From: Gemmatimonadota bacterium
Lineage (GTDB): Bacteria > Gemmatimonadota > Gemmatimonadetes > Longimicrobiales > Gaopeijiaceae
Direction: 5' to 3'
Length of the DNA stretch: 62,807 nucleotides
Assembly (NCBI GenBank): GCA_040882465.1
Contig: JBBEBG010000040.1
Span: 1-62,807, forward strand
Part shown: one piece after another, positions 1-62,807 of the stretch
Layout: the number at the start of each line of letters is the position of its first letter
Numbering within the stretch: the first letter of the stretch is position 1
Translations under genes and position numbers: made by a program
Notes under the pieces: model-generated
The model's input: only the letters and a program-made list of their open reading frames with translations
Told to the model about the DNA's origin: nothing
Database searches by the model: none

Positions 1-128
1 GGGAGCCCGGCCGCTCCGAGCTCGAGGACGGGACGCGCGTTTCAGCTGAAACGTCGAGGCGCCTCTCCTGCGACGCGAGTGTCGTCAAAGTGACGCACGG
101 TTCCGGGGGCGAGGGCTTCGCCGACGGC

Positions 129-275
129 ACGGTGCCCGCAGGAAGCAAGGTGCCCGCGGGAGGCAAGGTCCCCGCGGGAAGCCCGGTTCCCGGAGGAAGC
201 TCGGTTCCCGGAGGAAGCTCGGTCCCCGGCGGAAGCACGGTGCCCCTAGGAGGCATGGTCCCGGCAACAGGCACG
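129..275 (+). repeat. 18-bp tandem repeat coding for a VPxGGS-like linker
   Basis: About eight 18-bp units encode hexapeptides such as VPAGSK, VPGGSS and VPLGGM. They sit in the linker before the HNH core. The intact paralogue has only a short Gly/Ala-rich stretch at this point, so the array probably grew by slippage. Confidence 0.85.
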
Positions 276-450
276 GTCCTCGACGTGGGACGAAAGACCC
301 GCACGATTCCTCCCGCGCTCCGCCGCGCCCTCGAGTCCCGCGACCGCGGATGCCGGTTCCCGGGGTGTGGGTTCCGGTTTACCGACGCGCATCATGTCCG
401 GCACTGGGCCGACGGCGGCAAGACGAGCCTCGCCAACTGTATCCTCCTCT

Positions 451-490
451 GCCGCTTATTCCGACTTCGGAATAAGCGGCATTATGCCGC
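451..490. repeat. Palindromic 35-bp insertion in the HNH gene
   Basis: Bases 451-464 and 467-480 form a perfect 14-bp inverted repeat with a 2-nt loop. A second hairpin (476-482 with 484-490) overlaps it. The hexamer TGCCGC occurs at 450-455 and again at 485-490, as expected for a 6-bp target duplication or a recombination core. Removing 456-490 restores the HNH reading frame, so this is a real insertion rather than ancestral sequence. I cannot assign it to a named element. Confidence 0.75.
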
Positions 491-1118
491 TCTCATCACC
501 GGCTCGTGCATGAGGGGGGTTGGCGGGTGGCATGCAACGGAAACGGGATCGCCCACTTCTACGATCCCCACGGGTTCGTGCGCTACGATGCCCGCCGCCC
601 GGAGGTGAGGCTCCCGAATGATGACCCAGTCGCGGGCATGATGCGGGAGAACGGGAGCTCTGGCCGGGGAGAGGCGGACTCCATCGGCTCCCGGTGCGGC
701 TGGACCGAACCCGGGCCCTGGACCGCCTCCGTGCGCTGGGAGCGTGAGGCCGACATCCCGGCGCCTGTGCTCTTTCGTGCCATCGAGGCGGTGCTGCCGG
801 AAAGAGCGGAGATCTCCCAGCCAGCGTGGGTCGCAGAACGTGCGGAGATGTCGAAGTGACGGCAAGGGCTCAGAGTGGGAGAGGGCGCGTACCCTTGAGC
901 CGGCTTTGGGATTCGCGAGACGCACCCCGGATGGGCCGAGCCCGCGACTCCAGTGAGCTCGAGTGGACTTGCCGCGGCCGCGACGCGCGTCTGCTCCCAC
1001 CTAAAGGCCATACCGAGGACAAAGCCGATACGGGGAGCGCCAGGATGGCGCGCCGGCATGGGGTTGAGGTGGGGATTCTCGGAGTCCGCCGACTGCTACG
1101 GGGCGACCGCGGAGGCGC

Positions 1119-1493
1119 TCACTCCAGAACGATGATCCGCCCGTACATTCCGTCCTGCCAGTGGTATTCGCAGCGGTAGTCGTAGATGCCGGGTGTGATG
1201 AAGGTCACCTCGAGCATGACGCCGCCGCGGGTGTCCCATTCGACCGGTTCCCAGGTGTCGTGCCCTACTGGAGTGATGGAGTGGCGGAGGCCCGAGTTCG
1301 AGCGCCAGGTCACCGTGCCGCTGACCGCGATGTGCACCTCATCGGCAACGAACCGGAAGTCGTCGGTCGTTCGCACCGTCGCCGTCGCGTCCGGACCGCC
1401 TCCTCCGTCCGGGTCGGTCGAGGAGACACATCCCGCCGTGAGGGCCAGGAGGACCGAGAGGCCGAAAAGGCGCCATTCACGACTGCCGACCAT
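1119..1493 (-). CDS. Cupredoxin-like lipoprotein
   Basis: A small secreted blue-copper-type protein of 124 residues. The start at 1493 is chosen because AAGGAG lies just upstream and because it places a lipobox (LTAGC) at the end of a hydrophobic signal. The mature part has the plastocyanin/azurin pattern: GTVTWRSNSGLRHSI (first Cu histidine) and GIYDYRCEYHWQDGMYG, which supplies the Cys, His and Met ligands. It probably carries electrons or binds copper at the membrane. It is divergent from the lipoprotein gene at 1624. Confidence 0.85.
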   Translation of the reverse strand: MVGSREWRLFGLSVLLALTAGCVSSTDPDGGGGPDATATVRTTDDFRFVADEVHIAVSGTVTWRSNSGLRHSITPVGHDTWEPVEWDTRGGVMLEVTFITPGIYDYRCEYHWQDGMYGRIIVLE

Positions 1494-1623
1494 CCACGTC
1501 TCCTTCGAGCGAGCGACCCGCGTGAACTCCCCTGGCTTCGGACACCTGTTCGGTGCGACGGTTCCCACCTAAGATTAGCTCCAACTGACTTCAGTTCCAG
1601 GCCACTCTCCAAGGAGTGATCCG

Positions 1624-2046
1624 ATGCGCATTCGGCGCCGCGTCTCCCAACTCTCGATTCCGATCGTCCTCGCGCTGGCCATGGGGTGCGCCAGCGGCGG
1701 ACAGGCAATCGATGCTTCCGCGGAGGACCGGGACCGAGTGTCCGCGGAAGAGCTCTCGACCGTCTTCGTGTCGGACCTCTATCAGGCGCTCCAGCGACTT
1801 CGTCCGCTCTGGCTCCAGAGCCGCGGAGCTCGGGCCATCAATCAGGAGACCCAGATCGCGGTCGTGGTGAACGGAACCTACTTCGGGCCGGTGGAAATGC
1901 TCAGGCAGATCTCCACGCAGTCCGTGGTCGAAATCCGGCGGCTGGACGGGCCGACGGCCAGCGCGACCATTCCCGGGATCCTGGGAGCGGGGCGCAACAT
2001 CGAGAGCGCGATCGTGGTGCGCCTGGGCGGCGGCCCAAACGACTGA
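1624..2046 (+). CDS. Small lipoprotein with TonB-plug-like domain (copy 1)
   Basis: A 140-residue lipoprotein (lipobox LAMGC) with a good AAGGAG site upstream. It is paralogous to the product of 7410-7832: both have a DAL/QAL-RLRPxWL segment, then a V-V-G/D-N-G strand, a V-EIRRLDGPTAS-like turn, and a final xAIVV strand. This order matches the last part of SusC plug domains (VVDGV, IEVVKG, YGSRAANGVI). I infer a plug-like fold without a barrel. Its role is unknown; its position beside susCD suggests the outer membrane uptake complex. Confidence 0.7.
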   Translation: MRIRRRVSQLSIPIVLALAMGCASGGQAIDASAEDRDRVSAEELSTVFVSDLYQALQRLRPLWLQSRGARAINQETQIAVVVNGTYFGPVEMLRQISTQSVVEIRRLDGPTASATIPGILGAGRNIESAIVVRLGGGPND

Positions 2047-2074
2047 GGGGTTTCTCGGCAGGTCGCGGAAGAAG

Positions 2075-2115
2075 GTGCGGGCGCCCCGGAATCCCCAGGG
2101 CGCCCGCACTATTTT
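2075..2115. terminator. Bidirectional rho-independent terminator
   Basis: A perfect 12-bp GC-rich stem (2075-2086 with 2098-2109) with an 11-nt loop is followed by TATTTT. It lies between the convergent lipoprotein and susD genes and could stop both. Confidence 0.85.
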
Positions 2116-2145
2116 CCGCTTCAGTCCCTCAATTCAAACCGATCC

Positions 2146-3882
2146 TCACGGCCCGCCGTTCCACCCCCCTCCGACCGGTGCATAGACGGCGCCGAACTCG
2201 GTGCCCACTCCGCCGAAGCTGTAGAGGGGGAGCCCGAGCTGCTCAAGCTCCGGCGCGGGGACCGGGAGCTGCGTCCATGAGCCATCCGGCAGCGTCCCAA
2301 ACGCGCGCGAGTCGAACCAGCCGCGCAACACATCGAGCCCGGCGAGCTCGATCATGCGTTCGTACCGGATCACGACATGTAGATTCCCGCACTGGCCGGT
2401 GTCGGTCCTGGGCACGCAGTCGTCAGCTCCCGGAGCCGAATGCGGTGCGCCATTGACCGTCGCCGGCGGGAGATTGGTCGGGAAGTTTCCCTGGTTCGGA
2501 AGCGTGTGCCCTCTTGTCCGGGTCACGTTCACGAGGTCCCGGGCCGCGGTGAGATTCCCCATGTGGAAGTTGGCCTCCGCCGCGTAGAGACGGTTCTCAT
2601 CTGCGGTCGCGATCTCCGCATCACCCGTATTGAAGTTCGACGTGGTCGAATTGACGGTCGTTGCGATACCGATGCCGTGCTGGTGCCGCCGCCACTGGTA
2701 CGCGGGCCGGTAATACGTCCCGCTGGCACCGCAACACTGGTCGGAAAGCGAATTGGCCATGTTCCGGAAGTAGGCGCCCTGTGCCCGGTAGTTCACGCTC
2801 TGGAACACGACGAAGCCCGGTCCCTGGATCCGGCGGTCCGGCGTCACCATCTGGAACCGGTCGCGGCCCTCGAGACCTGCGGCGATCCAGCTCTGGTATC
2901 CGCCCGAGATATCCGCCGGCCCAACCATGCGATAATCCGCGCCCATCCCAGCGTTCCCCCGCGCGATGGTGCTGTAGAGTCCGCTCGGGCGGCTGCCGTC
3001 CAACACCACGGAAAAGTCGGACTGGAGGCCTGCAGTCGTATGCGTGAGGACGCGCGTCCAATTCACCGCTGCGCGCTCGGCCGGATTGCGCGCGTGCATG
3101 ATCAAGAAGCGGGCCTGCATCGTATTGATGAAGGGAATCAGCTCGGCCGGACCGACGGGCGCCGCCGCACCGAACCACTGAGCCGAACCGGCCGAGCGAT
3201 CGGGGTAAACGATGTCCGGATTCGCCAGGAGGAGGGCTTTCGCATCGTCCAACACGCTGAGTGACGCCTCGAGTGCGACGTCGCGATCCACCAGGTATTG
3301 AAGCGCCTCCTCGTTACTCTCCGGGAAGACCTCATCCGAGGGGATGATCATCGCTTGGTCGAACATATTCGCGAGATATCCCCATGCGAACCCCTGCATC
3401 ATCATCGCGAACGCCCGGGCGCGCGGTGTTTGATCCACCTCGCCGATGATCAGCTCTGTCGCGTCCTCCCCCTGCGTAAGGCGGAGAATGTCGTCCGCCA
3501 CCGACCAGACACGGAGGAAGTCCCTGTACATATTGCGTGGCCCATGCACGCCGATTGTGGTCGCAATGGAAACCAGGTTGGAGTGTTCCTGGCGCGGCTC
3601 CGCCGTCTCGTTGGCGGTGCCGCCCAGGACCGTCGTCGCCGTCATCTCGCTCGCGTACCCGGCGAACATCATCTCCGTGTCCACCGCGGACGAGGCGAGG
3701 TGGATCGCGGGGAAGTACTCCTCGTCGAAGACCCCGGCGATCAACTGCTGGACGTCCTCGGGGTTCGTGATCGCCCGGAAACGGTCGGGGTCGTTCAGGT
3801 TTCGCACAACGAGATCCTGGCATCCGGTCGCCGCCACAAGGAGCGCGGCGAGGAGGAGGACTCTTCTGGATTGGGAAAACAT
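2146..3882 (-). CDS. SusD/RagB-family nutrient-binding outer-membrane lipoprotein
   Basis: A 578-residue protein of usual SusD length. It has a signal peptide with lipobox (AATGC) and the typical N-terminal start DLVVxNLNDPD. Helical TPR-like segments follow (GFAWGYLANMFDQAMI near residue 170, and a C-terminal YERMIELAGLDVLRGWFDSRAFG block). It is expected to sit on the cell surface and deliver ligand to the SusC barrel. It starts 31 bp after the end of susC, with AAGAGG upstream, so the two are co-transcribed. The substrate cannot be told from sequence; no glycan-degrading enzymes are nearby. Confidence 0.92.
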   Translation of the reverse strand: MFSQSRRVLLLAALLVAATGCQDLVVRNLNDPDRFRAITNPEDVQQLIAGVFDEEYFPAIHLASSAVDTEMMFAGYASEMTATTVLGGTANETAEPRQEHSNLVSIATTIGVHGPRNMYRDFLRVWSVADDILRLTQGEDATELIIGEVDQTPRARAFAMMMQGFAWGYLANMFDQAMIIPSDEVFPESNEEALQYLVDRDVALEASLSVLDDAKALLLANPDIVYPDRSAGSAQWFGAAAPVGPAELIPFINTMQARFLIMHARNPAERAAVNWTRVLTHTTAGLQSDFSVVLDGSRPSGLYSTIARGNAGMGADYRMVGPADISGGYQSWIAAGLEGRDRFQMVTPDRRIQGPGFVVFQSVNYRAQGAYFRNMANSLSDQCCGASGTYYRPAYQWRRHQHGIGIATTVNSTTSNFNTGDAEIATADENRLYAAEANFHMGNLTAARDLVNVTRTRGHTLPNQGNFPTNLPPATVNGAPHSAPGADDCVPRTDTGQCGNLHVVIRYERMIELAGLDVLRGWFDSRAFGTLPDGSWTQLPVPAPELEQLGLPLYSFGGVGTEFGAVYAPVGGGWNGGP

Positions 3883-3913
3883 GCAAGTAGCCTCTTGGTC
3901 GGAAGGGATCTCG

Positions 3914-6900
3914 TTAGAAGGTCACCTGGAATTCGAGCGTGTAGCTCGACGTCGGTGGATAGGTCCCGCCGGCGCCCGTTTGCGAACCTCCAGTGAGGCT
4001 GAGTCCCTGCTCGGGATCGAATCCGCGGTAGTTGGTCCAAGTGGCGAGCTCTCTCCCAATGAGCCCGAGGGTGAGGCTGGAGATCCCCATATCCGATAGG
4101 CGGAGACGCGCGAGCTGGCTTTGCGGCACGCGGTAGTTGAGGATCACCTGCCGGAGCTTGAGGTAGCTTCCATCTTCGTTGAAAAAGTCGGTGCCCCCGG
4201 CGTCGGAGTACAGTGTGGTCCAATACGCGCGAGGCTTCTTGAGCCCCGTGGGCCGCCCCGCCTGGTCCATCATCGGCGCGACGTCGTCCGGTATCATGTA
4301 TTGGTGCTGCGTGTTCTGGACGTCGCCGCCGACCTTGGCGTGAAGCTGCGCATGAAGGGAGAAGGCGCCGAAGTTGAAGTTGTTAATCCACCCGAGGTTG
4401 ATGTGGGCGGCATCGCCGACCTGCTTGCGGAGGAGGCCGCCACCGCCGTCCCGCTCGCGGAAGGGAATTCCCCAATTGTAAGTCTCTCCGCCGATCGTCG
4501 TCGAGGTACCCCAAAGGTCGTCCCCGGTATTCAGATCGTCGTCCGTGCCGGCGCCGTCCGTGTAGGAGAATCCCTCACCCACCCAGACAAGATATCCGTC
4601 GTCATTCCTGTCGAACTGATCCTCGAACCCGATGAGCTCCCCGCCGCGATGTGCCTCGAACAGAGCATCGGAGGTGACGAAGTTGTATCCCCATACCTCG
4701 TAAACGCCGCGGCCCGCGCAACGGAACCGCCATGCGGGCGATTCGCACGCGAAGGGCCACTCCTCGATCACCGAGTCGGAACGGTCGGCCACGAAGGTCG
4801 TCGTCCATCCGAAGCGTGGCGTCTGGATGACAGGGGCGTTGAGCGTGAACTCGATCGTGTTTCCCTCGATCGTCCCGCCATTCTGCCACTGAGTAGGATA
4901 CCCGTAGAAGGCGAGGAGATTTGCCGTCTGGAGCTGCTCCGACGTCTGCTGCCAGGCGTACGTCGCCGTCATTTCCCAGCGATCGAATAAAACGGCATTG
5001 ACCGAAACGTCGTGCTCGACCGTTTGCGACGGCCTGAGGAACCGGTTGCCGAGCTGTGACTTCGTCGGGACGCCGTTCGAGAGAGACCAGACCTCGTACT
5101 GCGCCGAGAAGGGCGGCCGGCCTCCCGCGGTGCCTCGCGAGACGCTGATTCCGAGTTCATCCACGTTCGGAATGTTGAACCAATCTTCTTCCGAGATCCG
5201 CCACTTGCCGGCGACCCGGTAATAGGTCTGCCAACGCTCTTCCCGTCCAAAGAGGGAGCTTCCGTCTCGACGGACGAGGGCGGTCAGGATGTATCGGGCG
5301 TCATAGTCGAACGCCGTGTCCACCAGCCACCCGTTCGATCGGACTTCTTCCTCGCTGGAGCCGGAAAACTGGCTCGATGAGGGGACCGCCTCGAGGGTCG
5401 GCGTATCTTTGATCACGAGCACGTTCCCCGACGCGGAGATGTCCTCTTCCCGGTCACGCTCCATCAGCCCGCGGATCGTGACGCGCGTGTTCAACGGACC
5501 GAAGTCACGGCGGAGGGACGCCTGGAGCTCCGCATTCCAGGTGTCGTTGAGGCCCTGGCTATAACTCAGATTGCCGTCCTCGTCGGTTCCGACAACGACA
5601 CCGAGCGGCGTGTAATTGCGGGTTTTCGAGTCCTCTCGGTCGTAGCTGATGTTTCCGAAGAACGAGACCCAGGCGGCAGGATCCCATCGCAGCTGCGCGC
5701 TCGCGAGGGTACGAATCTCGCGTTGCTCGTCCTCGACGATGCCTTCGACCCAAAGGGGATTCTGAAAGGTCGTGTTCGGGTTCGGAAACTTGGTGAATCC
5801 TCCGATGGAGTCCTCGGCCGTCACCGGAGGCGCCAGGAGGTTGATGTCCGGCGGAGCCGTGTTAGAGGCCGTTGAGGCTCCCATTCACGTCGTCGGAGTA
5901 AGTGCGCGCGTGGAAGGCGCTGATCCCGAGGCTGAGCGAGTTGAGGAAGCGATGGTCCAGGTTGATTCGAAACGAGTTGCGGCTGTACCCGTCGTTGTTC
6001 GGAAGGGCACCCTGCTGGACGTTTCGATTGAGACTGAGAAAGAAGTTTGTGTCCGTCGTGTTTTGCGCCAGGTTGACGGTGTGTTGTTGTTGACTTCCCG
6101 GATTCCACACCTCGTTGATGTTGTCGTAGATGGGGCCCGGGTAAGGGTTGTCCATGAAGAGGCGGAATTGGTTCCCCGTCTCCTGAATGCGGTCGCCGCG
6201 GCCAACGGCATTCCCGTCCGCGTCGGCGTAGCTCATGCCGTCGGCCGTAAGCGCATAGAAGTGGTGCGTGGGAAGCCGCAGCCCCTCGATGGCCGACTGC
6301 CATCCAAACTCGGATCTCGCCGTCATCTGGGTGGTGCCGAACGCGAGGCCCGAGCCACGATTCGTCGTGATCGCGATGACGCCGTTCGCGGCGCGCGATC
6401 CATAGAGGGACGCCGCGGCCGCACCCTTCACGACCTCGATGCTCAGGATGTCCATGGACTCGAGGTCCGCGCTTGTCCCGCCCAGGATCACGCCGTCCAC
6501 GACGATGAGGGGGGTGCCGGCACCGATGCTGGTCGGGCTGCGGAGCTGGATCGCCGCGGCCGCGCCCGGCTCACCACTTCCGCGCGCGATGGTCACCCCC
6601 GCGATCTGCCCCTGAAGATTCTGGATTGCCGATCCGGCCACGGGAACCGGCATGTTCTGCCGGTCGAGCCGCCCGATCGTGATGGGAGACCTCACCCCCT
6701 CGACGGGGTCGATCAACCCGGTCGCGACGATCGCGTTCAGCTGAAGGGGCTGAACCGCCATCGTGAGGTTCTGGACCGTCGCCTGACCTGCCGTGACGGT
6801 GACGCCCGGCTGCTGGAACTCGAGGTAGCCGATCCGCTGAATCTGCAGCGTGTAGGTTCCCGCCGGGACGCCGGCGATCGTGTAACTGCCGTTACCGCCG

Positions 6901-7097
6901 GTGGTGATCCCGAGGGTTGTCCCCACGACGGAGATCTGCGCTGCGACGACGGGCTCTCCCGTGTCCGCGTTGGTCACCGTGCCGGTGATCTGTCCCGCCT
7001 GGGCAAGCAGCCCGGAGGCGCCGATCGCGGCGAGGAACGTCGTCAGCGCGGCAACCCTCAAAGGTTGCCGCACCCATCGAACGTATGGTGAGCACAT
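3914..7097 (-). pseudogene. SusC/RagA TonB-dependent transporter, split by a frameshift
   Basis: The first 411 residues contain a signal peptide, a carboxypeptidase-regulatory-like domain (about 35-115), and a plug domain ending TPLIVVDGV...GSRAANGVIAITT (about 125-245). A second open frame (5884 to 3914, 656 residues) carries the rest of the 22-strand-type barrel, ending LEFQVTF. The two frames overlap by 23 bp near 5862-5884, and joining them gives a normal SusC length of about 1,060 residues. There is no homopolymer at the junction, so either a true mutation or an assembly error is possible. TCGGAG precedes the ATG at 7097. Confidence 0.85.
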
Positions 7098-7409
7098 GAT
7101 TCTACTCCGATGATGCGAGGAATTGTGCTAGACGGACCAACGATTCGTGCCGGACCCGGGCAGCGGAGCCGCGAAACCACGGTGGAGGGCAGCGTCCGCC
7201 TTCGCAAGGCACGCGTAAGGGCGTGTCTGACTCGATCCGTGATGAGTGGGCACACCCCGTAATAGGTCACGAGCCCGAAAAACGCAAGAACTCCCTGACA
7301 TCGCCCGGACATACTTTCGCATTCGCGATCCTCCACTTATTCGTGAGAAGCTAACGCGCCATGGTGCGGCACAAGGCGCGTATAACCGCCCATCGACTTC
7401 GGAGAAATC
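7098..7409. other. Divergent intergenic region upstream of susC and a lipoprotein gene
   Basis: This 312-bp stretch separates the divergent susC and 7410 genes and should hold both promoters. I see no clear promoter hexamers, operator dyad or RNA element. Confidence 0.5.
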
Positions 7410-7832
7410 ATGAACGGTCCAAGTTTCACGCGACCGCTGTTCGGTGCCGTCGTCCTCCTCGGTACTTTCGGTTCCGCGGCGCTCCTGTCCGGCTGCGCGA
7501 GCACCGGCGGGGGTGGTGCCGGCGGCGGCGGCGCCTTCGACGCGATCACGGAGCAGGAGGTCATCGCGACCGACGCCACCGACGCGCTCGACATGATCCG
7601 CCGCCTCCGGCCCAATTGGCTGAACCCGATCGGGGGGCCGGCCTTGCTCTACGTAGACAACCAGCGCCGGGGGGAGTCCGGCGGAATCGAGTCGTTCCTG
7701 CGCGCGCAATCCGCGAACTCGATCGTCCTGGTGGAGTGGGTCCGTCCCGAAGCTGCCATACGACTCCCCGGGGCGCCTCTCACGGGAACCGTCGGCGGCG
7801 CCATCATGGTCAGGACACGGGCGGGGGGATAA
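7410..7832 (+). CDS. Small lipoprotein with TonB-plug-like domain (copy 2)
   Basis: A 140-residue lipoprotein (lipobox LLSGC followed by a Gly-rich tether), paralogous to the 1624 product. Shared core: ALDMIRRLRPNWL, ALLYVDNQ, SIVLVEWVRPEAA, and GGAIMVRTR. The last three correspond in order to the VVDG, IEVVKG and NGVIAITT strands of the SusC plug next door. The start has GGAG 6 nt upstream. It is divergent from susC, so this locus has a plug-like lipoprotein on either side of the transporter genes. Confidence 0.7.
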   Translation: MNGPSFTRPLFGAVVLLGTFGSAALLSGCASTGGGGAGGGGAFDAITEQEVIATDATDALDMIRRLRPNWLNPIGGPALLYVDNQRRGESGGIESFLRAQSANSIVLVEWVRPEAAIRLPGAPLTGTVGGAIMVRTRAGG

Positions 7833-7856
7833 CGCGGTCCCCCGGCGTTTTTTTTG
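7822..7856 (+). terminator. Rho-independent terminator
   Basis: A CGGGGG/CCCCCG stem that overlaps the stop codon of the lipoprotein gene, then a run of eight T residues (7848-7855). Confidence 0.75.
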
Positions 7857-7970
7857 TTGCGGCAACAGGTTGACCACGTAAGTATTCGTAATCGGCCCGT
7901 TCCTTCTCTCTCCGGCCTTTTCTTTCCGGGGAAGAGGAGCCCTCCGCCCACGCCACGCCCGGAGGCATTC

Positions 7971-9200
7971 ATGCGAAGGTTCACGTTGGGAGTCGTTGCA
8001 GTCCTGCTCTTCGGATCGCTCGTCGCGTCGTGCGCCGCGGGTGAGGACGGGGGCGCCGGCCCGGACGATGGTCTCGTGGCCTACACCTTCGAGGAGGAGG
8101 TCCGAATAGACGGGTACGAGCACGACCTCGTGCCGATTGACACCACGATTCGCGTGGCCGTTTTCGAAGACGGGAGGATGGCGATCGCGCAGCGGCAGAC
8201 CTTCAACGTGCGGTTCTTCAGCGAATCCGGTGAACCGCTGGGAGCCATCGGGCGGGAGGGACAGGGCCCCGGAGAATTCACGACCGCTCACCGGCTCGGA
8301 TGGATCGCCGACACTCTTTACGCTTACGATTTCAGTCAGCGCCGCTTCACGCTGATCGACTCCGACCTGAACTACGTCCGGTACATCTACACTCCGAACG
8401 GCGCCCGACCGAGTCCCGAGATGGCAGGCACCTTTCCGGAATTCTCGATCGTCTATGGCGGCGCGCTCTATGCCGACGGATCGGTCTATGGGGAGCTCGC
8501 GGGAGCGAGGACGCCCGGGCTCGGCGATCACGATCGAACCAAACCGACCTACGGGCGTGTCCGGGAAGATGGAACGATCATCAGCTACTTTCAGTTCGCC
8601 ACGGGGCCGCCGATGGAACCGATCATGGTCGAGATCGAAATGCCGGACGGGACGACCGGAATGGCGGGAATGAGCCCCTTCGTCATGACGATGCCCGACC
8701 GGCCCATCCTCCGTCTCGCCGACAACGGCACGCGAATGGCCCACCTCCAGGTCTCCATGGAGGGTCCCGATGCCGGGACCTACGAGATCTTCATGGAGGA
8801 CGTGTTTGATGGACCGCTTTTCACGCGGAGGTATCCCTTCGAAGTGATTTCCATCACCGAGGCCATGCGCGACAGCATCGTGGAGGCCCGGGCTTCCACG
8901 GCGCCCGATGACAACATGGGGCAGCTTCTTCGCGCGAATGCGATCCTTCCCCCGATGATGCCGCCCATCGTGGGCATCGTGCATGGTTCCGACGACCGGC
9001 TCTGGATCCGGCTTTCGGACAAAGGCGATGAACGGCCCTACCTGATCCTCGATCCGATGGGCGAGCCCGAAGGAAGATTGAGCCTCCCGACGAACGCGCG
9101 GATTGCGGTGGCAGACGACTCCCACATCTGGGTCATCGAAGAGGACGTATTCGAAGTGGAGAGCCTCGTGCGGTATCGGCTCCTTCCCGAGGATCCCTGA
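7971..9200 (+). CDS. 6-bladed beta-propeller lipoprotein
   Basis: A 409-residue lipoprotein. The start at 7971 is preferred over an upstream frame extension because GGAGG precedes it and it opens a signal peptide with lipobox (LVASC). The mature part has NHL-like blades with a hallmark GxIGREGQGPGEF motif (also in the 9240 and, in variant form, 61315 genes), followed by LYAYDFSQRRFTLID. Beta-propellers of this type are usually extracellular or periplasmic binding modules. It stands alone between susC-lipoprotein and efflux operon, convergent with the latter. Confidence 0.82.
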   Translation: MRRFTLGVVAVLLFGSLVASCAAGEDGGAGPDDGLVAYTFEEEVRIDGYEHDLVPIDTTIRVAVFEDGRMAIAQRQTFNVRFFSESGEPLGAIGREGQGPGEFTTAHRLGWIADTLYAYDFSQRRFTLIDSDLNYVRYIYTPNGARPSPEMAGTFPEFSIVYGGALYADGSVYGELAGARTPGLGDHDRTKPTYGRVREDGTIISYFQFATGPPMEPIMVEIEMPDGTTGMAGMSPFVMTMPDRPILRLADNGTRMAHLQVSMEGPDAGTYEIFMEDVFDGPLFTRRYPFEVISITEAMRDSIVEARASTAPDDNMGQLLRANAILPPMMPPIVGIVHGSDDRLWIRLSDKGDERPYLILDPMGEPEGRLSLPTNARIAVADDSHIWVIEEDVFEVESLVRYRLLPEDP

Positions 9201-9239
9201 GGGGGGGTGCGACTGTCTCGCACCCTGGAGTCCATCCGC

Positions 9240-10523
9240 TCAACCCTCCTCGATTCTGTATTGCACGGCCCAGGGCACGCCGAACTCGTCGGGAATCGCG
9301 GCCCAGAATCGATCTCCGCGATGCCACGCGACTCGCGCCTCGTCCGGAAGGTCGATCAATCCCCTGGCGCGCCCTTTCGCGTCCAGAACGATCCATCGCT
9401 GAGGTTCCCCCGGGCGGATCGAAAGGCGTAGCCAGACCGATCCGTCCTGGGCGACCCAGGGATAGGAGAGGGGGAGCTGGAACTCCGGAAAGTCCATGGC
9501 GCCGCGGAGGGCATGGGCGATCGCTTCCCAGTTCGAAGGAGGAGGAGGGGCATCCGCCCCCACAAAAAAGGGAACGAATCCGCCTTCCTCACCTCGAGCC
9601 GCGCGCGCCGCAATCGAGTCCAAGTCGGGTCCCGTGTATGGTGCCGGCCGGTAGTGGAGGATGTTGCTGAAGAGGGTATCGGCCGCCGTCCCGATCCTCG
9701 TGACGCGAACGATTCCTTCTCCCGAAGTCGGCGCGAGCGGTGTTTCCACCGACAGGTACCCATCCTCCCGTGCCTCCCACCAGGGGAGAGTCGTCGGTGG
9801 ATTCGGGACGAAGAACTGCCGCCCGCCCACGTCGATGGTCCCCGCGTTGGCGGACTCCTCCGAAGGGGGCCGCCACATTCGCGGGGGCGGACGTCCGGAC
9901 CAGCCGATCGTGTCCGTCACGGTCCCGGTCACGTCGAAGAGGACGAAGGGGACGGGAATGCTGTCTGTGGGAAGGACCCCTGACGGGGAGGCATTCCGGG
10001 TGTAGGTGATCCTTCCGAGGTACCCGGTGAATTGCCCGTCGGGACGCATGGCCCAGGGGATGACGCCGCCCACACCAGTCGGAAGATGCACGGAGACGCC
10101 GTCCGTTCGTCCCGTGGCCAGGACCCTCCCGCGCCGATCGAAGTGGGTCATGCGGCTGCCGCGCCCTTCCACGGTCCAGACGGTATCTCCGTGGACGCCG
10201 AAACGGGGCGCCGCCGTGAACTCACCCGGACCCTCGCCGCGGCGTCCAATGCGACGGATGATGGCCCCCGCGGGGTCGAAGACCCGGATCTCGGGGACGC
10301 TCGCCTCCACGACGTAGAGGTTGCCGTCCCGGTCCACGTCCATCGCGCTGATCCGTGAGAAGCCGGCACCGGGATCGTCGAGGTCGCCGATGCGAAGTTC
10401 CTCGATGGCGACGAGGCGGGGGAGGTCATCCAGGTGGATGACGGCCCCGGGAGCCGGAGCCGAGCAGCCCGCGCCGGCGATCGCAAAGATTCCCAGGGTG
10501 GCGGCGCGCTTCGATCCCTTCAT
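9240..10523 (-). CDS. 6-bladed beta-propeller lipoprotein coupled to RND operon
   Basis: A 427-residue protein with a short signal and lipobox (GAGC). Blade motifs are clear: AMDVDRDGNLYVVEASVPEIRVFDPAG then IIRRIGRRGEGPGEF, the same hallmark as in the 7971 product. Its ATG overlaps the stop of the second RND gene by 4 bp (ATGA), so it is the last gene of the efflux operon and probably translated by re-initiation. Such a gene is not a standard part of RND systems; it may sense or bind an exported compound, but that is inference. Confidence 0.83.
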   Translation of the reverse strand: MKGSKRAATLGIFAIAGAGCSAPAPGAVIHLDDLPRLVAIEELRIGDLDDPGAGFSRISAMDVDRDGNLYVVEASVPEIRVFDPAGAIIRRIGRRGEGPGEFTAAPRFGVHGDTVWTVEGRGSRMTHFDRRGRVLATGRTDGVSVHLPTGVGGVIPWAMRPDGQFTGYLGRITYTRNASPSGVLPTDSIPVPFVLFDVTGTVTDTIGWSGRPPPRMWRPPSEESANAGTIDVGGRQFFVPNPPTTLPWWEAREDGYLSVETPLAPTSGEGIVRVTRIGTAADTLFSNILHYRPAPYTGPDLDSIAARAARGEEGGFVPFFVGADAPPPPSNWEAIAHALRGAMDFPEFQLPLSYPWVAQDGSVWLRLSIRPGEPQRWIVLDAKGRARGLIDLPDEARVAWHRGDRFWAAIPDEFGVPWAVQYRIEEG

Positions 10524-13500
10524 GGCTTGCCTCCCTTCGCCTCGCCTGCGCCGCCTTTCCGCCTCTCGAAGAGGAAGTAAAGCGCCGGCGTCGTGGTGAG
10601 GACAAAAAGCGTTGAAGAGAGAAGCCCGCCGATGAGGGCGTAAGTCAGTGCATTCCAGATCCGGGCATCGGCGGCCGGCATGAACAGCACCAAGGGGAGG
10701 AGCCCGAGGACGGTCGTCGCCGTCGTCATGAGGATGGGGCGCACCCGCTCGAGGGTCGCCTGCACAATCGCCTGGCCGAGGGGGAGCTCGCCGCGCTCGG
10801 CTCTCACCCGGTTGATGTGATCCACGAGGAGGATGGCGTTGTTCACGACGATCCCTCCCATCATGATAACGCCGATGTAGGCCTCTCTGGTGAAGCTCGT
10901 CCCCACAAAGAAGAAGATCAGAAATACGCCGATCAGCGCCATCGGCACCGCGAGAAGCACGACGAGGGGCTGGCGGATGGACTCGAAGAGGGCCGCCGTC
11001 ACCATGAAGATCAGCCCGAGCGCCACGAAGAGCACCACCATCATCTGCTGTCGCTGGGTGGTCGAGATCAGAAAAGTGCTCGTGTCGCGGAGCGAATAAC
11101 CCGCCGGAAGGACGGTCGCCTCGAGTGCCTGGTCGCGCACCAGGTCTCCGAGGAGCCGGGGGCCCTGGAACTCGTAGCTGACCGAGCGCTCGTACTGCTG
11201 GTCTTCGCGCCGGATGGAGGTGAGGACGCTCCGCTCCCGGAGGGAGATGAGGCTTCCGAGCGGAATCCGAATTCCGCTCGGGGTCGCGACGACGGTCTCG
11301 AGAAGCCCCTCCACGTCCACCTGCCGGAACCCCTCGAGGCGTACGACGAAGTCCACCGGGTCGCCCGCGATCGTGACCCGGCCGCTGTTTGCTCCGCTCC
11401 GCATGAAGGCCTGGATGAGGGACGCGGCCTCGGCGATCGTCACGCCGTACCGGGACGCTACGTCGCGATTGATGTCCGCCACGAACTCGGTGATCCGGTC
11501 CCGTGAAAACTGCGCGGAGGAGTTCGCGTCCACCTCCCGGATCCGGCTCTGGCCGCGGAGCCGGCCGGCCAGGTCCTCCGCGATCTCCGCGAGCCGCTCG
11601 TAGTTGTATCCGAGGATCGTGATCCGGTAGTTGGGCGCCACTCCGCCCGCAGCGTTGCTGAACCCGGGCCCCTGTCCCCGGACCGACATATTCACGCCCG
11701 TGAAGCCCAGGGCGAAGCCGATGACCTGCTCCTGGATCACGAGCGGAACCGCGGTCAGCTCCAGCTCGGGACGGAACCAGACGGTCGTCGAGGAGGTGGA
11801 TGTCGAAGAGGCGGTCCGGATCCGCGACTCGAAGCGCTCCACTTCCGGCATCTGGGCGAGTCGCTCCTCGAAATAGCGAGTCAGCTCGTCAATGCGCTCC
11901 AGGTCCGAGCCCCGCGGCATCGTGACGGTGATTCCCAGCGTCGTGCGCTGGGCGCCCGCGCTCCCTCCCCAGAGCACGCCTCTCACCACGTTCTGATCGA
12001 AGAGCCAATACGTCGCCCCGAAGCAGGCGGCCGCAACGAGAACCGTGACCCATGGAAAACGAAGCGAATAACCGAGGAGCCCCGAGTAAAACTGAACGTA
12101 GAGGGGCTCGCGTCGCGGAGCCGCGGCCCTTGCCGCCGGGGCGGCGAGCGCGCGGTGCCGCCGCATCCCGAGAAGCCGGGCCGCGAGCGCCGGAATAAAG
12201 GTGAAGGCCACGAAGATCGAAGCGATGAGGGTAAGCCCCACGACGATCGCGAGCGGGAGGTAGTAGATGCGTAGCTCTCCCTGCAGATAAAGAAAGGGCA
12301 GGAAGACGATGAGGGTGGTCAGCGTGGAGGCGAAGATCGGAAGGACGACGTCGCGCGCTCCCTTTTCCGCGGCCTGCGCGGGATCCACACCTTCCTGCCA
12401 CTGTCTGAAGATGTTCTCGAGGACGACGATCGAGTTGTCCACGATCAACCCGAAACCGAGCGCCAGCCCCATGAGGGTCAGGATGTTCAGCGTGAGTCCG
12501 CCGAAATAGATGAGGTTCAGCGAGATCAGGATCGAAAAGGCGATCGTCGCGAAGACGATTCCGGCCGTCCGGAAGGACCGGAGGAATAGGAGGAGGACGA
12601 GGAAGATGACGCCCGCCGCGATGAACGCCCGGGTCCGCAGGTCGGTCAGCTGCCGCTCGATTTCCTCGCTCGCGTCGGAAATGAGGATGAGCCGGCTTCC
12701 CGGCGGATTCTGCGCCTCGAGGCCCGCGATTCGGTCCCGGACGATCTCGGAAAGCGCGACCGTATTCGTCCCGTACTCCTTGACGACGCGGAAGCCGACC
12801 GCCGGGCTCCCGCTGATCCGAAAGTGCTGGGTCGGCTCCTGAAACGTGTCTCGTACCTCTCCGACATCCTCTAGCCGCACGGGAGTCGTGCCGACCCCGG
12901 CCTGTGGAAGGGGGAGGGTGGCGGTGCGGAGATCCTCCGCGGTCGTCGGGCGGGAGCGGATCGTGACCACCCACTCCATCTCGCCCTCGCGGACGGCGCC
13001 CACGTCGCGCACCAGGTCCAGATCCCGCACCGCGGCGGCGACCTGCTCCGGCCGGAGCCCGAGGGCGGCGATCTTGTCGGGATCGAGCTCGATCTCGAGG
13101 ACGCGCTGGCTTCCCCCGTCCACCTCGACCCCCGCGACTCCGCGAATCTGGAGGACCTCCGGGACGACGACGCGGTCCAGATGGTCGCGAAGCGCCTCGA
13201 GGAGGAGAGGGCCGGTGAAGGTATAAGAGAGGAACGGCTGCGAGGCCTGCGCCTCGAACTCGCGAGGAACGTACGGCTGAAGTGTGATCGCGCTCACCCC
13301 GTCGGGGAGCGTTTCTTCCAACGAGGCGATTCGCTCCGAGAGGTCCATCCGCGCGAACTCCATGTCCGTGTCGCGCGCGAATCGCACCACGATGTTCGCC
13401 GCCCCCTCGTTCGTCGTCGAGGTGATCCGCTCCACACCCCGGACCTGCTGGATCGAGGCCTCGATCGGAGCGGTGGCGAAGGCCTCCGTCGTCTCGGGGG

Positions 13501-13657
13501 AAGCGCCCTGCCAGCTGAAGGAGAGGGTCAGCTGGGGAAAACTCGCTTCCGGGAGGAGCTCGACCGGAATGTTTCGCCAGGCGGCGATTCCGAGGAGGGC
13601 CACGGAGACGTAGATCATCGCCACCGCGACCGGACGCCGGATGCTCATCCGGATCAC
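10520..13657 (-). CDS. RND efflux inner-membrane transporter (second pump)
   Basis: A 1,045-residue AcrB-superfamily pump of usual length: N-terminal RRPVAVAMIYVSVALLG transmembrane helix, two large periplasmic loops, and TM4 carrying LALGFGLIVDNSIVVLEN. The acidic residue in that motif is part of the proton relay; here it is D-N rather than the D-D of AcrB, as in several other RND branches. A GTG start overlaps the stop of the first pump by 4 bp (GTGA). An ATG three codons downstream is an alternative start. Confidence 0.93.
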   Translation of the reverse strand: MIRMSIRRPVAVAMIYVSVALLGIAAWRNIPVELLPEASFPQLTLSFSWQGASPETTEAFATAPIEASIQQVRGVERITSTTNEGAANIVVRFARDTDMEFARMDLSERIASLEETLPDGVSAITLQPYVPREFEAQASQPFLSYTFTGPLLLEALRDHLDRVVVPEVLQIRGVAGVEVDGGSQRVLEIELDPDKIAALGLRPEQVAAAVRDLDLVRDVGAVREGEMEWVVTIRSRPTTAEDLRTATLPLPQAGVGTTPVRLEDVGEVRDTFQEPTQHFRISGSPAVGFRVVKEYGTNTVALSEIVRDRIAGLEAQNPPGSRLILISDASEEIERQLTDLRTRAFIAAGVIFLVLLLFLRSFRTAGIVFATIAFSILISLNLIYFGGLTLNILTLMGLALGFGLIVDNSIVVLENIFRQWQEGVDPAQAAEKGARDVVLPIFASTLTTLIVFLPFLYLQGELRIYYLPLAIVVGLTLIASIFVAFTFIPALAARLLGMRRHRALAAPAARAAAPRREPLYVQFYSGLLGYSLRFPWVTVLVAAACFGATYWLFDQNVVRGVLWGGSAGAQRTTLGITVTMPRGSDLERIDELTRYFEERLAQMPEVERFESRIRTASSTSTSSTTVWFRPELELTAVPLVIQEQVIGFALGFTGVNMSVRGQGPGFSNAAGGVAPNYRITILGYNYERLAEIAEDLAGRLRGQSRIREVDANSSAQFSRDRITEFVADINRDVASRYGVTIAEAASLIQAFMRSGANSGRVTIAGDPVDFVVRLEGFRQVDVEGLLETVVATPSGIRIPLGSLISLRERSVLTSIRREDQQYERSVSYEFQGPRLLGDLVRDQALEATVLPAGYSLRDTSTFLISTTQRQQMMVVLFVALGLIFMVTAALFESIRQPLVVLLAVPMALIGVFLIFFFVGTSFTREAYIGVIMMGGIVVNNAILLVDHINRVRAERGELPLGQAIVQATLERVRPILMTTATTVLGLLPLVLFMPAADARIWNALTYALIGGLLSSTLFVLTTTPALYFLFERRKGGAGEAKGGKP

Positions 13658-16600
13658 GGGGTCCCCTCCGGCTGGGGGATTGGGGCACCCGACCCGGGGG
13701 CCAGGGAACCCATGGCCACGTCACCCGGAGATGATGCCCCACCCGTGACCGCGCGCCGCGCCTCTTCGACGAGGGAGAAGAGGACCGGAACGACGATCAG
13801 GGTCAGGAGGGTCGCGATTGTGAGCCCCCCGATCACGGCGATGGCGAGGGGAGCCCGGAGGTCCGCGCCTCTCCCGATTCCGAGCGCCATCGGAGTGAGC
13901 CCGAAGACGGTGGTGACCGTGGTCATTACGATGGGGCGGAGCCGGACGCGCCCGGCTTCGAGGATCGCCTGGCGTAGCTCGGAGCCTCGTTCTATCGCCC
14001 GCACGATGAAGTCCACTTTCACGATCGCGTCGTTCACCACGATTCCCACGAGGATCACGATCCCGATGAGGGACATCGTGTTCAGCCCTTCCCCCGTGGC
14101 AAGGAGGGCGAGCACCGCCCCGATGAGGGCGAGGGGAACCGCCGCGAGAATCGTGGCCGGGTGTACGAAGGACTCGAACTGGGCCGCCAGGATCATGTAA
14201 ACGAGGACCAGGGCGAGCCCGAAGGCGAAGGCGAGGTCACGGAAGGAGCGCACCATCTCTTCGTTCTCCCCTCCTACCTCGACCCGGAGCTCGCGGGGGG
14301 GCGGGTCGGCGGCGATCGCGGCTTCGACCTCGGCGATGGCGCCGTCCAGCCCGCCGGATCGCACGTCCGCGAGGACGGCCACCAACCGCCCCTGGTCCTC
14401 CCGGCGGATCTCCGCGGGGCCGGCGGACATCTGTACGTTCACGACCTCGCGGAGGGGAACGTCTTCCACTTCGAGCCGCTCCACGGTCGCCACATCGTAC
14501 CGGAGCGAGTCGGGGAGCTGCACCATGATGGGAATCCGGCGGTCGAAGGCGACGAACTCCGAGGCTTGAAGCCCGCGCATCCCGTTCTCCACGGCCGTCG
14601 CGACGGCCCCGGACTGCAGGCCGTAACGCGCGACGTCGTCGCGCCGAATCCGCACCTCCACCTGGGGGTGGCCTCGACCGGACCCGACGCGGACATTCGC
14701 GACCCGATCCGCGTCGTGGAGTCCTGCCTGCAGGCGGCCGGCGTACGCGAAGGCCGCGTCCAGGTCCTCAGAGCGGATCCGGACCGCGATGTCCGCTTCG
14801 GACCCGCCCAGGATCTGTCCGAGCGCCGTGGCCTGTCCGGTGAGGATCGTGACCGTCGCATCTGGGGCCGCGTTCTCTAATCGGTCGCGAAGGCGCTCGA
14901 CTGCGGGGTCGCTCTCGCTTCCTTCGCTCAGGCGCACCTGGAAACGGGCGGTGTGGAGCCCGCTCGCGTCGTCCGAAGTGGCGAATCGGCGAACGTCGCG
15001 CCCCACGGTGCCGAACACGGCCTCGACCTCGGCGTCGGCGAGGAGGACGGCCTCGATCGCGCGTGCCACCTCGTCGGTTCGCTCCAGAGCGGTCCCTTCC
15101 GAAAGTTCGAGCCCCACCTCGAACCCTCCCTGGTCCACGCGCGGGAGGAGGTCGCGGTCGAGTGTCGCGGCGGCGAGCGCGGTGACTCCGAGCACGAGAG
15201 CCGACACGCCGAGCACGACGGCGCGGTGGTCGAGCGACCATTCGAGAAGGCGGTGATACCGGGCCGCGAAGCCGTCGAAGGCGCGGTCGAAGGCCCGCAG
15301 CGGGGTTCGGAAGACCCGTGAGGCACCGCGCTGGAGTCCTCCCCACCAGAATCGGATGAGCTCGCGTCCGAGTGCGCGCAGCCATCCGAGAACCCAGGCC
15401 GGGAATCGCGCGACGATCCGCGCGCTCCAACCGACCGTCGCGAAAAAACGCGGCGGCATGGGTCCCGGTCGGAGTGGGCCGGGGGCTCTTGTTTCCGGAG
15501 CGGCTCCGACCCTGAAACGGGCGGCGATCGCGGGAAGGAGCGTCAGAGCCACGAGGAGCGAGACGAGGAGGGAAAAGGCGACCGCCAGGGAGAGGTCGCG
15601 GAAGAGCTCGCCCGCCACTCCTTCCACGTAGATGATCGGCAGGAAGACCGCAATCGTCGTGAAGGTCGCCGCCGCGATCGCGCGGGAGACCTCTTCGGCG
15701 CCCCGTTCCGCCGCTTCGATCGCGCCCGCTCCGCTCTCCCGGTGCCGGAAAACGTTCTCGAGGACGATGATCGAGTTGTCCACGAGCATCCCGACGCCGA
15801 GAGCGAGCCCGCCCAGGCTCATGATGTTGAGCGACACCCCGAAGGCGTCCATGAGTGCGAAGGTCCCGACGACCGAGATCGGGATCGCGAGGGCCACGGC
15901 CACCGGGTAGCGGGGCTCCCGGAGGAAGAGGAAGAGGACGAGGAAGGCGAGGATTCCCCCGAAGATCAGGGCCGAGACGACGTTGTTGATCGAGTCGGAG
16001 ATGAAGCCGGCCTGCGCCTGCGCCACGTCCACGGAGACCTCGGGAAACTCGGCGCGGAGGAGCTCCAGCACCTCCTCCACGAGGGCGGTGACTTCCACGG
16101 TGTTCGCCCCCGCCTCCTTGAACACCATCAACCCGACCGCTTCGCGCCCGTTGTAGCGGGCGAGCGACTCCCGGTCCGCGAACCCGTCCTCGACCCGCCC
16201 GATATCCCGCACCCGGACGGTCCGCGACGCACCCGACGTCAACGTATGCTGGGCGACGACGACGTCCTCGATTTCCGCGACGTCCAGGAATTCCCCGAGG
16301 GTCCGCATGGGAAAGCGGGTCCGCCCCTCGAGGATCGTCCCCCCGGATCCGGCGCGATTCGCCTGATCCACCGCCTGTCCCACCTGCGCGATCGAAAGCT
16401 CGTACGCTTCGAGGAGGGTCGCGTCCACCTCCACGACGATCTCCCGGTCGAGTCCCCCCGCGACCTGTGCCTGGGCCACCCCGTCCACCTGCTCCAGGCG
16501 CCGCCGGAAGACGTTCTCCGCGAGCTCCTTCGTCTCCCAGAGGTCGTCGCCCGCGACCGAGAGGATCATGATCGGGTCGGAGCGCGGGTCCACCCGGAGG

Positions 16601-16983
16601 ATCTGGGGGCGCTGGGGAAGCTCCGGGAGCGAGCCGCGCACCTGGTCGAGCCGTTCCCGAACGTTCAGCATCGCGAAGTCCATGTTCGTCCCCCACGCGA
16701 ATCGCAAGGTGACGAGGCTCACGCCTTCGCGGGAGATCGAGGTCACCCGTTCCGCGCCGGGGGTCGTGCCGACCGCCCCTTCGATCCGTTCGGTTACGAG
16801 CCGCTCCACCTCCGCGGGGGCAACCTCCGGATACGAGGAATAGATGACGATGCGTGGATAACTGACATCGGGGAGGAGGTCTATGGGGAGGCGCGTGAAG
16901 GAGATCGCCCCGAGGAGGATGACCGCCAGGAACAACATCGAGACCGCCACCGGCCGGCGGACCGACAGTCGCGAGAGAGCCAC
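13654..16983 (-). CDS. RND efflux inner-membrane transporter (first pump)
   Basis: A 1,109-residue AcrB-superfamily protein, different from the pump encoded next to it. It begins RLSVRRPVAVSMLFLAVILLG and has LALGVGMLVDNSIIVLEN in TM4. A longer segment between TM6 and TM7 (about residues 500-570) explains the extra length. It starts with GTG 3 bp after the TolC-like gene. Two unlike pumps in one operon recall MdtBC, where the pumps form a mixed trimer; whether that happens here is unknown. Confidence 0.93.
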   Translation of the reverse strand: MALSRLSVRRPVAVSMLFLAVILLGAISFTRLPIDLLPDVSYPRIVIYSSYPEVAPAEVERLVTERIEGAVGTTPGAERVTSISREGVSLVTLRFAWGTNMDFAMLNVRERLDQVRGSLPELPQRPQILRVDPRSDPIMILSVAGDDLWETKELAENVFRRRLEQVDGVAQAQVAGGLDREIVVEVDATLLEAYELSIAQVGQAVDQANRAGSGGTILEGRTRFPMRTLGEFLDVAEIEDVVVAQHTLTSGASRTVRVRDIGRVEDGFADRESLARYNGREAVGLMVFKEAGANTVEVTALVEEVLELLRAEFPEVSVDVAQAQAGFISDSINNVVSALIFGGILAFLVLFLFLREPRYPVAVALAIPISVVGTFALMDAFGVSLNIMSLGGLALGVGMLVDNSIIVLENVFRHRESGAGAIEAAERGAEEVSRAIAAATFTTIAVFLPIIYVEGVAGELFRDLSLAVAFSLLVSLLVALTLLPAIAARFRVGAAPETRAPGPLRPGPMPPRFFATVGWSARIVARFPAWVLGWLRALGRELIRFWWGGLQRGASRVFRTPLRAFDRAFDGFAARYHRLLEWSLDHRAVVLGVSALVLGVTALAAATLDRDLLPRVDQGGFEVGLELSEGTALERTDEVARAIEAVLLADAEVEAVFGTVGRDVRRFATSDDASGLHTARFQVRLSEGSESDPAVERLRDRLENAAPDATVTILTGQATALGQILGGSEADIAVRIRSEDLDAAFAYAGRLQAGLHDADRVANVRVGSGRGHPQVEVRIRRDDVARYGLQSGAVATAVENGMRGLQASEFVAFDRRIPIMVQLPDSLRYDVATVERLEVEDVPLREVVNVQMSAGPAEIRREDQGRLVAVLADVRSGGLDGAIAEVEAAIAADPPPRELRVEVGGENEEMVRSFRDLAFAFGLALVLVYMILAAQFESFVHPATILAAVPLALIGAVLALLATGEGLNTMSLIGIVILVGIVVNDAIVKVDFIVRAIERGSELRQAILEAGRVRLRPIVMTTVTTVFGLTPMALGIGRGADLRAPLAIAVIGGLTIATLLTLIVVPVLFSLVEEARRAVTGGASSPGDVAMGSLAPGSGAPIPQPEGTP

Positions 16984-16986
16984 CGC

Positions 16987-18390
16987 TTACCGAGCCTCGG
17001 GCGTCGGGACCGGCGCTCCCAGCGCGCGCTCGAGTTGAATCAGGGCGCGCTCGAAGGCGTAGCGGGCCTGGAGAACCTGGCGGAGCGCGTTCGCCGAGGC
17101 TTCCGCGCTGTTCTGGAGGTCGAGGTAGTCCACCCGCCCGAGCCGGAAGTATTCCTGCTGGAGCTCGAGCCTCTCCGCAGCGAGCTCCGCGCGCCGCTCC
17201 TGGAGGCGGAGGGTGCGGTACTGGTTTTCGAGCTCCACGAGGAGGCGGCGGGCCTCTTCCCGGATCGAAAGGCCCGTCGCCCGAAGGGCTTCCTCGGCAT
17301 TTCGCACGTCGAGCTCAGTTCGGCGCACTTCGTTCTGGCGGGTGAACCAGGTGCCGATGTCCGGGAAGGAAATCGTGAGGCCGAATCTCCGGCTCCAATC
17401 CGCGTCGGGGAGCGGTTGGAGGAAACCGCTTCCCGATTCCCGCGAGATCTCCTGGCGGTCGGTGCTCGCGAACAGAGAAAAGGTCGGAAGCCAGGTAGAC
17501 CGCGCGAGGGGAATTCCGACCTCCCGGTCGGCCAGGGTGTAGCGGGCCTGCCGGACCGCGGGTCCGGACTCGCCGGCGGCTTCGACGAGTGCTTCCTGGT
17601 CCAGAACGGCCGGATCGAAGAGCCGAAGGGGTTCCGGGACGATCTCGAATTCGCCGAGCGAGTCGTCCCCGATTCGGTTCCGGAGCTGGAGGTGGATCGT
17701 GGCGAGATTCGTCCGGCTCTGTTCGAACTCGTTTTCCTGTGTGACCACGTCGAGCTCGGCCTCGAGGAGCTCCACTCGGTCGGCGAGCCCGAGCCGAAAG
17801 CGCTGATCCGTGAGCCCCGCGAGCGCGCGCCGCACCTCCAGGAGCGTTTCCTCCAGGGCGCGCGCCTCGAGCCGTTCCTGGGCATCGAGGAAGTTCAGTC
17901 GGATGTCGAGGGCCAGGATCTCCCCCTGATCGCTCAGCTGGGCAAGACGATTCTCCGCGCGCAGTCGGTTGGCTCGCCGCTCGAAATAGTCGCCGAGCGC
18001 GACACTCCAGTTGAGCTGAAGTCGCTGCGAGGACGTTGCGGACTGGACCATTCGAAAGTCCGGATTCGCGATCGGATTTCCAAAGATGTCCGTCGAAACC
18101 GCGGTCCGGTTCCACTGCATGTTGGTGTTGAGGACGGACACCGAGAGCTGTGGGAAGAAGCCGAGCCAGAAGCTCCGACCCTCGATCTCGTTCAGCTCGA
18201 TGTTGTTCACCTCCTGGCGGTACGCGGGGTTGTTCGCCGTCGCGCGGGTGATCGCTTCGTCGAGGGTGAGCCGCGCGGGCGGACCCGCAGCGACCTGACC
18301 GGAGACTGCCATCGGAAGGAGCGCCGCGAGCGCGAGTGCGGCGGCCCAGGCCGCGGCGGCGAAGCGCCCCGGCCACGTCCCGGCCGTCAC
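16987..18390 (-). CDS. TolC-family outer-membrane channel
   Basis: About 467 residues, all alpha-barrel/coiled-coil in character, with the family start LTLDEAITRATANNPAYRQ and repeated LQERRAELAAERLELQQEYFRLGRVDYLDLQNS. I chose the GTG at 18390, which overlaps the adaptor stop by 4 bp (GTGA) and is followed by a signal peptide ending VSGQ. Together with the adaptor and pumps it would form a complete trans-envelope channel. Confidence 0.9.
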   Translation of the reverse strand: MTAGTWPGRFAAAAWAAALALAALLPMAVSGQVAAGPPARLTLDEAITRATANNPAYRQEVNNIELNEIEGRSFWLGFFPQLSVSVLNTNMQWNRTAVSTDIFGNPIANPDFRMVQSATSSQRLQLNWSVALGDYFERRANRLRAENRLAQLSDQGEILALDIRLNFLDAQERLEARALEETLLEVRRALAGLTDQRFRLGLADRVELLEAELDVVTQENEFEQSRTNLATIHLQLRNRIGDDSLGEFEIVPEPLRLFDPAVLDQEALVEAAGESGPAVRQARYTLADREVGIPLARSTWLPTFSLFASTDRQEISRESGSGFLQPLPDADWSRRFGLTISFPDIGTWFTRQNEVRRTELDVRNAEEALRATGLSIREEARRLLVELENQYRTLRLQERRAELAAERLELQQEYFRLGRVDYLDLQNSAEASANALRQVLQARYAFERALIQLERALGAPVPTPEAR

Positions 18391-19598
18391 CTTCCGGGCC
18401 TCCCGCCCGCCAGGAAAACGTTGTCCACGAGCCGGACCGGGGTGTCGTGCGCGAGATAGTGGTGCCCGTCCACGAGGACGACCTCCCCCGGTTCGAGCAT
18501 GAAGGTCTCCTCGTGGGCCACGATCTCGATGAATCGTTCGTTTCGCTGCCCCGTGGTCACGTAGCGCCACTCGGCGATCCCCTCGCCGCGGTCGTTCAGA
18601 TTGCGCGCCATGAAGACGATCTGGCGGCGATTGGCTCCGGAGTTCCGGTCGAGGATCGCTTCGCGGGGAACGAGGATGCGGTCGGGGAGGGACTCCGCGT
18701 CGAGTCGCGCTTCGGCGTACATCCCTGGGAGGACGCGCCCCCCAGGATTCGGGAGGACGAGGGTGACTCGCCCCATCCCTCCCGCCTCTCGGTCCACGAG
18801 GGGATTCACGGACTCGATTCGCGCGGTGAAGCGTTCGCCCGGGAGGGCCGAAAACTGAACCTCCGCGCTGCGCCCGGCGGAAAGGGAAGGGAGCCCGGAC
18901 TCGAGAACCCCCACCTGGATCCGGATCGGGTCGAGCTGGACGAGCGTGAGCACTTCGGCGCCCGCCCCCAGGTATTGTCCTTCGACGGCTTTGAGATCGG
19001 CCACCCGCCCCGAGAATGGGGCCGTCACTCGGGTGAGCTCCATCTCCACCTCGGCTCGCCTCAGGCGCGACTCCGCCGCGACGATCCCGACCTGGAGCCG
19101 GATGTTTTGCTCGCGTTGTGCGAGGACCCCCGGATCGTCCACGGGCCCGCCCGCCAGCATCCGCGCCTGAAAGTCGTTTTTCCGAAGCGTCAGGTCCGCT
19201 CTCGCCTCGGAAAGCTCGAGGGCCGCTTCGAGGGTGTCGAGCTGAATGAGAACTTCGCCCGCAGCCACGAAGTCGTTTTCGCGGACGAAGACGCCTTCCA
19301 CGACGCCGGCGCGGCGCGTCGCGACCGTGCTTCGCCGGTAGGCCTCCGCGGTTCCGGAGCCGGCCACCTGGATCCAGAGCGTGTCACGCACGACCTCCAC
19401 ACCCTGGACGGCTTGCGCCCCCTGGAAGAGCTGCGGCTCCGCGACAGCGACGCCCTCGGTCGAGGGAGGAGGTGTGGCGGAGGAGGTACCTCCCGCGCCG
19501 GAGTCTTCGCCGAGAAGGCGCCATGCGACGGCGCCCCCGACTCCCGCGAAGATGACTCCGACGGTGAGGAGGCTCAGGACGCCTCGGGAAAGCTTCAT
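18387..19598 (-). CDS. RND periplasmic adaptor (membrane fusion protein, HlyD/AcrA-like)
   Basis: About 403 residues: an N-terminal hydrophobic anchor (VLSLLTVGVIFAGVGGAVAW), a lipoyl-like half (GVVEGVFVRENDFVAAGEVLIQLD), a coiled-coil hairpin, the returning half (TAPFSGRVADLKAVEGQYLGAGAEVLTL) and a beta-barrel. It is first in the operon, followed by TolC-like channel, two pumps and a propeller lipoprotein with overlaps or gaps of at most 3 bp. An in-frame start at 19658 is possible but would put 20 polar residues before the anchor. Confidence 0.9.
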   Translation of the reverse strand: MKLSRGVLSLLTVGVIFAGVGGAVAWRLLGEDSGAGGTSSATPPPSTEGVAVAEPQLFQGAQAVQGVEVVRDTLWIQVAGSGTAEAYRRSTVATRRAGVVEGVFVRENDFVAAGEVLIQLDTLEAALELSEARADLTLRKNDFQARMLAGGPVDDPGVLAQREQNIRLQVGIVAAESRLRRAEVEMELTRVTAPFSGRVADLKAVEGQYLGAGAEVLTLVQLDPIRIQVGVLESGLPSLSAGRSAEVQFSALPGERFTARIESVNPLVDREAGGMGRVTLVLPNPGGRVLPGMYAEARLDAESLPDRILVPREAILDRNSGANRRQIVFMARNLNDRGEGIAEWRYVTTGQRNERFIEIVAHEETFMLEPGEVVLVDGHHYLAHDTPVRLVDNVFLAGGRPGR

Positions 19599-19845
19599 GG
19601 GTGGGCCGCGCGTTAGAGGGGATGTGCCTCGGGACGCGCCGCGTCGCTGCGCCCACATCGTTAGAGTGGGAAGGTCGCGTCCGGGTTGTCAACGAATGAA
19701 TTCGTGAACAGGGGTTTGGAGCGACGAGGCGAGTTCGTGGAGAGCTCCCGGAGGCATGATGATCGCGGTGGGTGATTCGCAGACAGGCGGCACCCCCATA
19801 ACGTTCACACGGTCCGAACCGTGGCGCGGGTGGCTCCGCCTCTCG

Positions 19846-21279
19846 CTACATGTCCTGCTCTGCCGTGATTGGAGTACCTCTGGGCGCCGTACCGACCTCT
19901 CGACCTGAAGGAGGCGTCGGTAGGCTTACTCTGAACTCGGTACGCCCCGGCTCCGAACTCACGGCGATCTCCCCTCCGCAGCGGCGCAGAAGTTGGCGGG
20001 CAATCTCCAGCCCGAGGCCCACACCCTGGCCCGGGGGCTTCGTCGTAAAGAAGGGGTCGAAGATGCGTGAGATCAATTCGGGAGCAATGCCATGCCCGTC
20101 GTCGCTCACGCACACGACGACCCGATCCAGCTCCGTTCGGACCGCGACCTCGATCCGCCCGGAGTCGCCGACCGCGTCAATCGCATTCTCGATGAGGTTC
20201 ATCCACACCTGGTTCAGATCACTGGCGACCGCCCGAGCGGGCGGGACCTCGGGCTCGACCTCGAGCGCGATCGTGACCCCCTTCGCCCGAATCCTCGGTT
20301 CCACGATCCGCATCGTGTCCCGAAGTCCGTCCGCTACAACCACCGCCTCCAGCCCCGCCGCCTTGTCCATGTGCGTGAATGCCTTGACGGCGGCCACGAG
20401 GTCGTAGATGCGGACCGTGGCGTCCTCGACATCCTGAGCCGCGAGGCGGATTGCGGAACCGGCCGCGACCCAGCGGAGAGCGGCGTCCAGCGCCTTTGCG
20501 GGCACCAGATGGGCGAGTCGATCCAATCCTTCGATGGTGATGGACGTGTCCACGAGATCTTCGACGTAGCTCGCATCCAGGCCGTGGCGACGGAGCCAGT
20601 CCTCGATCTGACCTTCTCGATCCATACTCAGGGTCGAGGCGGCCGGCTCCCACCACTCCGCGCTCAACTTCTCGAGGGAGGCGATGAGAGCCTCGGACAG
20701 TCCCGCCCGCCAGAGCGCTCGCGAGGCACTTTCCGCGCCGGACAGTCCCGCGCGCAGCAACCGCGCTCCGCGCATCGCGGCCGAGGCTGGATTGTTCAGC
20801 TCATGTGCCAAGCCGGCCGCGAGTTTTCCGAGCGACATCATCTTTTCGTCCTGCAGATCGCTCGAGGTGAGGCGGCGCGCGCGGTCGAGCATCGTGTGGA
20901 CCGTATGGGCGGTGAAGCCGGGGCACCGGGAGACCATCTCGGGGAAATGGCTCTGGTGAATCGAAAGGATTTCAGTCGGCACTTCCGCCAGGACGTCGTT
21001 GCGCACCTCCGTCATTCGCGAGAACGGTAGCAGGCCGGTGACATCCCCGGGGGACCATTCGAACACTCGCCGCGGTCCGACACCACGGTCGACATCTACG
21101 GCGACACGGCCCGTAAGCAAGATGAAGAGGTGTTCGAGCGCATCACCCGGAGCCATGAAGACTCCGGGCTCGTGGACCTTGAGCCGACCGTGCGTCGCGA
21201 GCCACTCCAGCTCCTGGACGGGGACTCCCTCGAGCTGGGGCATGGAGGAGAGACGGTCGACGAGCTCAGGAATTGCCAT
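19846..21279 (-). CDS. Cyclic-nucleotide-domain sensor histidine kinase
   Basis: A 477-residue soluble kinase. Residues about 15-125 form a cNMP-binding (Crp-like) domain with PGDALEHLFILLTGRVAV. The H-box is LAHELNNPASA with phospho-acceptor His159, followed by the ATPase domain with N-box (NLIENAIDAV), G1 (DDGHGI), F-box (FDPFFTTK) and G2 (GVGLGL). No transmembrane segments. No response regulator is adjacent, so it is an orphan. It probably senses a nucleotide or similar small ligand in the cytoplasm. Confidence 0.9.
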   Translation of the reverse strand: MAIPELVDRLSSMPQLEGVPVQELEWLATHGRLKVHEPGVFMAPGDALEHLFILLTGRVAVDVDRGVGPRRVFEWSPGDVTGLLPFSRMTEVRNDVLAEVPTEILSIHQSHFPEMVSRCPGFTAHTVHTMLDRARRLTSSDLQDEKMMSLGKLAAGLAHELNNPASAAMRGARLLRAGLSGAESASRALWRAGLSEALIASLEKLSAEWWEPAASTLSMDREGQIEDWLRRHGLDASYVEDLVDTSITIEGLDRLAHLVPAKALDAALRWVAAGSAIRLAAQDVEDATVRIYDLVAAVKAFTHMDKAAGLEAVVVADGLRDTMRIVEPRIRAKGVTIALEVEPEVPPARAVASDLNQVWMNLIENAIDAVGDSGRIEVAVRTELDRVVVCVSDDGHGIAPELISRIFDPFFTTKPPGQGVGLGLEIARQLLRRCGGEIAVSSEPGRTEFRVSLPTPPSGREVGTAPRGTPITAEQDM

Positions 21280-21611
21280 GATCGCCTCCAGTCTCCAGAT
21301 CCGGTCCCATCGGGCCGATCATCCGGGCGGGCAATCGGCCCGAATGGCGTCGGCAGGGGCAGAACGTCGAGTCGTGAGGAGACGATGTCAACGGCGGCTG
21401 GACACTTCCCGTGCGGGATGCGTAGGCTGACGAAGCCACTGGACACACACTTCACCGGCTGCGCGGACGGTCGTTCCGGAGTTAGCACGAAGCCCCTCAG
21501 GTGGACCTTTGAGGAGGGGCGAGGGGGCGCTCGAGGCCGGGAGGCGTCGTTCCACGCGAGCCCGGCTTTCCCGATTGATAGCGACTTAGCTTCGAGGATT
21601 ACACTACCGCC
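21280..21611. other. Gene-free stretch
   Basis: 332 bp between the kinase start and a HepT-like remnant. I see no supported gene, RNA or strong dyad here; it should contain the kinase promoter. Confidence 0.4.
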
Positions 21612-21815
21612 GTGCGAAACCTCGGACGCGTCTCGGGATTCGATCCGGGAATGGTCGAGGAACTCGCGCAGCTCCCTGGAGTCCGCAACGTCCTCTTGCA
21701 TGAGTATGTGGGGCTGGACTACGACCTGGTGGTTCGCGCGCTGCACCACCTCGATCCGATCCATGATCTTGCGACGGCGGCTGCGGAGCGGCTCCTGAAG
21801 TCTCCCCGGGGTTGA
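21612..21815 (+). pseudogene. HepT-like (DUF86) toxin, C-terminal remnant
   Basis: 67 residues with the C-terminal part of HepT: LPGVRNVLLHEYVGLDYDLVVRALH, which contains the RNase-type R-x4-HEY motif. The family is normally about 110-140 residues; the N-terminal helices are missing, and a stop codon lies in frame 30 bp upstream of the GTG. No MntA-type nucleotidyltransferase lies beside it. Likely a decayed toxin-antitoxin gene. Confidence 0.6.
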
Positions 21816-21919
21816 CCGAAGGCCGATCGCGCCCGATTGTGCCCACCACTTGTCCGGGCCCCGCCGTGCAGCGCGTGCCCCATCCCGATCCAACGAGCAG
21901 GTTCCGCCGGAGAAGCGCC

Positions 21920-22330
21920 ATGTCCGAAGAAAACAAGTCTCTCGTCCGCCGCACCTACGACGCGATCAACCGCAAGGACTTCGACGCGCTGGCGGCAGTG
22001 ATCGCCGACGACGTCATCGAACACGACGAGTTCCCGGGCCTCGAACCGTCGAAGGCCGGAGTTCTCCAGTTCTTCCGAAATCTCCAGGCGGCGTTCTCCG
22101 GAGTTACCATGACCGTGGAGGACCTGATCGCCGAGGGGGACAAGGTCTTCGCCCGCGTGACCCTTTCCGGCACCCACCAGGGAGAATTTCTCGGAATCCC
22201 CGCGACCGGCCGCTCCATTTCCGTCCCGATGGCGGATTTCTTTCGGATCCGTGACGGACAGATGGTCGAGCACTGGGGCGTGGCCGATTCGGGAGTGATG
22301 ATGCAGCAGCTCGGCGTCGGGGAGGGGTGA
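21920..22330 (+). CDS. SnoaL-like ester cyclase family protein
   Basis: 136 residues, one SnoaL/NTF2-like domain: NKSLVRRTYDAINRKDFDALAAVIADDVIEHD, then GVTMTVEDLIAEGDKVFARVTLSGTHQGEFLGIPATGRSI, and MADFFRIRDGQMVEHWGVAD. The conserved HD and HW positions are present. The substrate is unknown for most members. CCGGAGAA precedes the ATG; the same frame is open further upstream but without family similarity. Confidence 0.85.
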   Translation: MSEENKSLVRRTYDAINRKDFDALAAVIADDVIEHDEFPGLEPSKAGVLQFFRNLQAAFSGVTMTVEDLIAEGDKVFARVTLSGTHQGEFLGIPATGRSISVPMADFFRIRDGQMVEHWGVADSGVMMQQLGVGEG

Positions 22331-23028
22331 CGTTCGCGGGGAGCTACTGGCCACCCAACATGCCCACGAAGTGGCCCCAACCCCCAGTCGGCGACTGCGA
22401 ACCCCCAATCATGGCCTTCCAGGTGAGCCTTACCTTCTTCGATCTCCTGAAATGCATCGGCGAGGATCTGAGGGTCGGGCAGCACTATACGAACGGACTC
22501 AGCGACTGCGTGCGCAGTGCGTCCAACCGAGTCCACCGCTTCCTGAATGGCCTTCGCCGTTTCGGCGATTCGACCAAGCGCGCTCCGGAACTGAGGAGAA
22601 TGCTCAAGACGGATGTGCTGGACGTTGAACTCGACGGCGAACTTACGAAGAAGCTCCCGGACCGGGGCCGTCCACTCCTCGATACGCTCCTGCGCCAGCG
22701 TCTTGAAGTCCTCAGATCGCCGGATGCTGGCCGGATCGGCTGACAGGGTGCGAGGGCTCGCGGCCCATGCTCTCGCAACGCGAAGGAGCGTCGGCCTTGG
22801 CAACGAGCGCAACCGGTCCCCGTTCCAGTCCGAGGACACAGCTTGGTGCTCAAGGATCGAAATGACGAACTCAACCGGGGGAAGGTTGATGCGGGCGTGA
22901 ACTGCGGCACCGTCTCTGACGCTCAGGGGCCGTAGGGCGATCCGAATGTCCTCTGAGACGTCAATCTCGATTGGTTCGATGACTCGTTGCCCGAGGTCCT
23001 CCGATGTCAGGCATGGCCGGCTGAATTT
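22331..23028 (-). pseudogene. Hypothetical protein, truncated at the 3' end and lacking a clear start
   Basis: The minus frame is open from 23028 and reads like a real protein: IEPIEIDVSEDIRIALRPLSV, PPVEFVISILEHQAVSSDW, then a helical domain (AKAIQEAVDSVGRTAHAV, QILADAFQEIEEGKAHLEGHDWGFAVADWG). No ATG is in frame upstream of a GTG at 22839; an ATG at 23032 is off by one frame. Beyond about 22331 the frame runs antisense through the SnoaL gene, so the true C-terminus appears lost. I do not recognise the family. Confidence 0.5.
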
Positions 23029-23102
23029 TCATCCCGAATCTATCCAGAGTGAGAAGACGAAAAGCCCTGAAAATGGCCTAAGCATGCTGAGTCGGGATAC
23101 CG

Positions 23103-23147
23103 TTGACATTCAATCATCATGATGGTATGATTATGCCATCATGATGA
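23103..23147 (+). promoter_or_regulatory. vapBC promoter and palindromic operator
   Basis: TTGACA at 23103-23108 and TATGAT at 23126-23131 are 17 bp apart, a near-consensus sigma-70 promoter. A perfect 12-bp inverted repeat (23114-23125 with 23136-23147) is centred on the -10 box and reaches the start codon, so antitoxin binding would block transcription. The expected start of transcription is within a few bases of the ATG, so the mRNA is probably leaderless. Confidence 0.85.
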
Positions 23148-23392
23148 GATCACAGGTACAATTCACCGAAGACCAGCACCGGGCGCTCAAGCGATGGGCC
23201 GACCATCTGGGGATTTCCATTTCGGAGGCCGTGCGTCGCTGCGTGGCGGAGCGTCTGGCCCGGGAGGATGCGGCCCCCACCCGAGCGGATCGGGTCAGAG
23301 AAGCGGAGACAGTGATCGGCAAGTACGCGTCCGGGCGGTCGGACGTGGCCGAGCGGCACGATGACTACCTCCCGGACGCCTTCCACGAATGA
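23141..23392 (+). CDS. vapB: VapB-type antitoxin (ribbon-helix-helix)
   Basis: 83 residues. The N-terminus is a ribbon-helix-helix DNA-binding domain (VQFTEDQHRALKRWADHLGISISEAVRRCVAERLA); the C-terminal tail (SDVAERHDDYLPDAFHE) should wrap around the toxin. The gene overlaps vapC by 4 bp (ATGA). Two adjacent ATGs (23141 and 23144) could serve as start; there is no room for a ribosome-binding site if transcription starts where predicted. Confidence 0.88.
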   Translation: MMRSQVQFTEDQHRALKRWADHLGISISEAVRRCVAERLAREDAAPTRADRVREAETVIGKYASGRSDVAERHDDYLPDAFHE

Positions 23393-23811
23393 GTGTCTTC
23401 GTGGACACGTCGGCCCTGTATGCGCTCTTCGACCGGGACGATCGCCGCCATGGGGAGGCCGCGGAGGTCTGGAGCCACCTGGTCGCCCACTACCGTCCGC
23501 TTATCACGAGTAATTACGTCCTTGTGGAAACGACCGCTCTTCTCCAGCGCCGAATCGGCCTCCCCGCCGTCCACGACCTAGAAGACCACATCCTCCCCTT
23601 TCTGACCGTGCGTTGGATCACCGAACCCCTGCACCGGCGCGCCCTCGTCCGGCTCCGGAAGGAGGATCGCCGTGAGGTGAGCCTAGTGGACTACAGCTCC
23701 TTCGAATTGATGGAGTCCGAGGCCGTGGGAGAGGCCTTCGCCTTGGACGAGGACTTCGCATCCGCGGGATTCCGACTCCTACCCTCTGGGCGGAGCGACG
23801 CAGCTCCCTGA
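23389..23811 (+). CDS. vapC: VapC-type toxin, PIN-domain ribonuclease
   Basis: 140 residues with the PIN acidic residues in place: Asp6 (FVDTSALYAL), Glu47 (NYVLVETTALL), Asp101 (SLVDYSSFELM) and an acidic pair near 120 (ALDEDFASAGF). Members cut tRNA, rRNA or other RNAs and are held inactive by the antitoxin encoded immediately upstream. The catalytic set looks complete. Confidence 0.9.
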   Translation: MSVFVDTSALYALFDRDDRRHGEAAEVWSHLVAHYRPLITSNYVLVETTALLQRRIGLPAVHDLEDHILPFLTVRWITEPLHRRALVRLRKEDRREVSLVDYSSFELMESEAVGEAFALDEDFASAGFRLLPSGRSDAAP

Positions 23812-24037
23812 CAGGACACGGGGGGTGGGGTGCAATGTCTTCGACCGAAGGGGCGCCCGGATTGGCCAAACACCCTGGTGCGCCGTAACCTTTCAGATTG
23901 CGGACGCCCGGGCGGGCCGCTTTCCGCCCGCTTCCTCCCTCGACGGGTCGGGATTCTGAGAAGCCACCGCGGCGCCGTCTTCGTCGCCCGAGCTCTCGGG
24001 AATTCAGGGGACGAACTCCTCGAAGAGATCTGACCCC

Positions 24038-26839
24038 ATGCGCCTCTCCTGGAACGAGATCCGCGCCCACGCCGCCGCCTTCGCCCAGGAGTGGGCGGGA
24101 GAGGGGTATGAGAAGGGGCAGACCCAACTCTTCTACCGGGACCTCTTCGAGGTCTTCGGGATGCCGATCCGCCGGGTGGCCTCCTTCGAGGAGCCGGTCA
24201 GGCGGTTGGGTGAGAAGCGGGGGTACATTGACCTCTTCTGGAGGGGGGTCCTCCTCGTCGAGCAGAAGAGCGCTGGGCGCGACCTGAAGACCGCGAAGGT
24301 GCAGGCCCTCGATTACTTCCCCGGGCTGAAGGATGCCGACCTCCCGCGCTACCTCCTCCTCAGCGACTTCCAAAGTTTCGAGCTGTACGACCTCGAGGAG
24401 GACGAGTCCGCGACCTTCCTGCTTGCCGATCTTCCCGCCCATGTAGAGAAGTTCGGCTTCATCCTCGGCGTTCAGAAGCGAACCTTCAGGGACCAGGACC
24501 CGGTCAACATCGCCGCCTCGGAGAGCGTCGGCCGGCTCCACGACGCCCTCGAAGAGGTGGGGTACGCCGGGCACGACCTCGAGCGCTTCCTCGTCCGGAT
24601 CGTCTTCTGCCTCTTCGCCGACGACACCGGGATCTTCGAACCCCGGGGCGCCTTCCACGACCTGATCGAGACCCGTACCGCCGAGGATGGGTCGGACCTC
24701 GGACTCTGGCTGAGCCAGCTCTTCCAGATCTTGGATACGCCCCCTGAGGCGAGGTCGAAGATCCTCGACGAAGAGCTAGCCCGCTTCCCCTACGTCAACG
24801 GTGAACTTTTCGCGGGTCCGCTCCGGATCCCCTCCTTCAACGCCGAGATGCGCGGGATCCTCCTCGACGCGGGGGCCTTCGACTGGTCGAAGATCTCTCC
24901 GGCGATCTTCGGCTCCCTCTTCCAGTCGGTGATGGAACCGAGGGAGCGCCGGGCGCAGGGGGCGCATTACACCACCGAGAAGAACATCTTGAAGGTGATC
25001 GAACCCCTCTTCCTCGACGATCTCCGCGCCGAGTTCGCGCGGCTGAAGGGGCGAAGGGACACCGGGCGGCGAATGGCGCTGAAGGCCTTTCACGCGCGGC
25101 TCGCCGATCTGACCTTCTTCGATCCGGCGTGCGGTTGCGGCAACTTCCTCATCATCGCGTATCGCGAGCTCAGGGCGCTGGAGATCGAGCTGCTCCGGGA
25201 ACTCCAGGCCTATGAGGGAGAGGCGCAGATGGACCTCCACGCCTCGGACCTCTCCCTCCTCGATGTGGACCAGTTCTACGGGATCGAGATCGGAGAGTTT
25301 CCGGCGCGGATCGCGGAGACCGCCCTCTGGATGATGGACCACATCATGAACAACCGCCTGAGCCTCGAGTTCGGGCAGACGTACGCGCGAATCCCCCTCC
25401 GGAGCGCGCCGCACATCCGGCACGCCGACGCCCTGGAGGTGGAGTGGGAGGCGGTCCTCCCGGCCGCCGAGTGCGACTACCTCCTCGGAAATCCTCCCTT
25501 CGTGGGGGCGAAGTTCCAGAGCCCAGCGCAGCGGGCGCAGGTCCGGCGGATCGCGGGACTCGGAGGAACGGGGGGGACGCTCGACTATGTCGCAGCCTGG
25601 TACATTCGGGGGGGTGCCTACGCCCGGAAGGGGGGTGCGCGGATCGGCTTCGTCTCAACGAACTCGCTTACGCAGGGGGAGCAGGTGGCGCAGCTCTGGC
25701 CGATCCTCTTCGAGCGGTTCGAGCTGGAGATCACCTTCGCACACCGAACCTTTGCCTGGGGGTCCGATGCCCGCGGGAGGGCGCATGTCCATGTAGTCAT
25801 CCTCGGGCTCGGGCGCGCGGAAGACGCGCCGGTCCAGCGCCGACTCTTCTCCTACGACGACGTGAACGGGGATCCTCACGAGAGCGTACACGCGGGGCTG
25901 ACCGCGTACTTGACGGACACGGCGGGGCTTCGGAACCCGCACCTTGTCGTGCGGGAGGAGAGCCGGCCGATCAATGGGATGCCGCGGTTGCTTACGGGAA
26001 CGCAGCCGATCGACGAGGGTCAGTACATCTTCACCGATGAGGAACGGGAGGCCTTCCTCGAAGTGGAGCCGGAGGCCACACCGTGGCTGCGCCCCTTCCT
26101 GGGGGCGAAGGAGCTCCTGCACGGGGAGCGGCGTTGGATCGTCCACCCGGACAGCATCCCTCGGGAGGTCCTGCGAACCCTGCCCCGGGTGCGTGAGCGG
26201 ATGGCCCGCGTTCGGGAATACCGACGGCGGAGTCGGCGTTCCTCTACGCTCGGGCTCGCGGATTCGCCCGGGTCGTTTCAGGTCACGGTGATTCCGAAAG
26301 GGCCCTTCATGGTGATACCCGAAGTGAGTTCCGAGCGCCGCGAGTACGCGCCGATCGGATGGTTGGAGCCGCCCACGATCCCGAGCAACCTTCTCCGAGT
26401 CCTCATCGACGCCCGCCTCTGGCACTTCGGCCTCCTGACCTCCCGGATGCACATGGCCTGGCTGCGGATGGTGACCGGGAGGATGAAGAGCGACTATCGC
26501 TACTCCGTGGGCGTCGTCTACAACACCTTCCCCCTTCCTCCGGGCGGGGGAGCGGCGCTCGAAGGGATCGAGCCGCTCGCGCAGGAAGTGCTCGACGCGC
26601 GCCTCGCCCACCCGGGCGCGACGCTTGCCGACCTCTACGATCCGGACACGATGCCCGCCAACCTGCGGAAGGCGCACCGGGTGCTGGATCGCGCGGAGGA
26701 CCGCCTCTACCGGAAGAAGGCCTTCGACTCGGACCGGGAGCGGGTGGAGCACCTCTTCGCCCTCTACGAGGCCATGACGAACCCATTACAGACCATGAAG
26801 CCGGCCAACCAACCGCGAGCCCGATCCAGGCGCGGGTAG
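24038..26839 (+). CDS. MmeI-like (Type IIL) restriction-modification enzyme
   Basis: A 933-residue single-chain protein, close to MmeI length (919). The N-terminal nuclease motif is Asp65-x9-Glu75-x-Lys77 (DLFWRGVLLVEQKSAG), the same spacing as D70/E80/K82 in MmeI. A helical linker follows; the adenine methyltransferase has motif I DPACGCGNFL (362-371) and motif IV NPPF (485-488). The C-terminal part (about 620-850) fits the target recognition domain. Such enzymes cut and methylate with one protein, so no separate methylase is needed; none is present. It lies between a VapBC pair and an IS remnant. Confidence 0.88.
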   Translation: MRLSWNEIRAHAAAFAQEWAGEGYEKGQTQLFYRDLFEVFGMPIRRVASFEEPVRRLGEKRGYIDLFWRGVLLVEQKSAGRDLKTAKVQALDYFPGLKDADLPRYLLLSDFQSFELYDLEEDESATFLLADLPAHVEKFGFILGVQKRTFRDQDPVNIAASESVGRLHDALEEVGYAGHDLERFLVRIVFCLFADDTGIFEPRGAFHDLIETRTAEDGSDLGLWLSQLFQILDTPPEARSKILDEELARFPYVNGELFAGPLRIPSFNAEMRGILLDAGAFDWSKISPAIFGSLFQSVMEPRERRAQGAHYTTEKNILKVIEPLFLDDLRAEFARLKGRRDTGRRMALKAFHARLADLTFFDPACGCGNFLIIAYRELRALEIELLRELQAYEGEAQMDLHASDLSLLDVDQFYGIEIGEFPARIAETALWMMDHIMNNRLSLEFGQTYARIPLRSAPHIRHADALEVEWEAVLPAAECDYLLGNPPFVGAKFQSPAQRAQVRRIAGLGGTGGTLDYVAAWYIRGGAYARKGGARIGFVSTNSLTQGEQVAQLWPILFERFELEITFAHRTFAWGSDARGRAHVHVVILGLGRAEDAPVQRRLFSYDDVNGDPHESVHAGLTAYLTDTAGLRNPHLVVREESRPINGMPRLLTGTQPIDEGQYIFTDEEREAFLEVEPEATPWLRPFLGAKELLHGERRWIVHPDSIPREVLRTLPRVRERMARVREYRRRSRRSSTLGLADSPGSFQVTVIPKGPFMVIPEVSSERREYAPIGWLEPPTIPSNLLRVLIDARLWHFGLLTSRMHMAWLRMVTGRMKSDYRYSVGVVYNTFPLPPGGGAALEGIEPLAQEVLDARLAHPGATLADLYDPDTMPANLRKAHRVLDRAEDRLYRKKAFDSDRERVEHLFALYEAMTNPLQTMKPANQPRARSRRG

Positions 26840-26879
26840 GCCACCGGTGCTCGACGGGACCGCCTCGCTCGCGTCACCG

Positions 26880-27530
26880 GAGGCTCCCCTGATCTACCGC
26901 CTCCCCACGCCCGACCCGGACGGGCGCACCGCGATCCGGCTCACTCCGATGGAGCTTCTCGATCGACTCGCCCGCCTCGTTCCGCCCAGGACCAACGCTT
27001 CGCGTCGGTGCCCTCCACCGCCACCGCTACCACGGGGCCGTCGCACCGAACGCCCGCCTCCGGAGCGCTGTCGTGGCCTCTGGGAGACCGGTCCTCGAGG
27101 AAGTCCCCACACCGGCGGATTCGCCGGCGGATACGCTCGTCGCCCCCGACGGAGCGCGGGTCGGGCCCCTTCCGGAGCCTCGGCCGAGTCCACCCGGCCG
27201 CATCTCCTGGGCGCGCCTCCTCGCCCGCGGGCACCGACGCGAAGCGTTGGTCGCGAGGTCCTTCCCCTCCTCTGTCCCGTCTGCCAGGGGGAGATGCGGG
27301 TCATTGCCTTCCTCACCGACCCTCCCGTGGTCCAGGACATCCTCCGCCACCTCGGGATCCCGGTCCGCCCTCCGCCCCTCACTCCCGCCCGCGCTCCCCC
27401 TCAGGCCGAATTCGAGTTCGACCAGACTCCGGCCCTCGATCCCACCCTCGCGGACCCCGGGCCCGAGCTCGACTTCGATCAATCCCTCCCCAACGAGTGG
27501 GAGCTGATCCCGCGAGACCAACCGCTCCAG
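26880..27530 (+). mobile_element. IS91-like transposase, C-terminal remnant with frameshifts
   Basis: Three frames together give the C-terminus of a Y1/Y2-type transposase: LIYRLPTPDPDGRTAIRLTPMELLDRLARLVPP (26889-26990), then in another frame SHRTPASGALS/VVASGRPVLEEV, then REVLPLLCPVCQGEMRVIAFLTDPPVVQDILRHLG (about 27260-27360) with the CPxC zinc pair, and a tail of the FDQSLPNEW type. The catalytic tyrosine region is absent. Ends of the element are not evident. Confidence 0.72.
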
Positions 27531-27731
27531 CCCCCGTCCTTTCTTCGCCTCGGCCGCGAATTGAGTGATTGGATTTCCTTCTATGGGGCAGTCGGTCAGC
27601 TACACGGTGGGGGGGAACTGAGCTATCGGGAGGGACACGAAGGGGTGAGGAACCGATCAGGAGAAGGAGGATCAGAACCCGTCCGGTCTCGAGTGCTCAC
27701 GGCCGGGGGCTCGTGCATGCCTCGACCCGCG

Positions 27732-27971
27732 TCAGGATCCTTCAGGCGCCTGTTGGTCAGTTGGCGTCGCGATCGAGGCTGGAGGAGCTCCGCCGCCCGC
27801 GCGCCCTTGCCTTCCGGCCTCGACGAGACGGGCGCTCGCCTCCGACAGCGCTTCGAGCGCTTGCAAGCGTTCCCGGACGGTGAGGCGGAGCGCCCGCCGA
27901 AGCTGCGCTCGTCGGCTCCCCTCCCAGGTCGCCATGACCCAGTCGTGGTCCCGCCCCTCGTTACCGGCCAC
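27732..27971 (-). CDS. Small partner protein of nucleotidyltransferase (pair 1)
   Basis: 79 residues, helical: RRAQLRRALRLTVRERLQALEALSEASARLVEAG. I chose the GTG at 27971 because GGAGGA lies 8 nt upstream inside the end of the nucleotidyltransferase gene, which it overlaps by 11 bp. Small proteins of this look often follow DUF6036-type nucleotidyltransferases. Function unknown; it may be the other half of a toxin-antitoxin-like pair. Confidence 0.6.
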   Translation of the reverse strand: MAGNEGRDHDWVMATWEGSRRAQLRRALRLTVRERLQALEALSEASARLVEAGRQGRAGGGAPPASIATPTDQQAPEGS

Positions 27972-28473
27972 CTTCGATCTCCTCCGCAAGCGCCCGCAGG
28001 TGCTCGACGTCGTCCAGATCCCTGGGCCTCGAAGCGGCCTCTTTCATCGCGATCAGAGCTGCCAATCGGACGAATCGGACGCGGAGGCCGGGCGCCACCT
28101 CCGCCACGAGCGCCCCCTCGTACTCGCGGGGAAAGTCGAAGGGTTCGGTCGCGAACAAGTCCACCGTCAAGCCGGGATGACCTTCGCTCACCAGTGAGAA
28201 CACCTGGAGATTTCGCGTCTCGATCCAGTCTCGCCGGACATCGGGATCCGCGAACTCCTCCGCCCGAACCGGAAGGAGAGGACCGTATCCGAGATCCTCG
28301 AGCGCCTGGAGCGCCGCGCGAACATTGCCTGAGTCGAGCTGGAGAACAAGGTCGAGGTCGTGGGTGAGGCGCTGATATCCGTGCACGTTCACCGCGACTC
28401 CTCCAGCGACGAGATAACGCACCCCACGGGCGTTGAGCGCCCGAAAGACCGCCTCGAGGGTGGCCAGCGTCAT
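27961..28473 (-). CDS. Nucleotidyltransferase-fold protein (DUF6036/AbiEii-like, pair 1)
   Basis: 170 residues. The N-terminus has the minimal nucleotidyltransferase core: YLVAGGVAVNVHGYQRLTHDLDLVLQL (G-G then D-x-D), with a third acidic residue at GLTVDLFA. The C-terminal helix SRPRDLDDVEHLRALAEE is typical of this group. Members are often half of toxin-antitoxin or abortive-infection pairs. Confidence 0.8.
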   Translation of the reverse strand: MTLATLEAVFRALNARGVRYLVAGGVAVNVHGYQRLTHDLDLVLQLDSGNVRAALQALEDLGYGPLLPVRAEEFADPDVRRDWIETRNLQVFSLVSEGHPGLTVDLFATEPFDFPREYEGALVAEVAPGLRVRFVRLAALIAMKEAASRPRDLDDVEHLRALAEEIEGGR

Positions 28474-28930
28474 GGTGCTCAGCCTTCGACGAACGGAGAA
28501 CGCGGCATCCTTTCCGGGATGACCCTACCGCGAAGCCGGAGGTCGCACAACTCTCCCATGAGCCCGTCCCCTCGAGTCCTGACGCCTCCGGTAATCCCGC
28601 GGCGGAGCGCGGGGTCGTGGCGGAGTGCGAGCGCGGACCCGCTCGGGCTTCCACGAGGGGCCCAAGCGGTTCGCGGTCCCGCGGTTACACTACTTTCGGT
28701 AGGAGATCCAATACGTGTCGGGGAGTGAGTTATCGCTGAGCTGACCCCCGAAGTTGGCGCAGCTGGACCCACGAAAAGCGAGCGAGCTAGAGTGAGGCCG
28801 ACCAGTTCCCGCGGGATCACTGGGACGCCTGACCTCTTGCCTCCTCGGAGCTCCGCTCCGCGTCTTCGGCACCCTCGCCCCCCTTCCCATCCTCTCAGCT
28901 CATCCAGACATCGGACCACGGACCACTCGT
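28474..28930. other. Gene-free stretch between nucleotidyltransferase and IS110 remnant
   Basis: Open frames cross this region but none reads like a protein. It is probably debris around the IS110 fragment. I see no RNA gene or strong repeat. Confidence 0.4.
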
Positions 28931-28934
28931 CCTT

Positions 28935-29186
28935 GGACCCCCGACTCTCGCTCACCGCCGCCTCCACCACCTTCTCCGCGTGGGGCGACAGCACCTCGTA
29001 CAGCCACTCCGACAGCGTGCCTTCCTCGAGGCAGATGTGCCGCGGCTTCGGGATCTGCCGCACCGCCTCGATCAGGCACCGTGCGTTCGTCTCCACCACA
29101 TGGGTCCCGACTCGCTTCCCGCTCGGCGTCATGACCCCGAGCGTGCAGCTTGACGCATGCGCATCCAGCCCGATGTACCTGTCCAT
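28935..29186 (-). mobile_element. IS110-family transposase, N-terminal fragment
   Basis: About 84 residues match the start of IS110-type DEDD transposases: RYIGLDAHASSCTLGV (first catalytic Asp), VVETNARCLIEAVRQIPKPRHICLEEGTLSEWLYEVLSPHAEKVVEAAVSESRG. The family then continues with KxDxxDA; here the similarity stops after SRGSKDE and the frame runs on into unrelated sequence. The serine-recombinase-like C-terminal half is missing. Confidence 0.8.
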
Positions 29187-29353
29187 CGGCGTTCTCCTGT
29201 TGCGATGGGGACTCCTGGGCTCTCGTAAATCCCAGATTGTCCCGCCCCTCGGGAGAACGCCAACTCTGTTCCGGGGCCGGCCGTCCCATCCAACCTCCTC
29301 CGGTCACGCACGCGCTGCCCCTATGATGCCTATCCCTCCCCCAGGAATATCCG

Positions 29354-29941
29354 TCAGATGCGGTAGTGCAGAGCTTCTTCCAACTGACCACCGAGATCGA
29401 GCTCGGCGAGCCAACGATCCAGTTCCGGCTCGTCCACGGCTTCTCCACTGATCCGCAGCATCATGGCCACGTCTCGGAGATGGCGATCGGAGCCCGAATC
29501 ACGGTAGTAGGCGAGCTTTCGTAGGATGACGTACTCGATCGGTGCCACCCAGAATCCCAGCCCTTCCGCTGACACCCGCCGCCTTCGCTCGAAGGCCCAG
29601 GTGTGATGGGGATCATCTCCGGCGAGGTAGACGTCGGCTCGAAGCGACGTGTCCCGATGGATGATGTTGAAGTGACCACCCCGAGGCCGGCTCGCCTCTT
29701 CCCGAAGGCTTTCCTGGGGAGGGACATAGAAGTCGCCGCCGGCGAACGCCGCCGCGAGCCGGCGGGTCGCGGCACTCTCCAGCGCGAGCACGATGTCGAT
29801 GTCGCGCGTAAAGCGGGGGTCCCCATAGATGACGGCGGCAACGCCACCAGTAATCATGTAGGGGATGCCGAGCTCTTCCAGCGGCCCGATGAAGAGGCCG
29901 ATCAGGTCAGGATCCGTCACCGCCGACCAGTTCGCGGGCAC
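29354..29941 (-). CDS. Nucleotidyltransferase-fold protein (AbiEii-like, pair 2)
   Basis: 195 residues. Core motif YMITGGVAAVIYGDPRFTRDIDIVLAL (G-G plus D-x-D) and a third acidic residue in SLRADVYLAGDD; a C-terminal helical part reads DVAMMLRISGEAVDEPELDRWLAEL. GTG starts at 29941 or 29920 both overlap the upstream small gene, so translation is coupled. Likely a partner in a toxin-antitoxin-like module. Confidence 0.8.
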   Translation of the reverse strand: MPANWSAVTDPDLIGLFIGPLEELGIPYMITGGVAAVIYGDPRFTRDIDIVLALESAATRRLAAAFAGGDFYVPPQESLREEASRPRGGHFNIIHRDTSLRADVYLAGDDPHHTWAFERRRRVSAEGLGFWVAPIEYVILRKLAYYRDSGSDRHLRDVAMMLRISGEAVDEPELDRWLAELDLGGQLEEALHYRI

Positions 29942-30128
29942 GGGCCCAGGCTTCCTCTTCGGAGAGCTCCGGCTTGAGGGCCCGGAGACCGGCCCGCTTC
30001 AGCGCGTACGCCTGACGAATGAGCGCGCGCATGACCGCGAGCTTGGCTTCCGGCGTCATGCGGCGAAGAGCCTCGAACTCGAAGGCTTCGGCGTCGAACC
30101 TCGCGGGATCCGGAGGCTCACGAGTCAT
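29907..30128 (-). CDS. Small helical partner protein (pair 2)
   Basis: 73 residues from the ATG at 30128 (MTREPPDPARFD...). The central segment RRMTPEAKLAVMRALIRQAYALKRAGLRALKPELSEEEAWARARELV is a type of short helical protein that often sits directly upstream of a nucleotidyltransferase gene, as here. Overlaps that gene. No catalytic motif seen. Confidence 0.65.
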   Translation of the reverse strand: MTREPPDPARFDAEAFEFEALRRMTPEAKLAVMRALIRQAYALKRAGLRALKPELSEEEAWARARELVGGDGS

Positions 30129-30720
30129 AGCGGGAGCGCCGCCAGCCGGGTCTGCGCCTCTTCCACCTGAAGGACCACCCATGAACCCAGGATGTAGGTC
30201 CCGAGCACCTGCCAGAGGCTACGACGGTGGATCTCGCGGAAAAGCTTCCGAAGCGGATTGTCGGGAGGGGGAGTCATGATCTGGGCAACATGCGCCTTTG
30301 CCACGCAAGAAAAAAGGGGGTCCGAACCGAAGTTCTGCCCTCAACCACACACGCGAACCTCCGGGGTGGGCACCCAAGCACTGCGGGATGGGAGTGCTCT
30401 ATTCCCTCCCGTATCTGGGCTTCGTCGTCCCCCCTCAGGCGGATGCAGGCTGGATCGGGGAGGCCGGACCCGGCCCCTCCTATCTCGACGACGATTCCGG
30501 TGGCCCGGAGAACGACTTTACGCAACGCAACACCATGTTCATGACCTGGAATCTTCTGCACCTCGCGAGAATGCTGTAAAGACCGGGGCGGGATTCCCGC
30601 GCGCGGGAATCAGCGGTCGGAGTGGGACGCGGGGTGCCGCTTCGACCACCCGAATCCCGAGTATCCCTGAGGATCGAGACGGGCGCCTCACACGCGCGCG
30701 GGCGCGCAAGGGCAGGCGCT
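30129..30720. other. Gene-free stretch
   Basis: No frame here reads as a convincing protein. A 95-codon minus frame (30274-30561) has no recognisable motif. The right end abuts the duplicated anti-sigma fragment at 30721. Confidence 0.4.
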
Positions 30721-30895
30721 CACTGGGCCGTGAATCCCTCCGTCTCGAGAGAGCGCAGAACTCGCTCCTTCAGCCGATCCGGCGGCGGAGCGTCGTCCGC
30801 GACACTGGAAACCGCCTCCAGGAAACTCTTTTCGAAGGCCAGCATCGGGTAGCAGCGGGCGCAGGTCTCCAGATGAGCCCCCACCCGATCCGCGA
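30721..30895 (-). repeat. Truncated copy of the anti-sigma gene 3' end (ghost fragment A)
   Basis: 175 bp nearly identical to 35582-35756, the 3' end of the anti-sigma gene. It encodes ADRVGAHLETCARCYPMLAFEKSFLEAVSS to the stop but lacks the first 50 codons; upstream sequence is unrelated (a frame that continues into GPAHGEPV). No sigma gene accompanies it. Confidence 0.85.
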
Positions 30896-31085
30896 CCGGC
30901 TCGCCGTGTGCCGGGCCACACGCGGGAAGGACCAGGGCAAGTGGCCAGATCATCCGCCCGATCCTCATGGCTCGACCCACATCTGTCTGGCTTCCCACGC
31001 GAGAGGTATGATGATCTTCGACCTGCCCCCTGAGGGCGGGTGTCCGTGTATACGTGGTGCCCTACCCCCGGCCCGAGAGGTTCCC

Positions 31086-31777
31086 GTGGCGATCGGCAAG
31101 CACTGGATGGACCAGCGGCGGGAAGACCTCGAGCGGATGTTCGGGCCCCGGGACGAATCGGGAGGCGGCTTCTACATTCTCCTCTTCCCGCTCTACGGAC
31201 CGATCCTCGGCGTCCTCCTGTACCCCCTTGCGACCGGCGTGATGTTCGCGGCGGGGGGGCCACGATGGACCGCCTCCGGGGCGCGGTGGGCATCGGGGAC
31301 ATCCCCGTGCCGTGGTGGGAGTGGGTCGCACTGATCGCGGTCTTCCTCGTCTTCTTCCGCATCGACAACCAGCTCGGCCTCCAGAAAGGCTACTACGTCC
31401 TCCGGCACGTGATCCGGCTCGGTGTCCTCGCGGCGCTCTGGAACGCGACGTACCTCCGCGAGACGACCGGTGAGATCTGGCCTGGCTTCGCCCAGTTCGT
31501 GACGGCGCCCTTCCGCGGCGGAACCATGGGCATGGTCACCCTCCTCGTGGGTCTCGTCGGGGCGCACTTCGTCCTGCGTTCATACTGGTTGCGAAAGGGC
31601 TGGGACATCGCGCTCAAGACGTGGCGTCTCCGCCCGCAGGACTACAATCCCGAGTTCCTGTATGGGGGCCGGCTCGGCCTGATACCGAGCCTCCGGGGAA
31701 TACGGGAGCGGCGCGTCGACGCGGATGCGAAGGAGTTCGACGAGCTCTTCGACCGGATCTCGAAGCCGGAGCCGTGA
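31086..31777 (+). pseudogene. Hypothetical membrane protein, frameshifted in a G7 tract
   Basis: From a GTG at 31086 (GAGAGG upstream) the frame encodes an acidic start (DQRREDLERMFGPRDESGGGFY) and one hydrophobic segment, ILLFPLYGPILGVLLYPLATGVMF. At seven G residues (31253-31259) the frame must shift by one base to continue into ATMDRLRGAV, two further hydrophobic segments (WVALIAVFLVFFRI; GMVTLLVGLVGAHFVL) and a charged tail. One extra G would give a single protein of about 230 residues. Alternatively, the second half starts on its own at the ATG at 31265. I do not recognise the family. Confidence 0.6.
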
Positions 31778-31819
31778 GCGTCGGGCGCCCGGTGCGCGGA
31801 GCCCGGACGTCGCGACGCC

Positions 31820-32017
31820 CTACTTCCGGCCCGTCGCCGTGATCACGCCCTGCTCATAGATCATCCCGCCGTTCGTCTCGAACGACTTCCACCCCCCGAC
31901 GACCTCTCGCTCGAGCGCTTCCTGGGCTTCCTCGTCGGCTCCGGCGCGGTCCGCACGGGCCGCCGCTGACGGCTCTCCCGTCGTCCGATCCGCCACGGTG
32001 TCGGCCCGGGCCCGCAT
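31820..32017 (-). pseudogene. Short fragment, possibly a methyltransferase C-terminus
   Basis: 65 residues ending REVVGGWKSFETNGGMIYEQGVITATGRK. This ending looks like the last strand pair of some SAM-dependent methyltransferases, but no SAM motif is present. Most of the gene would be missing. Weak call based on resemblance only. Confidence 0.3.
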
Positions 32018-32038
32018 CCTAGCCCTCTTTGGGAGATA

Positions 32039-32066
32039 TTGACATGCACGTGCATGTCACACTAAT
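32039..32066 (+). promoter_or_regulatory. Second vapBC promoter with 18-bp palindromic operator
   Basis: TTGACA at 32039-32044 overlaps a perfect 18-bp palindrome (32041-32058, half-site GACATGCAC). A weak -10 (ACTAAT, 32061-32066) lies 16 bp downstream of the -35. The ATG at 32075 would again be within a few bases of the transcription start. The layout mirrors the promoter at 23103. Confidence 0.75.
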
Positions 32067-32074
32067 TTTGAAAG

Positions 32075-32314
32075 ATGAGGACCACCGTAGAGCTTTCGGA
32101 CGAGATCCGGGCCAAGTTGCTTGAGTTCGCTGCACGCCGAGGAGAGCGGGGATTCTCCGCCGTCGTGGAAGAAGCCGTGGCCTGCTATCTGGAGGAGGAG
32201 GAACGCCGGAAGGATAGAGCCGAGCGAGCGCGATCGGTGATCGGTGCGATGGCCGAAGAGGATGCCGACGAACTGGAAGAATCGGTCCGGAACCTTCGCG
32301 GGCGCTGGAGATGA
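32075..32314 (+). CDS. vapB: VapB-type antitoxin (second system)
   Basis: 79 residues: ribbon-helix-helix N-terminus (RTTVELSDEIRAKLLEFAARRGERGFSAVVEEAVACYLEEEE) and a charged tail (AEEDADELEESVRNLRGRWR) expected to contact the toxin. Overlaps vapC by 4 bp (ATGA). The palindrome immediately upstream is the likely self-binding site. Confidence 0.88.
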   Translation: MRTTVELSDEIRAKLLEFAARRGERGFSAVVEEAVACYLEEEERRKDRAERARSVIGAMAEEDADELEESVRNLRGRWR

Positions 32315-32706
32315 TCGTCGCGGATTCTGACGTCCTGATAGACGCGCTCAGGGGGCGTTCACCTTTCCGGGAGCGCGTTGCCCTCGAGCTGAAGACCGGT
32401 GCTCTCGCAACGACCGCGATCACGGCCTTCGAGCTTCGGAGCGGCGCACGTTCGGAACGCGCCGCCGCTCAGGTGGATGAGCTTCTTGGCGCCCTCGTGA
32501 TTCTCCCCTTCGACGAAGGAGCGGCGGTCCGGGCCGCGGAGGTCCGTCGGGCACTGGAGTCCGCCGGCAATCCCATCGGAATGGCGGATTACCTGATCGC
32601 GGGAATCTGTCTCGAGAGGGCGGCTCTCCTGCTGACCCGCAATCGTGAACACTTCGAGCGTGTAGCCGGACTTTCGCTGGGACGCTTGTCGGGCGGGGAG
32701 ACCTGA
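32311..32706 (+). CDS. vapC: VapC-type toxin, PIN-domain ribonuclease (second system)
   Basis: 131 residues. PIN residues: Asp5 in VADSDVLIDAL, Glu in ITAFELRSGA, Asp in IGMADYLIAGICLE, and TRNREHFERV near the end. The active site looks complete. It belongs to a different PIN subgroup from the toxin at 23389, so the two systems are not recent duplicates. Confidence 0.9.
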   Translation: MIVADSDVLIDALRGRSPFRERVALELKTGALATTAITAFELRSGARSERAAAQVDELLGALVILPFDEGAAVRAAEVRRALESAGNPIGMADYLIAGICLERAALLLTRNREHFERVAGLSLGRLSGGET

Positions 32707-32904
32707 GCCTTCACCGGACGACAGTGGCGGGTGTTGCCTGTATACTCCGCCAAGATTCGGCAATCGTAAAGCAGTCCGAGATCACCCTGTAGAGCCAGTC
32801 GGATCACTGGGGTCGGCGGGGCATGCGGCGACAGCCTTCGCGGATTTCCTGATCGATCTCCTCGGGCGACATGCAGACGGCGAGCACCGCGCTTCCAGAG
32901 CCAG

Positions 32905-33021
32905 GGCGCGCCGCAGGCACGCGGGCCAGGATTCGGTCGATCACTCGATCGGATACGGCTCCACGCGAGAGTCGGCCGGCTTCACGAGGCGGGCCTCATC
33001 GAAGGGCTCCCGAAACGAGAG
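32905..33021 (-). repeat. Truncated copy of the DUF6503 gene 3' end (ghost fragment B)
   Basis: About 117 bp closely matching 39217-39333: the last 26 or so codons of the DUF6503 remnant plus its 3' flank. The match stops at CCCGAAACGAGA, where the sequence switches directly to the ccdA-derived repeat at GAGGACC. Confidence 0.8.
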
Positions 33022-33556
33022 GACCTTCTCCGCTCCTTCGCCGTGATGCTCTCCTACGGGGTGGGAACGGGGGGCGTGCTTCTCGGCGCGGGACTTCTGT
33101 CGGGCGGATTCCTCGCACGCCGCCGGCTTCCGGATCCGGGAGCCGGTGCCGTCGGGAAGAGGATTCTCGGGTGCTGTGTGCCGCTACTCGGAATCGCCGT
33201 GCTCACCGGCCTCGACAAGCGACTCGAAGCGCTTGCGGTGAGCATCCTGCCGAGCTGGATCTACGGGATGCGAGGCCGAGGGGTCGACGAAAGGGTAGGA
33301 AACCGGCTGGGCGAACATGCACACCTTCCGGACTTCACAAACACCTTGAGGTCCAACAACCGCGCTGCTCGGCCACTTCCGTAGACTTGGGCAGTAGGGC
33401 TCGAACTTACAACCTCCTGGTTAACAGCGCCGCGGGATTCGGCCGATTTTCACGGAAGTCGAGTCACCGCGCCAACATGATCCCTGGATCTCGTGGATGG
33501 TTTTCGGATCATCCACGGGGTTCGGGGATCTCAACATGCACACAAACGTGCACAGC
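33021..33556 (+). repeat. Direct repeat, left copy: ccdA 3' end, tRNA-Asn half and spacer (ghost fragment C)
   Basis: About 536 bp, in the same orientation as 57981-58517 and similar throughout (by eye roughly 85-95 percent). It encodes MLSYGVGTGGVLLGAGLLSGG...SWIYGM of CcdA but the stop codon has changed (TGA to CGA). It continues through a degenerate tRNA-Asn 3' half and a shared spacer with an 8-bp stem (CGTGGATG/CATCCACG). Confidence 0.9.
33386..33427 (-). tRNA. tRNA-Asn 3' half, degenerate remnant
   Basis: On the minus strand: anticodon loop CTGTTAA, stem CCAGG, a T-arm of GTAAG-TTCGAGC-CCTAC with one broken pair, and acceptor TGCCCAAG. The 5' half is absent. Inside the left direct repeat. 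Not a functional tRNA; probably an old integration-site remnant. Confidence 0.65.
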
Positions 33557-33655
33557 TTGCATCCCTCCCCGGGGCCGAAACACCGTGCCGCCTTCCACAA
33601 ACGCCTCTGGAGGCCGTACAATTCCTCAGCCAGCGCTCAACGAGGGGAGGCCGGG

Positions 33656-33916
33656 CTGCCCAAAGTAAGCGAATTCTTCGGCATCTCGATCTACTTGTAT
33701 TGGGGTGATCATGAGCCAGCCCACTTCCATGCGCGGTACGCCGGCTTCAAGGCCAGCATCGCGATCGCAGACCTGACGCTACTCAGGGGCGAGCTTCCGC
33801 CGCGTGCGCTCGGCCTCGTAATGGAGTGGGCAGCGATTCACCAGGGCGATCTACAGGACGCCTGGAGGCGGGTCATCAACCACGAACCACCCGGCTCGAT
33901 CGAGCCGCTCCGGTAG
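33656..33916 (+). CDS. DUF4160-family protein
   Basis: 86 residues: LPKVSEFFGISIYLYWGDHEPAHFHARYAGFKASIAI then LPPRALGLVMEWAAIHQGDLQDAWRRV, the complete DUF4160 pattern with its HFHA motif. The family start is normally MPK; here the codon is CTG at 33656, with a strong GAGGGGAGG 5 nt upstream, so CTG initiation or a mutated start is likely. It sits 17 bp before a DUF2442 gene, a common pairing. Confidence 0.8.
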   Translation: MPKVSEFFGISIYLYWGDHEPAHFHARYAGFKASIAIADLTLLRGELPPRALGLVMEWAAIHQGDLQDAWRRVINHEPPGSIEPLR

Positions 33917-33933
33917 TAAGGGAGGAAACTGAC

Positions 33934-34197
33934 ATGCTTTACGATGTGGTCGCAGTGAAGGCACGAGCCCCCTTTAAGATCTGGATTCGCTTCGAGGACG
34001 GAACCGAGGGAGAGGCGGACCTGTCCGACCTGGCCGGGCGGGGGGTGTTCAAGCGTTGGACCGAAGACCCTTCCGAGTTCGCGCAAGCCACCGTCGATCC
34101 GGAAAGCGGTACAGTGGTGTGGCCGGGCGGTCTCGATGTCGCACCCGACCGCTTGTACCAGGACGTTGTCCGGACACTGACCCGAATTTCCAAGTAG
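33934..34197 (+). CDS. DUF2442-family protein
   Basis: 87 residues: VVAVKARAPFKIWIRFEDGTEGEADLSDLAGRGVFKRW and ATVDPESGTVVWPGGLDVAPDRLY, the full DUF2442 pattern. GGAGG precedes the ATG. DUF4160-DUF2442 pairs are widespread and have been suggested to be toxin-antitoxin-like; that role is not established from sequence. Confidence 0.85.
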   Translation: MLYDVVAVKARAPFKIWIRFEDGTEGEADLSDLAGRGVFKRWTEDPSEFAQATVDPESGTVVWPGGLDVAPDRLYQDVVRTLTRISK

Positions 34198-34502
34198 CAC
34201 GCACTTCAGCGTCCGAAGAGCGCCGAACTTGATCGCCCCGCTCCAGTCGTCGCATCCGCAAAGGTGCGCAAGCATTGGATCCTGACGGACTCGAGCTTCA
34301 CGGTCTCTCCCACATGCAAGAGCCCGGTCGAACGTGCCGGGCGAACATGCACACAAACATGCACACGTAGTGTCTCGGTCCGCAGTCGCGATCCCGTCCG
34401 CCCCGCTCCGGGATCGCGAGGCTCCGCACCGGAGCCGGGAACCTTCGGGACGCCGCACGGATTTTCCTCTGTGCTCTTCATCCCTCCCACCCGACGGGGA
34501 CT
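34198..34502. promoter_or_regulatory. Region upstream of arsM with a repeated CATGCAC motif
   Basis: 305 bp without a gene. At 34345-34366 the 10-mer ACATGCACAC occurs twice, 12 bp apart. Related sequence is in both direct repeats (about 33534 and 58495) and the half-site CATGCAC forms the vapBC operator at 32041. No ArsR-type dyad seen. It may regulate arsM or be repeat debris. Confidence 0.4.
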
Positions 34503-35558
34503 ATGACGACGCTCGTTGAGGATGGTATCGACGCGATACGTGACTACTACGGACGCGTACTGCAGTCCAGCTCGGATCTGAAATCTGGAGCGTGCTGCGC
34601 AGCAGAGACGCTTCCCGACCATCTCAAGGAAGTGGCCGCGACGGTGCACCCCGAGGTCCAGGCCCGCTTCTACGGATGCGGCGCGCCGATCCCTCCCGCG
34701 CTCGACGGTGTGACCGTGCTCGACATCGGGTGCGGGGCGGGGCGCGACGCCTACGTCCTTTCGGCACTTGTCGGAGAGCAAGGGCGCGTGTTCGGACTCG
34801 ACATGACCAAAGGGCAACTCGAGGTGGCGCGGGCCTATCGGGATTGGCACGCGGATCGTTTCGGAATGAGCCAATCGAACGTCCACTTCCTCGATGGACT
34901 CATGGAAGATCTGGCGTCAGCGGGCCTCGAGGACGAATCCATCGACGTCGTCGTATCCAACTGTGTCTTCAACCTCTCGCCCGACAAGCCACGCCTGTTC
35001 GCTGAGGTCTTTCGAACGTTGAAGCCGGGAGGAGAACTCTACTTCTCGGACGTCTTCGCCGACCGGAGGGTCCCCGCTCACCTTCGAGAAGACCCTGTCC
35101 TCCTCGGGGAGTGCCTGGCCGGCGCGATGTATGTGGAGGACTTTCGTCGAATCGTCACCGGTCTTGGCTGCGCCGACGTTCGCCTGGTTCACTCGCGTCC
35201 CGTGGACCTGGGAAATCCGGATTTCGAGCGAAGAGTGGGAATGGTGGGCTTCACCTCCCGCACCTATCGGGCCTTCAAGCTCCCTCTTGAAGATCGATGC
35301 GAGGATTACGGAGAGGTGGCCACATACCTCGGGAGCATTCCGACGCACCCGCACGCCTTCGAGCTCGACGACCACCACCGATTCGAATCGGGCCGGCCGC
35401 TTCGCGTGTGCGGAAACACTGCCGACATGCTTTCCCGGTCCCGATACGCACCGCACTTTCGTGTGGATGGATCCCGAACGACGCACTTCGGGCTCTTCGA
35501 CTGCGGGCCGGCTGCGGCGGTTTCGGGTGCCGGAGGCGGAGGGACGCCCTGCTGTTGA
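34503..35558 (+). CDS. arsM: Arsenite S-adenosylmethionine methyltransferase
   Basis: 351 residues. It methylates trivalent arsenic using SAM in the cytoplasm. SAM motif VLDIGCGAGRDAYVLS; the conserved cysteines of ArsM are present: Cys31/Cys32 (SGACCAAE), the cysteine in VVSNCVFNLSPDKP, and the one in LLGECLAGAMYVEDF. The C-terminus ends GGTPCC, an extra cysteine pair seen in some bacterial ArsM proteins. Convergent with the anti-sigma gene at 35581. No arsR or arsenite pump is next to it. Confidence 0.93.
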   Translation: MTTLVEDGIDAIRDYYGRVLQSSSDLKSGACCAAETLPDHLKEVAATVHPEVQARFYGCGAPIPPALDGVTVLDIGCGAGRDAYVLSALVGEQGRVFGLDMTKGQLEVARAYRDWHADRFGMSQSNVHFLDGLMEDLASAGLEDESIDVVVSNCVFNLSPDKPRLFAEVFRTLKPGGELYFSDVFADRRVPAHLREDPVLLGECLAGAMYVEDFRRIVTGLGCADVRLVHSRPVDLGNPDFERRVGMVGFTSRTYRAFKLPLEDRCEDYGEVATYLGSIPTHPHAFELDDHHRFESGRPLRVCGNTADMLSRSRYAPHFRVDGSRTTHFGLFDCGPAAAVSGAGGGGTPCC

Positions 35559-35580
35559 GCCGGGAGTCATCGCCCTTCCT

Positions 35581-35901
35581 TCACTTGGCCGTGAATCCCT
35601 CCGTCTCGAGAGAGCGCAGAACTCGCTCCTTCAGCCGTTCCGGCGGTGGAGCGTCGTCCGCGACACTCGAAACCGCCTCCAGGAAACTCTTTTCGAAGAC
35701 CAGCATCGGGTAGCAGCGGGCGCAGGTCTCCAGATGAGCCCCCACCCGATCCGCGAGCTCCGGCGGGAGTTCGCCGTCGAGCCACTCATAGACCCGAGAA
35801 GCGGCCTCATGGCAGGTGACCTGGTCGCTGGGGGTTGCGGCCGTCTCCTTACCCTGAAGGAGTCGTTCGAGAATCCGCCGAAGATCGCCGGTCCAGCTCA
35901 T
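35581..35901 (-). CDS. Anti-sigma factor with zinc-binding (ZAS) motif
   Basis: 106 residues, soluble. CHEAASRVYEWLDGELP (Cys30) then HLETCARC (His56, Cys60, Cys63) is the H-x3-C-x2-C zinc anti-sigma motif. Members release the sigma factor on oxidation or similar stress. Overlaps the sigma gene by 4 bp. The last 175 bp are duplicated at 30721-30895. Confidence 0.9.
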   Translation of the reverse strand: MSWTGDLRRILERLLQGKETAATPSDQVTCHEAASRVYEWLDGELPPELADRVGAHLETCARCYPMLVFEKSFLEAVSSVADDAPPPERLKERVLRSLETEGFTAK

Positions 35902-36530
35902 GTCTCATCTCCTTCCCGTTCGGTTCCAGTGCTCCATTCGGGTTGTGCACGTGGAGCGATGACTCCCGACTGCACGGCGTATTCGTAAAGATCCTCCTGG
36001 AGCGCGTGCCGTCCGCGAGACAGCCGACTCTTCACGGTTCCCACGGGTACGTCGAGCACGGTCGAAATCTCGTCGTAGGACAGCTCTTCCAGATCAGAAA
36101 GGACGACCGCGTCGCGATATTCGGCGGGGAGCCCGTCGATGGCGCGCATAATCTCTTCGTCGATCATCCGGGACCAGAACGTGCCCTCCGGGTCCCTTTC
36201 GCCGACCGCGGCGAACACGGTGCCCTCACCCGTCATGGAGTCGGTTCCGTCGATCACTTCCGCGGCGACGATCTCCTCATGGCGCTTCGTTCGTTCGTCG
36301 GCACGCAGGTAAACGTTTCGGCAGATCGTGAAGAGCCAGCTCTTGGCGCGGGTCCCGCGCGCGTATTGATCCCACTTCTGATACGCCTTCAAGTAGGTCT
36401 CCTGCACCAGGTCTTCGGCCTGGTCCGGCTCCTGGGTGAGTCGAAGGGCGAACCGAAGCACCGCTGCCATGTGCGGCAGCGCCTCGTCCTGAAAACTTCT
36501 GTCTTGGTCATCGGCCTTCGTCATGCGCAT
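35898..36530 (-). CDS. ECF sigma-70 family sigma factor
   Basis: 210 residues with region 2 (LRFALRLTQEPDQAEDLVQETYLKAYQKWDQY, AKSWLFTICRNVY) and region 4 (AIDGLPAEYRDAVVLSDLEELSYDEISTVLDVPVGTVKSRLSRGR). It should direct RNA polymerase to stress genes and be held by the ZAS anti-sigma encoded just downstream. Divergent from the secreted protein/cytochrome pair at 36740, which may be among its targets. An ATG two codons later is an alternative start. Confidence 0.93.
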   Translation of the reverse strand: MRMTKADDQDRSFQDEALPHMAAVLRFALRLTQEPDQAEDLVQETYLKAYQKWDQYARGTRAKSWLFTICRNVYLRADERTKRHEEIVAAEVIDGTDSMTGEGTVFAAVGERDPEGTFWSRMIDEEIMRAIDGLPAEYRDAVVLSDLEELSYDEISTVLDVPVGTVKSRLSRGRHALQEDLYEYAVQSGVIAPRAQPEWSTGTEREGDET

Positions 36531-36644
36531 TCCGAGCGGCTCGGTCGACGGGGGCCGTGCAAGGCATCGCCCGCATGAGGGCCCGCACGGGGCCGCCGGT
36601 CACTTCGTGGCTGCCCGACGCTCCAATCCGTGGGAGGGGGCCGC

Positions 36645-36670
36645 GGGTTCCAGGTCAGGTTCTGGAACCC
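36645..36670. promoter_or_regulatory. 9-bp inverted repeat in divergent promoter region
   Basis: GGGTTCCAG (36645-36653) and CTGGAACCC (36662-36670) are perfect complements with an 8-bp spacer, between the sigma gene and the secreted protein gene. A regulator operator is the simplest reading. There is no T-run after it, so it is not a typical terminator. Confidence 0.6.
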
Positions 36671-36739
36671 ATTCCCCGCCCGGCCGGATTGGGGGGGGTG
36701 CAATGGATCGCACGTCACCTCTCAACGGAGCACCGAGCA

Positions 36740-37282
36740 ATGAAGAAGAAGACATCAAAGTCCGTCCCTGCACGGCACGCACGCTTCGGCGTGATGGCCC
36801 TCGCCGCCCTCGCCTTCGCACTGGGCGGTACGGCGTACGCGGAGGCGCAGGTGAGCCCTGCCGCCGCGCAGATGGTGGGTCAGCAGCTTGTGAATGCGTT
36901 CACGCAGGACAGCCCCTTTACGCCGGACGCCCCCGACCATCTCTGGTTCGCAAATGGCGACGGCACCTACCTCTTCCTCCACTTCAACGCGGCCCTCGCG
37001 GATGCATCCGGACCGATGTTCACGGGGTGGGCCGTGCCGGGCCGGTGGTGCGCGGAGGATCAGCCGGGTCCTGAGTTCACGCACTTCCACCGCACGGCGA
37101 GGGTGGGGGCTTGGGATGCTGGACACGGCGGAGGGACCCCGGGAGAGACGGGCTACTGGCTGAAGCACATCGCGGTTCAGCGTATGGAGATGCCGGCGAT
37201 GATGGGCATGCCGGCGCGGACCATCGAGCCCGGCACGGATACGATGTTCATGCCGACGCAGGCCCCCAGGTGCGGGGACTGA
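36740..37282 (+). CDS. Secreted hypothetical protein
   Basis: 180 residues with signal peptide (MALAALAFALGGTAYAEAQ). The mature part is LVNAFTQDSPFTPDAPDHLWFANGDGTYLFLHF, GWAVPGRWCAEDQPGPEFTHFHRTARVGAWDAGHGGGTPGETGYWLKHIAV and a Met-rich MEMPAMMGMPARTI. Histidine- and methionine-rich patches suggest metal binding, but I do not recognise the family. Five bases before the cytochrome gene. Confidence 0.75.
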   Translation: MKKKTSKSVPARHARFGVMALAALAFALGGTAYAEAQVSPAAAQMVGQQLVNAFTQDSPFTPDAPDHLWFANGDGTYLFLHFNAALADASGPMFTGWAVPGRWCAEDQPGPEFTHFHRTARVGAWDAGHGGGTPGETGYWLKHIAVQRMEMPAMMGMPARTIEPGTDTMFMPTQAPRCGD

Positions 37283-37287
37283 CCTCG

Positions 37288-37743
37288 ATGCGTGCGCCAC
37301 GGTGCCTCCCCGTTCGGATTCTCGCGGCGGTTTCGCTCGTGCCTGCCGGGTGTAGGGGCGGCGCGGCCGAGGACGGAACGTTCGCGGAGTCGGACTCGGC
37401 GGAGTTGGTGCCGAGGATGAATTCGATCGTCGCGTCGGCGCCCGATGCCGCCCCGGGAGCTCCCGGGGCGGCGCTGTTCGGCCGTATCGGGTGCAACGGT
37501 TGCCACATGATCGCCGGCGTCGGAGGCATGGTGGGACCGGACCTCTCCGCCGTGGGTTCCAGGCCCTCACGAGACCCGGCGCGATGGCCCACGACGGAGG
37601 ACTACGTCCGCGCTTCACTCAGGAATCCCGCAGACTTCGTCGTGGACGGGTACAGTCCCGCGATGCCTCCTCCGGATCAACTCGGTATCACCGTCGAGGA
37701 CATCGAGATTCTCACGCGCTACTTGCTTGCGCTGACGGAGTGA
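37288..37743 (+). CDS. Cytochrome c, lipoprotein-like
   Basis: 151 residues. Signal-like N-terminus with lipobox (LVPAGC22); single haem c site CNGCH (Cys69, Cys72, His73), a downstream GPDLSAVGSR, and likely Met ligand in GYSPAMPPP. Small mono-haem cytochrome of the class I kind; electron carrier outside the membrane. In an operon with the secreted protein 5 bp upstream. Confidence 0.88.
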   Translation: MRAPRCLPVRILAAVSLVPAGCRGGAAEDGTFAESDSAELVPRMNSIVASAPDAAPGAPGAALFGRIGCNGCHMIAGVGGMVGPDLSAVGSRPSRDPARWPTTEDYVRASLRNPADFVVDGYSPAMPPPDQLGITVEDIEILTRYLLALTE

Positions 37744-37801
37744 GAGGAGGGTGGCGACCCGAGGTGATCCCACCCTGTTCAGGAGATCCGGGTGGCCGCC
37801 C

Positions 37802-38035
37802 TCACTCCGGCGAAGCCGCGGATGGGCATCTCCGGTCCCCGTAGGAGCAGAAGACGCAGCAGTCACCGGGTTTCGGCCGGACGCGGGCGCGGCACGCGGG
37901 GCAGTCCCACTGCCAGAGGCACGCATCGGTTGGGATCGCCAGGTGCGCCGCCGACCCGCAGGACGGGCAGGTGATTACACCGACCAGGCCACCGGACCCG
38001 TCCATGGCCGCGCCGCCGGGCGCGGAGACGTCCAT
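37802..38035 (-). CDS. GDCCVxC-domain protein
   Basis: 77 residues. ITCPSCGSAAHLAIPTDACLWQWDCPACRARVRPKPGDCCVFCSYGDRRCP: two zinc-type Cys pairs and the signature GDCCVFCSYG. In some relatives one of these cysteines is selenocysteine; here all are Cys codons. Members often sit beside mercury resistance genes. The ATG overlaps the stop of the DUF2911 gene by one base (TGATG), so the two are translationally coupled. Confidence 0.85.
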   Translation of the reverse strand: MDVSAPGGAAMDGSGGLVGVITCPSCGSAAHLAIPTDACLWQWDCPACRARVRPKPGDCCVFCSYGDRRCPSAASPE

Positions 38036-38601
38036 CAGTCCGGTCGCCGCACGCTGACCGGAATCCGAATCTCGCCCCAGTGGAGCGCGAGGATGGCGGC
38101 GTCGGCTGTCGCAAAGGGGAAGTAGAAGGCGAGCGTCTCCATGTGATCCGCCGCCTCCGGCCGGACCCGTAGGCGAAGGGCCTCGTTTCCCTCCGGATAG
38201 GGGCGGTGCGGCACATCCCAGGAGCGACTGAAGATCAGCGTCCACTCCGCGGGACCGGGGATGGCCCAGAGGCTGTACCGCCCTGCCGGAAGAACTTGCC
38301 CCTCGATCAGGACGTCTTCATCCACCTCGAGGCGGGTCGCCTCGTCCGCGCCGGGGTTCCAGATCGAGTCCCAGGGAACGAGCGCGCCGAAGAGGTCTCG
38401 TCCCCTCGCCACCGGCCGGTTGTAGACCACGGTCAGTTCCGTCGTCCCCATCCGCTGCGTGACCCGCGCGGGCTGACTAACTCGATAGTCGGCGTAAGGC
38501 GTCTGCGGCACGATGGGCGGGTCCTGTGCAATGAGGTGTCCCGGAAAGACGGTCAGGGTAACGGCAAGGGCGAGGGTGCAGATCTGAGCGCGACTGGGCA
38601 T
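38035..38601 (-). CDS. DUF2911 secreted protein
   Basis: 188 residues. Signal peptide ending HLIAQ; the DUF2911 pattern follows: ELTVVYNRPVARGRDLFGALVPWDSIWNPGADEATRLEVDEDVLIEGQVLPAGRYSLWAIPGPAEWTLIFSRSW. Complete for the family. Function unknown; the family is common in Gemmatimonadota, Bacteroidota and relatives. Confidence 0.9.
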   Translation of the reverse strand: MPSRAQICTLALAVTLTVFPGHLIAQDPPIVPQTPYADYRVSQPARVTQRMGTTELTVVYNRPVARGRDLFGALVPWDSIWNPGADEATRLEVDEDVLIEGQVLPAGRYSLWAIPGPAEWTLIFSRSWDVPHRPYPEGNEALRLRVRPEAADHMETLAFYFPFATADAAILALHWGEIRIPVSVRRPD

Positions 38602-38720
38602 CTGGCCTCCTGAGTGGCGTGGTGAAATGGCCTAAGCGAGGACGGGTGAGGCCCCTCGATCGGGACCTCACCCATCCCCACAACGTTCCCGCTATTCCCG
38701 GCGAATCCCGCTCCCTTTCC

Positions 38721-38760
38721 AGTTGGGACGGATCGAGTCCAGTTGAGACGGATCGAGCGC
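38721..38760. repeat. 20-bp tandem repeat, two units
   Basis: AGTTGGGACGGATCGAGTCC is followed at once by a second copy with two or three changes. It lies between the DUF2911 and DsrE genes. No function suggested. Confidence 0.8.
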
Positions 38761-38763
38761 CGA

Positions 38764-39120
38764 TCAGAAGGTCACGACCTCGTACCCGTCGGCCACGCGC
38801 TGCCGTAGGCTCGGATGCCCCTGGAACTCGCTCAGGAAGCGAACTCCCGCGTCCCTCACCCCATCCTTCACATCGAAGGCGTTGACGCAGAACTCACACG
38901 CGCCGGCGACCCGATCCTTCACGCCGAGAAACACCTTGTGGAGCTTGTGCTCGGGATTGTTGAGCTCGGGGATCCAGGTCACCCCGGCTCCATCGAAGAC
39001 GATCTCGACGTCGTCACCCGCATCTTTCGCTTCTCGCGCGAGCGTCAGTCCGTTCAAGACGCGCGCGAGGTCGGATCGGGCATCGTTGCCCGCCAGCACT
39101 ACCACGGAAACCTTTGCCAT
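38764..39120 (-). CDS. DsrE/DsrF-like sulfur relay family protein
   Basis: 118 residues: AKVSVVVLAGNDARSDLARVLNGLTLAREAKDAGDDVEIVFDGAGVTWIPELNN and a Cys-rich turn GACEFCVNAFDVKDGV. The DsrE fold carries sulfur or persulfide groups in several pathways; the two cysteines here fit that but the partner is unknown. Stands alone. Confidence 0.85.
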   Translation of the reverse strand: MAKVSVVVLAGNDARSDLARVLNGLTLAREAKDAGDDVEIVFDGAGVTWIPELNNPEHKLHKVFLGVKDRVAGACEFCVNAFDVKDGVRDAGVRFLSEFQGHPSLRQRVADGYEVVTF

Positions 39121-39253
39121 CGGAAACCTCCGGAAGTCGTCTTTCGATCGGATGAATCAGTGCGAATCGAACTGCATCTCTCCAATCCGCGCGGATCTCC
39201 AGGGGTTCCATCGGCCGCGCGCGCCGCAGGCGGACGCGCCAGGATTCGGCGGA

Positions 39254-39787
39254 TCACTCGATCGGATAGGGCTCCACGCGTGCGTCGGCGGGCTTCACGA
39301 GGCGGACCTCATCGAAGGGCTCCCGAAACGAGATTTCGGAGACCCATGCCTCGTTCCGGAATGCGCCTTCCTGCCCATCCTGATAGGCATATCCCCGGAA
39401 ACGAGTGGGCACGGTCAATCCGTCGACCGTCACGTAGTCCTCGTAAAAGAAGAACGTACCGGATTCGGGAGGCTCCGGTCCGTCGGGGGTGGGGACGTAA
39501 GGCCGTCCGTAGGTGACGGTGTAGACGATCGCGGCCACGCGACCCGTGTCGGGGTCGAGGTAGAGGAGATAGACGTCGCCGGACGACTCCCCGACTCCCT
39601 GGTCGTAGTACGCCATGACCCGGTCGTGAGGAACTCCTTGCAATGCCTCTGGAGGAGGGGTGCGGAATCGTATACCGGGATCCGCCATCACGAACGGAAT
39701 CGACTGGAAGTAGAACCCGGTGAGGGCCCAGAACCGCGGATTCGGCTGACGGCGCTCCCCGGGCCTGATCCAAGCTTCCGTGCCGTC
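39254..39787 (-). pseudogene. DUF6503-like protein, 5'-truncated
   Basis: The frame opens after a TAG at 39788 and reads DGTEAWIRPGERRQPNPRFWALTGFYFQSIPFVMADPGIRF, then VPHDRVMAYYDQGVGESSGDVYLLYLDPDTGRVAAIVYTVTYG to the stop. This is the C-terminal two thirds of a DUF6503-type secreted protein; the start and signal peptide are missing. The first ATG in frame (39691) would leave out conserved residues. The 3' end is duplicated at 32905-33021. Confidence 0.65.
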
Positions 39788-39841
39788 CTATGCGAAGCGC
39801 GCGCTCCCTTCCGTTGGTTGGGTTGTGATCGTTTGGAAAGG

Positions 39842-40261
39842 TCAAACTGGCTCGGGCACCGGAGCGTCGTGGGCGAACAACGCCGCCGCCAGCACCGCCG
39901 GATCGGGCCACTCCCCGCTCGCGATGAGGCGCCCGTTCACGACCACCGCATTCACCTTGAGCCCGCCGATCGTCCGCAGCCACTCCCGAGGTGGCACCCG
40001 GTACCGCCGGAAGTCCCGGAGGAGAATCGGAAGGAGCGAGATCCAGTTTCTCGGGTCCACCACACGGAGATCGACGGATTCGCCGAGTCGCTTTCGGACC
40101 TCGCGGTAGACGGATCCCGCCTTCTCCATCTCGCGGCGCCGTTCGGGGAAGCAGGTCTCCCCGTTCCAGCTTAGGAAGTCGCCTTCGAGGCGTCCGCAGC
40201 ACCCGCTGGACGACATCTGCTGCTCCCACTCCCGAACCAGAATCACGCTGGGCCGCATCAT
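39842..40261 (-). CDS. Thioredoxin-like-fold hypothetical protein with Cys-Cys motif
   Basis: 139 residues. N-terminal strand with SVILVREW, a Cys pair SGCCGRLEGDF, another Cys in GETCFPERRR, then VDLRVVDPRNWISLLPILLRDFRRYRVPPREWLRTIGGLKVNAVVVNGRLIASGEWP. The strand-helix order and paired cysteines suggest a thioredoxin-like redox or metal-binding protein; I do not recognise a named family. Its ATG overlaps the stop of the hydrolase-OsmC gene by 4 bp. Confidence 0.65.
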   Translation of the reverse strand: MMRPSVILVREWEQQMSSSGCCGRLEGDFLSWNGETCFPERRREMEKAGSVYREVRKRLGESVDLRVVDPRNWISLLPILLRDFRRYRVPPREWLRTIGGLKVNAVVVNGRLIASGEWPDPAVLAAALFAHDAPVPEPV

Positions 40262-41547
40262 TGCTCTTCCTCTCCGCTGAGTTTCGCTTCGGGCTGGCTT
40301 GCCACCATTCTCGGCTTCGCCGGCTCACTCCCCGCGTGGGTCAGGATGCGGACCCCGGCGTCCAGGGTCCGATGGACGGGGCAGCGCTCGGCGATCTCGA
40401 GAAGCCTTTGACGCTGCTCCTCGTCCAATGGACCGATCAGGGTCACCTCTCGCTCGAGCTCGTCGAGGCGCGCGTCTTCCTTGGCCGCCCGTTCTTCGTC
40501 CTTGGCATAGATCTTCGAGTGCTCCAGCCGCACGATCGCCTGCTCGAGGGGCCACCCCTTCCGGTCCGCGTAGATGCGGAGCGTCATGGACGTGCAGGCA
40601 CCGAGCGCGGCGGCGAGGAGATCGTAGGGAGTCGGTCCGAGGCCGTCGCCGCCCGCGGCCTTCGGCTCATCGGCCGTGAGGGCGTATCCCCGCGCGGCGA
40701 TCTCGGTACGGAACGAGCCGGACACCGTGCGTGTGGTTACGCGATTGTCCGTCGCGAGATCTTCAATCGTGGCGGGCTCCGGCGGGAGCTCCAGATACCG
40801 GTGGACCCAGGCGGCGAGGACCGAACCCACGTAGAGGGAGTCCTGCTCGTCCAGGAGGAGGTGGTCCGCGTCGTCGAGCGAGACAAAGCTCTTCGGATGC
40901 TTCGCCGCTTTGAAAATCAGCGCCGCGTTTTCGATTCCAACCACTCGGTCCACCGGCGAATGGAAGACGAGGAGCGGGCGCTTGAGGGCGCCGATCACCT
41001 CCTCCACCCGCTGATCGGACAGATCCTCGATGAACTTCCGGCTCACGGTGAAAGAGCGTCCCCCGATGGACACGGCGACTTCGGACCGATGGTCGAGCGC
41101 CTCCGCCGCGTCTCCGAGAAGTCCCTTCACGTGTTCCGGGTCGTAGGGTGCTCCGATGGTCGCCACGGCGCGAACCGAGTCGAGTCGGCCCGCCGCCTGC
41201 AAGACCGCCGCCCCACCCAGGGAGTGACCGATCAGGATCGCCGGGGCGGACAACATCTCATCCATGTACGCGGCCGCGGCGATCAGGTCCTCCACGTTCG
41301 ACGAGAAGGTCGTATCGGCGAAGTCGCCCTCGCTTTCGCCGAGGCCGGTGAAGTCGAAGCGAAGAACGGCGATCCGCTCCTGGGTGAGCGCTCGGCTGAT
41401 GTTGACCACCGGCTTCAGATCCTTGGAGCAGGTGAAGCAGTGGGCGAAGAGCGCGCAGGCGACGACGTCCCCGTCCGGGGGAAGGCTCAGGCGGGCGCTC
41501 AGCTGATCGCCGTTCGCGCCGGGAAATGTGATGCGTTGATTGATCAT
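40258..41547 (-). CDS. Alpha/beta hydrolase fused to OsmC-like peroxidase domain
   Basis: 429 residues. Residues 1-260 are an alpha/beta hydrolase with nucleophile Ser109 (GHSLGG) and a likely catalytic His in DADHL (about 229). Residues 270-410 are an OsmC-like domain with both conserved cysteines, Cys318 (GACTSM) and Cys389 (RCPVH), which reduce organic hydroperoxides in the family. The fusion is known in many bacteria; the hydrolase substrate is unknown. The MINQ start at 41547 is preferred to a longer frame. Confidence 0.9.
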   Translation of the reverse strand: MINQRITFPGANGDQLSARLSLPPDGDVVACALFAHCFTCSKDLKPVVNISRALTQERIAVLRFDFTGLGESEGDFADTTFSSNVEDLIAAAAYMDEMLSAPAILIGHSLGGAAVLQAAGRLDSVRAVATIGAPYDPEHVKGLLGDAAEALDHRSEVAVSIGGRSFTVSRKFIEDLSDQRVEEVIGALKRPLLVFHSPVDRVVGIENAALIFKAAKHPKSFVSLDDADHLLLDEQDSLYVGSVLAAWVHRYLELPPEPATIEDLATDNRVTTRTVSGSFRTEIAARGYALTADEPKAAGGDGLGPTPYDLLAAALGACTSMTLRIYADRKGWPLEQAIVRLEHSKIYAKDEERAAKEDARLDELEREVTLIGPLDEEQRQRLLEIAERCPVHRTLDAGVRILTHAGSEPAKPRMVASQPEAKLSGEEEQ

Positions 41548-41729
41548 GACGGTCTCACCAGAGAAATCGGTGAATGGGCGGCGTGGTTCCATGCGGGGTG
41601 CCGGCTCGGCCCGGCAGGGGTGGGCCGCCCGGAACCACACGGCGGGCCCGAGGATTTCCGGTGCGGGGCTTCGCCACACGAGCGGTGCGTTGCCCGACTT
41701 CCGGTCCAACCCCGCTTCGGAGCCTCGAA

Positions 41730-43295
41730 ATGGTCAGACGCTGGTTCTACTTCGTCAGCGCCGGGACGCTCTTCCTCGTCGCGGTGATGGGGATGCTCTG
41801 GCCTCCCGCCCTCGCGGCTCTGGCCGTCGTCGGGCCTCTCGTGGGTCTGGGCATCTACGACGTCGTCCAGCGCCGAAGAACGATCCTCCGCAACTTTCCC
41901 ATCCTCGGGCACTTCCGATACGGCTTCGAAGCGATCCGTCCAGAGATCCAGCAGTACTTCGTCGAATCCAACATCGATGCGTTCCCAATCGAACGGGAAA
42001 TGAGGAGTATCGTCTACCGACGTGCCAAGGGCCAACTCGAAACGCAGCCGTTTGGAACCCAGAGGGACGTCTACCGGGACGGCTACGAGTGGGCCGCGCA
42101 TTCCCTAACAGATGTCGCCGTGCTGGAGGAAGAGCCGCGCATCCGCGTGGGCGGCCGCGAGTGCCGGCACCCCTACCTCGCCTCTCGCCTGAACATCTCC
42201 GCGATGAGCTTCGGGGCACTCTCGCCTACCGCCGTCCGTGCCCTCGCGCTTGGGGCGAAGAAGGGCGGATTTTCCCTCAATACGGGCGAAGGAGGGATCT
42301 CCCCCCACCACCGGGAAGGAGGCGCCGATCTCGTTTGGCAGATCGGGACGGGTTACTTCGGATGCCGGAACGCGGACGGGACCTTCGACTCCGGACGCTT
42401 TCGAGCCGAAGCGGCGGCCGACCAGGTGCGGATGATCGAGCTGAAGCTCTCCCAGGGAGCGAAGCCTGGGCATGGCGGAATTCTTCCGGCACCCAAGGTC
42501 ACGCCAGAAATCGCGGCTATTCGCGGCCTTCGACCTTTCGAGACGGTTTTTTCGCCTCCTCGCCACTCCGCCTTCGCGGGGCCGGTTGGCCTCCTCGAGT
42601 TCGTGGCTCGCCTACGTGAGCTCTCCGGGGGAAAGCCGGTCGGGTTCAAGTTGAGCGTGGGCCGGCGCCGCGAGGTGCTTTCCGTGTGCAAGGCGATGAG
42701 GGACACAGGAATCGCGCCGGACTTCGTCACGGTGGACGGCGGGGAAGGGGGAACGGGGGCCGCCCCTCTCGAGTTCGCCAATTCCGTGGGGATGCCGGCG
42801 CGTGACGCCTGGATCCTCGTGCATAACGCCCTCCGCGGTGCGGGACTCCGCGATCAGGTTCGACTCTTCGCGAGTGGAAAGATCTTCACCGGCTTCCACA
42901 TGATTCGCGCCATGGCGCTCGGCGCGGACGCCTGCAATTCGGCGCGCGGAATGATGCTGGCGCTCGGCTGCATCCAGGCACTACGGTGCAACAACGATAC
43001 CTGCCCAACGGGAATCGCGACGCAGAATGGGGCCCTCTATCGCACTCTGGACGTCCCGGACAAGAGCGAACGCGTCTTCCGCTTCCACCGCGAAACCGTC
43101 CACAGCTTTCTCGAGCTTCTGGCGGCGATGGGACTCGAGGGTCCCGAAGAGATCTCGGGCTCCTACCTCTTCCGGCGGATCAGCCCCGAAACTGTGAAGA
43201 GCTTCGAGGAACTCTACGAGGTCCTGGCCGACGGAGCGCTCCTCAATGGGAGTTGCCCCCACGAGGGGTGGCGCGCCGACTGGGAAGCGGCCTGA
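41730..43295 (+). CDS. FMN-binding glutamate-synthase-like protein
   Basis: 521 residues. Two N-terminal hydrophobic helices (FYFVSAGTLFLVAVMGMLW; LAALAVVGPLVGLGIYDV), then a GltB-type alpha/beta barrel: ISAMSFGALSPTAVRALALGAKKGGFSLNTGEGG, GHGGILPAPKVT, TVDGGEGGTGAAP, and an iron-sulfur-type cysteine set ALRCNNDTCPTGIA. This stand-alone membrane-anchored form lacks the amidotransferase domain, so it is not a complete glutamate synthase; substrate unknown. GGAG precedes the ATG. Confidence 0.9.
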   Translation: MVRRWFYFVSAGTLFLVAVMGMLWPPALAALAVVGPLVGLGIYDVVQRRRTILRNFPILGHFRYGFEAIRPEIQQYFVESNIDAFPIEREMRSIVYRRAKGQLETQPFGTQRDVYRDGYEWAAHSLTDVAVLEEEPRIRVGGRECRHPYLASRLNISAMSFGALSPTAVRALALGAKKGGFSLNTGEGGISPHHREGGADLVWQIGTGYFGCRNADGTFDSGRFRAEAAADQVRMIELKLSQGAKPGHGGILPAPKVTPEIAAIRGLRPFETVFSPPRHSAFAGPVGLLEFVARLRELSGGKPVGFKLSVGRRREVLSVCKAMRDTGIAPDFVTVDGGEGGTGAAPLEFANSVGMPARDAWILVHNALRGAGLRDQVRLFASGKIFTGFHMIRAMALGADACNSARGMMLALGCIQALRCNNDTCPTGIATQNGALYRTLDVPDKSERVFRFHRETVHSFLELLAAMGLEGPEEISGSYLFRRISPETVKSFEELYEVLADGALLNGSCPHEGWRADWEAA

Positions 43296-43373
43296 GGTTT
43301 CACGGCGGCGTTCCACTCCAAGGGCGGCCCTTTCCCCTCCCGCAGTGGCGACCGGCGGGCAGTTGGAATCCGC

Positions 43374-44348
43374 TCATCGGTCCAGCCGGCGCCGCCAGTC
43401 GGCAATGGTCCGTCCGATGATCTCGGGCTGATCCTCCTGGACGTAGTGGCGCCCCGAGCCGATGAACGCGGACTGGAGGTTTCGGACCTCGCGAACCATG
43501 GTCTCGGCGAAGGACTCCGGATTCAGCGCGCCGGGTCGGGCCCAAAGATGCAGCATCGGAAGATCCGTGCTCCGCATCCAGGCTCCGATCGCCTCCACGA
43601 CCTCGACGTTTCGTGCGGGTTCGCCTCCGGCGGGGAGCTCCCGCGGCCAGACGAGTGTGGGGAGCCGCGAGGCGGGAGTCGGAAAGGGTTCCCGGTAGTG
43701 AGCCATTTCTTCCTCGGTGAGTCCTCGCACCACGCTTCCCGGGAGGATCTGCTCCACGAACAGGTTCTGCTCGAGAATGAGCTCTTCCCCCTCTCCCGCG
43801 GTGCGTAGTCGTGCGAAGAGACCTCCGAGCGGATTCGGGTTGGGGTAGGCGGGTGGCACGATCGCCTCCATGAAGGCCACCCCGACGACGTTGTCCTCAT
43901 GGTCCAACGCATATTGGAATCCCAGGACCGATCCCCAGTCGTGCACCACGAGCGTGAGATTCCGCAGATCGAGCGCCTCGATGAAACCGCGCAGGTACCG
44001 AGCATGATCCTGAAACGTATACGCGATGTCGGGCTTGTCCGAACGTCCCATCCCGATCAGGTCCACCGCGATGGCGCGGTACCCCTCGCTCAGATACGGT
44101 ATGACGTTTCGCCAGAGATAGGACGAGGTGGGATTCCCGTGGATGAAGAGGATCGGAGCTCCACCGCCTTCGTCCACGTAGTGCATCCGCGATCCGAGCA
44201 CCTCCACGAATCTCGATTCGAAGGGGAACTCGGCTGAGATGGTGGGAGCGGACGTGACCTGACCCAGGGCGGCCGTGGGGCCCGCGAGGGCCATCAGGGT
44301 GGCCAAGGCCCCGGTTCGAACAAGATGGTTGGGTGCACTAGTCCGCAT
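43374..44348 (-). CDS. Haloalkane dehalogenase-like hydrolase, HLD-II type, with signal peptide
   Basis: 324 residues. After a signal-like N-terminus (LMALAGPTAALGQ) comes the HLD-II core: HGNPTSSYLWRN with halide-binding Asn72, nucleophile Asp137 followed by Trp138 (VVHDWGSVLGF), catalytic acid Glu161 (FMEA) and His301 (SGRHYVQEDQPE). The full set of catalytic and halide-binding residues supports cleavage of carbon-halogen bonds, though natural substrates are often unknown. Secreted forms are less usual. Ten bases after the egtD-like gene stop lies its start, so they may be co-transcribed. Confidence 0.88.
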   Translation of the reverse strand: MRTSAPNHLVRTGALATLMALAGPTAALGQVTSAPTISAEFPFESRFVEVLGSRMHYVDEGGGAPILFIHGNPTSSYLWRNVIPYLSEGYRAIAVDLIGMGRSDKPDIAYTFQDHARYLRGFIEALDLRNLTLVVHDWGSVLGFQYALDHEDNVVGVAFMEAIVPPAYPNPNPLGGLFARLRTAGEGEELILEQNLFVEQILPGSVVRGLTEEEMAHYREPFPTPASRLPTLVWPRELPAGGEPARNVEVVEAIGAWMRSTDLPMLHLWARPGALNPESFAETMVREVRNLQSAFIGSGRHYVQEDQPEIIGRTIADWRRRLDR

Positions 44349-44357
44349 GTTCCCTCG

Positions 44358-45326
44358 CTAAGTGGAAGTGTGGTCGGACCGACTTTCGAGGAACCGGACG
44401 GAGAACCAGCTCCGGTCATCCAGCCACTCGCGCCGCGTAACCCAGCTTCCCGCGGCGATCAGGGCATCCAGGGCCTCCGGGGAGTACTTGTGCGAATACT
44501 CCGTGATGATCGGCTCGCCCTCGACGAAGTCCCCGGAAAGAAGTCGGTTCACGTGCTTGAGGACGTTGAGATTGAAGCGCGCGGTGACGCCGGCGGAATC
44601 GTTATACGCGGCCTCGATCGTCGCTCGGTCCTTGGTCAGGTCCGCTCCCAGAATCATCCCGCCATCCTGTCCCACCAGTCCGGCCATGTGCCGCAGGAAG
44701 TCGATCGCCTCCCGCGAGGTGAAGTTTTCGATTGACGATCCCGGAAAGAACACGATGGTCCGTTCCGCGTTCGTCGCGGGGCTCACCAGGTCGAAAGGTC
44801 TGGAATAGTCGGCCTGAATCGGCGTTACATCAAGGGTCGGATGGAGACGGCGCAGCCGGTCGCTCAAATCGCGGAGGGCGCCGCGCGTCACGTCGACCGC
44901 CACGTAGGCGGCGGGATGTTCCAGCGCCCGCAAGAGGATCTCGGTCTTGGCGCCGCTTCCGCTGCCGGGCTCGATGACCCGAACCCGAGGGCCCATGATC
45001 GTCGCAAGTTCCGGAGTGCACGTCTTGAGGATCGAGAGTTCCGTGCGGGTCAAGTAGTACTCCGGGAGCCGCGTGATCTCATCGAATAGTCGGGCTCCCG
45101 CGGAGTCGTAGAGGAGCCGGGGCGGGAGTCTCCTGGGGCGAAGCGACAATCCTCGGATGATCTCGTTGCGCAGTGCGGCGGGAACCTGTGCGGGGCTTTG
45201 ACGGGTCGAGGGCACTCGATCGTTCAGCTGGAGTTTGGGGGCGGTCCGGTCTGAATCCGAAGGGCGCGCTCTCATGTAGTCCCATCCAGCCATGGACGGC
45301 CTTGGAACGCGCGGGGTCCCCCTCAT
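44358..45326 (-). CDS. egtD: L-histidine N-alpha-methyltransferase (EgtD-like)
   Basis: 322 residues. Family motifs: LPPRLLYDSAGARLFDEITRLPEYYLTRTE, VIEPGSGSGAKTEILL, TIVFFPGSSIENF, GMILGADLTKD, and FNLNVLKHVNRLLSGDF. EgtD makes trimethylhistidine (hercynine), the first step of ergothioneine synthesis. No egtB is next to it. The first ATG is used; ATGs at residues 12 and 18 are equally possible because the first 25 residues are not conserved. Confidence 0.9.
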   Translation of the reverse strand: MRGTPRVPRPSMAGWDYMRARPSDSDRTAPKLQLNDRVPSTRQSPAQVPAALRNEIIRGLSLRPRRLPPRLLYDSAGARLFDEITRLPEYYLTRTELSILKTCTPELATIMGPRVRVIEPGSGSGAKTEILLRALEHPAAYVAVDVTRGALRDLSDRLRRLHPTLDVTPIQADYSRPFDLVSPATNAERTIVFFPGSSIENFTSREAIDFLRHMAGLVGQDGGMILGADLTKDRATIEAAYNDSAGVTARFNLNVLKHVNRLLSGDFVEGEPIITEYSHKYSPEALDALIAAGSWVTRREWLDDRSWFSVRFLESRSDHTST

Positions 45327-45569
45327 CCCGGATATCCTCCGTACACGTCCCTGAAGCCGGTCAGCGGCCTTCCCTGATCACACAGCCGCCCGTCCGACCC
45401 ATCTGGATCCTCTGAGGCCGTCCTCGTGCCTCCTCCGGCCCCTCAGGACGTCGCGAAACCACCCCCGATATTTAGAGAGCGCGCGCGATCCGGCGACGCC
45501 AAACGTCCGGTCCGCACGGCTCGAACATCGTCCACACGACGAACTTTCGCTCTGCGATGGAGGTGCCCC

Positions 45570-46895
45570 ATGATCCTCGATGCCCGCGAGTCCCGCGAAC
45601 CCTGGCGCGAACCCTGGGAGGAGGTGGACCCCGACCTCCTGACCACCCTCGCTGACGAGATCACCTCGGTGTCCGCGCTCCTTGCATCGGAGACGCGCCG
45701 GCTCCTCTCCCTCATCGCCCGCTTCGATCGCCTGCAGGGATGGAAGCGTGAGGGGTTCGCGTCCTGTGCGTCGTGGCTCGCCTACCGCACGGGACTGGAT
45801 AAGGGTGCGGCGCGGGAGCGCGTTCGCGTGGCCCGCGCTCTGGCCGAGCTCCCCGAGACGGACGCGGCCATGTCGCGCGGTGAGCTCTCCTTCAGCCAGG
45901 TTCGCGCCCTCACCCGCATCGCGGACTCGGAGAGCGAGGCGGAGCTTCTCGGGTACGCGCGGTCGATGACGGCCTCCGAGCTCGAGCGCCTCGTCCGTTC
46001 CTGGAAGCGCCTGGATCGGCACGACGAGGCCGCGGCCGAAGCGATTCGTCATGCTTCCCGCACCCTCTCGATCTTCCCCGACGACGACGGGTCGTTCGTG
46101 ATCCGCGGACGCCTGGATCCCGAGGTGGGGGCCCTGGTCATGCGGGCCATCGAGGCGGCGAGCGACGCGCTCTACCGGGGGAGCGTCCCGGAAGTGACGC
46201 CCGAGCAGCGCCGGGCGGATGCCCTGGGTCTCCTCGCGGAGCGGGCGCTCGCCTCTCCGGGCCTGGAAGGCGAGGAGTCCGCCGGCCTCGGGCGCTCCGA
46301 GCGCTATCTCGTGGTCCTCCACGCGGACGACCACACGCTGTCGGAGTCCGGGGATCCGGACCGCTCACATCTGGAAGACGGTACCCGCGTTCCCGCGGAA
46401 ACGTCCCGGCGGATCGCCTGCGACGCCGCGGTCGTGGATGCGGGGGCGGGCGATGGCGCAGCCGGTGGTGCCGCGGCCTCCGCGGGTCATGCGCGAACCC
46501 GGGTCGTTCCCCCTCGCATGCGCCGGGCGCTCGATCTTCGCGATCGGGGATGCCGTTTTCCCGGGTGTGGATCCCGGTACACGGACGCGCATCACATCCG
46601 ACACTGGGCGGACGGAGGCAAGACCACGCTCGACAACCTCGTGCTGCTGTGTAGGACCCATCACCGGCTCCTGCACGAGGGCGGGTTCCGGCTCCAGGCG
46701 GACCGCAGGCGGCCCGGCGCCGCGACGTTCTTCACCCCGACCGGCGTTCGGATCCCCGAAACCCCGCCGCCCATGCGGCTGGACGGCCGGCGGATCGGGG
46801 GAGAGGAAGGGGGGAAGGGACCCGCGCGCGACCTCGCCTGGGAGCGCGACCTCCCGCTCGCCTTCTATCTGAAGGCGCTCGACGGGATGGGGTGA
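45570..46895 (+). CDS. DUF222/HNH endonuclease family protein (intact)
   Basis: 441 residues. N-terminal DUF222 (GWKREGFASCASWLAYRTGLDKGAARERVRVARALAELPETDAAMSRGELSFSQVRALTRIA), a mid-region ending AETSRRIACDAAVV, and the HNH core: RDRGCRFPGCGSRYTDAHHIRHWADGGKTTLDNLVLLCRTHHRLLHEGGF. All HNH histidines are present, unlike the broken paralogue at 1-859. Often called 13E12 repeat family; role unknown, possibly a selfish or DNA-processing element. GGAGG precedes the ATG. Confidence 0.92.
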   Translation: MILDARESREPWREPWEEVDPDLLTTLADEITSVSALLASETRRLLSLIARFDRLQGWKREGFASCASWLAYRTGLDKGAARERVRVARALAELPETDAAMSRGELSFSQVRALTRIADSESEAELLGYARSMTASELERLVRSWKRLDRHDEAAAEAIRHASRTLSIFPDDDGSFVIRGRLDPEVGALVMRAIEAASDALYRGSVPEVTPEQRRADALGLLAERALASPGLEGEESAGLGRSERYLVVLHADDHTLSESGDPDRSHLEDGTRVPAETSRRIACDAAVVDAGAGDGAAGGAAASAGHARTRVVPPRMRRALDLRDRGCRFPGCGSRYTDAHHIRHWADGGKTTLDNLVLLCRTHHRLLHEGGFRLQADRRRPGAATFFTPTGVRIPETPPPMRLDGRRIGGEEGGKGPARDLAWERDLPLAFYLKALDGMG

Positions 46896-47225
46896 GCTCC
46901 GAGACCGCTTCGGTGCAACTTCGCGCTCATCGCCGAGGCGCTGCGTTCGTGAGAACAGGTCCTAGTCGAATCGACCGCACGCTTGCCACTGGCCTCGGTG
47001 GTGCCCGCAGCGAGGAAGGGAAGGGTAGATTGTTCAAGCCGGCCGTCTCGAGCCGGACTCGGACCCTCAGCCGCCAAACGATTCCCCACGCCGGCGTCGC
47101 TGACGGGAAATCCAGGGTTCGTGCGGTCCTCCTCGATGTTCTGACTCGATGTTCTGACGCATGCGATGCACCAGCTGCTCAAGAGGCTCCCGGTCTCCGC
47201 TAGCCCGACCTCCACCGACGAGCGT
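46896..47225. other. Gene-free stretch before merR
   Basis: 330 bp between the HNH and merR stops. No supported gene, RNA or strong dyad seen. Confidence 0.4.
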
Positions 47226-47624
47226 CTAATCGTTTAGTGTCACCAGTATCGGGCACTCTCCCGTGGGACGGCCTTCCCGACAGGCGCGGGTCAATGAAGT
47301 GAGCGCCTTCTTCATGCGCCTCAGTTCTCCGATCTGACGGTCGATGCGCTCGATCGTGTGCTCGGCATGGGCCTCGACGTCCATGCAGCTCGCGCCGGGT
47401 CGAACGCTCAGGTCCAGAAGCCTCGCGATCTCGTTTAGCGTGAACCCGAGCTCCTGGGTCTGACGAATGAAGAGCAGCTTCCGAAGTGTGTCATGCCCGT
47501 ACTTCCGGTATCCGGCCGGGGTGCGCGGCGGCTCCGGAAGGAGCGCGCGCCGTTCGTAGTACCGGATGGTTTCGACGCCCACCCCGGTCCGCTTCGCCAG
47601 CTGCCCGATCGTCATTTCGGCCAT
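47226..47624 (-). CDS. merR: Mercury-responsive MerR regulator
   Basis: 132 residues. Winged-helix N-terminus (MTIGQLAKRTGVGVETIRYYERRALL), a long dimerisation helix, and Cys80, Cys115 and Cys124, with the exact 35- and 9-residue spacing of the three Hg(II)-binding cysteines of Tn501 MerR (82, 117, 126). It represses and, with mercury, activates the divergent mer genes by twisting a promoter with a long spacer. Confidence 0.95.
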   Translation of the reverse strand: MAEMTIGQLAKRTGVGVETIRYYERRALLPEPPRTPAGYRKYGHDTLRKLLFIRQTQELGFTLNEIARLLDLSVRPGASCMDVEAHAEHTIERIDRQIGELRRMKKALTSLTRACREGRPTGECPILVTLND

Positions 47625-47696
47625 CGCTCTGTTTCCCTCCGGCTAGGCATTAGGACGGCCCCCGGCCCGGCGATCATCTCCTCTGAAAGAGTACGC

Positions 47697-47728
47697 TTGA
47701 CTCCGTAGTATGGTCCAGGGTTTACCAT
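47697..47728 (+). promoter_or_regulatory. Candidate mer promoter/operator
   Basis: TTGACT at 47697-47702 and TTACCA (47722-47727) or TACCAT (47723-47728) are 19 or 20 bp apart, the overlong spacing that MerR-type activators need. ATGGT (47710-47714) and ACCAT (47724-47728) form a dyad within the spacer. It lies between divergent merR and merT. The dyad is weaker than in classical mer operators. Confidence 0.6.
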
Positions 47729-47856
47729 GGGATGCGGGCTCATGGGAGCCGGGGGCTCCGCTCGCACGAAGGAGGCGGAAAGGAGGGAGATGCTCACCCA
47801 ACCCGCGTGTCGGGAAGACGGGTGAGAGAGGCTCGGACGATCGAAGGGGGGAAGCC

Positions 47857-48192
47857 ATGCTCAGAACAGGAATGGCCGTGGCGGGAGGCGTCGCCGCGGC
47901 GGTTGGCTCGGCGCTCTGCTGTGCGGGTCCGATGATCGCGGTGGGTGCCGGGGTATCGGGCGCCGGCCTGGTCGCGTTCGAGCCCTTCCGTCCGTACTTC
48001 CTGGGTGGGACGGCCGCGCTCCTGGCCTTCGGCTTCTACACGGTGCATCGCGAGGAAAAAGCGGCCTGCGACGCGGATCAACCGTGCGCCGACCCGGGCG
48101 TCCGGCGCCGGACGAAGCTCATGCTCTGGGCGGCCACGGTCGTGGCGATCGTGTTCGCCACCTTCCCGTCCTGGCAGAGCCTTCTTTTCTAG
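47857..48192 (+). CDS. merT: Mercuric ion transporter MerT
   Basis: 111 residues. Three hydrophobic segments; Cys21-Cys22 (LCCAGP) in the first helix and Cys71/Cys77 in the loop after the second (AACDADQPC), matching the two cysteine pairs of MerT that hand Hg(II) inwards. AAGGGGGGAA precedes the ATG; the longer open frame upstream is not conserved. First gene of the mer operon. Confidence 0.93.
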   Translation: MLRTGMAVAGGVAAAVGSALCCAGPMIAVGAGVSGAGLVAFEPFRPYFLGGTAALLAFGFYTVHREEKAACDADQPCADPGVRRRTKLMLWAATVVAIVFATFPSWQSLLF

Positions 48193-48215
48193 GCATCCCT
48201 TAGGGAGGTGAACTC

Positions 48216-48599
48216 ATGCCGCGCTGGCAACTTGCACTGGCCGCCGCCGCGATCCTCGGCGGAATCGCTCTTCACATCCCCTTGGGGATGGAACGCGCAG
48301 TCGCGCCGAACGCGGTGAGCCCGGCCAGCGCACGGGCTTCGGCTCCGCTGGAGGTGCCACCGACGCCCGAGGGCATGGAAACGCTGCTGCTCGATGTCAC
48401 GGGCATGACCTGTGATGGGTGCGCCGCCACCGCCCGAATGGCGGTGAGCCAGGTCGGAGGAGTTCACGACGCGGGCTTCCTCCATGAGTCCGCGCAGGGG
48501 TTCGTGACCTTCGATCCCGATGTGACGAACCCCACGGATATCCTGGGGGAGCTGTCACGTCTGACGGGTGTTCGAGCGGATGTCGTCGACCGGAACTGA
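48216..48599 (+). CDS. merP: MerP-like mercury-binding protein, membrane-anchored
   Basis: 127 residues. An N-terminal hydrophobic segment (LALAAAAILGGIALHIPLG) without a clear cleavage site, a linker rich in Ala/Pro, and an HMA domain with GMTCDGC (Cys66, Cys69). MerP normally is a small soluble periplasmic protein of about 90 residues; the extra linker suggests it stays tethered to the membrane near MerT. Confidence 0.88.
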   Translation: MPRWQLALAAAAILGGIALHIPLGMERAVAPNAVSPASARASAPLEVPPTPEGMETLLLDVTGMTCDGCAATARMAVSQVGGVHDAGFLHESAQGFVTFDPDVTNPTDILGELSRLTGVRADVVDRN

Positions 48600-48714
48600 A
48601 GTTAGAGCGCTTCAGCGCGAAGCGCTCGGCGGTTCGCGGAAAGCCGGTGAGATTCGGTCGAGCGCTCCTGAACGGAAATAGCAGTGCGTGTCATCTCAGC
48701 AACGGAGGTGGGAA

Positions 48715-49170
48715 ATGCGTGTCGTCTCAGTGGCTTTGATCGTGGGGGGACTTCTGGCCGGGCTGGTCCCGGTGACCGCACCAGCGCAGGAGCGGGTAGA
48801 TCGAGTCTCGGCTCAGAACTTCCGGACAACGGTGAGTCAGCTGGAACGGGCGCTCGAAAGCCGGGCGTTCATGATCGTGGCGCAAGTGGATCACCAGAAC
48901 ATGCTTCGCATGGTCGGCGCATCCACAGGCGGCTCCCTCACCATCGAGTTCGGCAACCCCGCCATGATGCGAGAGAACTTGCCCGCACACCCCGAGATCG
49001 GACTCGAAATGCCGATGCGGTTCTATGTGTGGGAGCGCGCGGACGGCAGGACCGTCGTGAGCTATCGTCGTCCCTCGGCCGCGTTCGCCGGCTACCCGCC
49101 AGAACTTCGCATGATGGGGGAAATGATGGACAGCACGTTCACCCAGATCGCCGCGGATGCGACCAGGTAG
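48715..49170 (+). CDS. DUF302-type periplasmic protein in mer operon
   Basis: 151 residues. Signal peptide (VALIVGGLLAGLVPVTAPAQ); mature part has the DUF302 pattern TTVSQLERALESRAFMIVAQVDHQNMLRMVGASTGGSLTIEFGNPAMMRENLPAHPEIGLEMPMRFYVWERADGRTVVSY. Members are thought to bind small ligands. Lies between merP and merA, an unusual position. The start at 48715 follows a GGAGGTGGG stretch. Confidence 0.85.
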   Translation: MRVVSVALIVGGLLAGLVPVTAPAQERVDRVSAQNFRTTVSQLERALESRAFMIVAQVDHQNMLRMVGASTGGSLTIEFGNPAMMRENLPAHPEIGLEMPMRFYVWERADGRTVVSYRRPSAAFAGYPPELRMMGEMMDSTFTQIAADATR

Positions 49171-49188
49171 CCCGTCCGGAAGACCGCC

Positions 49189-50025
49189 ATGTTGATCACG
49201 TGGGTAGACTTCGCTTTCGTCGCGCTTGGCGCCGGCGGCATCCTGCTCGCCTTCCGGCTGCGGCCGAGCCCACCCGTGGCGACCCCAGCACCGCCTGCGT
49301 CCCGGGGCGAGGCCGTTCTCACGCTATTTGCCGTGGTGCCCGCCGCCGTGGGACCGAACATCCTGGTGCTCGCGCTGACCCCCGGAATGCCGTCGATGCC
49401 GACGCTGGTGCGGGTGGCTTTGCTCCCTTCCATCGCGCTCTTGATGGCCGTGTGGTTCATGGCGCGTCGGGTGGGATATACACGGCTCGTGAACCGGATC
49501 GAGGCGGGGGTTTGGGTGGGGTTCGTCGCCACGGCCGCGCTCGACGTGCTTCGTTTGGCGAGCTTCCAGCTCGGCTATCTCCCCGGCAACATGCCGAGGA
49601 TGTTCGGCGTGTTGATCCTCGATCGCATGGCCCTCGGCCCGAGCACGGCCTCCGACGTCCTTGGTTCCCTGTATCATTTCTGGATCAGCGCGTGCTTCGG
49701 CCTTACCTACGCACTCCTCATCGGCCGGACGCGGTGGTGGGGAGGCCTCGTATGGGGACTCATCGTCGAAGTGGGGATGATGACGACCGCGCCGATGGTG
49801 GTCGCAATGGGAACGGGCTATTTCGGGCTGAACCTCGGGCAGGGAATCCTGAACGGTGTCTTCCTGGGGAGCTTGGTCCCGCACGTCTCCTATGGGGTCG
49901 TGCTCGGCCTGCTCCTCGAGCGATACATCGCTCATCGTGGCACGGTGATCCACCTTGTGCGTCCGGGGCCACGCGCTTCCTCAGAACCTCTACCCCATTC
50001 CAATTACGCTCGCGACCGCGGCTGA
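49189..50025 (+). CDS. Multi-spanning membrane protein in mer operon
   Basis: 278 residues with about seven hydrophobic segments (e.g. WVDFAFVALGAGGILLAF, LFAVVPAAVGPNILVLALT, LVRVALLPSIALLMAVWFMA, GLVWGLIVEVGMMTTAPMVVAMG). No Cys pair that would bind mercury is visible. I do not recognise the family. Its position before merA suggests a mercury-related or envelope role. Confidence 0.7.
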   Translation: MLITWVDFAFVALGAGGILLAFRLRPSPPVATPAPPASRGEAVLTLFAVVPAAVGPNILVLALTPGMPSMPTLVRVALLPSIALLMAVWFMARRVGYTRLVNRIEAGVWVGFVATAALDVLRLASFQLGYLPGNMPRMFGVLILDRMALGPSTASDVLGSLYHFWISACFGLTYALLIGRTRWWGGLVWGLIVEVGMMTTAPMVVAMGTGYFGLNLGQGILNGVFLGSLVPHVSYGVVLGLLLERYIAHRGTVIHLVRPGPRASSEPLPHSNYARDRG

Positions 50026-50039
50026 GCGAGAGGCACCGA

Positions 50040-51704
50040 ATGAAGACCATCGAGCTGGAAATCAGTGGAATGACGTGCGACGGCTGTGCCCGAACGATTG
50101 AAGGCGCGATCCGTTCGGTGGAGGGTGTCGAACAGATGAAGGTGCGCCATCCGCAGGGACGGGGCACGCTCGAGCTCGCCGACGGCGCAACGGTCGGAGG
50201 AGTCATCAAGGCCGTCGAAGAGGCCGGCTACGGGGCGAAGGTCGTCGACGACGGAAGGGCGCCCTCCCGCGAGTCAAACCGCGTAACCGGGGGACGCTCG
50301 ACCGATTCCGGCTTCCACTACGATTTGATCGTCATCGGCACGGGAGGTGCCGGGATGGCGGCGGCGATCCGTGGCGCCGAGTTGGGTGGCTCCGTAGGAA
50401 TCGTCGAAAGTGGAACCGAGGGAGGGACGTGCGTGAATGTGGGATGCATCCCCTCGAAGAACCTGATCGCGGCGGCCGAGCACGTCCATCTGGGCCGCCG
50501 GGGATTCCCCGGCGTCGCCCCCACGGAGCCGATCGTGGATTGGTCGGCCCTGATCGGACAGAAGCGACAGGTCGTGGACCACCTCCGGGAGAAGAAGTAC
50601 CTGGACGTGCTTGCGGCCTACCCGGAGATCCGGCTGATCAAGGGACGGGCGAGCCTCACGCGCGAGGGCGCCGTCGAGGTGAACGGACTCGCTCTCCGTG
50701 CGCGTGGCGTGGTGATCGCCACGGGGACTTCCCCGTGGGCACCTCCGGTCCCGGGGCTCGACCGGGTCGACTACCTGACGAGCACCTCCGCGATGGAGCT
50801 GGAGGAGCGGCCGGAGTCGTTGGTGATTCTTGGGGCGAGCGCCGTCGGGCTCGAGCTGGGCCAGGCCTTCGCTCGCTTCGGTACATCGGTCACCGTGCTC
50901 GAGCTACTTCCCCGGATCCTCCCCACGGAGGATCCGGAGCTCGCGATCCTGCTCCGAAGGTATCTGGAGGACGAAGGCATCGAGATCCATACCGGGGCAC
51001 GCCCCCTTCGCATCGAGCGCCGGAACGGAAGAATCGCCGTGACGGCGGAGCACGAGGGCGAAACGCTCCGGGTGCAGGGGGAACGAATCTTCGTCGCGAC
51101 AGGGCGAAGGGCCAACACCGCCGATATCGGGCTGGAGGTCTTGGGCGTGGAGACGGACGATCAGGGGTTCATCCGGGTGGACGAGGCGATGCGAACCTCG
51201 CGGCCCGGGGTCTACGCCGCGGGGGACGTAACCGGCGGGCCCGGATTCGTCTACGTGGCCGCGGCCGGCGGGCGGCTCGCGGCGGAGAATGCGCTTCAGG
51301 GAACGGCCCAGCCCCTCGATCTCTCGGTCGTTCCACGCGTCACCTTCACCTCGCCCCAGCTGGGAGCGGTGGGCTTGACCGAGGATGAGGCCCGCGAGCG
51401 CGGCTTCTCGGTCCAGGTCGGACGGCTTCCCCTGGAGCACCTCCCTCGGGCTGCCGTGACGCACGATCCGCGGGGCCTCGTGAAGATGGTGGCGGAGGAA
51501 GGGACGGGAAAGCTGCTCGGCCTTCACGCCCTGGGCGCAGCCGCTGGCGAGCTACTCGGGGAAGGTGCGCTGGCTCTTCGACTGGGGGCTTCGGTCCAGG
51601 AGATTGTCGAGACGCTACATCCCTACCTCACATGGACGGAGGCAGTGAAGCTGGCCGCCCAGATGGTGGACGGCGACGTCGCGAAGCTGAGCTGCTGCGC
51701 CTGA
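50040..51704 (+). CDS. merA: Mercuric reductase MerA
   Basis: 554 residues. An N-terminal HMA domain (GMTCDGC, Cys13/Cys16) is followed by an FAD site (DLIVIGTGGAGMAAAIRGAE), the active disulfide GGTCVNVGCIPSK (Cys131, Cys136), the NADPH site (LVILGASAVGLELGQAFARFG), FAD motif VYAAGDVT, and the C-terminal Hg-binding pair SCCA. It reduces Hg(II) to volatile Hg(0) in the cytoplasm. All catalytic cysteines are present. The longer open frame upstream is antisense/off-frame debris. Confidence 0.97.
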   Translation: MKTIELEISGMTCDGCARTIEGAIRSVEGVEQMKVRHPQGRGTLELADGATVGGVIKAVEEAGYGAKVVDDGRAPSRESNRVTGGRSTDSGFHYDLIVIGTGGAGMAAAIRGAELGGSVGIVESGTEGGTCVNVGCIPSKNLIAAAEHVHLGRRGFPGVAPTEPIVDWSALIGQKRQVVDHLREKKYLDVLAAYPEIRLIKGRASLTREGAVEVNGLALRARGVVIATGTSPWAPPVPGLDRVDYLTSTSAMELEERPESLVILGASAVGLELGQAFARFGTSVTVLELLPRILPTEDPELAILLRRYLEDEGIEIHTGARPLRIERRNGRIAVTAEHEGETLRVQGERIFVATGRRANTADIGLEVLGVETDDQGFIRVDEAMRTSRPGVYAAGDVTGGPGFVYVAAAGGRLAAENALQGTAQPLDLSVVPRVTFTSPQLGAVGLTEDEARERGFSVQVGRLPLEHLPRAAVTHDPRGLVKMVAEEGTGKLLGLHALGAAAGELLGEGALALRLGASVQEIVETLHPYLTWTEAVKLAAQMVDGDVAKLSCCA

Positions 51705-52252
51705 GGTGCAAGCAGTTCAGACGTACCTTGAAATCCGATCCGGGGGGCTGGTGTCGTGAGGCGCCCCTGGATTCGGCGCTGGAAATTCAATTCGGGCTCA
51801 AGTCGCGAAGGCCACGTCAGGATGCGTAGTCTAGGGAGGAATGATGCGAGAGTCGGGGACCCAAAGGGCTATGGGTTGAAGCGAGAGGCACGCCCGGAGT
51901 CGGAAGCGAGGGTGCCGTGCGGGGTCGCGGGTCGTGGGACGCCGCATGGAACCCGGAGGCGGCTCGCCCCGAGGAGAAGGCCAGGAACCCAGACCGTAGT
52001 GCCGGACATTCTTATTCGAAGACGAGGCGTGAATGCCCGTGTTGGTAAGGCTGTCGTGGAGGAACTGGTGCTTTCGCTGGAGCCTCTGATCGGGTCTCTC
52101 GTACACCGGTTCAGATGTTCGGTGAAGTATTCTCACCCCGCATCCTGGAGGCGTAGAGGAACGGAGGAGTCCTCGTGATCCGTGGCGCTTCGCGGGACGG
52201 AGCCCAGGCGCGATGAGCAGCGCCGCCGGAATCACGATTCGAGTGTCCCGCC
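51705..52252. other. Gene-free stretch after merA
   Basis: 548 bp between merA and the NmrA gene. Several open frames cross it but none reads as a protein. No terminator with a clear T-run, RNA or repeat was recognised. Confidence 0.4.
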
Positions 52253-53203
52253 TCAATCCGGAATGGGAATCCTCGACGCGTTTCGGCCAAGCCATTCCTC
52301 AAAGGTCTGGAGGTCGGAATTCAGGCGCCGGCTTTCGGCCAGATCGCGGTGCCCCCGGTAAATCTCCTCGAAATCGCGCTTGAACTGAAACATGTTTCCG
52401 ACGTCTTCCGCCCCGGGGAAGTCGAATCGCCGATACGCGTCGGGCGAGACGTCCACGTAGGTCACGGTCTGTCCGAGAGCGCGGGTCAGCGCTTCCGCGA
52501 TCTCGCTTCCGCTGAGGTGGTCGCCGGCGACGCCTACCTCCTTCCCCACGTATTCGTCCGCACGCCGGAAGATACCCAGGGCGCAGCGTCCGATGTCCTC
52601 GGCGGCGATCATGGGCATCTTCGCCGCTCCGAGAGGAAAGACCATGACGAGGTCTCCCCCCTCGCCTCGCTGCGGGCCCCAACCGAAGGTGATCAAGTTT
52701 TCGTAGTACGCCGAGGTGAGGAGGAAGGTGGTCGGCACGCCGAGCGCGGTGAAGCGGGCGTCCGCCTCGGCCTTGGCGTCGAAGTGAGCGACCTTGTACG
52801 CATCCTGGAGGGTGGGCATCCGGTCGTCGTCGAGCGGCACGAAATGCCGGGTGTCTTCGAAGGTGGACCAGATCGCGTGCTCAACACCTGCTGCGTGGCA
52901 GGCCTCGGCCAGTCGGCGTCCCTGATCCGTCTCCTTCGCGCCCGAGAAGTGTTCCCAGAAGTTGGTGAGGCAGAACGCACCGTGTGCGCCGCGAAAGGCC
53001 TCCGCGAGAGACCCCGGATCGTCCAGGTCCGCGAACCGGATCTCCGCGCCCGCCTCGGCGAGCGTTTGAGCCGCCTCCGAGTCAGGCCGGCGGGTCAGCG
53101 CGCGAAGCGCAAACCGGCCTTCCGGATCCGACAACACGGCGCGAGCCAGCCCACCCCCTTGGGCCCCCGTCGCGCCGACGACCGCGATGACTTTCTGGGA
53201 CAT
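52253..53203 (-). CDS. NmrA-family NAD(P)-binding protein
   Basis: 316 residues. Rossmann start KVIAVVGATGAQGGGLARAVL (GxxGxxG), then FALRALTRRPDSEAAQTLAEAGAEIRFADLDDPGSLAEAF and SAYYENLITFGWGPQ. NmrA-like proteins bind NAD(P) and often act as redox sensors rather than enzymes; the usual catalytic Tyr-Lys pair is not evident. Monocistronic. Confidence 0.9.
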   Translation of the reverse strand: MSQKVIAVVGATGAQGGGLARAVLSDPEGRFALRALTRRPDSEAAQTLAEAGAEIRFADLDDPGSLAEAFRGAHGAFCLTNFWEHFSGAKETDQGRRLAEACHAAGVEHAIWSTFEDTRHFVPLDDDRMPTLQDAYKVAHFDAKAEADARFTALGVPTTFLLTSAYYENLITFGWGPQRGEGGDLVMVFPLGAAKMPMIAAEDIGRCALGIFRRADEYVGKEVGVAGDHLSGSEIAEALTRALGQTVTYVDVSPDAYRRFDFPGAEDVGNMFQFKRDFEEIYRGHRDLAESRRLNSDLQTFEEWLGRNASRIPIPD

Positions 53204-53721
53204 TTCCGAAGACTCCTTCCTACAATGGTGAGAAACTCAGAGCTTTAACGATGGGCCGGAGGCCGTGCGTCTGCAAGGCCCGCAATCGGGACCCCTGCCC
53301 CTGAGCAATCCGGTGTCGAACGCCTGACCGGTGGCGCACGCCCCTGGCCTCGAATCCGTCGGAATCGCTGTGTCGCTCCCGATGCGACGCCGGATTCGGC
53401 CGTGACCCCCGAACGGCCCGGTCCCTCAGTCAGCTCGCGGCTGCCGTGCAACGACTTCACGCCATCCGCTGGTAGAGAGCCCGGCGCTCGTCCCGCCCGA
53501 TTGACGAGCGAGCGGACTCATGAAGGGGTGGCGTCGGAACCCCAGGGCGTCGCCGGCGGATTGGAGAAGCGAAGTGGAATCGCAGGGTGGCGCTCCTGAT
53601 GCCGCGGGAACTCGGAGGAGTTGGGGATGGCCAAAGCGATCTGGCGGGGATACGTCGTCGCCGACAGCGACACGTTGAGCCTCCGATACCTTGGGGCAAT
53701 ACGGCGGAGCGTGGCGGTGGA
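53204..53721. other. Gene-free stretch before DUF3179 gene
   Basis: 518 bp with no supported gene. It includes the divergent promoters of the NmrA and DUF3179 genes. No clear operator or RNA element recognised. Confidence 0.4.
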
Positions 53722-54756
53722 ATGGTGACTCGGTCCGTCCCCGTTGCCGTAGCTTTGGCCACCGCGGTCCCCTGGTTGGGCGCTGGGTTCGTTCACGCGC
53801 AGGCACCGAGCGAGGTCCGCGCGCTGCCTCTGACGGAAACCCGGTACGCGCTCGGAGACCAGATTTCGGCCTACCGGGACTTCATGAGGTCCGGAGGGCC
53901 ACCGCCCGACGGCATCCCGTCCATTGACTCCCCGCGCTTCATACGTGCCGATGAGGCGCAGCTGGCTCCCGAGGACATGGTCATTGGGATCCTACTGAAC
54001 GGCGAAGCGCGGGCCTATCCGCAAGCCATCATGGTCCATCACGAAATCGTGAACGATCGGGTCGGCGGGACCAACGTGGCGGTCACCTACTGCCCTCTCA
54101 CGGCGACCGCTCAAGGATTCCTGCGCGGGAATTCTGCGCTCGGTGTGTCCGGCCAGCTGCTGAACAGCAACCTGGTCATGTACGATCGTGACTCGGGGAG
54201 CTACATCTCCCAGATCGCCGCTACCGGCCTGTCGGGCCCGTACGAGGGACGCGGCCTCACGGAGGTCGGCCTCGTCTGGACGACCTGGGAACGTTGGCGA
54301 TCCGCGCACCCGGATACCCAGGTGCTGAGTGATCGGACCGGTTACCTCCGCAACTACTCGCGCGACCCGTACGGCTCCTACAATCCCCCCGATGGATACT
54401 ACGTCGAGGACGGTACCGTATTCCCCGTCATGCACCGGTCTGTTCGGCTCCACGCCAAGGAGATGGTGGTGGGCGCGCGCACCTCCTCGGGAAGCGCCTA
54501 CTTCGTCCTTCGGGACCTCGCCTCGGCTCGAGTACTCGGGACGCCGAGTTTCATCGCGGTGTACGACCGCGCCCTACATACGGCCCACATCTACGAACGG
54601 TCGGGAGCGGATCTCCCGGTCGCCCTGCCGAACGGAGCGGTCCGCATGGGCGACGAGGAATTCGCTCCCGACTCGCTTCCCTTGAATCGAACCGTCGCCG
54701 TCCAAGCTTTCTTCTTCGCCTGGCATGCCTTTTTTCCGGATAGTGAGACCCCCTGA
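53722..54756 (+). CDS. DUF3179-family secreted protein
   Basis: 344 residues. Signal peptide ending FVHAQA; DUF3179 core: PEDMVIGILLNGEARAYPQAIMVHHEIVNDRVGGTNVAVTYCPLTATAQGF, SNLVMYDRDSGSYISQI, and TQVLSDRTGYLRNYSRDPYGSY. The YCPLT cysteine is conserved in the family. Function unknown; these often occur near metal or sulfur redox genes. The following gene overlaps its end. Confidence 0.9.
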   Translation: MVTRSVPVAVALATAVPWLGAGFVHAQAPSEVRALPLTETRYALGDQISAYRDFMRSGGPPPDGIPSIDSPRFIRADEAQLAPEDMVIGILLNGEARAYPQAIMVHHEIVNDRVGGTNVAVTYCPLTATAQGFLRGNSALGVSGQLLNSNLVMYDRDSGSYISQIAATGLSGPYEGRGLTEVGLVWTTWERWRSAHPDTQVLSDRTGYLRNYSRDPYGSYNPPDGYYVEDGTVFPVMHRSVRLHAKEMVVGARTSSGSAYFVLRDLASARVLGTPSFIAVYDRALHTAHIYERSGADLPVALPNGAVRMGDEEFAPDSLPLNRTVAVQAFFFAWHAFFPDSETP

Positions 54757-55390
54757 GGCGCCCATGGAAGGCCAGCGCGGCGGCGTGGCCCCAGTGCCGA
54801 TGAAGAGGCGGATCACAGCGGAGGCCGAACGTCCCGCGCCCCTTCGAACCCTCGCGGCCCTACTCCATGTGCGCAGTTTTCGCCGGACGGCCATCCTTCT
54901 CGGAATCGCATATTTCCTCCCCCTCCAGCTCGCACTGGGATTGCTGTCGCGGGGTGGACGCGAAGCCACGATTCTTTTGGCGCCCTGGACCCGCATGTTC
55001 GAGCGCACGAGTGCGTTCAGCTTCGAAGCCGTCGCTCAGCTCACCGTCCCGGGCGTGACCATTCTCTTTTCGCCCCTGAACATCCTCGTGACCGGTGCGT
55101 TGGCGGGCCTCGCGGGCCTGAATCTCGCCATGACGCTGACACTCCTCCGCGATCCTCGCGCTTGCGACTTGAGGAGTGTCCCGACCGTCCTGGGGGCTCT
55201 CCCACCGCTGCTCGCCGGGGGTGCATGCTGCGCGCCGACTCTCCTTCTTGTCCTCGGGATACAGGCGTCGACACTCATCATTGCGCTCTCACAGATCTTG
55301 ATCCCAGGCTCCCTCGTTCTACTTTTCGGGACGCTCCTCTGGACGCTTCGGCGCATGGACGTCCGCCATCTTCCGACCTCAGTGCCATGA
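54725..55390 (+). CDS. Membrane protein with GACCAP motif, possible metal transporter
   Basis: Up to 221 residues (ATGs at residues 14 and 26 are alternative starts). Four or five hydrophobic segments; the fourth contains GGACCAPTLLLVLGI with Cys168-Cys169, close to the CCxGP pattern of MerT and related Hg transporters. Another Cys lies just before (RDPRACDLR). Overlaps the DUF3179 gene by 32 bp. No named family recognised; mercury or other soft-metal transport is an inference. Confidence 0.7.
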   Translation: MPFFRIVRPPEAPMEGQRGGVAPVPMKRRITAEAERPAPLRTLAALLHVRSFRRTAILLGIAYFLPLQLALGLLSRGGREATILLAPWTRMFERTSAFSFEAVAQLTVPGVTILFSPLNILVTGALAGLAGLNLAMTLTLLRDPRACDLRSVPTVLGALPPLLAGGACCAPTLLLVLGIQASTLIIALSQILIPGSLVLLFGTLLWTLRRMDVRHLPTSVP

Positions 55391-55393
55391 GCC

Positions 55394-55990
55394 ATGGCAG
55401 ACATCCTCGCGGGCTGGATCGAGGGCTCGGGGCCCTGGGGACACATGATCGCGCTCGTCGGAATGACGGCCGTAGCCGTTCTTCCACTACCGGCGGAAGC
55501 ACCGGCCCTTGTCCTGGGAGCGCTCTTCGGTCCCATCCTCGGATCAGCTCTCGTCTGGACGGGAGCCATGTTGGGAGCGGCCATCAGCTTCGAGTTGGCC
55601 CGCACCTTTGGGAGGCCGGCCGCCAAGCGATGGCTGTCGCCGAGGTCCTTGGGCCGCGCGGACGATGTGGCCCGCCGGGCGGGAGTCGCCGGCCTTCTCC
55701 TTCTCAGGTTGATGCCGTGGGTGGGATTCACCGCGCTGAACTGGGCCCTTGGGCTCAGCGACCTTCCGCGCTCCCGCTTCCTCTGGACCACGGCTCTCGG
55801 AATCTTGCCCGGAGTGGCCCTGTTTACGGGTGCGGGCGCCGGATTTCGCGGACTCCTCCCAGATTTCGAAGCCACCCACTTCGGGGGACTCGTCCTGATC
55901 GTCGCGGTGGGGTGGGCAGTCAGCCTCTGGGTTCGTCGCAAACGGACTGCGGCCAGCGGTCGGTCTGCTCCCCAGGACGAGGACCAGTGA
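55394..55990 (+). CDS. VTT-domain (TVP38/TMEM64, DedA-like) membrane protein
   Basis: 198 residues. LPAEAPALVLGALFGPILGSALVWTGAMLGAAISFELARTFGR and RLMPWVGFTALNWALGLSDLPRSRFLWTTALGILPGVALFTGAG are the VTT-domain hallmarks. Members act in lipid movement or, in some cases, selenite/mercury uptake. Starts 3 bp after the GACCAP protein, so likely one operon. Confidence 0.88.
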   Translation: MADILAGWIEGSGPWGHMIALVGMTAVAVLPLPAEAPALVLGALFGPILGSALVWTGAMLGAAISFELARTFGRPAAKRWLSPRSLGRADDVARRAGVAGLLLLRLMPWVGFTALNWALGLSDLPRSRFLWTTALGILPGVALFTGAGAGFRGLLPDFEATHFGGLVLIVAVGWAVSLWVRRKRTAASGRSAPQDEDQ

Positions 55991-56240
55991 TGGTCCGTTC
56001 GAACCGATTCGCTGGCCACCAGCGCGGAGCGCGTCTATGAGACCGGCGTCGCCGACCCGCGATGGGAGGATGGCACGAACCCGGCGCTCTTGCCGGATCA
56101 ATCCCGTCTCTATGGGGCGGAATTGACGGTGGCAACGCACCGGATGGTCGCCTCCCTCTTCGCAAGGGGTCGACGGTCGAGCGCCGAGTGACTCCCCGGA
56201 CCCAGGGCCGGTCAAGGAAGAAGGCCTCGGGTGGCCCAGC

Positions 56241-56504
56241 GTGACGGGTCGGACCCTTCTCGTCGAGCTCTGCCGGCGCAGCGTACTCCTGCGCGCGCTC
56301 AAGTTTGCGCTGGTCGTGGGACCCCTACTGATCGCCATCAATCATGGGGATGTCATGGTGCAGGGCGGTCTCCCGCCAGTCGTGTATCTGAAAATGGCGC
56401 TCACGTTCCTCGTGCCCTTCTTCGTGTCGGCGTTGTCGAGCGCCGGCGCCGCGCTGGCCTCGGGCCCCCGGCGAGGCCTTCCCGCCCCTCCGCAGGATCC
56501 CTGA
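56241..56504 (+). CDS. nrtS: NrtS-like nitrate/nitrite transporter family protein
   Basis: 87 residues, two hydrophobic segments: ALKFALVVGPLLIAINHGDVMVQ and YLKMALTFLVPFFVSALSSAGAAL. The pattern LIAINHGD...KxALTFLVPFxVS fits the small NrtS family. It is preceded by about 250 bp (55991-56240) with no other gene seen. Confidence 0.75.
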   Translation: MTGRTLLVELCRRSVLLRALKFALVVGPLLIAINHGDVMVQGGLPPVVYLKMALTFLVPFFVSALSSAGAALASGPRRGLPAPPQDP

Positions 56505-56588
56505 CCTGGAACCTGAGGCGGCCCTCACGGATTGGGGGGGCGGCTCCAGTGCGTGCAGGTCGAAATCTCCCGTAGATGAGGAGGACCC

Positions 56589-57047
56589 GTGAACATTCAG
56601 TATGGAAGAGCCGTGGTCGGCGGACTCGTCGGAACCGTGGTCATGACCGCCGTCGGGCTCTGGATCGCGCCCATGATGGGGATGCCCGCCATGAATCCGG
56701 CAGAAATGCTGGCCGGCGCGATGGGCGGAATGCTCGCCCTCGGGTGGGCGGCCCACTTCATGATCGGAACGGTCCTCGCGCTCATCTACGCTGTCGTGGC
56801 CCCGTCTCTTCCCGGCGCGCCCGTGGTTCGGGGCGCTCTCTACGGCGTCGCGCCTTTCCTCGTCGCGCAGATCGCCGTCATGCCGATGATGGGGATGCCC
56901 GTCTTCTCGGGCTCCATGACCATGGCCATGGGGAGCCTCATCGGTCACCTCATCTACGGAGGAGTGGTCGGCGGCATCTACGGGCCCGTTCCGGTGCGGT
57001 CCGGAGCGGCCGTGCATGCGTCACCCGCGGCACCGCGGCATTCCTGA
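56589..57047 (+). CDS. DUF6789-like membrane protein
   Basis: 152 residues, about four hydrophobic helices rich in Gly and Met: RAVVGGLVGTVVMTAVGLWIAPMMGMPAMNPAEMLA, GWAAHFMIGTVLALIYAVV, IGHLIYGGVVGGIYG. The GxVGTVxMT start and AHFxIG are typical of DUF6789. Methionine-rich loops could bind copper; not established. Confidence 0.75.
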   Translation: MNIQYGRAVVGGLVGTVVMTAVGLWIAPMMGMPAMNPAEMLAGAMGGMLALGWAAHFMIGTVLALIYAVVAPSLPGAPVVRGALYGVAPFLVAQIAVMPMMGMPVFSGSMTMAMGSLIGHLIYGGVVGGIYGPVPVRSGAAVHASPAAPRHS

Positions 57048-57085
57048 GTCGTCCACGTCCACTATCAACGGAGCATCCATCCCTC

Positions 57086-57523
57086 ATGAGCCCTTTCATG
57101 CGACATCCCTTCAAGGCACCGGCACTTTTCGGCGCGCTCCTCACGGCGGCTCTCATCACCGCGCCCGGGATCTACGCGCAAACGACGACGGCGCATGTGA
57201 AGGAGGATTTCACCGAGGCTCGATTCGCCGAGCTTCAGGCGCAGGGCGCTTTCATCCTCGTGGACATCTTCGCGGACTGGTGCCCGGACTGCGCCCAGCA
57301 GCAGCGGGTGCTCGCCGCCTACCGCGAGGCCCATCCGGCGGTCCCGCTTCACACCCTCGTGGTCAACTTTGACACGCAGAAGGACGTGGTGACCCGCTTC
57401 CGTGCGCCGCGGCAGTCCACCCTCATCCTCTTCCGGGGGAGCGAGCAGCTCTGGTTCACCGTCGCGGAGACACGGGAAGAGGTCATCGTTCAGGCGTTGA
57501 ATGACGGATTCGCGCGGCGGTGA
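57086..57523 (+). CDS. Periplasmic thioredoxin-family protein
   Basis: 145 residues. Signal peptide ending GIYAQ; thioredoxin fold with FADWCPDCAQQQ (Cys66, Cys69) and a cis-Pro region APRQSTLILFRG. With the CcdA-type membrane protein overlapping its end (GTGA), it forms a pair that would carry reducing power from the cytoplasm to the periplasm. Confidence 0.92.
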   Translation: MSPFMRHPFKAPALFGALLTAALITAPGIYAQTTTAHVKEDFTEARFAELQAQGAFILVDIFADWCPDCAQQQRVLAAYREAHPAVPLHTLVVNFDTQKDVVTRFRAPRQSTLILFRGSEQLWFTVAETREEVIVQALNDGFARR

Positions 57524-58233
57524 CCCTCGAACTGTCGGCTATCCCGATCGCCTTCTTCGCGGGGGTAGTCGGCGTCCTGTCCCCCTGCGTGTGGCCGCTG
57601 GTGCCGATCGTCATGGCGTCGGCGGCCACAGGGGGGCGGCGCGGGCCGTACTTCCTCGCGGCCGGACTGGCGCTCTCGTTCGCCGTCGCGGGCAGCCTTC
57701 TCGTCTTCCTTCTTGTGAGCACGGGCACCGATCCGGAGTTCTTCCGCTACATCGCCGCCTCCCTCCTGATCGCGATGGGTGCGCTCCTCGTCGTTCAGAA
57801 GCTCGGTGATTGGGCCTCGACGGGACTGTCGCGTCTCACCGCGGGGCTGAATCTCGGCCGTCGTACGAACCCGGCACCTGGCTCTGGAGAGTTCGGGGTC
57901 GGACTGTTACTCGGGGTCGTCTGGCTCCCATGCGTGGGCCCGACCCTCGGCGTGGCGATCGCACTCGCGTCATTCGGGGAGGACCTTCTCCGCTCCTTCG
58001 CGGTGATGCTCTCCTACGGGGTGGGAACCGGAGGCGTGCTACTCGGCGCGGGACTTCTGTCGGGCGGGTTTCTGGCGCGACGGCGACTTCTCGGACCGGG
58101 AGCCGGCGCGATCGGGAAGAAGATACTCGGGTGGTGCGTGCTCCTTCTCGGGATCGCCGTGCTCACCGGGCTCGACAAGCGGCTGGAGGCGCTCGCGGTG
58201 AACCTGCTGCCGAGCTGGATCTACGGGATGTGA
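57520..58233 (+). CDS. ccdA: CcdA/DsbD-type membrane thiol transporter
   Basis: 237 residues with six hydrophobic helices. Cysteines in the two pseudo-symmetric helices: Cys23 (LSPCVWPLVP) and Cys138 (WLPCVGPTLG), the CcdA/DsbD pattern. GTG start overlaps the thioredoxin stop by 4 bp. The last third (from 57981) is part of a direct repeat whose other copy at 33021 is a truncated version. Confidence 0.93.
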   Translation: MTLELSAIPIAFFAGVVGVLSPCVWPLVPIVMASAATGGRRGPYFLAAGLALSFAVAGSLLVFLLVSTGTDPEFFRYIAASLLIAMGALLVVQKLGDWASTGLSRLTAGLNLGRRTNPAPGSGEFGVGLLLGVVWLPCVGPTLGVAIALASFGEDLLRSFAVMLSYGVGTGGVLLGAGLLSGGFLARRRLLGPGAGAIGKKILGWCVLLLGIAVLTGLDKRLEALAVNLLPSWIYGM

Positions 58234-58517
58234 AGCCGAGGGGTCGACGAAAGGGTCGTGAACCGGCCGGCCCATCATGTCACACCTTCCGGACTTCACA
58301 AACTACTTGAGGTCCAACAACCGCGCTGTTGAGCCACTTCTGCAGACTGGGGCGGTAGGGCTCGAACCTACAACCTCCTGGTTAACAGCGCCGCGGGATT
58401 CGGGCGATTTTCACGAAAGTCGAGTCACCGCGCCAACATGATCCCTGGATCTCGTGGATGGTTTTCGGATCATCCACGGGGTTCGGGGATCTCAACATGC
58501 ACACAAACGTGCACAGT
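57981..58517 (+). repeat. Direct repeat, right copy: ccdA 3' end, tRNA-Asn half and spacer
   Basis: Same orientation as 33021-33556; the two copies are offset by 24,960 bp at the left end. Contains the intact ccdA stop, a well-paired tRNA-Asn 3' half, and the shared spacer ending near the CATGCACACAAAC motif. The right copy looks ancestral because its ccdA and tRNA portions are undamaged. Confidence 0.9.
58347..58388 (-). tRNA. tRNA-Asn 3' half
   Basis: On the minus strand: anticodon loop CTGTTAA (GTT), 3' stem CCAGG, a perfect T-arm GTAGG-TTCGAGC-CCTAC, and acceptor strand CGCCCCA plus G. The D-arm and 5' acceptor are absent (upstream is GCGGCG, which cannot pair), so this is a half tRNA, as left by integrases that use the tRNA 3' half as attachment site. 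Confidence 0.75.
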
Positions 58518-58611
58518 TGCGTGTGGCGCCAATTCCGCTTCCGCCACTCGAAATCCAAGCCCCGAACCGTCCGATGAACGGGGCAACTCCACTTTTTCGT
58601 GGTCTTCGATC

Positions 58612-58678
58612 GTTACTGTTGATTTTTCAGCATCCATGATGTATGGTCTTCTCGTGACTCTGAACTATCAATAGTAAC
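58612..58678 (+). promoter_or_regulatory. Paired operator sites upstream of blaI
   Basis: GTTACTGTTGAT (58612-58623) and, inverted, ATCAATAGTAAC (58667-58678) are complementary at 11 of 12 positions. The second site contains its own dyad ACTATCAATAGT (58664-58675). Two such sites ahead of a BlaI-type gene are the expected arrangement for autorepression. Confidence 0.7.
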
Positions 58679-58695
58679 CACGCGGAGGGAGAGAC

Positions 58696-59076
58696 TTGTT
58701 ACTGGAGCGCGAACTGAGTCGAAGGGAGCGCGAGGTGATGCAGATCATCCATCGCCGGGGACGGGCCACGGCTGCCGAGGTTCGCAGCGACATGGCAGAT
58801 CCGCCGACCGACCCGGCCGTCCGTTCAATCCTTCGAATCCTCGTGAACAAGGGACACCTCGAGTTCGAGTCCGAAGGGCCCCGGTACGTGTACTCGCCGA
58901 CGGTGTCGGATCGAGCCGCGCGGAACTCGGTGCTCGAAAACGTTGTCGAGACCTTTTTCGACGGGTCCGCCGAGGGTGTCATGGCCGCCCTCCTCGAGCG
59001 GATGGGTCCCCTCTCGACCGAACAGAAGCGGCGCCTCAAGACCTTGATCGACCGCGCGGATCGCGAGGGCCGGTAG
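58696..59076 (+). CDS. BlaI/MecI/CopY-family repressor
   Basis: 126 residues. Winged helix LSRREREVMQIIHRRGRATAAEVRSDMADPPTDPAVRSILRILVNKGHLEFESEGPRYVYSPTVS and a C-terminal dimerisation part (VLENVVETFFDGSAEGVMAALLERM). Starts with TTG after GGAGGG. One base before a BlaR1-type gene, whose protease should cleave it when the sensor is triggered. Confidence 0.92.
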   Translation: MLLERELSRREREVMQIIHRRGRATAAEVRSDMADPPTDPAVRSILRILVNKGHLEFESEGPRYVYSPTVSDRAARNSVLENVVETFFDGSAEGVMAALLERMGPLSTEQKRRLKTLIDRADREGR

Positions 59077-59077
59077 G

Positions 59078-61318
59078 ATGACGACGTTCGAGTTGGCCGA
59101 GGGAGCGATTTTTTCCAGGGGCCTCCTGGCGTTCGTCCAGGCCACCGCCATTCTTCTCGGCGCCCTCGCACTGGAGCGACTTCTTCGTCGAACGGCTGCC
59201 GAATCCCGCCATGCATTGTGGACGGCGGTATTCGCCTCTCTGCTGGCGCTCCCGGCCCTCGTGATCACACTGCCGACGATTCCGCTGCCGATCCCATGGC
59301 CTGCTGCGGTCGCCCTCAGCAGCATCGAGTCGGACGCCAGCACCATGCGCCCCTTGAGTGCGACCGCTGGAGCGGGGCGCGACGTGGGGCGTCCTGCTGC
59401 GGCACCCAATGCCTCCGGTGCTTCTGCGTTTCTGCCCAATGCGGATTGGACGGCGGGCGCTGGCGACGGCTCCAATGCCACGGCGATCATCGGCCCCCAT
59501 GCAGAAGGACGAGCCGTCTCGTTGTGGGGACCTAAACCCATGATTCGCGCGCTCGTCCTGACGTGGATCCTGGGCACCGGATGCTCCCTTGTGTTCCTTC
59601 TCACAGGACTCCTGCGGTCGGGCATCCTTTATCGCGCCTCACGTGGATCCAGCGACGCGACATGGACTCTCCGTTTGGAGCGGGCTCGGGCCTCTGCCCC
59701 TCTCGATCGGAGCGTTTCGCTCCGTTTTCACCAACAGGTGCGCACCGGGCTCGCCGGTGGACTTCTCCGACCCTTTGTGCTCCTGCCTGATACGGCGACC
59801 GATTGGAGCCCGGAAAGGCGTGAACTCGTCCTGGCACATGAACTCGTGCATCTGAAGAGAAGGGATCCGCTCCGTCGCGTTCTCCTCCGGTTGGTGCTCG
59901 CAATCTTCTGGTTTCATCCGCTCGCCTGGTATTCGGCACGTCGAGCCGTCCTTGCATGCGAAGAGGCGTGCGATCAGGCCGTTGTACGCATGGGATATCG
60001 CCCCTCGACTTATGCTCGGCACCTCTTGGCGCTGGCGACCCCCACGTCTCTTCCGATGCCGGCACTCGCGCGCCTCCGCCGCCCCTCCCTCGAGGTCCGA
60101 ATCATGAAGCTCCTCGAACCGCAGTCCCCGCGCCGCCCCCGTCTTGCAGTAGGTGCATTGTCCGTTTCCATGGCCTGGGCGATCACGGTTGCCGCGACCG
60201 CACCCGTTCCGCCTGTGAGACCCCTCGACGAACTGCGGCTCGCGAACAGCACTCCGACAGCGACCGCGCGGTCCGAGAACGATCGGCCCCCGGCGCAGGC
60301 CGCTCCGGCCGAAGAGGTTCATCCCCAGGAACTGGCCGCTCCAGCCGAAGAAGATCATCCCGCGGGCCCGGCGGCCCCAGCTCACGAAGCGCCCCCGCCG
60401 ATGATGGAGGCCCCGGCGCCACCATCCTTTCCGGGAGCCACGCCATTTGATGCGAGCGTCGACGCCTGGCCGAATGCCCAGGATCCGTCCGATGGGTGTC
60501 GGATTCGCCCCGACGGAGTCGACTTCGAAGACGGCGCCGATTTCACGAGCGGGTGGGGACCGAATAGACCTGACAATCGATTTCAGCAACGTAGTCTTGG
60601 TCCGTTCATGCTCTGCCTCCGCTCTCGAGGTCAGGTGGAGCTAGATCCCGACGGAATTCGAATTGCTGCCGGAGAAGAAGCCTGGTTGGTCCTGGCGGTC
60701 CGCGGCGACGCGGTTCATCAGCGCCTGGAGATCACACCCGGTCCCGATGGAAACGAGTACGTCTGGTTCGTCGGAGGCATTGAACGACCGTTCGACGTGG
60801 AGGCTGCGGAATGGCGCGATTTGATGGTGCGCGTCCAGCACACGCTGCCGATGCGGATCGCACAGATCCGGGGGGAGAGCGCACGACTTCGGGCAGGGAT
60901 CGCCGTCGTGCGGGGTCGGGAGGCTCAGCGGCTTGGGGAGTTGGCTCGGGTGCGCGGGGATGCGGCAAGCCTTCGCGGCGAGATCGCGCGAATTCGTGCC
61001 ACCGAGGCAGTTGTCGCGTCGGAGCTGATGAGGGCCCGAGGGGGGGCTGCGGACTCCCTCCGGACCCAACTCGATATGCTCCGCCAGGCCAATGCAATCA
61101 CCATCGCAGACCTCGAAGAGGAGATCCGGATCGAACGCGCCGAAGCCGCACGTCTCGAGGCGGAAGCGGCGGAGTTCGCCGTGAGGTCTGCAGAAGAAAT
61201 TCAGGCCATCGAGGAGCGAATCGCGGCGTTCAACGCGGAGGGCCAACTCGATGAGATTCGTACCGAACTCGCCTCGTATGATGCCGCGTTGGAGGCACTG
61301 ATACGAAGCATCCGATGA
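59078..61318 (+). CDS. BlaR1-type M56 membrane metallopeptidase with novel C-terminal region
   Basis: 746 residues. Membrane segments at about 20-35, 48-80 and 157-180; zinc protease site HELVH (254-258) with a downstream EEACDQAV; a further hydrophobic segment near 350. The usual penicillin-binding sensor is absent. Instead there is a Pro/Ala/Glu-rich linker (about 390-450), a beta-rich part (FMLCLRSRGQVELDPDGIRI...AWLVLAVRG) and a long coiled coil to the end. So the signal is probably not a beta-lactam. Overlaps the next gene by 4 bp. Confidence 0.88.
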   Translation: MTTFELAEGAIFSRGLLAFVQATAILLGALALERLLRRTAAESRHALWTAVFASLLALPALVITLPTIPLPIPWPAAVALSSIESDASTMRPLSATAGAGRDVGRPAAAPNASGASAFLPNADWTAGAGDGSNATAIIGPHAEGRAVSLWGPKPMIRALVLTWILGTGCSLVFLLTGLLRSGILYRASRGSSDATWTLRLERARASAPLDRSVSLRFHQQVRTGLAGGLLRPFVLLPDTATDWSPERRELVLAHELVHLKRRDPLRRVLLRLVLAIFWFHPLAWYSARRAVLACEEACDQAVVRMGYRPSTYARHLLALATPTSLPMPALARLRRPSLEVRIMKLLEPQSPRRPRLAVGALSVSMAWAITVAATAPVPPVRPLDELRLANSTPTATARSENDRPPAQAAPAEEVHPQELAAPAEEDHPAGPAAPAHEAPPPMMEAPAPPSFPGATPFDASVDAWPNAQDPSDGCRIRPDGVDFEDGADFTSGWGPNRPDNRFQQRSLGPFMLCLRSRGQVELDPDGIRIAAGEEAWLVLAVRGDAVHQRLEITPGPDGNEYVWFVGGIERPFDVEAAEWRDLMVRVQHTLPMRIAQIRGESARLRAGIAVVRGREAQRLGELARVRGDAASLRGEIARIRATEAVVASELMRARGGAADSLRTQLDMLRQANAITIADLEEEIRIERAEAARLEAEAAEFAVRSAEEIQAIEERIAAFNAEGQLDEIRTELASYDAALEALIRSIR

Positions 61319-62601
61319 AGCACCCGGATCCACCCGATGGTCGGGGTCGAGTGGGAGCCCACTCGTTGGCGGCCGCCACCTGTGCACTCATGGCCGCGTG
61401 CGGATCGTCGGGACTCGACGAGGGGCCTCCGGAGTGGCTGGCTGAGACCGAGGTCCGTGGGGACACTACGGTGGTCCGGACGCTCGCCGGCAGCGAGTGG
61501 GGTGAAGTCCGGCTCATTCCTGAGGTCCGCATCGGCGTCCTTGATGGCGCGGCACACGAGATGCTCGGAGAGGTAATCGGACTCGCCGTGGGTCCCGAGG
61601 GCCAAATCTACTTTTATGATCGCAGCGGTCCGGCGCTGCGGAAGTTTGCCGAGGATGGGACCTACATCGGAACGCTCGGGGGGCCAGGTGCGGGCCCCGG
61701 GGAGTATACGAACAGCGACGGGGGAATCGCGGTTCTACCCGACGGCCGCGTGGTTCTTCGCGATCCGGGGAACGGGCGGTTCTCCGTGTACGACCGGGAC
61801 GGTGGCTTCATGGAGACCTGGCCCACGCGATCTGGCGCGTTCACGTCCCGGCCCCTTCAGACCTCCGGTGACGGCTTCTTCAGCACCGCGTTCGTCCCAG
61901 GGGCACAGGCCGTCGTTCACTTCGACGGCGCCGGGGTTCTTCTCGACACCATTCGGTCGCCGAACCGGAATGTCGAGGCGGCGACGGTTTCGGCCCGATC
62001 GGATAACTCCATGCAGACCTGGAACGTTCCCTTCACGCCAACGGCCCTGTCGAGCGTACACCCGGAGGGATACTTCGTGACGGCCGTGAGTGATCGATAC
62101 GCGATCGAACTGAACCGGGGCGCCAACGACATGCTCCGTATCGAAATGGAGGCTCGACCCGTTGAGGTTGGCGAAGATGAACGCGTCGCGGAGGAGGCTC
62201 GCGTCACAGAGGCCATGAGGCAACTCGATCCCGCTTGGCGATGGAACGGCGCCGCCATTCCGCGGGTGAAGCCGCTCCTTCGGATGATTCACACCGGCGA
62301 GGACGGGCGCATCTGGGTCCAGCTCCATCAGCCGGGCATCGCAGTCGCCGAAGGGCCCGTCGGGATCGCACGCGACGCACTCGCGCCGCCCCAATACACC
62401 CTCCAAGAGCCAACCGTCTTCGACGTGTTCGAATCCGACGGTCGCTACCTGGGAAGGGTGAACGCACCTGACGGCCTCGTGACCTACCCACGGCCGGTCA
62501 TGCGCGGAGAACATGTATGGGCCGTCGTGGCGGGAGAGTTGGGCGTCCAGTCGATTGTGCGCTTCCGGATCTCACGGGAGGATTCGGAGGCGGGACCCTG
62601 A
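61315..62601 (+). CDS. 6-bladed beta-propeller lipoprotein coupled to blaIR
   Basis: 428 residues. An N-terminal stretch ends in a lipobox (LMAACG), then propeller blades: GLAVGPEGQIYFYDRSGPALRKFAEDGTYIGTLGGPGAGPGEY, GIAVLPDGRVVLRDPGNGRFSVYDRDGG. The GPGEY motif matches the two other propeller lipoproteins in the window. Its ATG overlaps the BlaR1 stop (ATGA). It may present a ligand to the sensor; that is inference. The last 206 bp of the window hold no gene I can support. Confidence 0.83.
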   Translation: MKHPDPPDGRGRVGAHSLAAATCALMAACGSSGLDEGPPEWLAETEVRGDTTVVRTLAGSEWGEVRLIPEVRIGVLDGAAHEMLGEVIGLAVGPEGQIYFYDRSGPALRKFAEDGTYIGTLGGPGAGPGEYTNSDGGIAVLPDGRVVLRDPGNGRFSVYDRDGGFMETWPTRSGAFTSRPLQTSGDGFFSTAFVPGAQAVVHFDGAGVLLDTIRSPNRNVEAATVSARSDNSMQTWNVPFTPTALSSVHPEGYFVTAVSDRYAIELNRGANDMLRIEMEARPVEVGEDERVAEEARVTEAMRQLDPAWRWNGAAIPRVKPLLRMIHTGEDGRIWVQLHQPGIAVAEGPVGIARDALAPPQYTLQEPTVFDVFESDGRYLGRVNAPDGLVTYPRPVMRGEHVWAVVAGELGVQSIVRFRISREDSEAGP

Positions 62602-62807
62602 CCGACGTATCTGCACCACCGGGTAAGGCGTTGCTCATTCGGTCCAGCCAACCCGTTCCCAGCCCTGGGATTTGACGGGGCCAGCCACCAGCGGCGGGCG
62701 GCACTGCCATCCAATTCCGCGCACCGGCGAACCAGGGCGGCTCCACCCAAGGCCTCGCACCATTTGAAACCCGGGGGCTGGAATCGCGGTGCAGGGCCCC
62801 CCGCCCC

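Follow-up and report, generated by a model that had tools for sequence, protein, structure and literature searches.

Two small lipoproteins, P1 and P2, whose genes flank a susCD pair for a nutrient-uptake transporter, belong to one family in which, as comparison shows, the plug domain of a TonB-dependent transporter (TBDT) is present without a barrel; a short and flexible linker joins it to a cysteine predicted to be lipidated. This free-plug family is large, occurs in one phylum and is apparently unstudied. We found no paper on it by title or abstract in the open-licence PMC literature, and a paper on the T9SS translocon (PMC10994853) mentions neither the plug domain nor TonB-dependent transport nor SusC. 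The window, meaning the entire 62,807-nucleotide stretch of a Gemmatimonadota contig that was analysed, carries P1 and P2 on the + strand and the susCD pair between them on the - strand, the flanking arrangement described in the original prediction:

1624-2046, + strand: P1, a 140-aa free-plug lipoprotein of the SusC-linked clade, with lipobox Cys 22
2073-2112 (ends approximate), strand not assigned: GC-rich hairpin where P1 and susD converge
2146-3882, - strand: SusD-like lipoprotein gene, recognized by PF07980 and a local SusD profile
3914-5884, - strand: SusC C-terminal frame (barrel), TIGR04056 positions 381-981, E 7.6e-68
5862-7097, - strand: SusC N-terminal frame with CarboxypepD_reg (PF13620), plug (PF07715, E 1.7e-9) and barrel start; TIGR04056, E 6.2e-59
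7410-7832, + strand: P2, a 140-aa free-plug lipoprotein with lipobox Cys 29, divergent long-branch member
7824-7853, + strand: terminator-like hairpin with T-run at the 3' end of P2

Both lipoprotein reading frames were found where they had been predicted, and a single BLASTP comparison of P1 with P2 (36/121 identities, 30%, E 3e-7) places their common core beyond chance. The strand motifs read from this core (V-V-D/N-G, I-V-E-x-R and xAI-V) proved approximate, P1 having VVVNG, VVEIRRLD and SAIVVR, and P2 having LYVDN, IVLVEWVR and GAIMVR. Since both genes lie on the opposite strand to susCD, they constitute separate transcription units. The RNA fold of positions 2044-2150 (-55.9 kcal/mol, z -5.6) is a strong hairpin, probably a common terminator of P1 and susD. 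Hairpin and T-run patterns such as that following P2 were at least as common in shuffled sequence as in the region, and a promoter scan of the region gave a yield no higher than that of shuffles. The susD product matches PF07980 at E 0.0021, which is under the curated cut-off, and the local SusD profile at 5e-85, a profile that itself includes this protein. SusC (3914-7097, - strand) is broken into two overlapping reading frames that are out of frame with each other; an unbroken homologue lies at L137:1441-4578.

Direct BLASTP of P1 or P2 against the SusC N-terminal piece gave no significant match, and neither protein searched singly matched any Pfam family at E <= 1 or anything useful in NCBIfam, so that the relation to the plug is visible only by family profile and structure. 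When a 47-member family profile was aligned by hhalign with a profile of neighbouring SusC plugs, the match reached 98.1% (E 7.9e-14, 94 columns), and the controls (CarboxypepD_reg, four barrel segments, SusD and six column-shuffled profiles) all remained at about 1% or less. The lipoproteins had originally been likened to the end of the SusC plug; homology is borne out by this alignment, but it extends over most of the domain and not the end alone. PF07715, the family named in the profile check proposed with that claim, was matched at E <= 1 by 16/47 members, and TIGR04056 at E <= 0.01 by 9/47. A search of PDB sequences with the family profile gave 23 matches at E <= 10, of which 21 are TBDTs, with a best E of only 0.0045; the match to BtuB spans profile positions 34-128 of 129.

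Structure prediction, the companion check, gave AlphaFold2 models for P1 (mean pLDDT 82.1, pTM 0.74) and P2 (mean pLDDT 81.3, pTM 0.72) that match TBDT plugs with both comparison tools. Ranks 1-38 of the Foldseek search against the PDB were all TBDTs for each model (best E 3.7e-3 for P1, 2.4e-3 for P2). The best VIA-align match was the SusC BT1763 for P1 (Z 8.3, rmsd 3.4, 98 aligned) and Fiu, a modelled entry, for P2 (Z 8.1, rmsd 5.0, 94 aligned), Z-scores near 8 being middling on the tool's own scale. The models support a TBDT plug as the predicted fold of P1 and P2.

No C-terminal barrel is present on either chain, as had been claimed: the last plug strand is the end of the protein in both. 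A lipobox pattern, and hence predicted lipidation, occurs in P1, P2 and altogether 114 of the 133 extracted members, which include some identical or near-identical loci, and Asp at +2 is found in none of the 114. Plug homology, the missing barrel and the lipobox together support the suggestion of a family of free, membrane-anchored plugs. A loose TonB-box pattern is absent from all 133 family linkers, yet the same pattern catches only 12 of 40 SusCs. The family plug is shortened, with approximately 14 residues absent from its N-terminal half after the first helix. It retains RG (R in 41/47 members, G in 39/47) and V-x-x-D/N-G, and has the specific motifs R-L-R-P-x-W-L and A-T-x-R-x-G-x-x-H, which are absent from the SusC plug consensus. 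These counts derive from an alignment of 47 of the 53 distinct extracted members, from which two truncated sequences (L009, L018), a fusion (L011), a member without signal peptide (L037), a near-copy (L058) and, with no reason given, L006 were left out. In the fusion, the family member is joined to a long C-terminal region that appears TPR-like by eye. Over 17 family pairs, dN/dS ranged from 0 to 0.28, indicating purifying selection. Proteins consisting of CarboxypepD_reg and plug without a barrel also exist.

The family is present in 133/200 genomes of the phylum, apparently Gemmatimonadota. In the tree, family rows fall on one side of a branch and all SusC plugs, including that of the window, on the other (support 86, not starred). 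Until four rows were dropped (three family ORFs mislabelled as CarboxypepD_reg plus plug, and a SusC on a very long branch) and another was relabelled, the family required three changes on the tree, not one. The P1 clade is SusC-linked in 7 of its 8 rows, and P2 falls in a largely unlinked branch, 25 of whose 30 rows have no SusC link.

The genomic link between family and SusC is real and partial. Because the SusC profile also matches barrel-less proteins, only ORFs of at least 600 aa were counted as SusC. A SusC lies within 5 kb at 14 of 40 family loci and 5 of 40 random windows (Fisher two-sided p 0.034), the 40 family loci being the strongest matches on longer contigs, five of them shortened by contig ends. 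Conversely, 18 of the 150 SusCs among the matches listed, scored from at most 11 first-look candidates per genome, have one of the 150 listed family matches within 5 kb, where 1.4 would be expected. Clustering of homologues with SusC genes, the subject of the survey proposed with the original claim, therefore holds as an enrichment and does not hold throughout, as the P2 branch is largely unlinked and the 26 of 40 loci with no SusC within 5 kb indicate that SusC is not the general partner. All 18 linked SusCs match TIGR04056 from position 1-3; they thus retain their own plug, making the family members additional plugs. Among 65 linked pairs, a set that is not an unbiased sample and contains near-copies, the family gene lies downstream of SusC in the same direction in 38, and in 12 of these 38 its start codon is at most 150 nt from the SusD stop. 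The order plug-SusC-SusD-plug recurs in another genus (L220). Since all-against-all clustering of neighbours was confused by antisense ORFs, representatives were classified by Pfam; examples of neighbours at unlinked loci are an M20 peptidase with a cytochrome b (L119) and an outer-membrane beta-barrel protein (L099).

In classical TBDTs, TonB pulls out the N-terminal half of the plug. We tentatively favor, with somewhat less than even confidence, a model in which the lipid-anchored free plug docks on a beta-barrel in trans, with the SusC next door as the partner for the P1 clade. Held to the outer membrane by its lipid, the plug could dock into a barrel or across its periplasmic mouth, and for P1 and its relatives this barrel would be the SusC encoded alongside. 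Because no TonB box is recognizable and the N-terminal half is shortened, we propose that TonB would not remove the free plug, which might serve as a passive gate, or second stopper, during displacement of the plug built into SusC. Other barrels might be the partners of P2 and of the many unlinked members, or in these the fold may have been taken into another binding role. As a precedent we count FpvAI, for which pyocin import is restored in trans when plug and barrel are provided as two separate parts (PMC10994204). In 43/47 family members D, S or N stands in place of the Lys that SusC plugs have in the motif V-V-K-G, a change that weakens a classical lumen-docking mode. Points against docking on SusC are that SusC is already plugged, that the window SusC is frame-broken, and that P1 and P2 lie on the other strand from susCD. 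The bolder idea that lipid-anchored second plugs gate SusC-type barrels in trans, giving two corks per barrel of which one is TonB-pulled, and so a new component of TonB transport encoded with susCD in a single phylum, seems to us less probable than not.

It is quite conceivable, if short of probable, that a single plug domain departed from transporters long ago to become an adaptor or ligand-binding module of general use, anchored in the membrane, its proximity to SusC in some clades reflecting operon co-regulation and not docking on the barrel. The unlinked majority of loci, some beside unrelated genes, would fit such repurposing, as would the family's own motifs, the TPR-like fusion and the occurrence of barrel-less CarboxypepD_reg-plug proteins; the strong SusC enrichment among the matches listed and the clade linked in 7 of 8 rows argue against it. 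An assembly role, with the free plug filling the nascent SusC barrel or acting as its chaperone before SusC's own plug has folded, is improbable. The third-gene position after susD, the plug fold and the lipid anchor are compatible with it, the remainder being inferred, but 132 of the 150 listed SusCs have no listed family member within 5 kb, and members at SusC-less loci would go unexplained.

Homology to the SusC plug and the broken SusC frame in the window could also be taken to mean that the lipoproteins are remnants of duplicated susC genes, or that each is the plug which a split transporter lacks. This is very improbable, given the separation from all SusC plugs in the tree, purifying selection, a lipobox and start of their own, and linked SusCs that retain their plug; we rejected both versions on the tree, selection and the intact linked SusCs. 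That the fold is not a plug and the resemblance is due to chance would suit the lack of direct BLASTP or single-protein Pfam matches for P1 and P2, but is scarcely credible when profile-profile alignment, Pfam matches of members, the profile search of the PDB and both structure models concur.

A separate, tethered plug throughout a phylum, under purifying selection and in many cases encoded with susCD, would show one of two things: gating can be split over a pair of plugs, or the plug fold has had a second career. Either outcome is directly testable by uptake and permeability through one small gene. In known TBDTs the plug is integral to the protein that forms the barrel. With that domain (PF07715; SusC/RagA, BtuB) the family shares fold, element order, RG, V-x-x-D-G and the final A..G....G-x-I-x-V-x-T; it differs in having no barrel, in carrying a lipobox in place of CarboxypepD_reg and apparently of a TonB box, in lacking the residues after the first helix, and in its RLRPxWL and ATxRxGxxH motifs. 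Lipoproteins of SusCD systems have SusD-type or glycan-binding folds, whereas the P1/P2 family has a plug fold. Like SusD and the surface glycan-binding proteins, P1 and P2 are predicted lipoproteins encoded beside susC. In PDB entry 8a60, where our plug match is to FhuA and not to Llp, the superinfection exclusion lipoprotein Llp, in complex with FhuA according to the entry's title, is likewise a small lipoprotein that acts on a TBDT.

Sequence profiles and predicted structures indicate that the folded part of the free-plug family, small lipoproteins that include P1 and P2, is the plug of TonB-dependent transporters (TBDTs). P1 and P2 are encoded by ORFs located where they had originally been placed, each has an N-terminal signal peptide with a lipobox at its end, and the core they were predicted to share was recovered (30% over 121 columns, E 3e-7). 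They flank a susCD pair, as also proposed, in the following neighbourhood of the window.

3-608, plus strand: frame at the start of the window; by eye, it has degenerate VPAGS/VPGGS repeats and an HNH-like stretch
1119-1568, minus strand: plastocyanin-like copper-binding protein (PF00127, E 4.9e-7), divergent from P1
1624-2046, plus strand: P1, 140-aa lipoprotein
2146-3882, minus strand: SusD, between P1 and P2
3914-7097, minus strand: SusC, between P1 and P2, in two overlapping frames (5862-7097 and 3914-5884)
7410-7832, plus strand: P2, 140-aa lipoprotein
7854-9200, plus strand: six-bladed beta-propeller protein, DUF5128-like (match below the curated cut-off), next to P2
9240-10523, minus strand: second six-bladed beta-propeller protein near P2, DUF5128-like

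The susC frames overlap at 5862-5884, and the split is either a sequencing error or a real frame break; an intact homologue is found at locus L137:1441-4578. Since P1 is convergent with susD, with a strong hairpin (z -5.6) between them, and P2 divergent from susC, neither shares a transcription unit with susCD in this genome.

The plug resemblance, proposed from strand order, was borne out by profile-profile comparison, in which SusC plugs from family loci matched the family profile at 98.1% (E 7.9e-14, 94 columns), against about 1% or less for all controls (CarboxypepD_reg, four barrel segments, SusD and six column-shuffled versions). The TBDT Plug family PF07715 matched 16 of the 47 aligned members (best 4.7e-7), and the SusC/RagA model TIGR04056 matched nine of the 47. 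Searched against PDB sequences, the family profile found TBDTs in 21 of 23 matches at E <= 10, with a best E of only 0.0045, and BtuB aligned across nearly the whole domain. AlphaFold2 models of the mature proteins (pLDDT 82.1 for P1, 81.3 for P2) suggest the same fold: TBDTs fill the best 38 Foldseek rows for each, and VIA-align superposed the P1 model on SusC BT1763 (Z 8.3, rmsd 3.4, 98 aligned) and the P2 model on a modelled entry of Fiu (Z 8.1, rmsd 5.0, 94 aligned). As predicted, members are plugs without a barrel, and the family is therefore not a TBDT.

The profile of the 47-member alignment matched 56 of 58 related genomes at 1e-5 and 133 of 200 across the phylum at 1e-12; at E <= 0.001, relatives of P1 and P2 occurred in 53 and 46 of the 58, a set that includes the window's own genome. 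A named-genome scan gave 94 relatives, and the 79 distinct loci among them were retained. Most of the records are labelled Gemmatimonadetes/Gemmatimonadota, Gemmatimonadales or Longimicrobiales; among the rest, one (L076) is labelled Ignavibacteriales, and six loci lie on records that carry the label Gammaproteobacteria. Nine tandem pairs of family members occur among 150 matches listed (L223, L224, L225, L236 and others), and a 584-aa member (L011:1447-3198) is fused to a long C-terminal region, TPR-like by eye. Across seventeen close family pairs, dN/dS ranged from 0 to 0.28.

The expected clustering with SusC held as an enrichment, although most members are unlinked: SusC lay within 5 kb at 14 of 40 family loci versus 5 of 40 random windows (Fisher two-sided 0.034), and SusD at 12 of 40 versus 2 of 40 (0.0064). 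Conversely, 18 of 150 SusCs listed had a listed member within 5 kb, where uniform placement predicts 1.4. In 65 linked pairs, the member was downstream of SusC on the same strand in 38, upstream on the opposite strand (P2's arrangement) in 17, upstream on the same strand in seven, and downstream on the opposite strand in three; the last is the arrangement of P1 and also of a second copy in the window's genome (L178). The order plug-SusC-SusD-plug recurs in another genus (L220). All 18 linked SusCs match TIGR04056 from position 1-3, so each has its own plug.

We built a tree from the 47 members, SusC plugs and the plugs of barrel-less CarboxypepD_reg proteins. Because a single branch (support 86, not starred) separates all family rows from the SusC plugs, P1 is not a fragment of the neighbouring SusC. 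In the family phylogeny, SusC linkage clusters, needing 16 changes where shuffled labels average 26 (0/500 as low): seven of eight rows in the P1 clade are linked, and P2, on a long branch of unsure placement, falls in with 30 rows, 25 of them unlinked. Barrel-less proteins with CarboxypepD_reg repeats and a C-terminal plug include L104:12379-13818, L113:9448-10866, L119:12371-13735 and L061:10406-11308; proteins of this type occur no more than 9 kb from a family member in 6 of 40 case windows, against 0 of 40 controls. At L068:8091-9404, CarboxypepD_reg and plug are followed by about 150 residues, short-beta-barrel-like by eye, with a family member directly after.

From fold and position we infer a possible function. 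Most economically, members of the P1 clade would act as a second, TonB-independent stopper, membrane-tethered and docking on SusC. A finding and a model make this plausible: separately supplied FpvAI plug and barrel restored pyocin import in trans (PMC10994204), and force on the TonB box is modelled to unfold the half of the plug closest to it, with the remainder staying in the barrel (PMC10994204, PMC11658791). Part of that TonB-box-near half is missing from the free plugs. The strongest rival, nearly equal in weight to the second stopper, is that the plug fold was co-opted for a different binding role; this would account for the unlinked majority, for the motifs new to the family and for the barrel-less relatives.

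The plug domain itself is already known, and some members presumably carry its name in databases; searching the open-access literature by title or abstract, we found no paper on the free-plug family, which we would class as a stand-alone, lipid-anchored plug family. Of 133 extracted members, 114 show a lipobox pattern. In lipoproteins, Asp at +2 is an inner-membrane retention signal by the E. coli rule, and none of the 114 carries it. A loose TonB-box pattern that finds only 12 of 40 SusCs occurs in 0 of 133 family linkers. Like SusC plugs, free plugs keep the RG (R 41/47, G 39/47), V-x-x-D/N-G and an invariant Ala. Unlike them, they lack about 14 residues after the first helix, have D, S or N in place of the SusC motif's Lys in 43 of 47 members, and carry R-L-R-P-x-W-L and A-T-x-R-x-G-x-x-H as motifs of their own.

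Follow-up and report, generated by a model that had tools for sequence, protein, structure and literature searches.

Introduction

CIMEs accrete in tandem at the 3′ ends of tRNA and other genes, as in the ICESt1-related elements of Streptococcus (reviewed in PMC5704250). They keep both attachment sites and lack integration and transfer genes, and during accretion new elements enter the functional site while older ones are left in tandem (PMC5704250). In Dehalococcoides, many tandem islands at ssrA are tagged by displaced gene 3′ ends; the target is a tmRNA, the enzyme a serine recombinase, and 15 islands without an integration module have been proposed to be CIMEs (PMC3146451). The Islander set comprises 3919 islands, whose ends are a regenerated tDNA and a displaced fragment and which include an anticodon-loop crossover class and a 3′ fragment class; an integrase is demanded in every unit, and only 4 tandems hold three or more islands (PMC4383910). 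Tycheposons and the recurring tRNA-fragment islands of aquatic bacteria are cargo islands anchored at tRNA genes, and Tycheposons carry a tyrosine recombinase (PMC10872708). In integron cassette arrays, small recombinase-less units stand in one orientation behind one fixed site.

Here we describe, in a 62,807-bp stretch of Gemmatimonadota DNA (the window; its contig is called C40), what is very probably an array of integrative elements, devoid of integrases, that accreted in tandem at a single tRNA-Asn(GTT) gene. The array consists of about five units (E1, E2a, E2b, E3 and E4), none with an integrase. As in CIMEs, attachment sites are kept (core and both arms at 33.4 kb, at 58.4 kb and at the intact tRNA, with the core lost at 34.34 kb and the site truncated at 62.9 kb), integration and transfer genes are absent (genome-wide recombinase searches; scanned ORFs), and new elements would have entered the functional site, leaving older ones in tandem. 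The array differs from CIMEs in that no helper ICE or IME adjoins and no partner element was found in the same genome, some units measure merely ~0.9 and 1.6 kb, the host belongs to the Gemmatimonadota and mobilization is putative. It shares with the Dehalococcoides islands the tagging by displaced 3′ ends, whereas its target is the anticodon loop of tRNA-Asn and its arm sites are typical of tyrosine integrases. Like Islander islands of both classes mentioned, it presents an intact tDNA with displaced 3′ fragments on the 3′ side in the same orientation; because an integrase is demanded per unit and so few such tandems occur among the 3919 islands, Islander would not list such an array. Cargo anchored at a tRNA gene recalls the Tycheposons, but the PF00589 search found no tyrosine recombinase within the units or beside the tRNA gene. 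In having small units of a common orientation behind a single site, none with its own recombinase, the array resembles integron cassettes, and the recombinase would likewise have been supplied in trans; in contrast, the sites combine arm sites with a tRNA core, units reach 24 kb and the PF00589 search revealed no integron integrase at the array. Conjugation or virion genes, expected of an ICE or prophage, are absent among the main ORFs. The array is a clear new case of known mobile-DNA accretion, with no new mechanism, and is best filed beside CIMEs and tandem accretion, its mobility being putative.

Results

Displaced tRNA-Asn 3′ halves and the intact gene

A preliminary description had recognized in two direct repeats the 3′ half of tRNA-Asn from the anticodon loop onwards, without the 5′ half, and had called the right copy perfect and the left copy worn. 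Comparison with the intact gene bears this out (Table 1). The 44-bp segment runs from the anticodon loop CTGTTAA to the 3′ end, and identity between the right displaced half and the intact gene ends in that loop. ARAGORN found no complete tRNA in the window, and an Rfam search of the window gave no match. The complete tRNA-Asn, which the description had proposed to look for beyond the window, is present on C40 with the same 3′ half as the repeats and forms the functional end of the array; the view of the halves as attachment-site remnants of the tyrosine-integrase type is also supported. The 3′ fragments lie on the 3′ side of the tDNA in a shared orientation, the configuration required for tRNA islands. 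At the site between E3 and E4, just 27 bp of the tRNA half are left, without a P′ arm. In shuffled sequences, zero matches are expected by chance both for the tRNA-half and for the P′ arm patterns, and a chance origin of these repeats is excluded.

The description had named one kind of evidence that would speak against the reading, namely an intact tRNA-Asn located elsewhere whose 3′ half differs. Such an isogene does exist at C13:30555, and was rejected as the source of the att sequence on account of its 3′ half; it is irrelevant to the reading because the cognate tRNA-Asn stands at the end of the same array.

Table 1. Positions of the features of the array (window coordinates unless prefixed with a contig).
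Feature	Position	Strand	Relation or basis
Anti-sigma gene fragment	30720..30895	-	97% to 35581-35756
Fragment next to the ccdA fragment, marking an internal deletion in E1	32893..33020	-	Homologous to 39206-39333
ccdA 3′ fragment, right end of E1	33019..33269	+	90% to 57979-58230
P′ arm (right end) of E1, with AACATGCACAC at 33314 and CAAACACCTTGAGGTCC	33298..33385	+	Aligns with 58258-58346, C40:64370-64456 and G109 tRNA-Asn flank
Displaced tRNA-Asn(GTT) 3′ half, left copy	33384..33427	-	41/44 identical to intact gene
Left end of E2a: P arm with palindrome (33479-33530) and arm-site pair (33533-33554)	33428..33560	+	97-98% to 58389-58520 and C40:62921-63047
E2a cargo: DUF4160 and DUF2442 genes	33497..34197	+	Pfam
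E2a P′ arm fused at AACATGCACAC repeat to outer P-arm end	34280..34366	+	91% over 75 bp to C40:64321-64395 (E4 P′ arm); 21/22 to P-arm ends
Unit E2b, 24 kb	34366..58346		Pfam
P′ arm (right end) of E2b, with CAAACTACTTGAGGTCC	58258..58346	+	
Displaced tRNA-Asn(GTT) 3′ half, right copy	58345..58388	-	44/44 identical to intact gene
Left end of E3: P arm with palindrome (58440-58491) and arm-site pair (58494-58515)	58389..58520	+	
E3 cargo: BlaI-like repressor, BlaR1/M56 peptidase, 428-aa protein without Pfam match	58696..62601	+	Pfam
Third, truncated site copy	C40:62896-63047		
Intact tRNA-Asn	C40:64455-64530	-	Outside window, 6 kb right of right repeat

Two units within the bracketed 25 kb

The displaced halves are flanked by attP-like arms, with the P arm on the right and the P′ arm on the left; the left repeat constitutes the right-hand end of another unit further left (E1). 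The att core between E2a and E2b is deleted, at 34344-34366. Taken with the halves and arms, this deleted core divides the supposed 25-kb island into two att-delimited units: the bracketed DNA is E2a and E2b, and not one island. Thus, of the former integrative element suggested earlier, the attachment-site origin held, but the single 25-kb island gave way to two units of the array.

E2a spans 0.9 kb. Pfam searches identified in E2b an arsM-like methyltransferase, ECF sigma/zf-HC2 anti-sigma, cytochrome c, DUF2911, OsmC-hydrolase, Glu_synthase-like and HNH genes, together with merR/merT/HMA/merA-like, DUF3179, VTT, thioredoxin-like and ccdA genes; genes for recombinases, relaxases or phage functions were not seen in this unit (no PF00589 or PF00239 match). 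E3 extends across a scaffold gap (C40:62808-62817), and since these 10 N with homopolymer edges intervene, the adjacency of E3, E4 and the tRNA gene rests on the assembler. In C40:1-138000, a profile search revealed no additional units, either to the left of 33 kb or on the right-hand side of the tRNA gene, nor was a left boundary of E1 found. Conjugation, relaxase, T4SS or virion genes were absent among the main, larger ORFs of the region, which were those scanned with Pfam.

That two near-full att copies bracket the region, and that integrase C-terminal remnants adjoin the same arm type in relatives, would also be expected of a single 25-kb ICE or prophage, integrated once at tRNA-Asn, which later lost its integrase and whose attL and attR are the repeats. 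We consider this improbable. The intact tRNA gene, necessarily one end of the last element, lies beyond the right repeat, which is itself a displaced half rather than a regenerated gene; a third P arm stands at 62.9 kb, the 25 kb contain a deleted att, and neither conjugation nor phage genes were seen in the scanned ORFs. Provided that the scaffold was joined correctly at 62.8 kb, a single element is contradicted by the additional P arms and by where the intact tRNA lies.

Extent and divergence of the direct repeat

The direct repeat measures 542 bp (33019-33560 versus 57979-58520; 489 of 544 positions identical, 90%, E about 0). Besides the tRNA segment it carries the 3′ third of a ccdA/DsbD-like gene and, on the opposite side, ~130 bp of arm sequence. 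The tRNA-containing repeats reported previously are thus real, but much longer than their tRNA part, and further sites exist: a third, incomplete copy as well as the intact gene, at most 1.8 kb right of the window end, and the fused-arm remnant. The ccdA/DsbD-like gene is complete at 57520-58233 and cut off at 33019. Its two copies differ by 2/5/27 substitutions according to codon position, and both were therefore under selection during divergence. The remnants in E1 are collinear with E2b.

Ordinary recombination could have copied the 542 bp together with the tRNA half, without site-specific integration, as the repeat includes coding sequence outside any att site (the ccdA 3′ end) and other short duplicates are present (30720/35581 and 32893/39206). 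Such a segmental duplication is very unlikely. The third P arm shares the att-side 150 bp alone, with no ccdA part; identity to the tRNA gene stops in the anticodon loop; and the arm-site pair, unique to the array within its own genome, recurs near tRNAs and integrases in other genera. In addition, the codon-position bias indicates that divergence of the ccdA copies took place in functional genes and did not follow a local duplication.

Arm structure

The P arm comprises a 24-bp palindrome and paired AACATGCACA repeats with a 12-bp pitch. The three P arms are 97-98% identical over ~130 bp, beginning where tRNA identity stops. The 11-mer AACATGCACAC occurs in 7 copies in the 3.53-Mb genome, all in the arms of the array and all on the + strand (0.2-0.6 expected), while its reversed control has 0 copies. 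With one mismatch allowed, 6 arm motifs were found against 0.17 expected.

The P-arm hairpin is strong (z -5.6), and several P arms elsewhere form terminator-like hairpins with T-runs. Nevertheless, we give hardly any credence to the arms being a module for regulation or transcription termination that is repeated close to tRNA genes, with the halves as decayed tRNA genes: the break in the halves falls at the anticodon loop, sequence on the P side never runs into tRNA, arm-type pairs in relatives immediately follow the stop codons of integrase genes, and an att-site pattern predicts the whole array geometry. A universal requirement for the palindrome was rejected; fold z-scores are near 0 in some arms of genomes G119 and G056, although pairing across the alignable arms exceeds that in shuffles.

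Related arms in other Gemmatimonadota

Arms homologous to these are present in other members of the Gemmatimonadota, at tRNAs for Asn, Val, Ala, Ile and Pro. The P′ arm also lies beside an intact tRNA-Asn in another genus (G109 = Baikal-deep-G153). Searching 121 genomes for the arm-pair motif with up to 2 mismatches gave ~40 matches, spread over 20 genomes, while the reversed control gave 8; exact matches in 154 genomes numbered 19 versus 0. Outside the array's own genome, 8/16 exact sites were within ~300 bp of a tRNA gene or half (BLAST). P arms from G056, G118 and G119 align almost without gaps to those of the array, despite their tRNA halves being Asn, Val, Ala and Ile/Arg. Some homologous arms directly follow truncated tyrosine-integrase genes: in G056:C95, G100:C28 and G101:C411, where an intact tRNA stands alongside (Asn, Pro and Pro, respectively), the arm type comes directly 3′ of the C-terminal end of a tyrosine integrase. 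This points to the integrase family that may have built the array in trans.

Homologues of the E2a and E4 cargo were found when traced in 154 genomes; none lay between such arms, so that the units were not caught moving. Neither excision products nor circles nor an empty site came to light. Three scans of viral contigs for P′/P patterns yielded five loci, all rejected as chance matches without a tRNA or second arm. Among the relatives' loci examined (L020-L047, ±1.5 kb, with no same-genus genome), none had asd beside tRNA-Asn.

Search for an integrase

The window had been described as free of integrases, and none was detected in or near the region by PF00589 and PF00239 searches. A six-frame PF00589 search of the whole genome gave 9 matches, none in C40:1-138000; the only one on C40 is a 300-aa Xer-like protein at 190 kb, and PF00239 had no match on this contig. 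As no intact integrase with the matching arm type was found in the genome collections searched, the cognate enzyme is deduced from remnants and homologues. The genome's own integrase adjoining tRNA-Gly(GCC) on contig C35 (57% to the tRNA-Asn integrase of G088) was rejected as an obvious helper; its downstream repeats are of the GGGACACA type and not AACATGCACA.

Discussion

The tandem-array reading starts from what the locus displays: displaced halves, their polarity, conserved arms, an intact tRNA at the array end and the absence of an integrase. Each unit would have carried a P arm (palindrome and arm-type site pair) distal to the tRNA, and a P′ arm with a replacement tRNA 3′ half on the tRNA-proximal side. 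A tyrosine integrase from elsewhere may have bound the arm sites, with crossover presumably in the anticodon loop. A new unit would then enter at the intact tRNA and supply a new 3′ half, each arrival displacing the earlier 3′ half and its unit leftwards. The probable order of arrival, oldest first, is E1; E2a and E2b, now fused; E3; and E4. E1 and E2b appear to be diverged relatives that evolved separately before meeting, after which E1 would have lost most of its interior.

A broader proposal, which we put forward tentatively and consider doubtful, is a cassette-like tRNA platform of the Gemmatimonadota. Integrase-less units of <1-24 kb, all carrying paired arm sites and a conserved palindrome, would be captured serially at tRNA genes by integrases in trans, and a single arm family would serve several tRNA targets. 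What is inherited as a unit would be the arm module rather than the integrase, in an integron-like manner on tRNA att sites.

The locus provides a base-level map of accessory-gene pile-up at a single tRNA of a phylum that has been little studied and is mostly uncultured. A short tag, paired AACRTGCACA with a 12-bp pitch beside a tRNA half, locates such sites in other genomes, whether or not the integrase is gone, and thereby a class missed by integrase-based island finders. The gene types accumulated here are for arsenic and mercury handling, redox, toxin-antitoxin-like and BlaR-like. As to the cargo of E2a, its DUF4160/DUF2442 pair resembles toxin-antitoxin accessory modules.

A tandem array at the tRNA-Asn gene

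The direct repeats 33019-33560 and 57979-58520 are 90% identical, and as the preliminary description had noted, both contain the part of tRNA-Asn(GTT) that runs from its anticodon loop to its 3' terminus, without the 5' half; this part lies on the minus strand. The complete gene was sought beyond the window (C40:1-62807; the Gemmatimonadota genome comprises 3.53 Mb on 41 contigs) and was found on the same contig, with a semialdehyde-dehydrogenase gene, identified from its sequence as asd, coming next. Over 44 bp, the 3' half of this tRNA gene is identical to the copy at 58 kb, and it matches the copy at 33 kb at 41 of 44 positions, so that the right copy is indeed perfect and the left one worn. 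The match to the tRNA ends in both at the anticodon loop. A third copy with a full right arm was also present. A second tRNA-Asn gene, on contig C13, was ruled out as a participant, as its 3' half differs.

Coordinates of the array and its neighbouring features on contig C40
Feature	Position	Remarks
MmeI-like gene	24038-26839	just left of array
AbiEii-like genes	27961-29941	just left of array
VapBC-like genes	32075-32706	just left of array
E1	ends 33.43 kb	leftmost unit
E2a	33.43-34.35 kb	DUF4160 and DUF2442 genes
E2b	34.36-58.39 kb	
E3	58.39 to ~62.92 kb	
E4	62.92-64.49 kb	one DUF6503 gene; tRNA comes next
24-bp palindrome by arm-site pair	33479-33530 and 58440-58491	also in P arms of G118, G119 and G056
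Third tRNA copy	62896-62922	tRNA part cut to 27 bp
Intact tRNA-Asn(GTT)	64455-64530	minus strand; 1.65 kb past window end

The 25 kb previously read as a possible single element actually comprises two units, E2a and E2b. At 34280-34366, a P' arm (left flank; 91% identical to that of E4) is fused directly to a P arm (right flank) at the latter's outer end, via a common AACATGCACAC, indicating that the att core was lost by deletion between repeats. E1 retains three fragments collinear with E2b (30720, 32893 and 33019), and as the latter two abut, an internal deletion in E1 is indicated. The ccdA fragment of E1 differs from that of E2b at 2, 5 and 27 first, second and third codon positions, respectively. 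This shows that the two long existed as separate working genes, and therefore that E1 and E2b are related elements that arrived separately, rather than products of local copying. The GC content of E2a and E4 (61.5%) sets them apart from the flanks (65.8-67.2%), but that of E2b (65.9%) does not.

The window stops at 62807 because a scaffold gap (62808-62817, 10 N) begins there, separating E3 from the last att site; the gap, which has long G and C runs on either side, is likely an assembly artefact. The left end of the array was not found. Immediately to its left are genes that may represent older units whose ends have eroded; they encode an MmeI-like restriction-modification protein, a pair of AbiEii-like nucleotidyltransferases and VapBC-like partners.

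Attachment-site arms

Each displaced half (the tRNA 3' part left behind) is followed on the right by a P arm of ~130 bp, 97-98% alike across all three copies, consisting of a 24-bp palindrome and then AACATGCACACAAACGTGCACA, two direct repeats with a 12-bp pitch (the arm pair). The P' arm adjoins the 33.4-kb half, the 58.4-kb half and the intact tRNA on the left, and carries AACATGCACAC, mutated in the 58-kb copy, and CAAACTACTTGAGGTCC, with two mismatches in the 33-kb copy. AACATGCACAC occurs seven times genome-wide, always inside the array and in one orientation (0.2-0.6 expected), and its reversed control gave no match in the genome. Judging from established attP anatomy, the repeats of both arms would have the properties of integrase arm-type sites.

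The palindrome is retained across genera with some compensatory changes. Across the nine P arms that can be aligned, pairing of the 24-bp stem holds in 82% of cells (76% when shuffled), with a covariation score of 0.279 (0.182 when shuffled; none of 500 shuffles as high) and a clear loss of signal on sliding. Conservation as a paired stem is only suggestive, because the structure was taken from one of the nine sequences, the sequences are mutually related, and two of five measures were not above shuffles. Folding above chance was absent in several arms of G119 and G056. Candidate roles for the palindrome are binding of a dimeric directionality factor, termination, and folding as a single strand. 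The arm-pair sites of three other relatives (G047, G051 and G126) have strong hairpins at the same place, unrelated to the palindrome.

Proposed integration in trans

The absence of an integrase from the window, reported earlier, was confirmed. Among nine tyrosine-recombinase matches genome-wide, four adjoin other tRNAs (Leu-CAA, Gly-CCC, Leu-TAA and Gly-GCC), and the only one on C40 is an Xer-like protein of 300 aa at 190 kb. Serine recombinases gave four matches in the genome, none on C40. The array geometry, its arms and the lack of an integrase were observed directly. Our best reading is repeated site-specific integration at the tRNA-Asn anticodon loop by an integrase supplied in trans, in which each incoming unit would substitute its own tRNA 3' half for the resident one; we infer the enzyme, the arrival order and the mobility of the units. 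The array has known counterparts in CIMEs and accretion (PMC5704250), in the Dehalococcoides ssrA islands, 15 of them without integration genes (PMC3146451), and in the Islander islands, where tandems of at least three are rare, with four recorded (PMC4383910). Searches of open-access literature returned nothing specific on such arrays in Gemmatimonadota.

Arms and integrases in relatives

With two or fewer mismatches, the arm-pair motif gave ~40 matches in 20 of 121 family genomes (reversed control, 8), and exact matches numbered 19 in 154 genomes of the order (control, 0). Many adjoin displaced tRNA halves, namely Asn (G056), Ile (G119), Ala (G100, G119) and Val (G118), with another by a Val half in G051 found in the looser (two-mismatch) search; others adjoin intact tRNAs, Asn (G056) and Pro (G100, G101). 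Despite the different tRNA, the P arms of G056, G118 and G119 aligned with those of the array over 111 columns (mean column identity 80%). The P' arm is also present at the intact tRNA-Asn of another genus (G109).

In G056:C95, G100:C28 and G101:C411, the arm pair comes after the end of a tyrosine-integrase gene. These copies are truncated, and are related to the integrase at the tRNA-Asn of G088. Members of this family often have their 3' end near a tRNA, with a short direct repeat past the stop codon (by eye), and the family is the best lead to the array-building enzyme. Some genomes of two genera in the host's taxonomic family (g2 and g3) have an unusually high load of 20-30 tRNA-linked tyrosine-integrase-family matches.

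The arm type of the array was also observed in relatives beside tRNA 5' halves (Arg, Val and Ala) and, following an integrase gene, upstream of intact tRNA-Pro (5'-side loci L064, L083 (G051), L087/L129 (G100), L118 (G119), L121 (G118) and L113 (G100)), so that insertion at the tRNA 5' side seems to occur as well. Locus L131 (G118:C1:898-1637), with two displaced tRNA-Ile 3' halves ~0.65 kb apart and arm sites between them, is a near-empty unit within a small tandem array.
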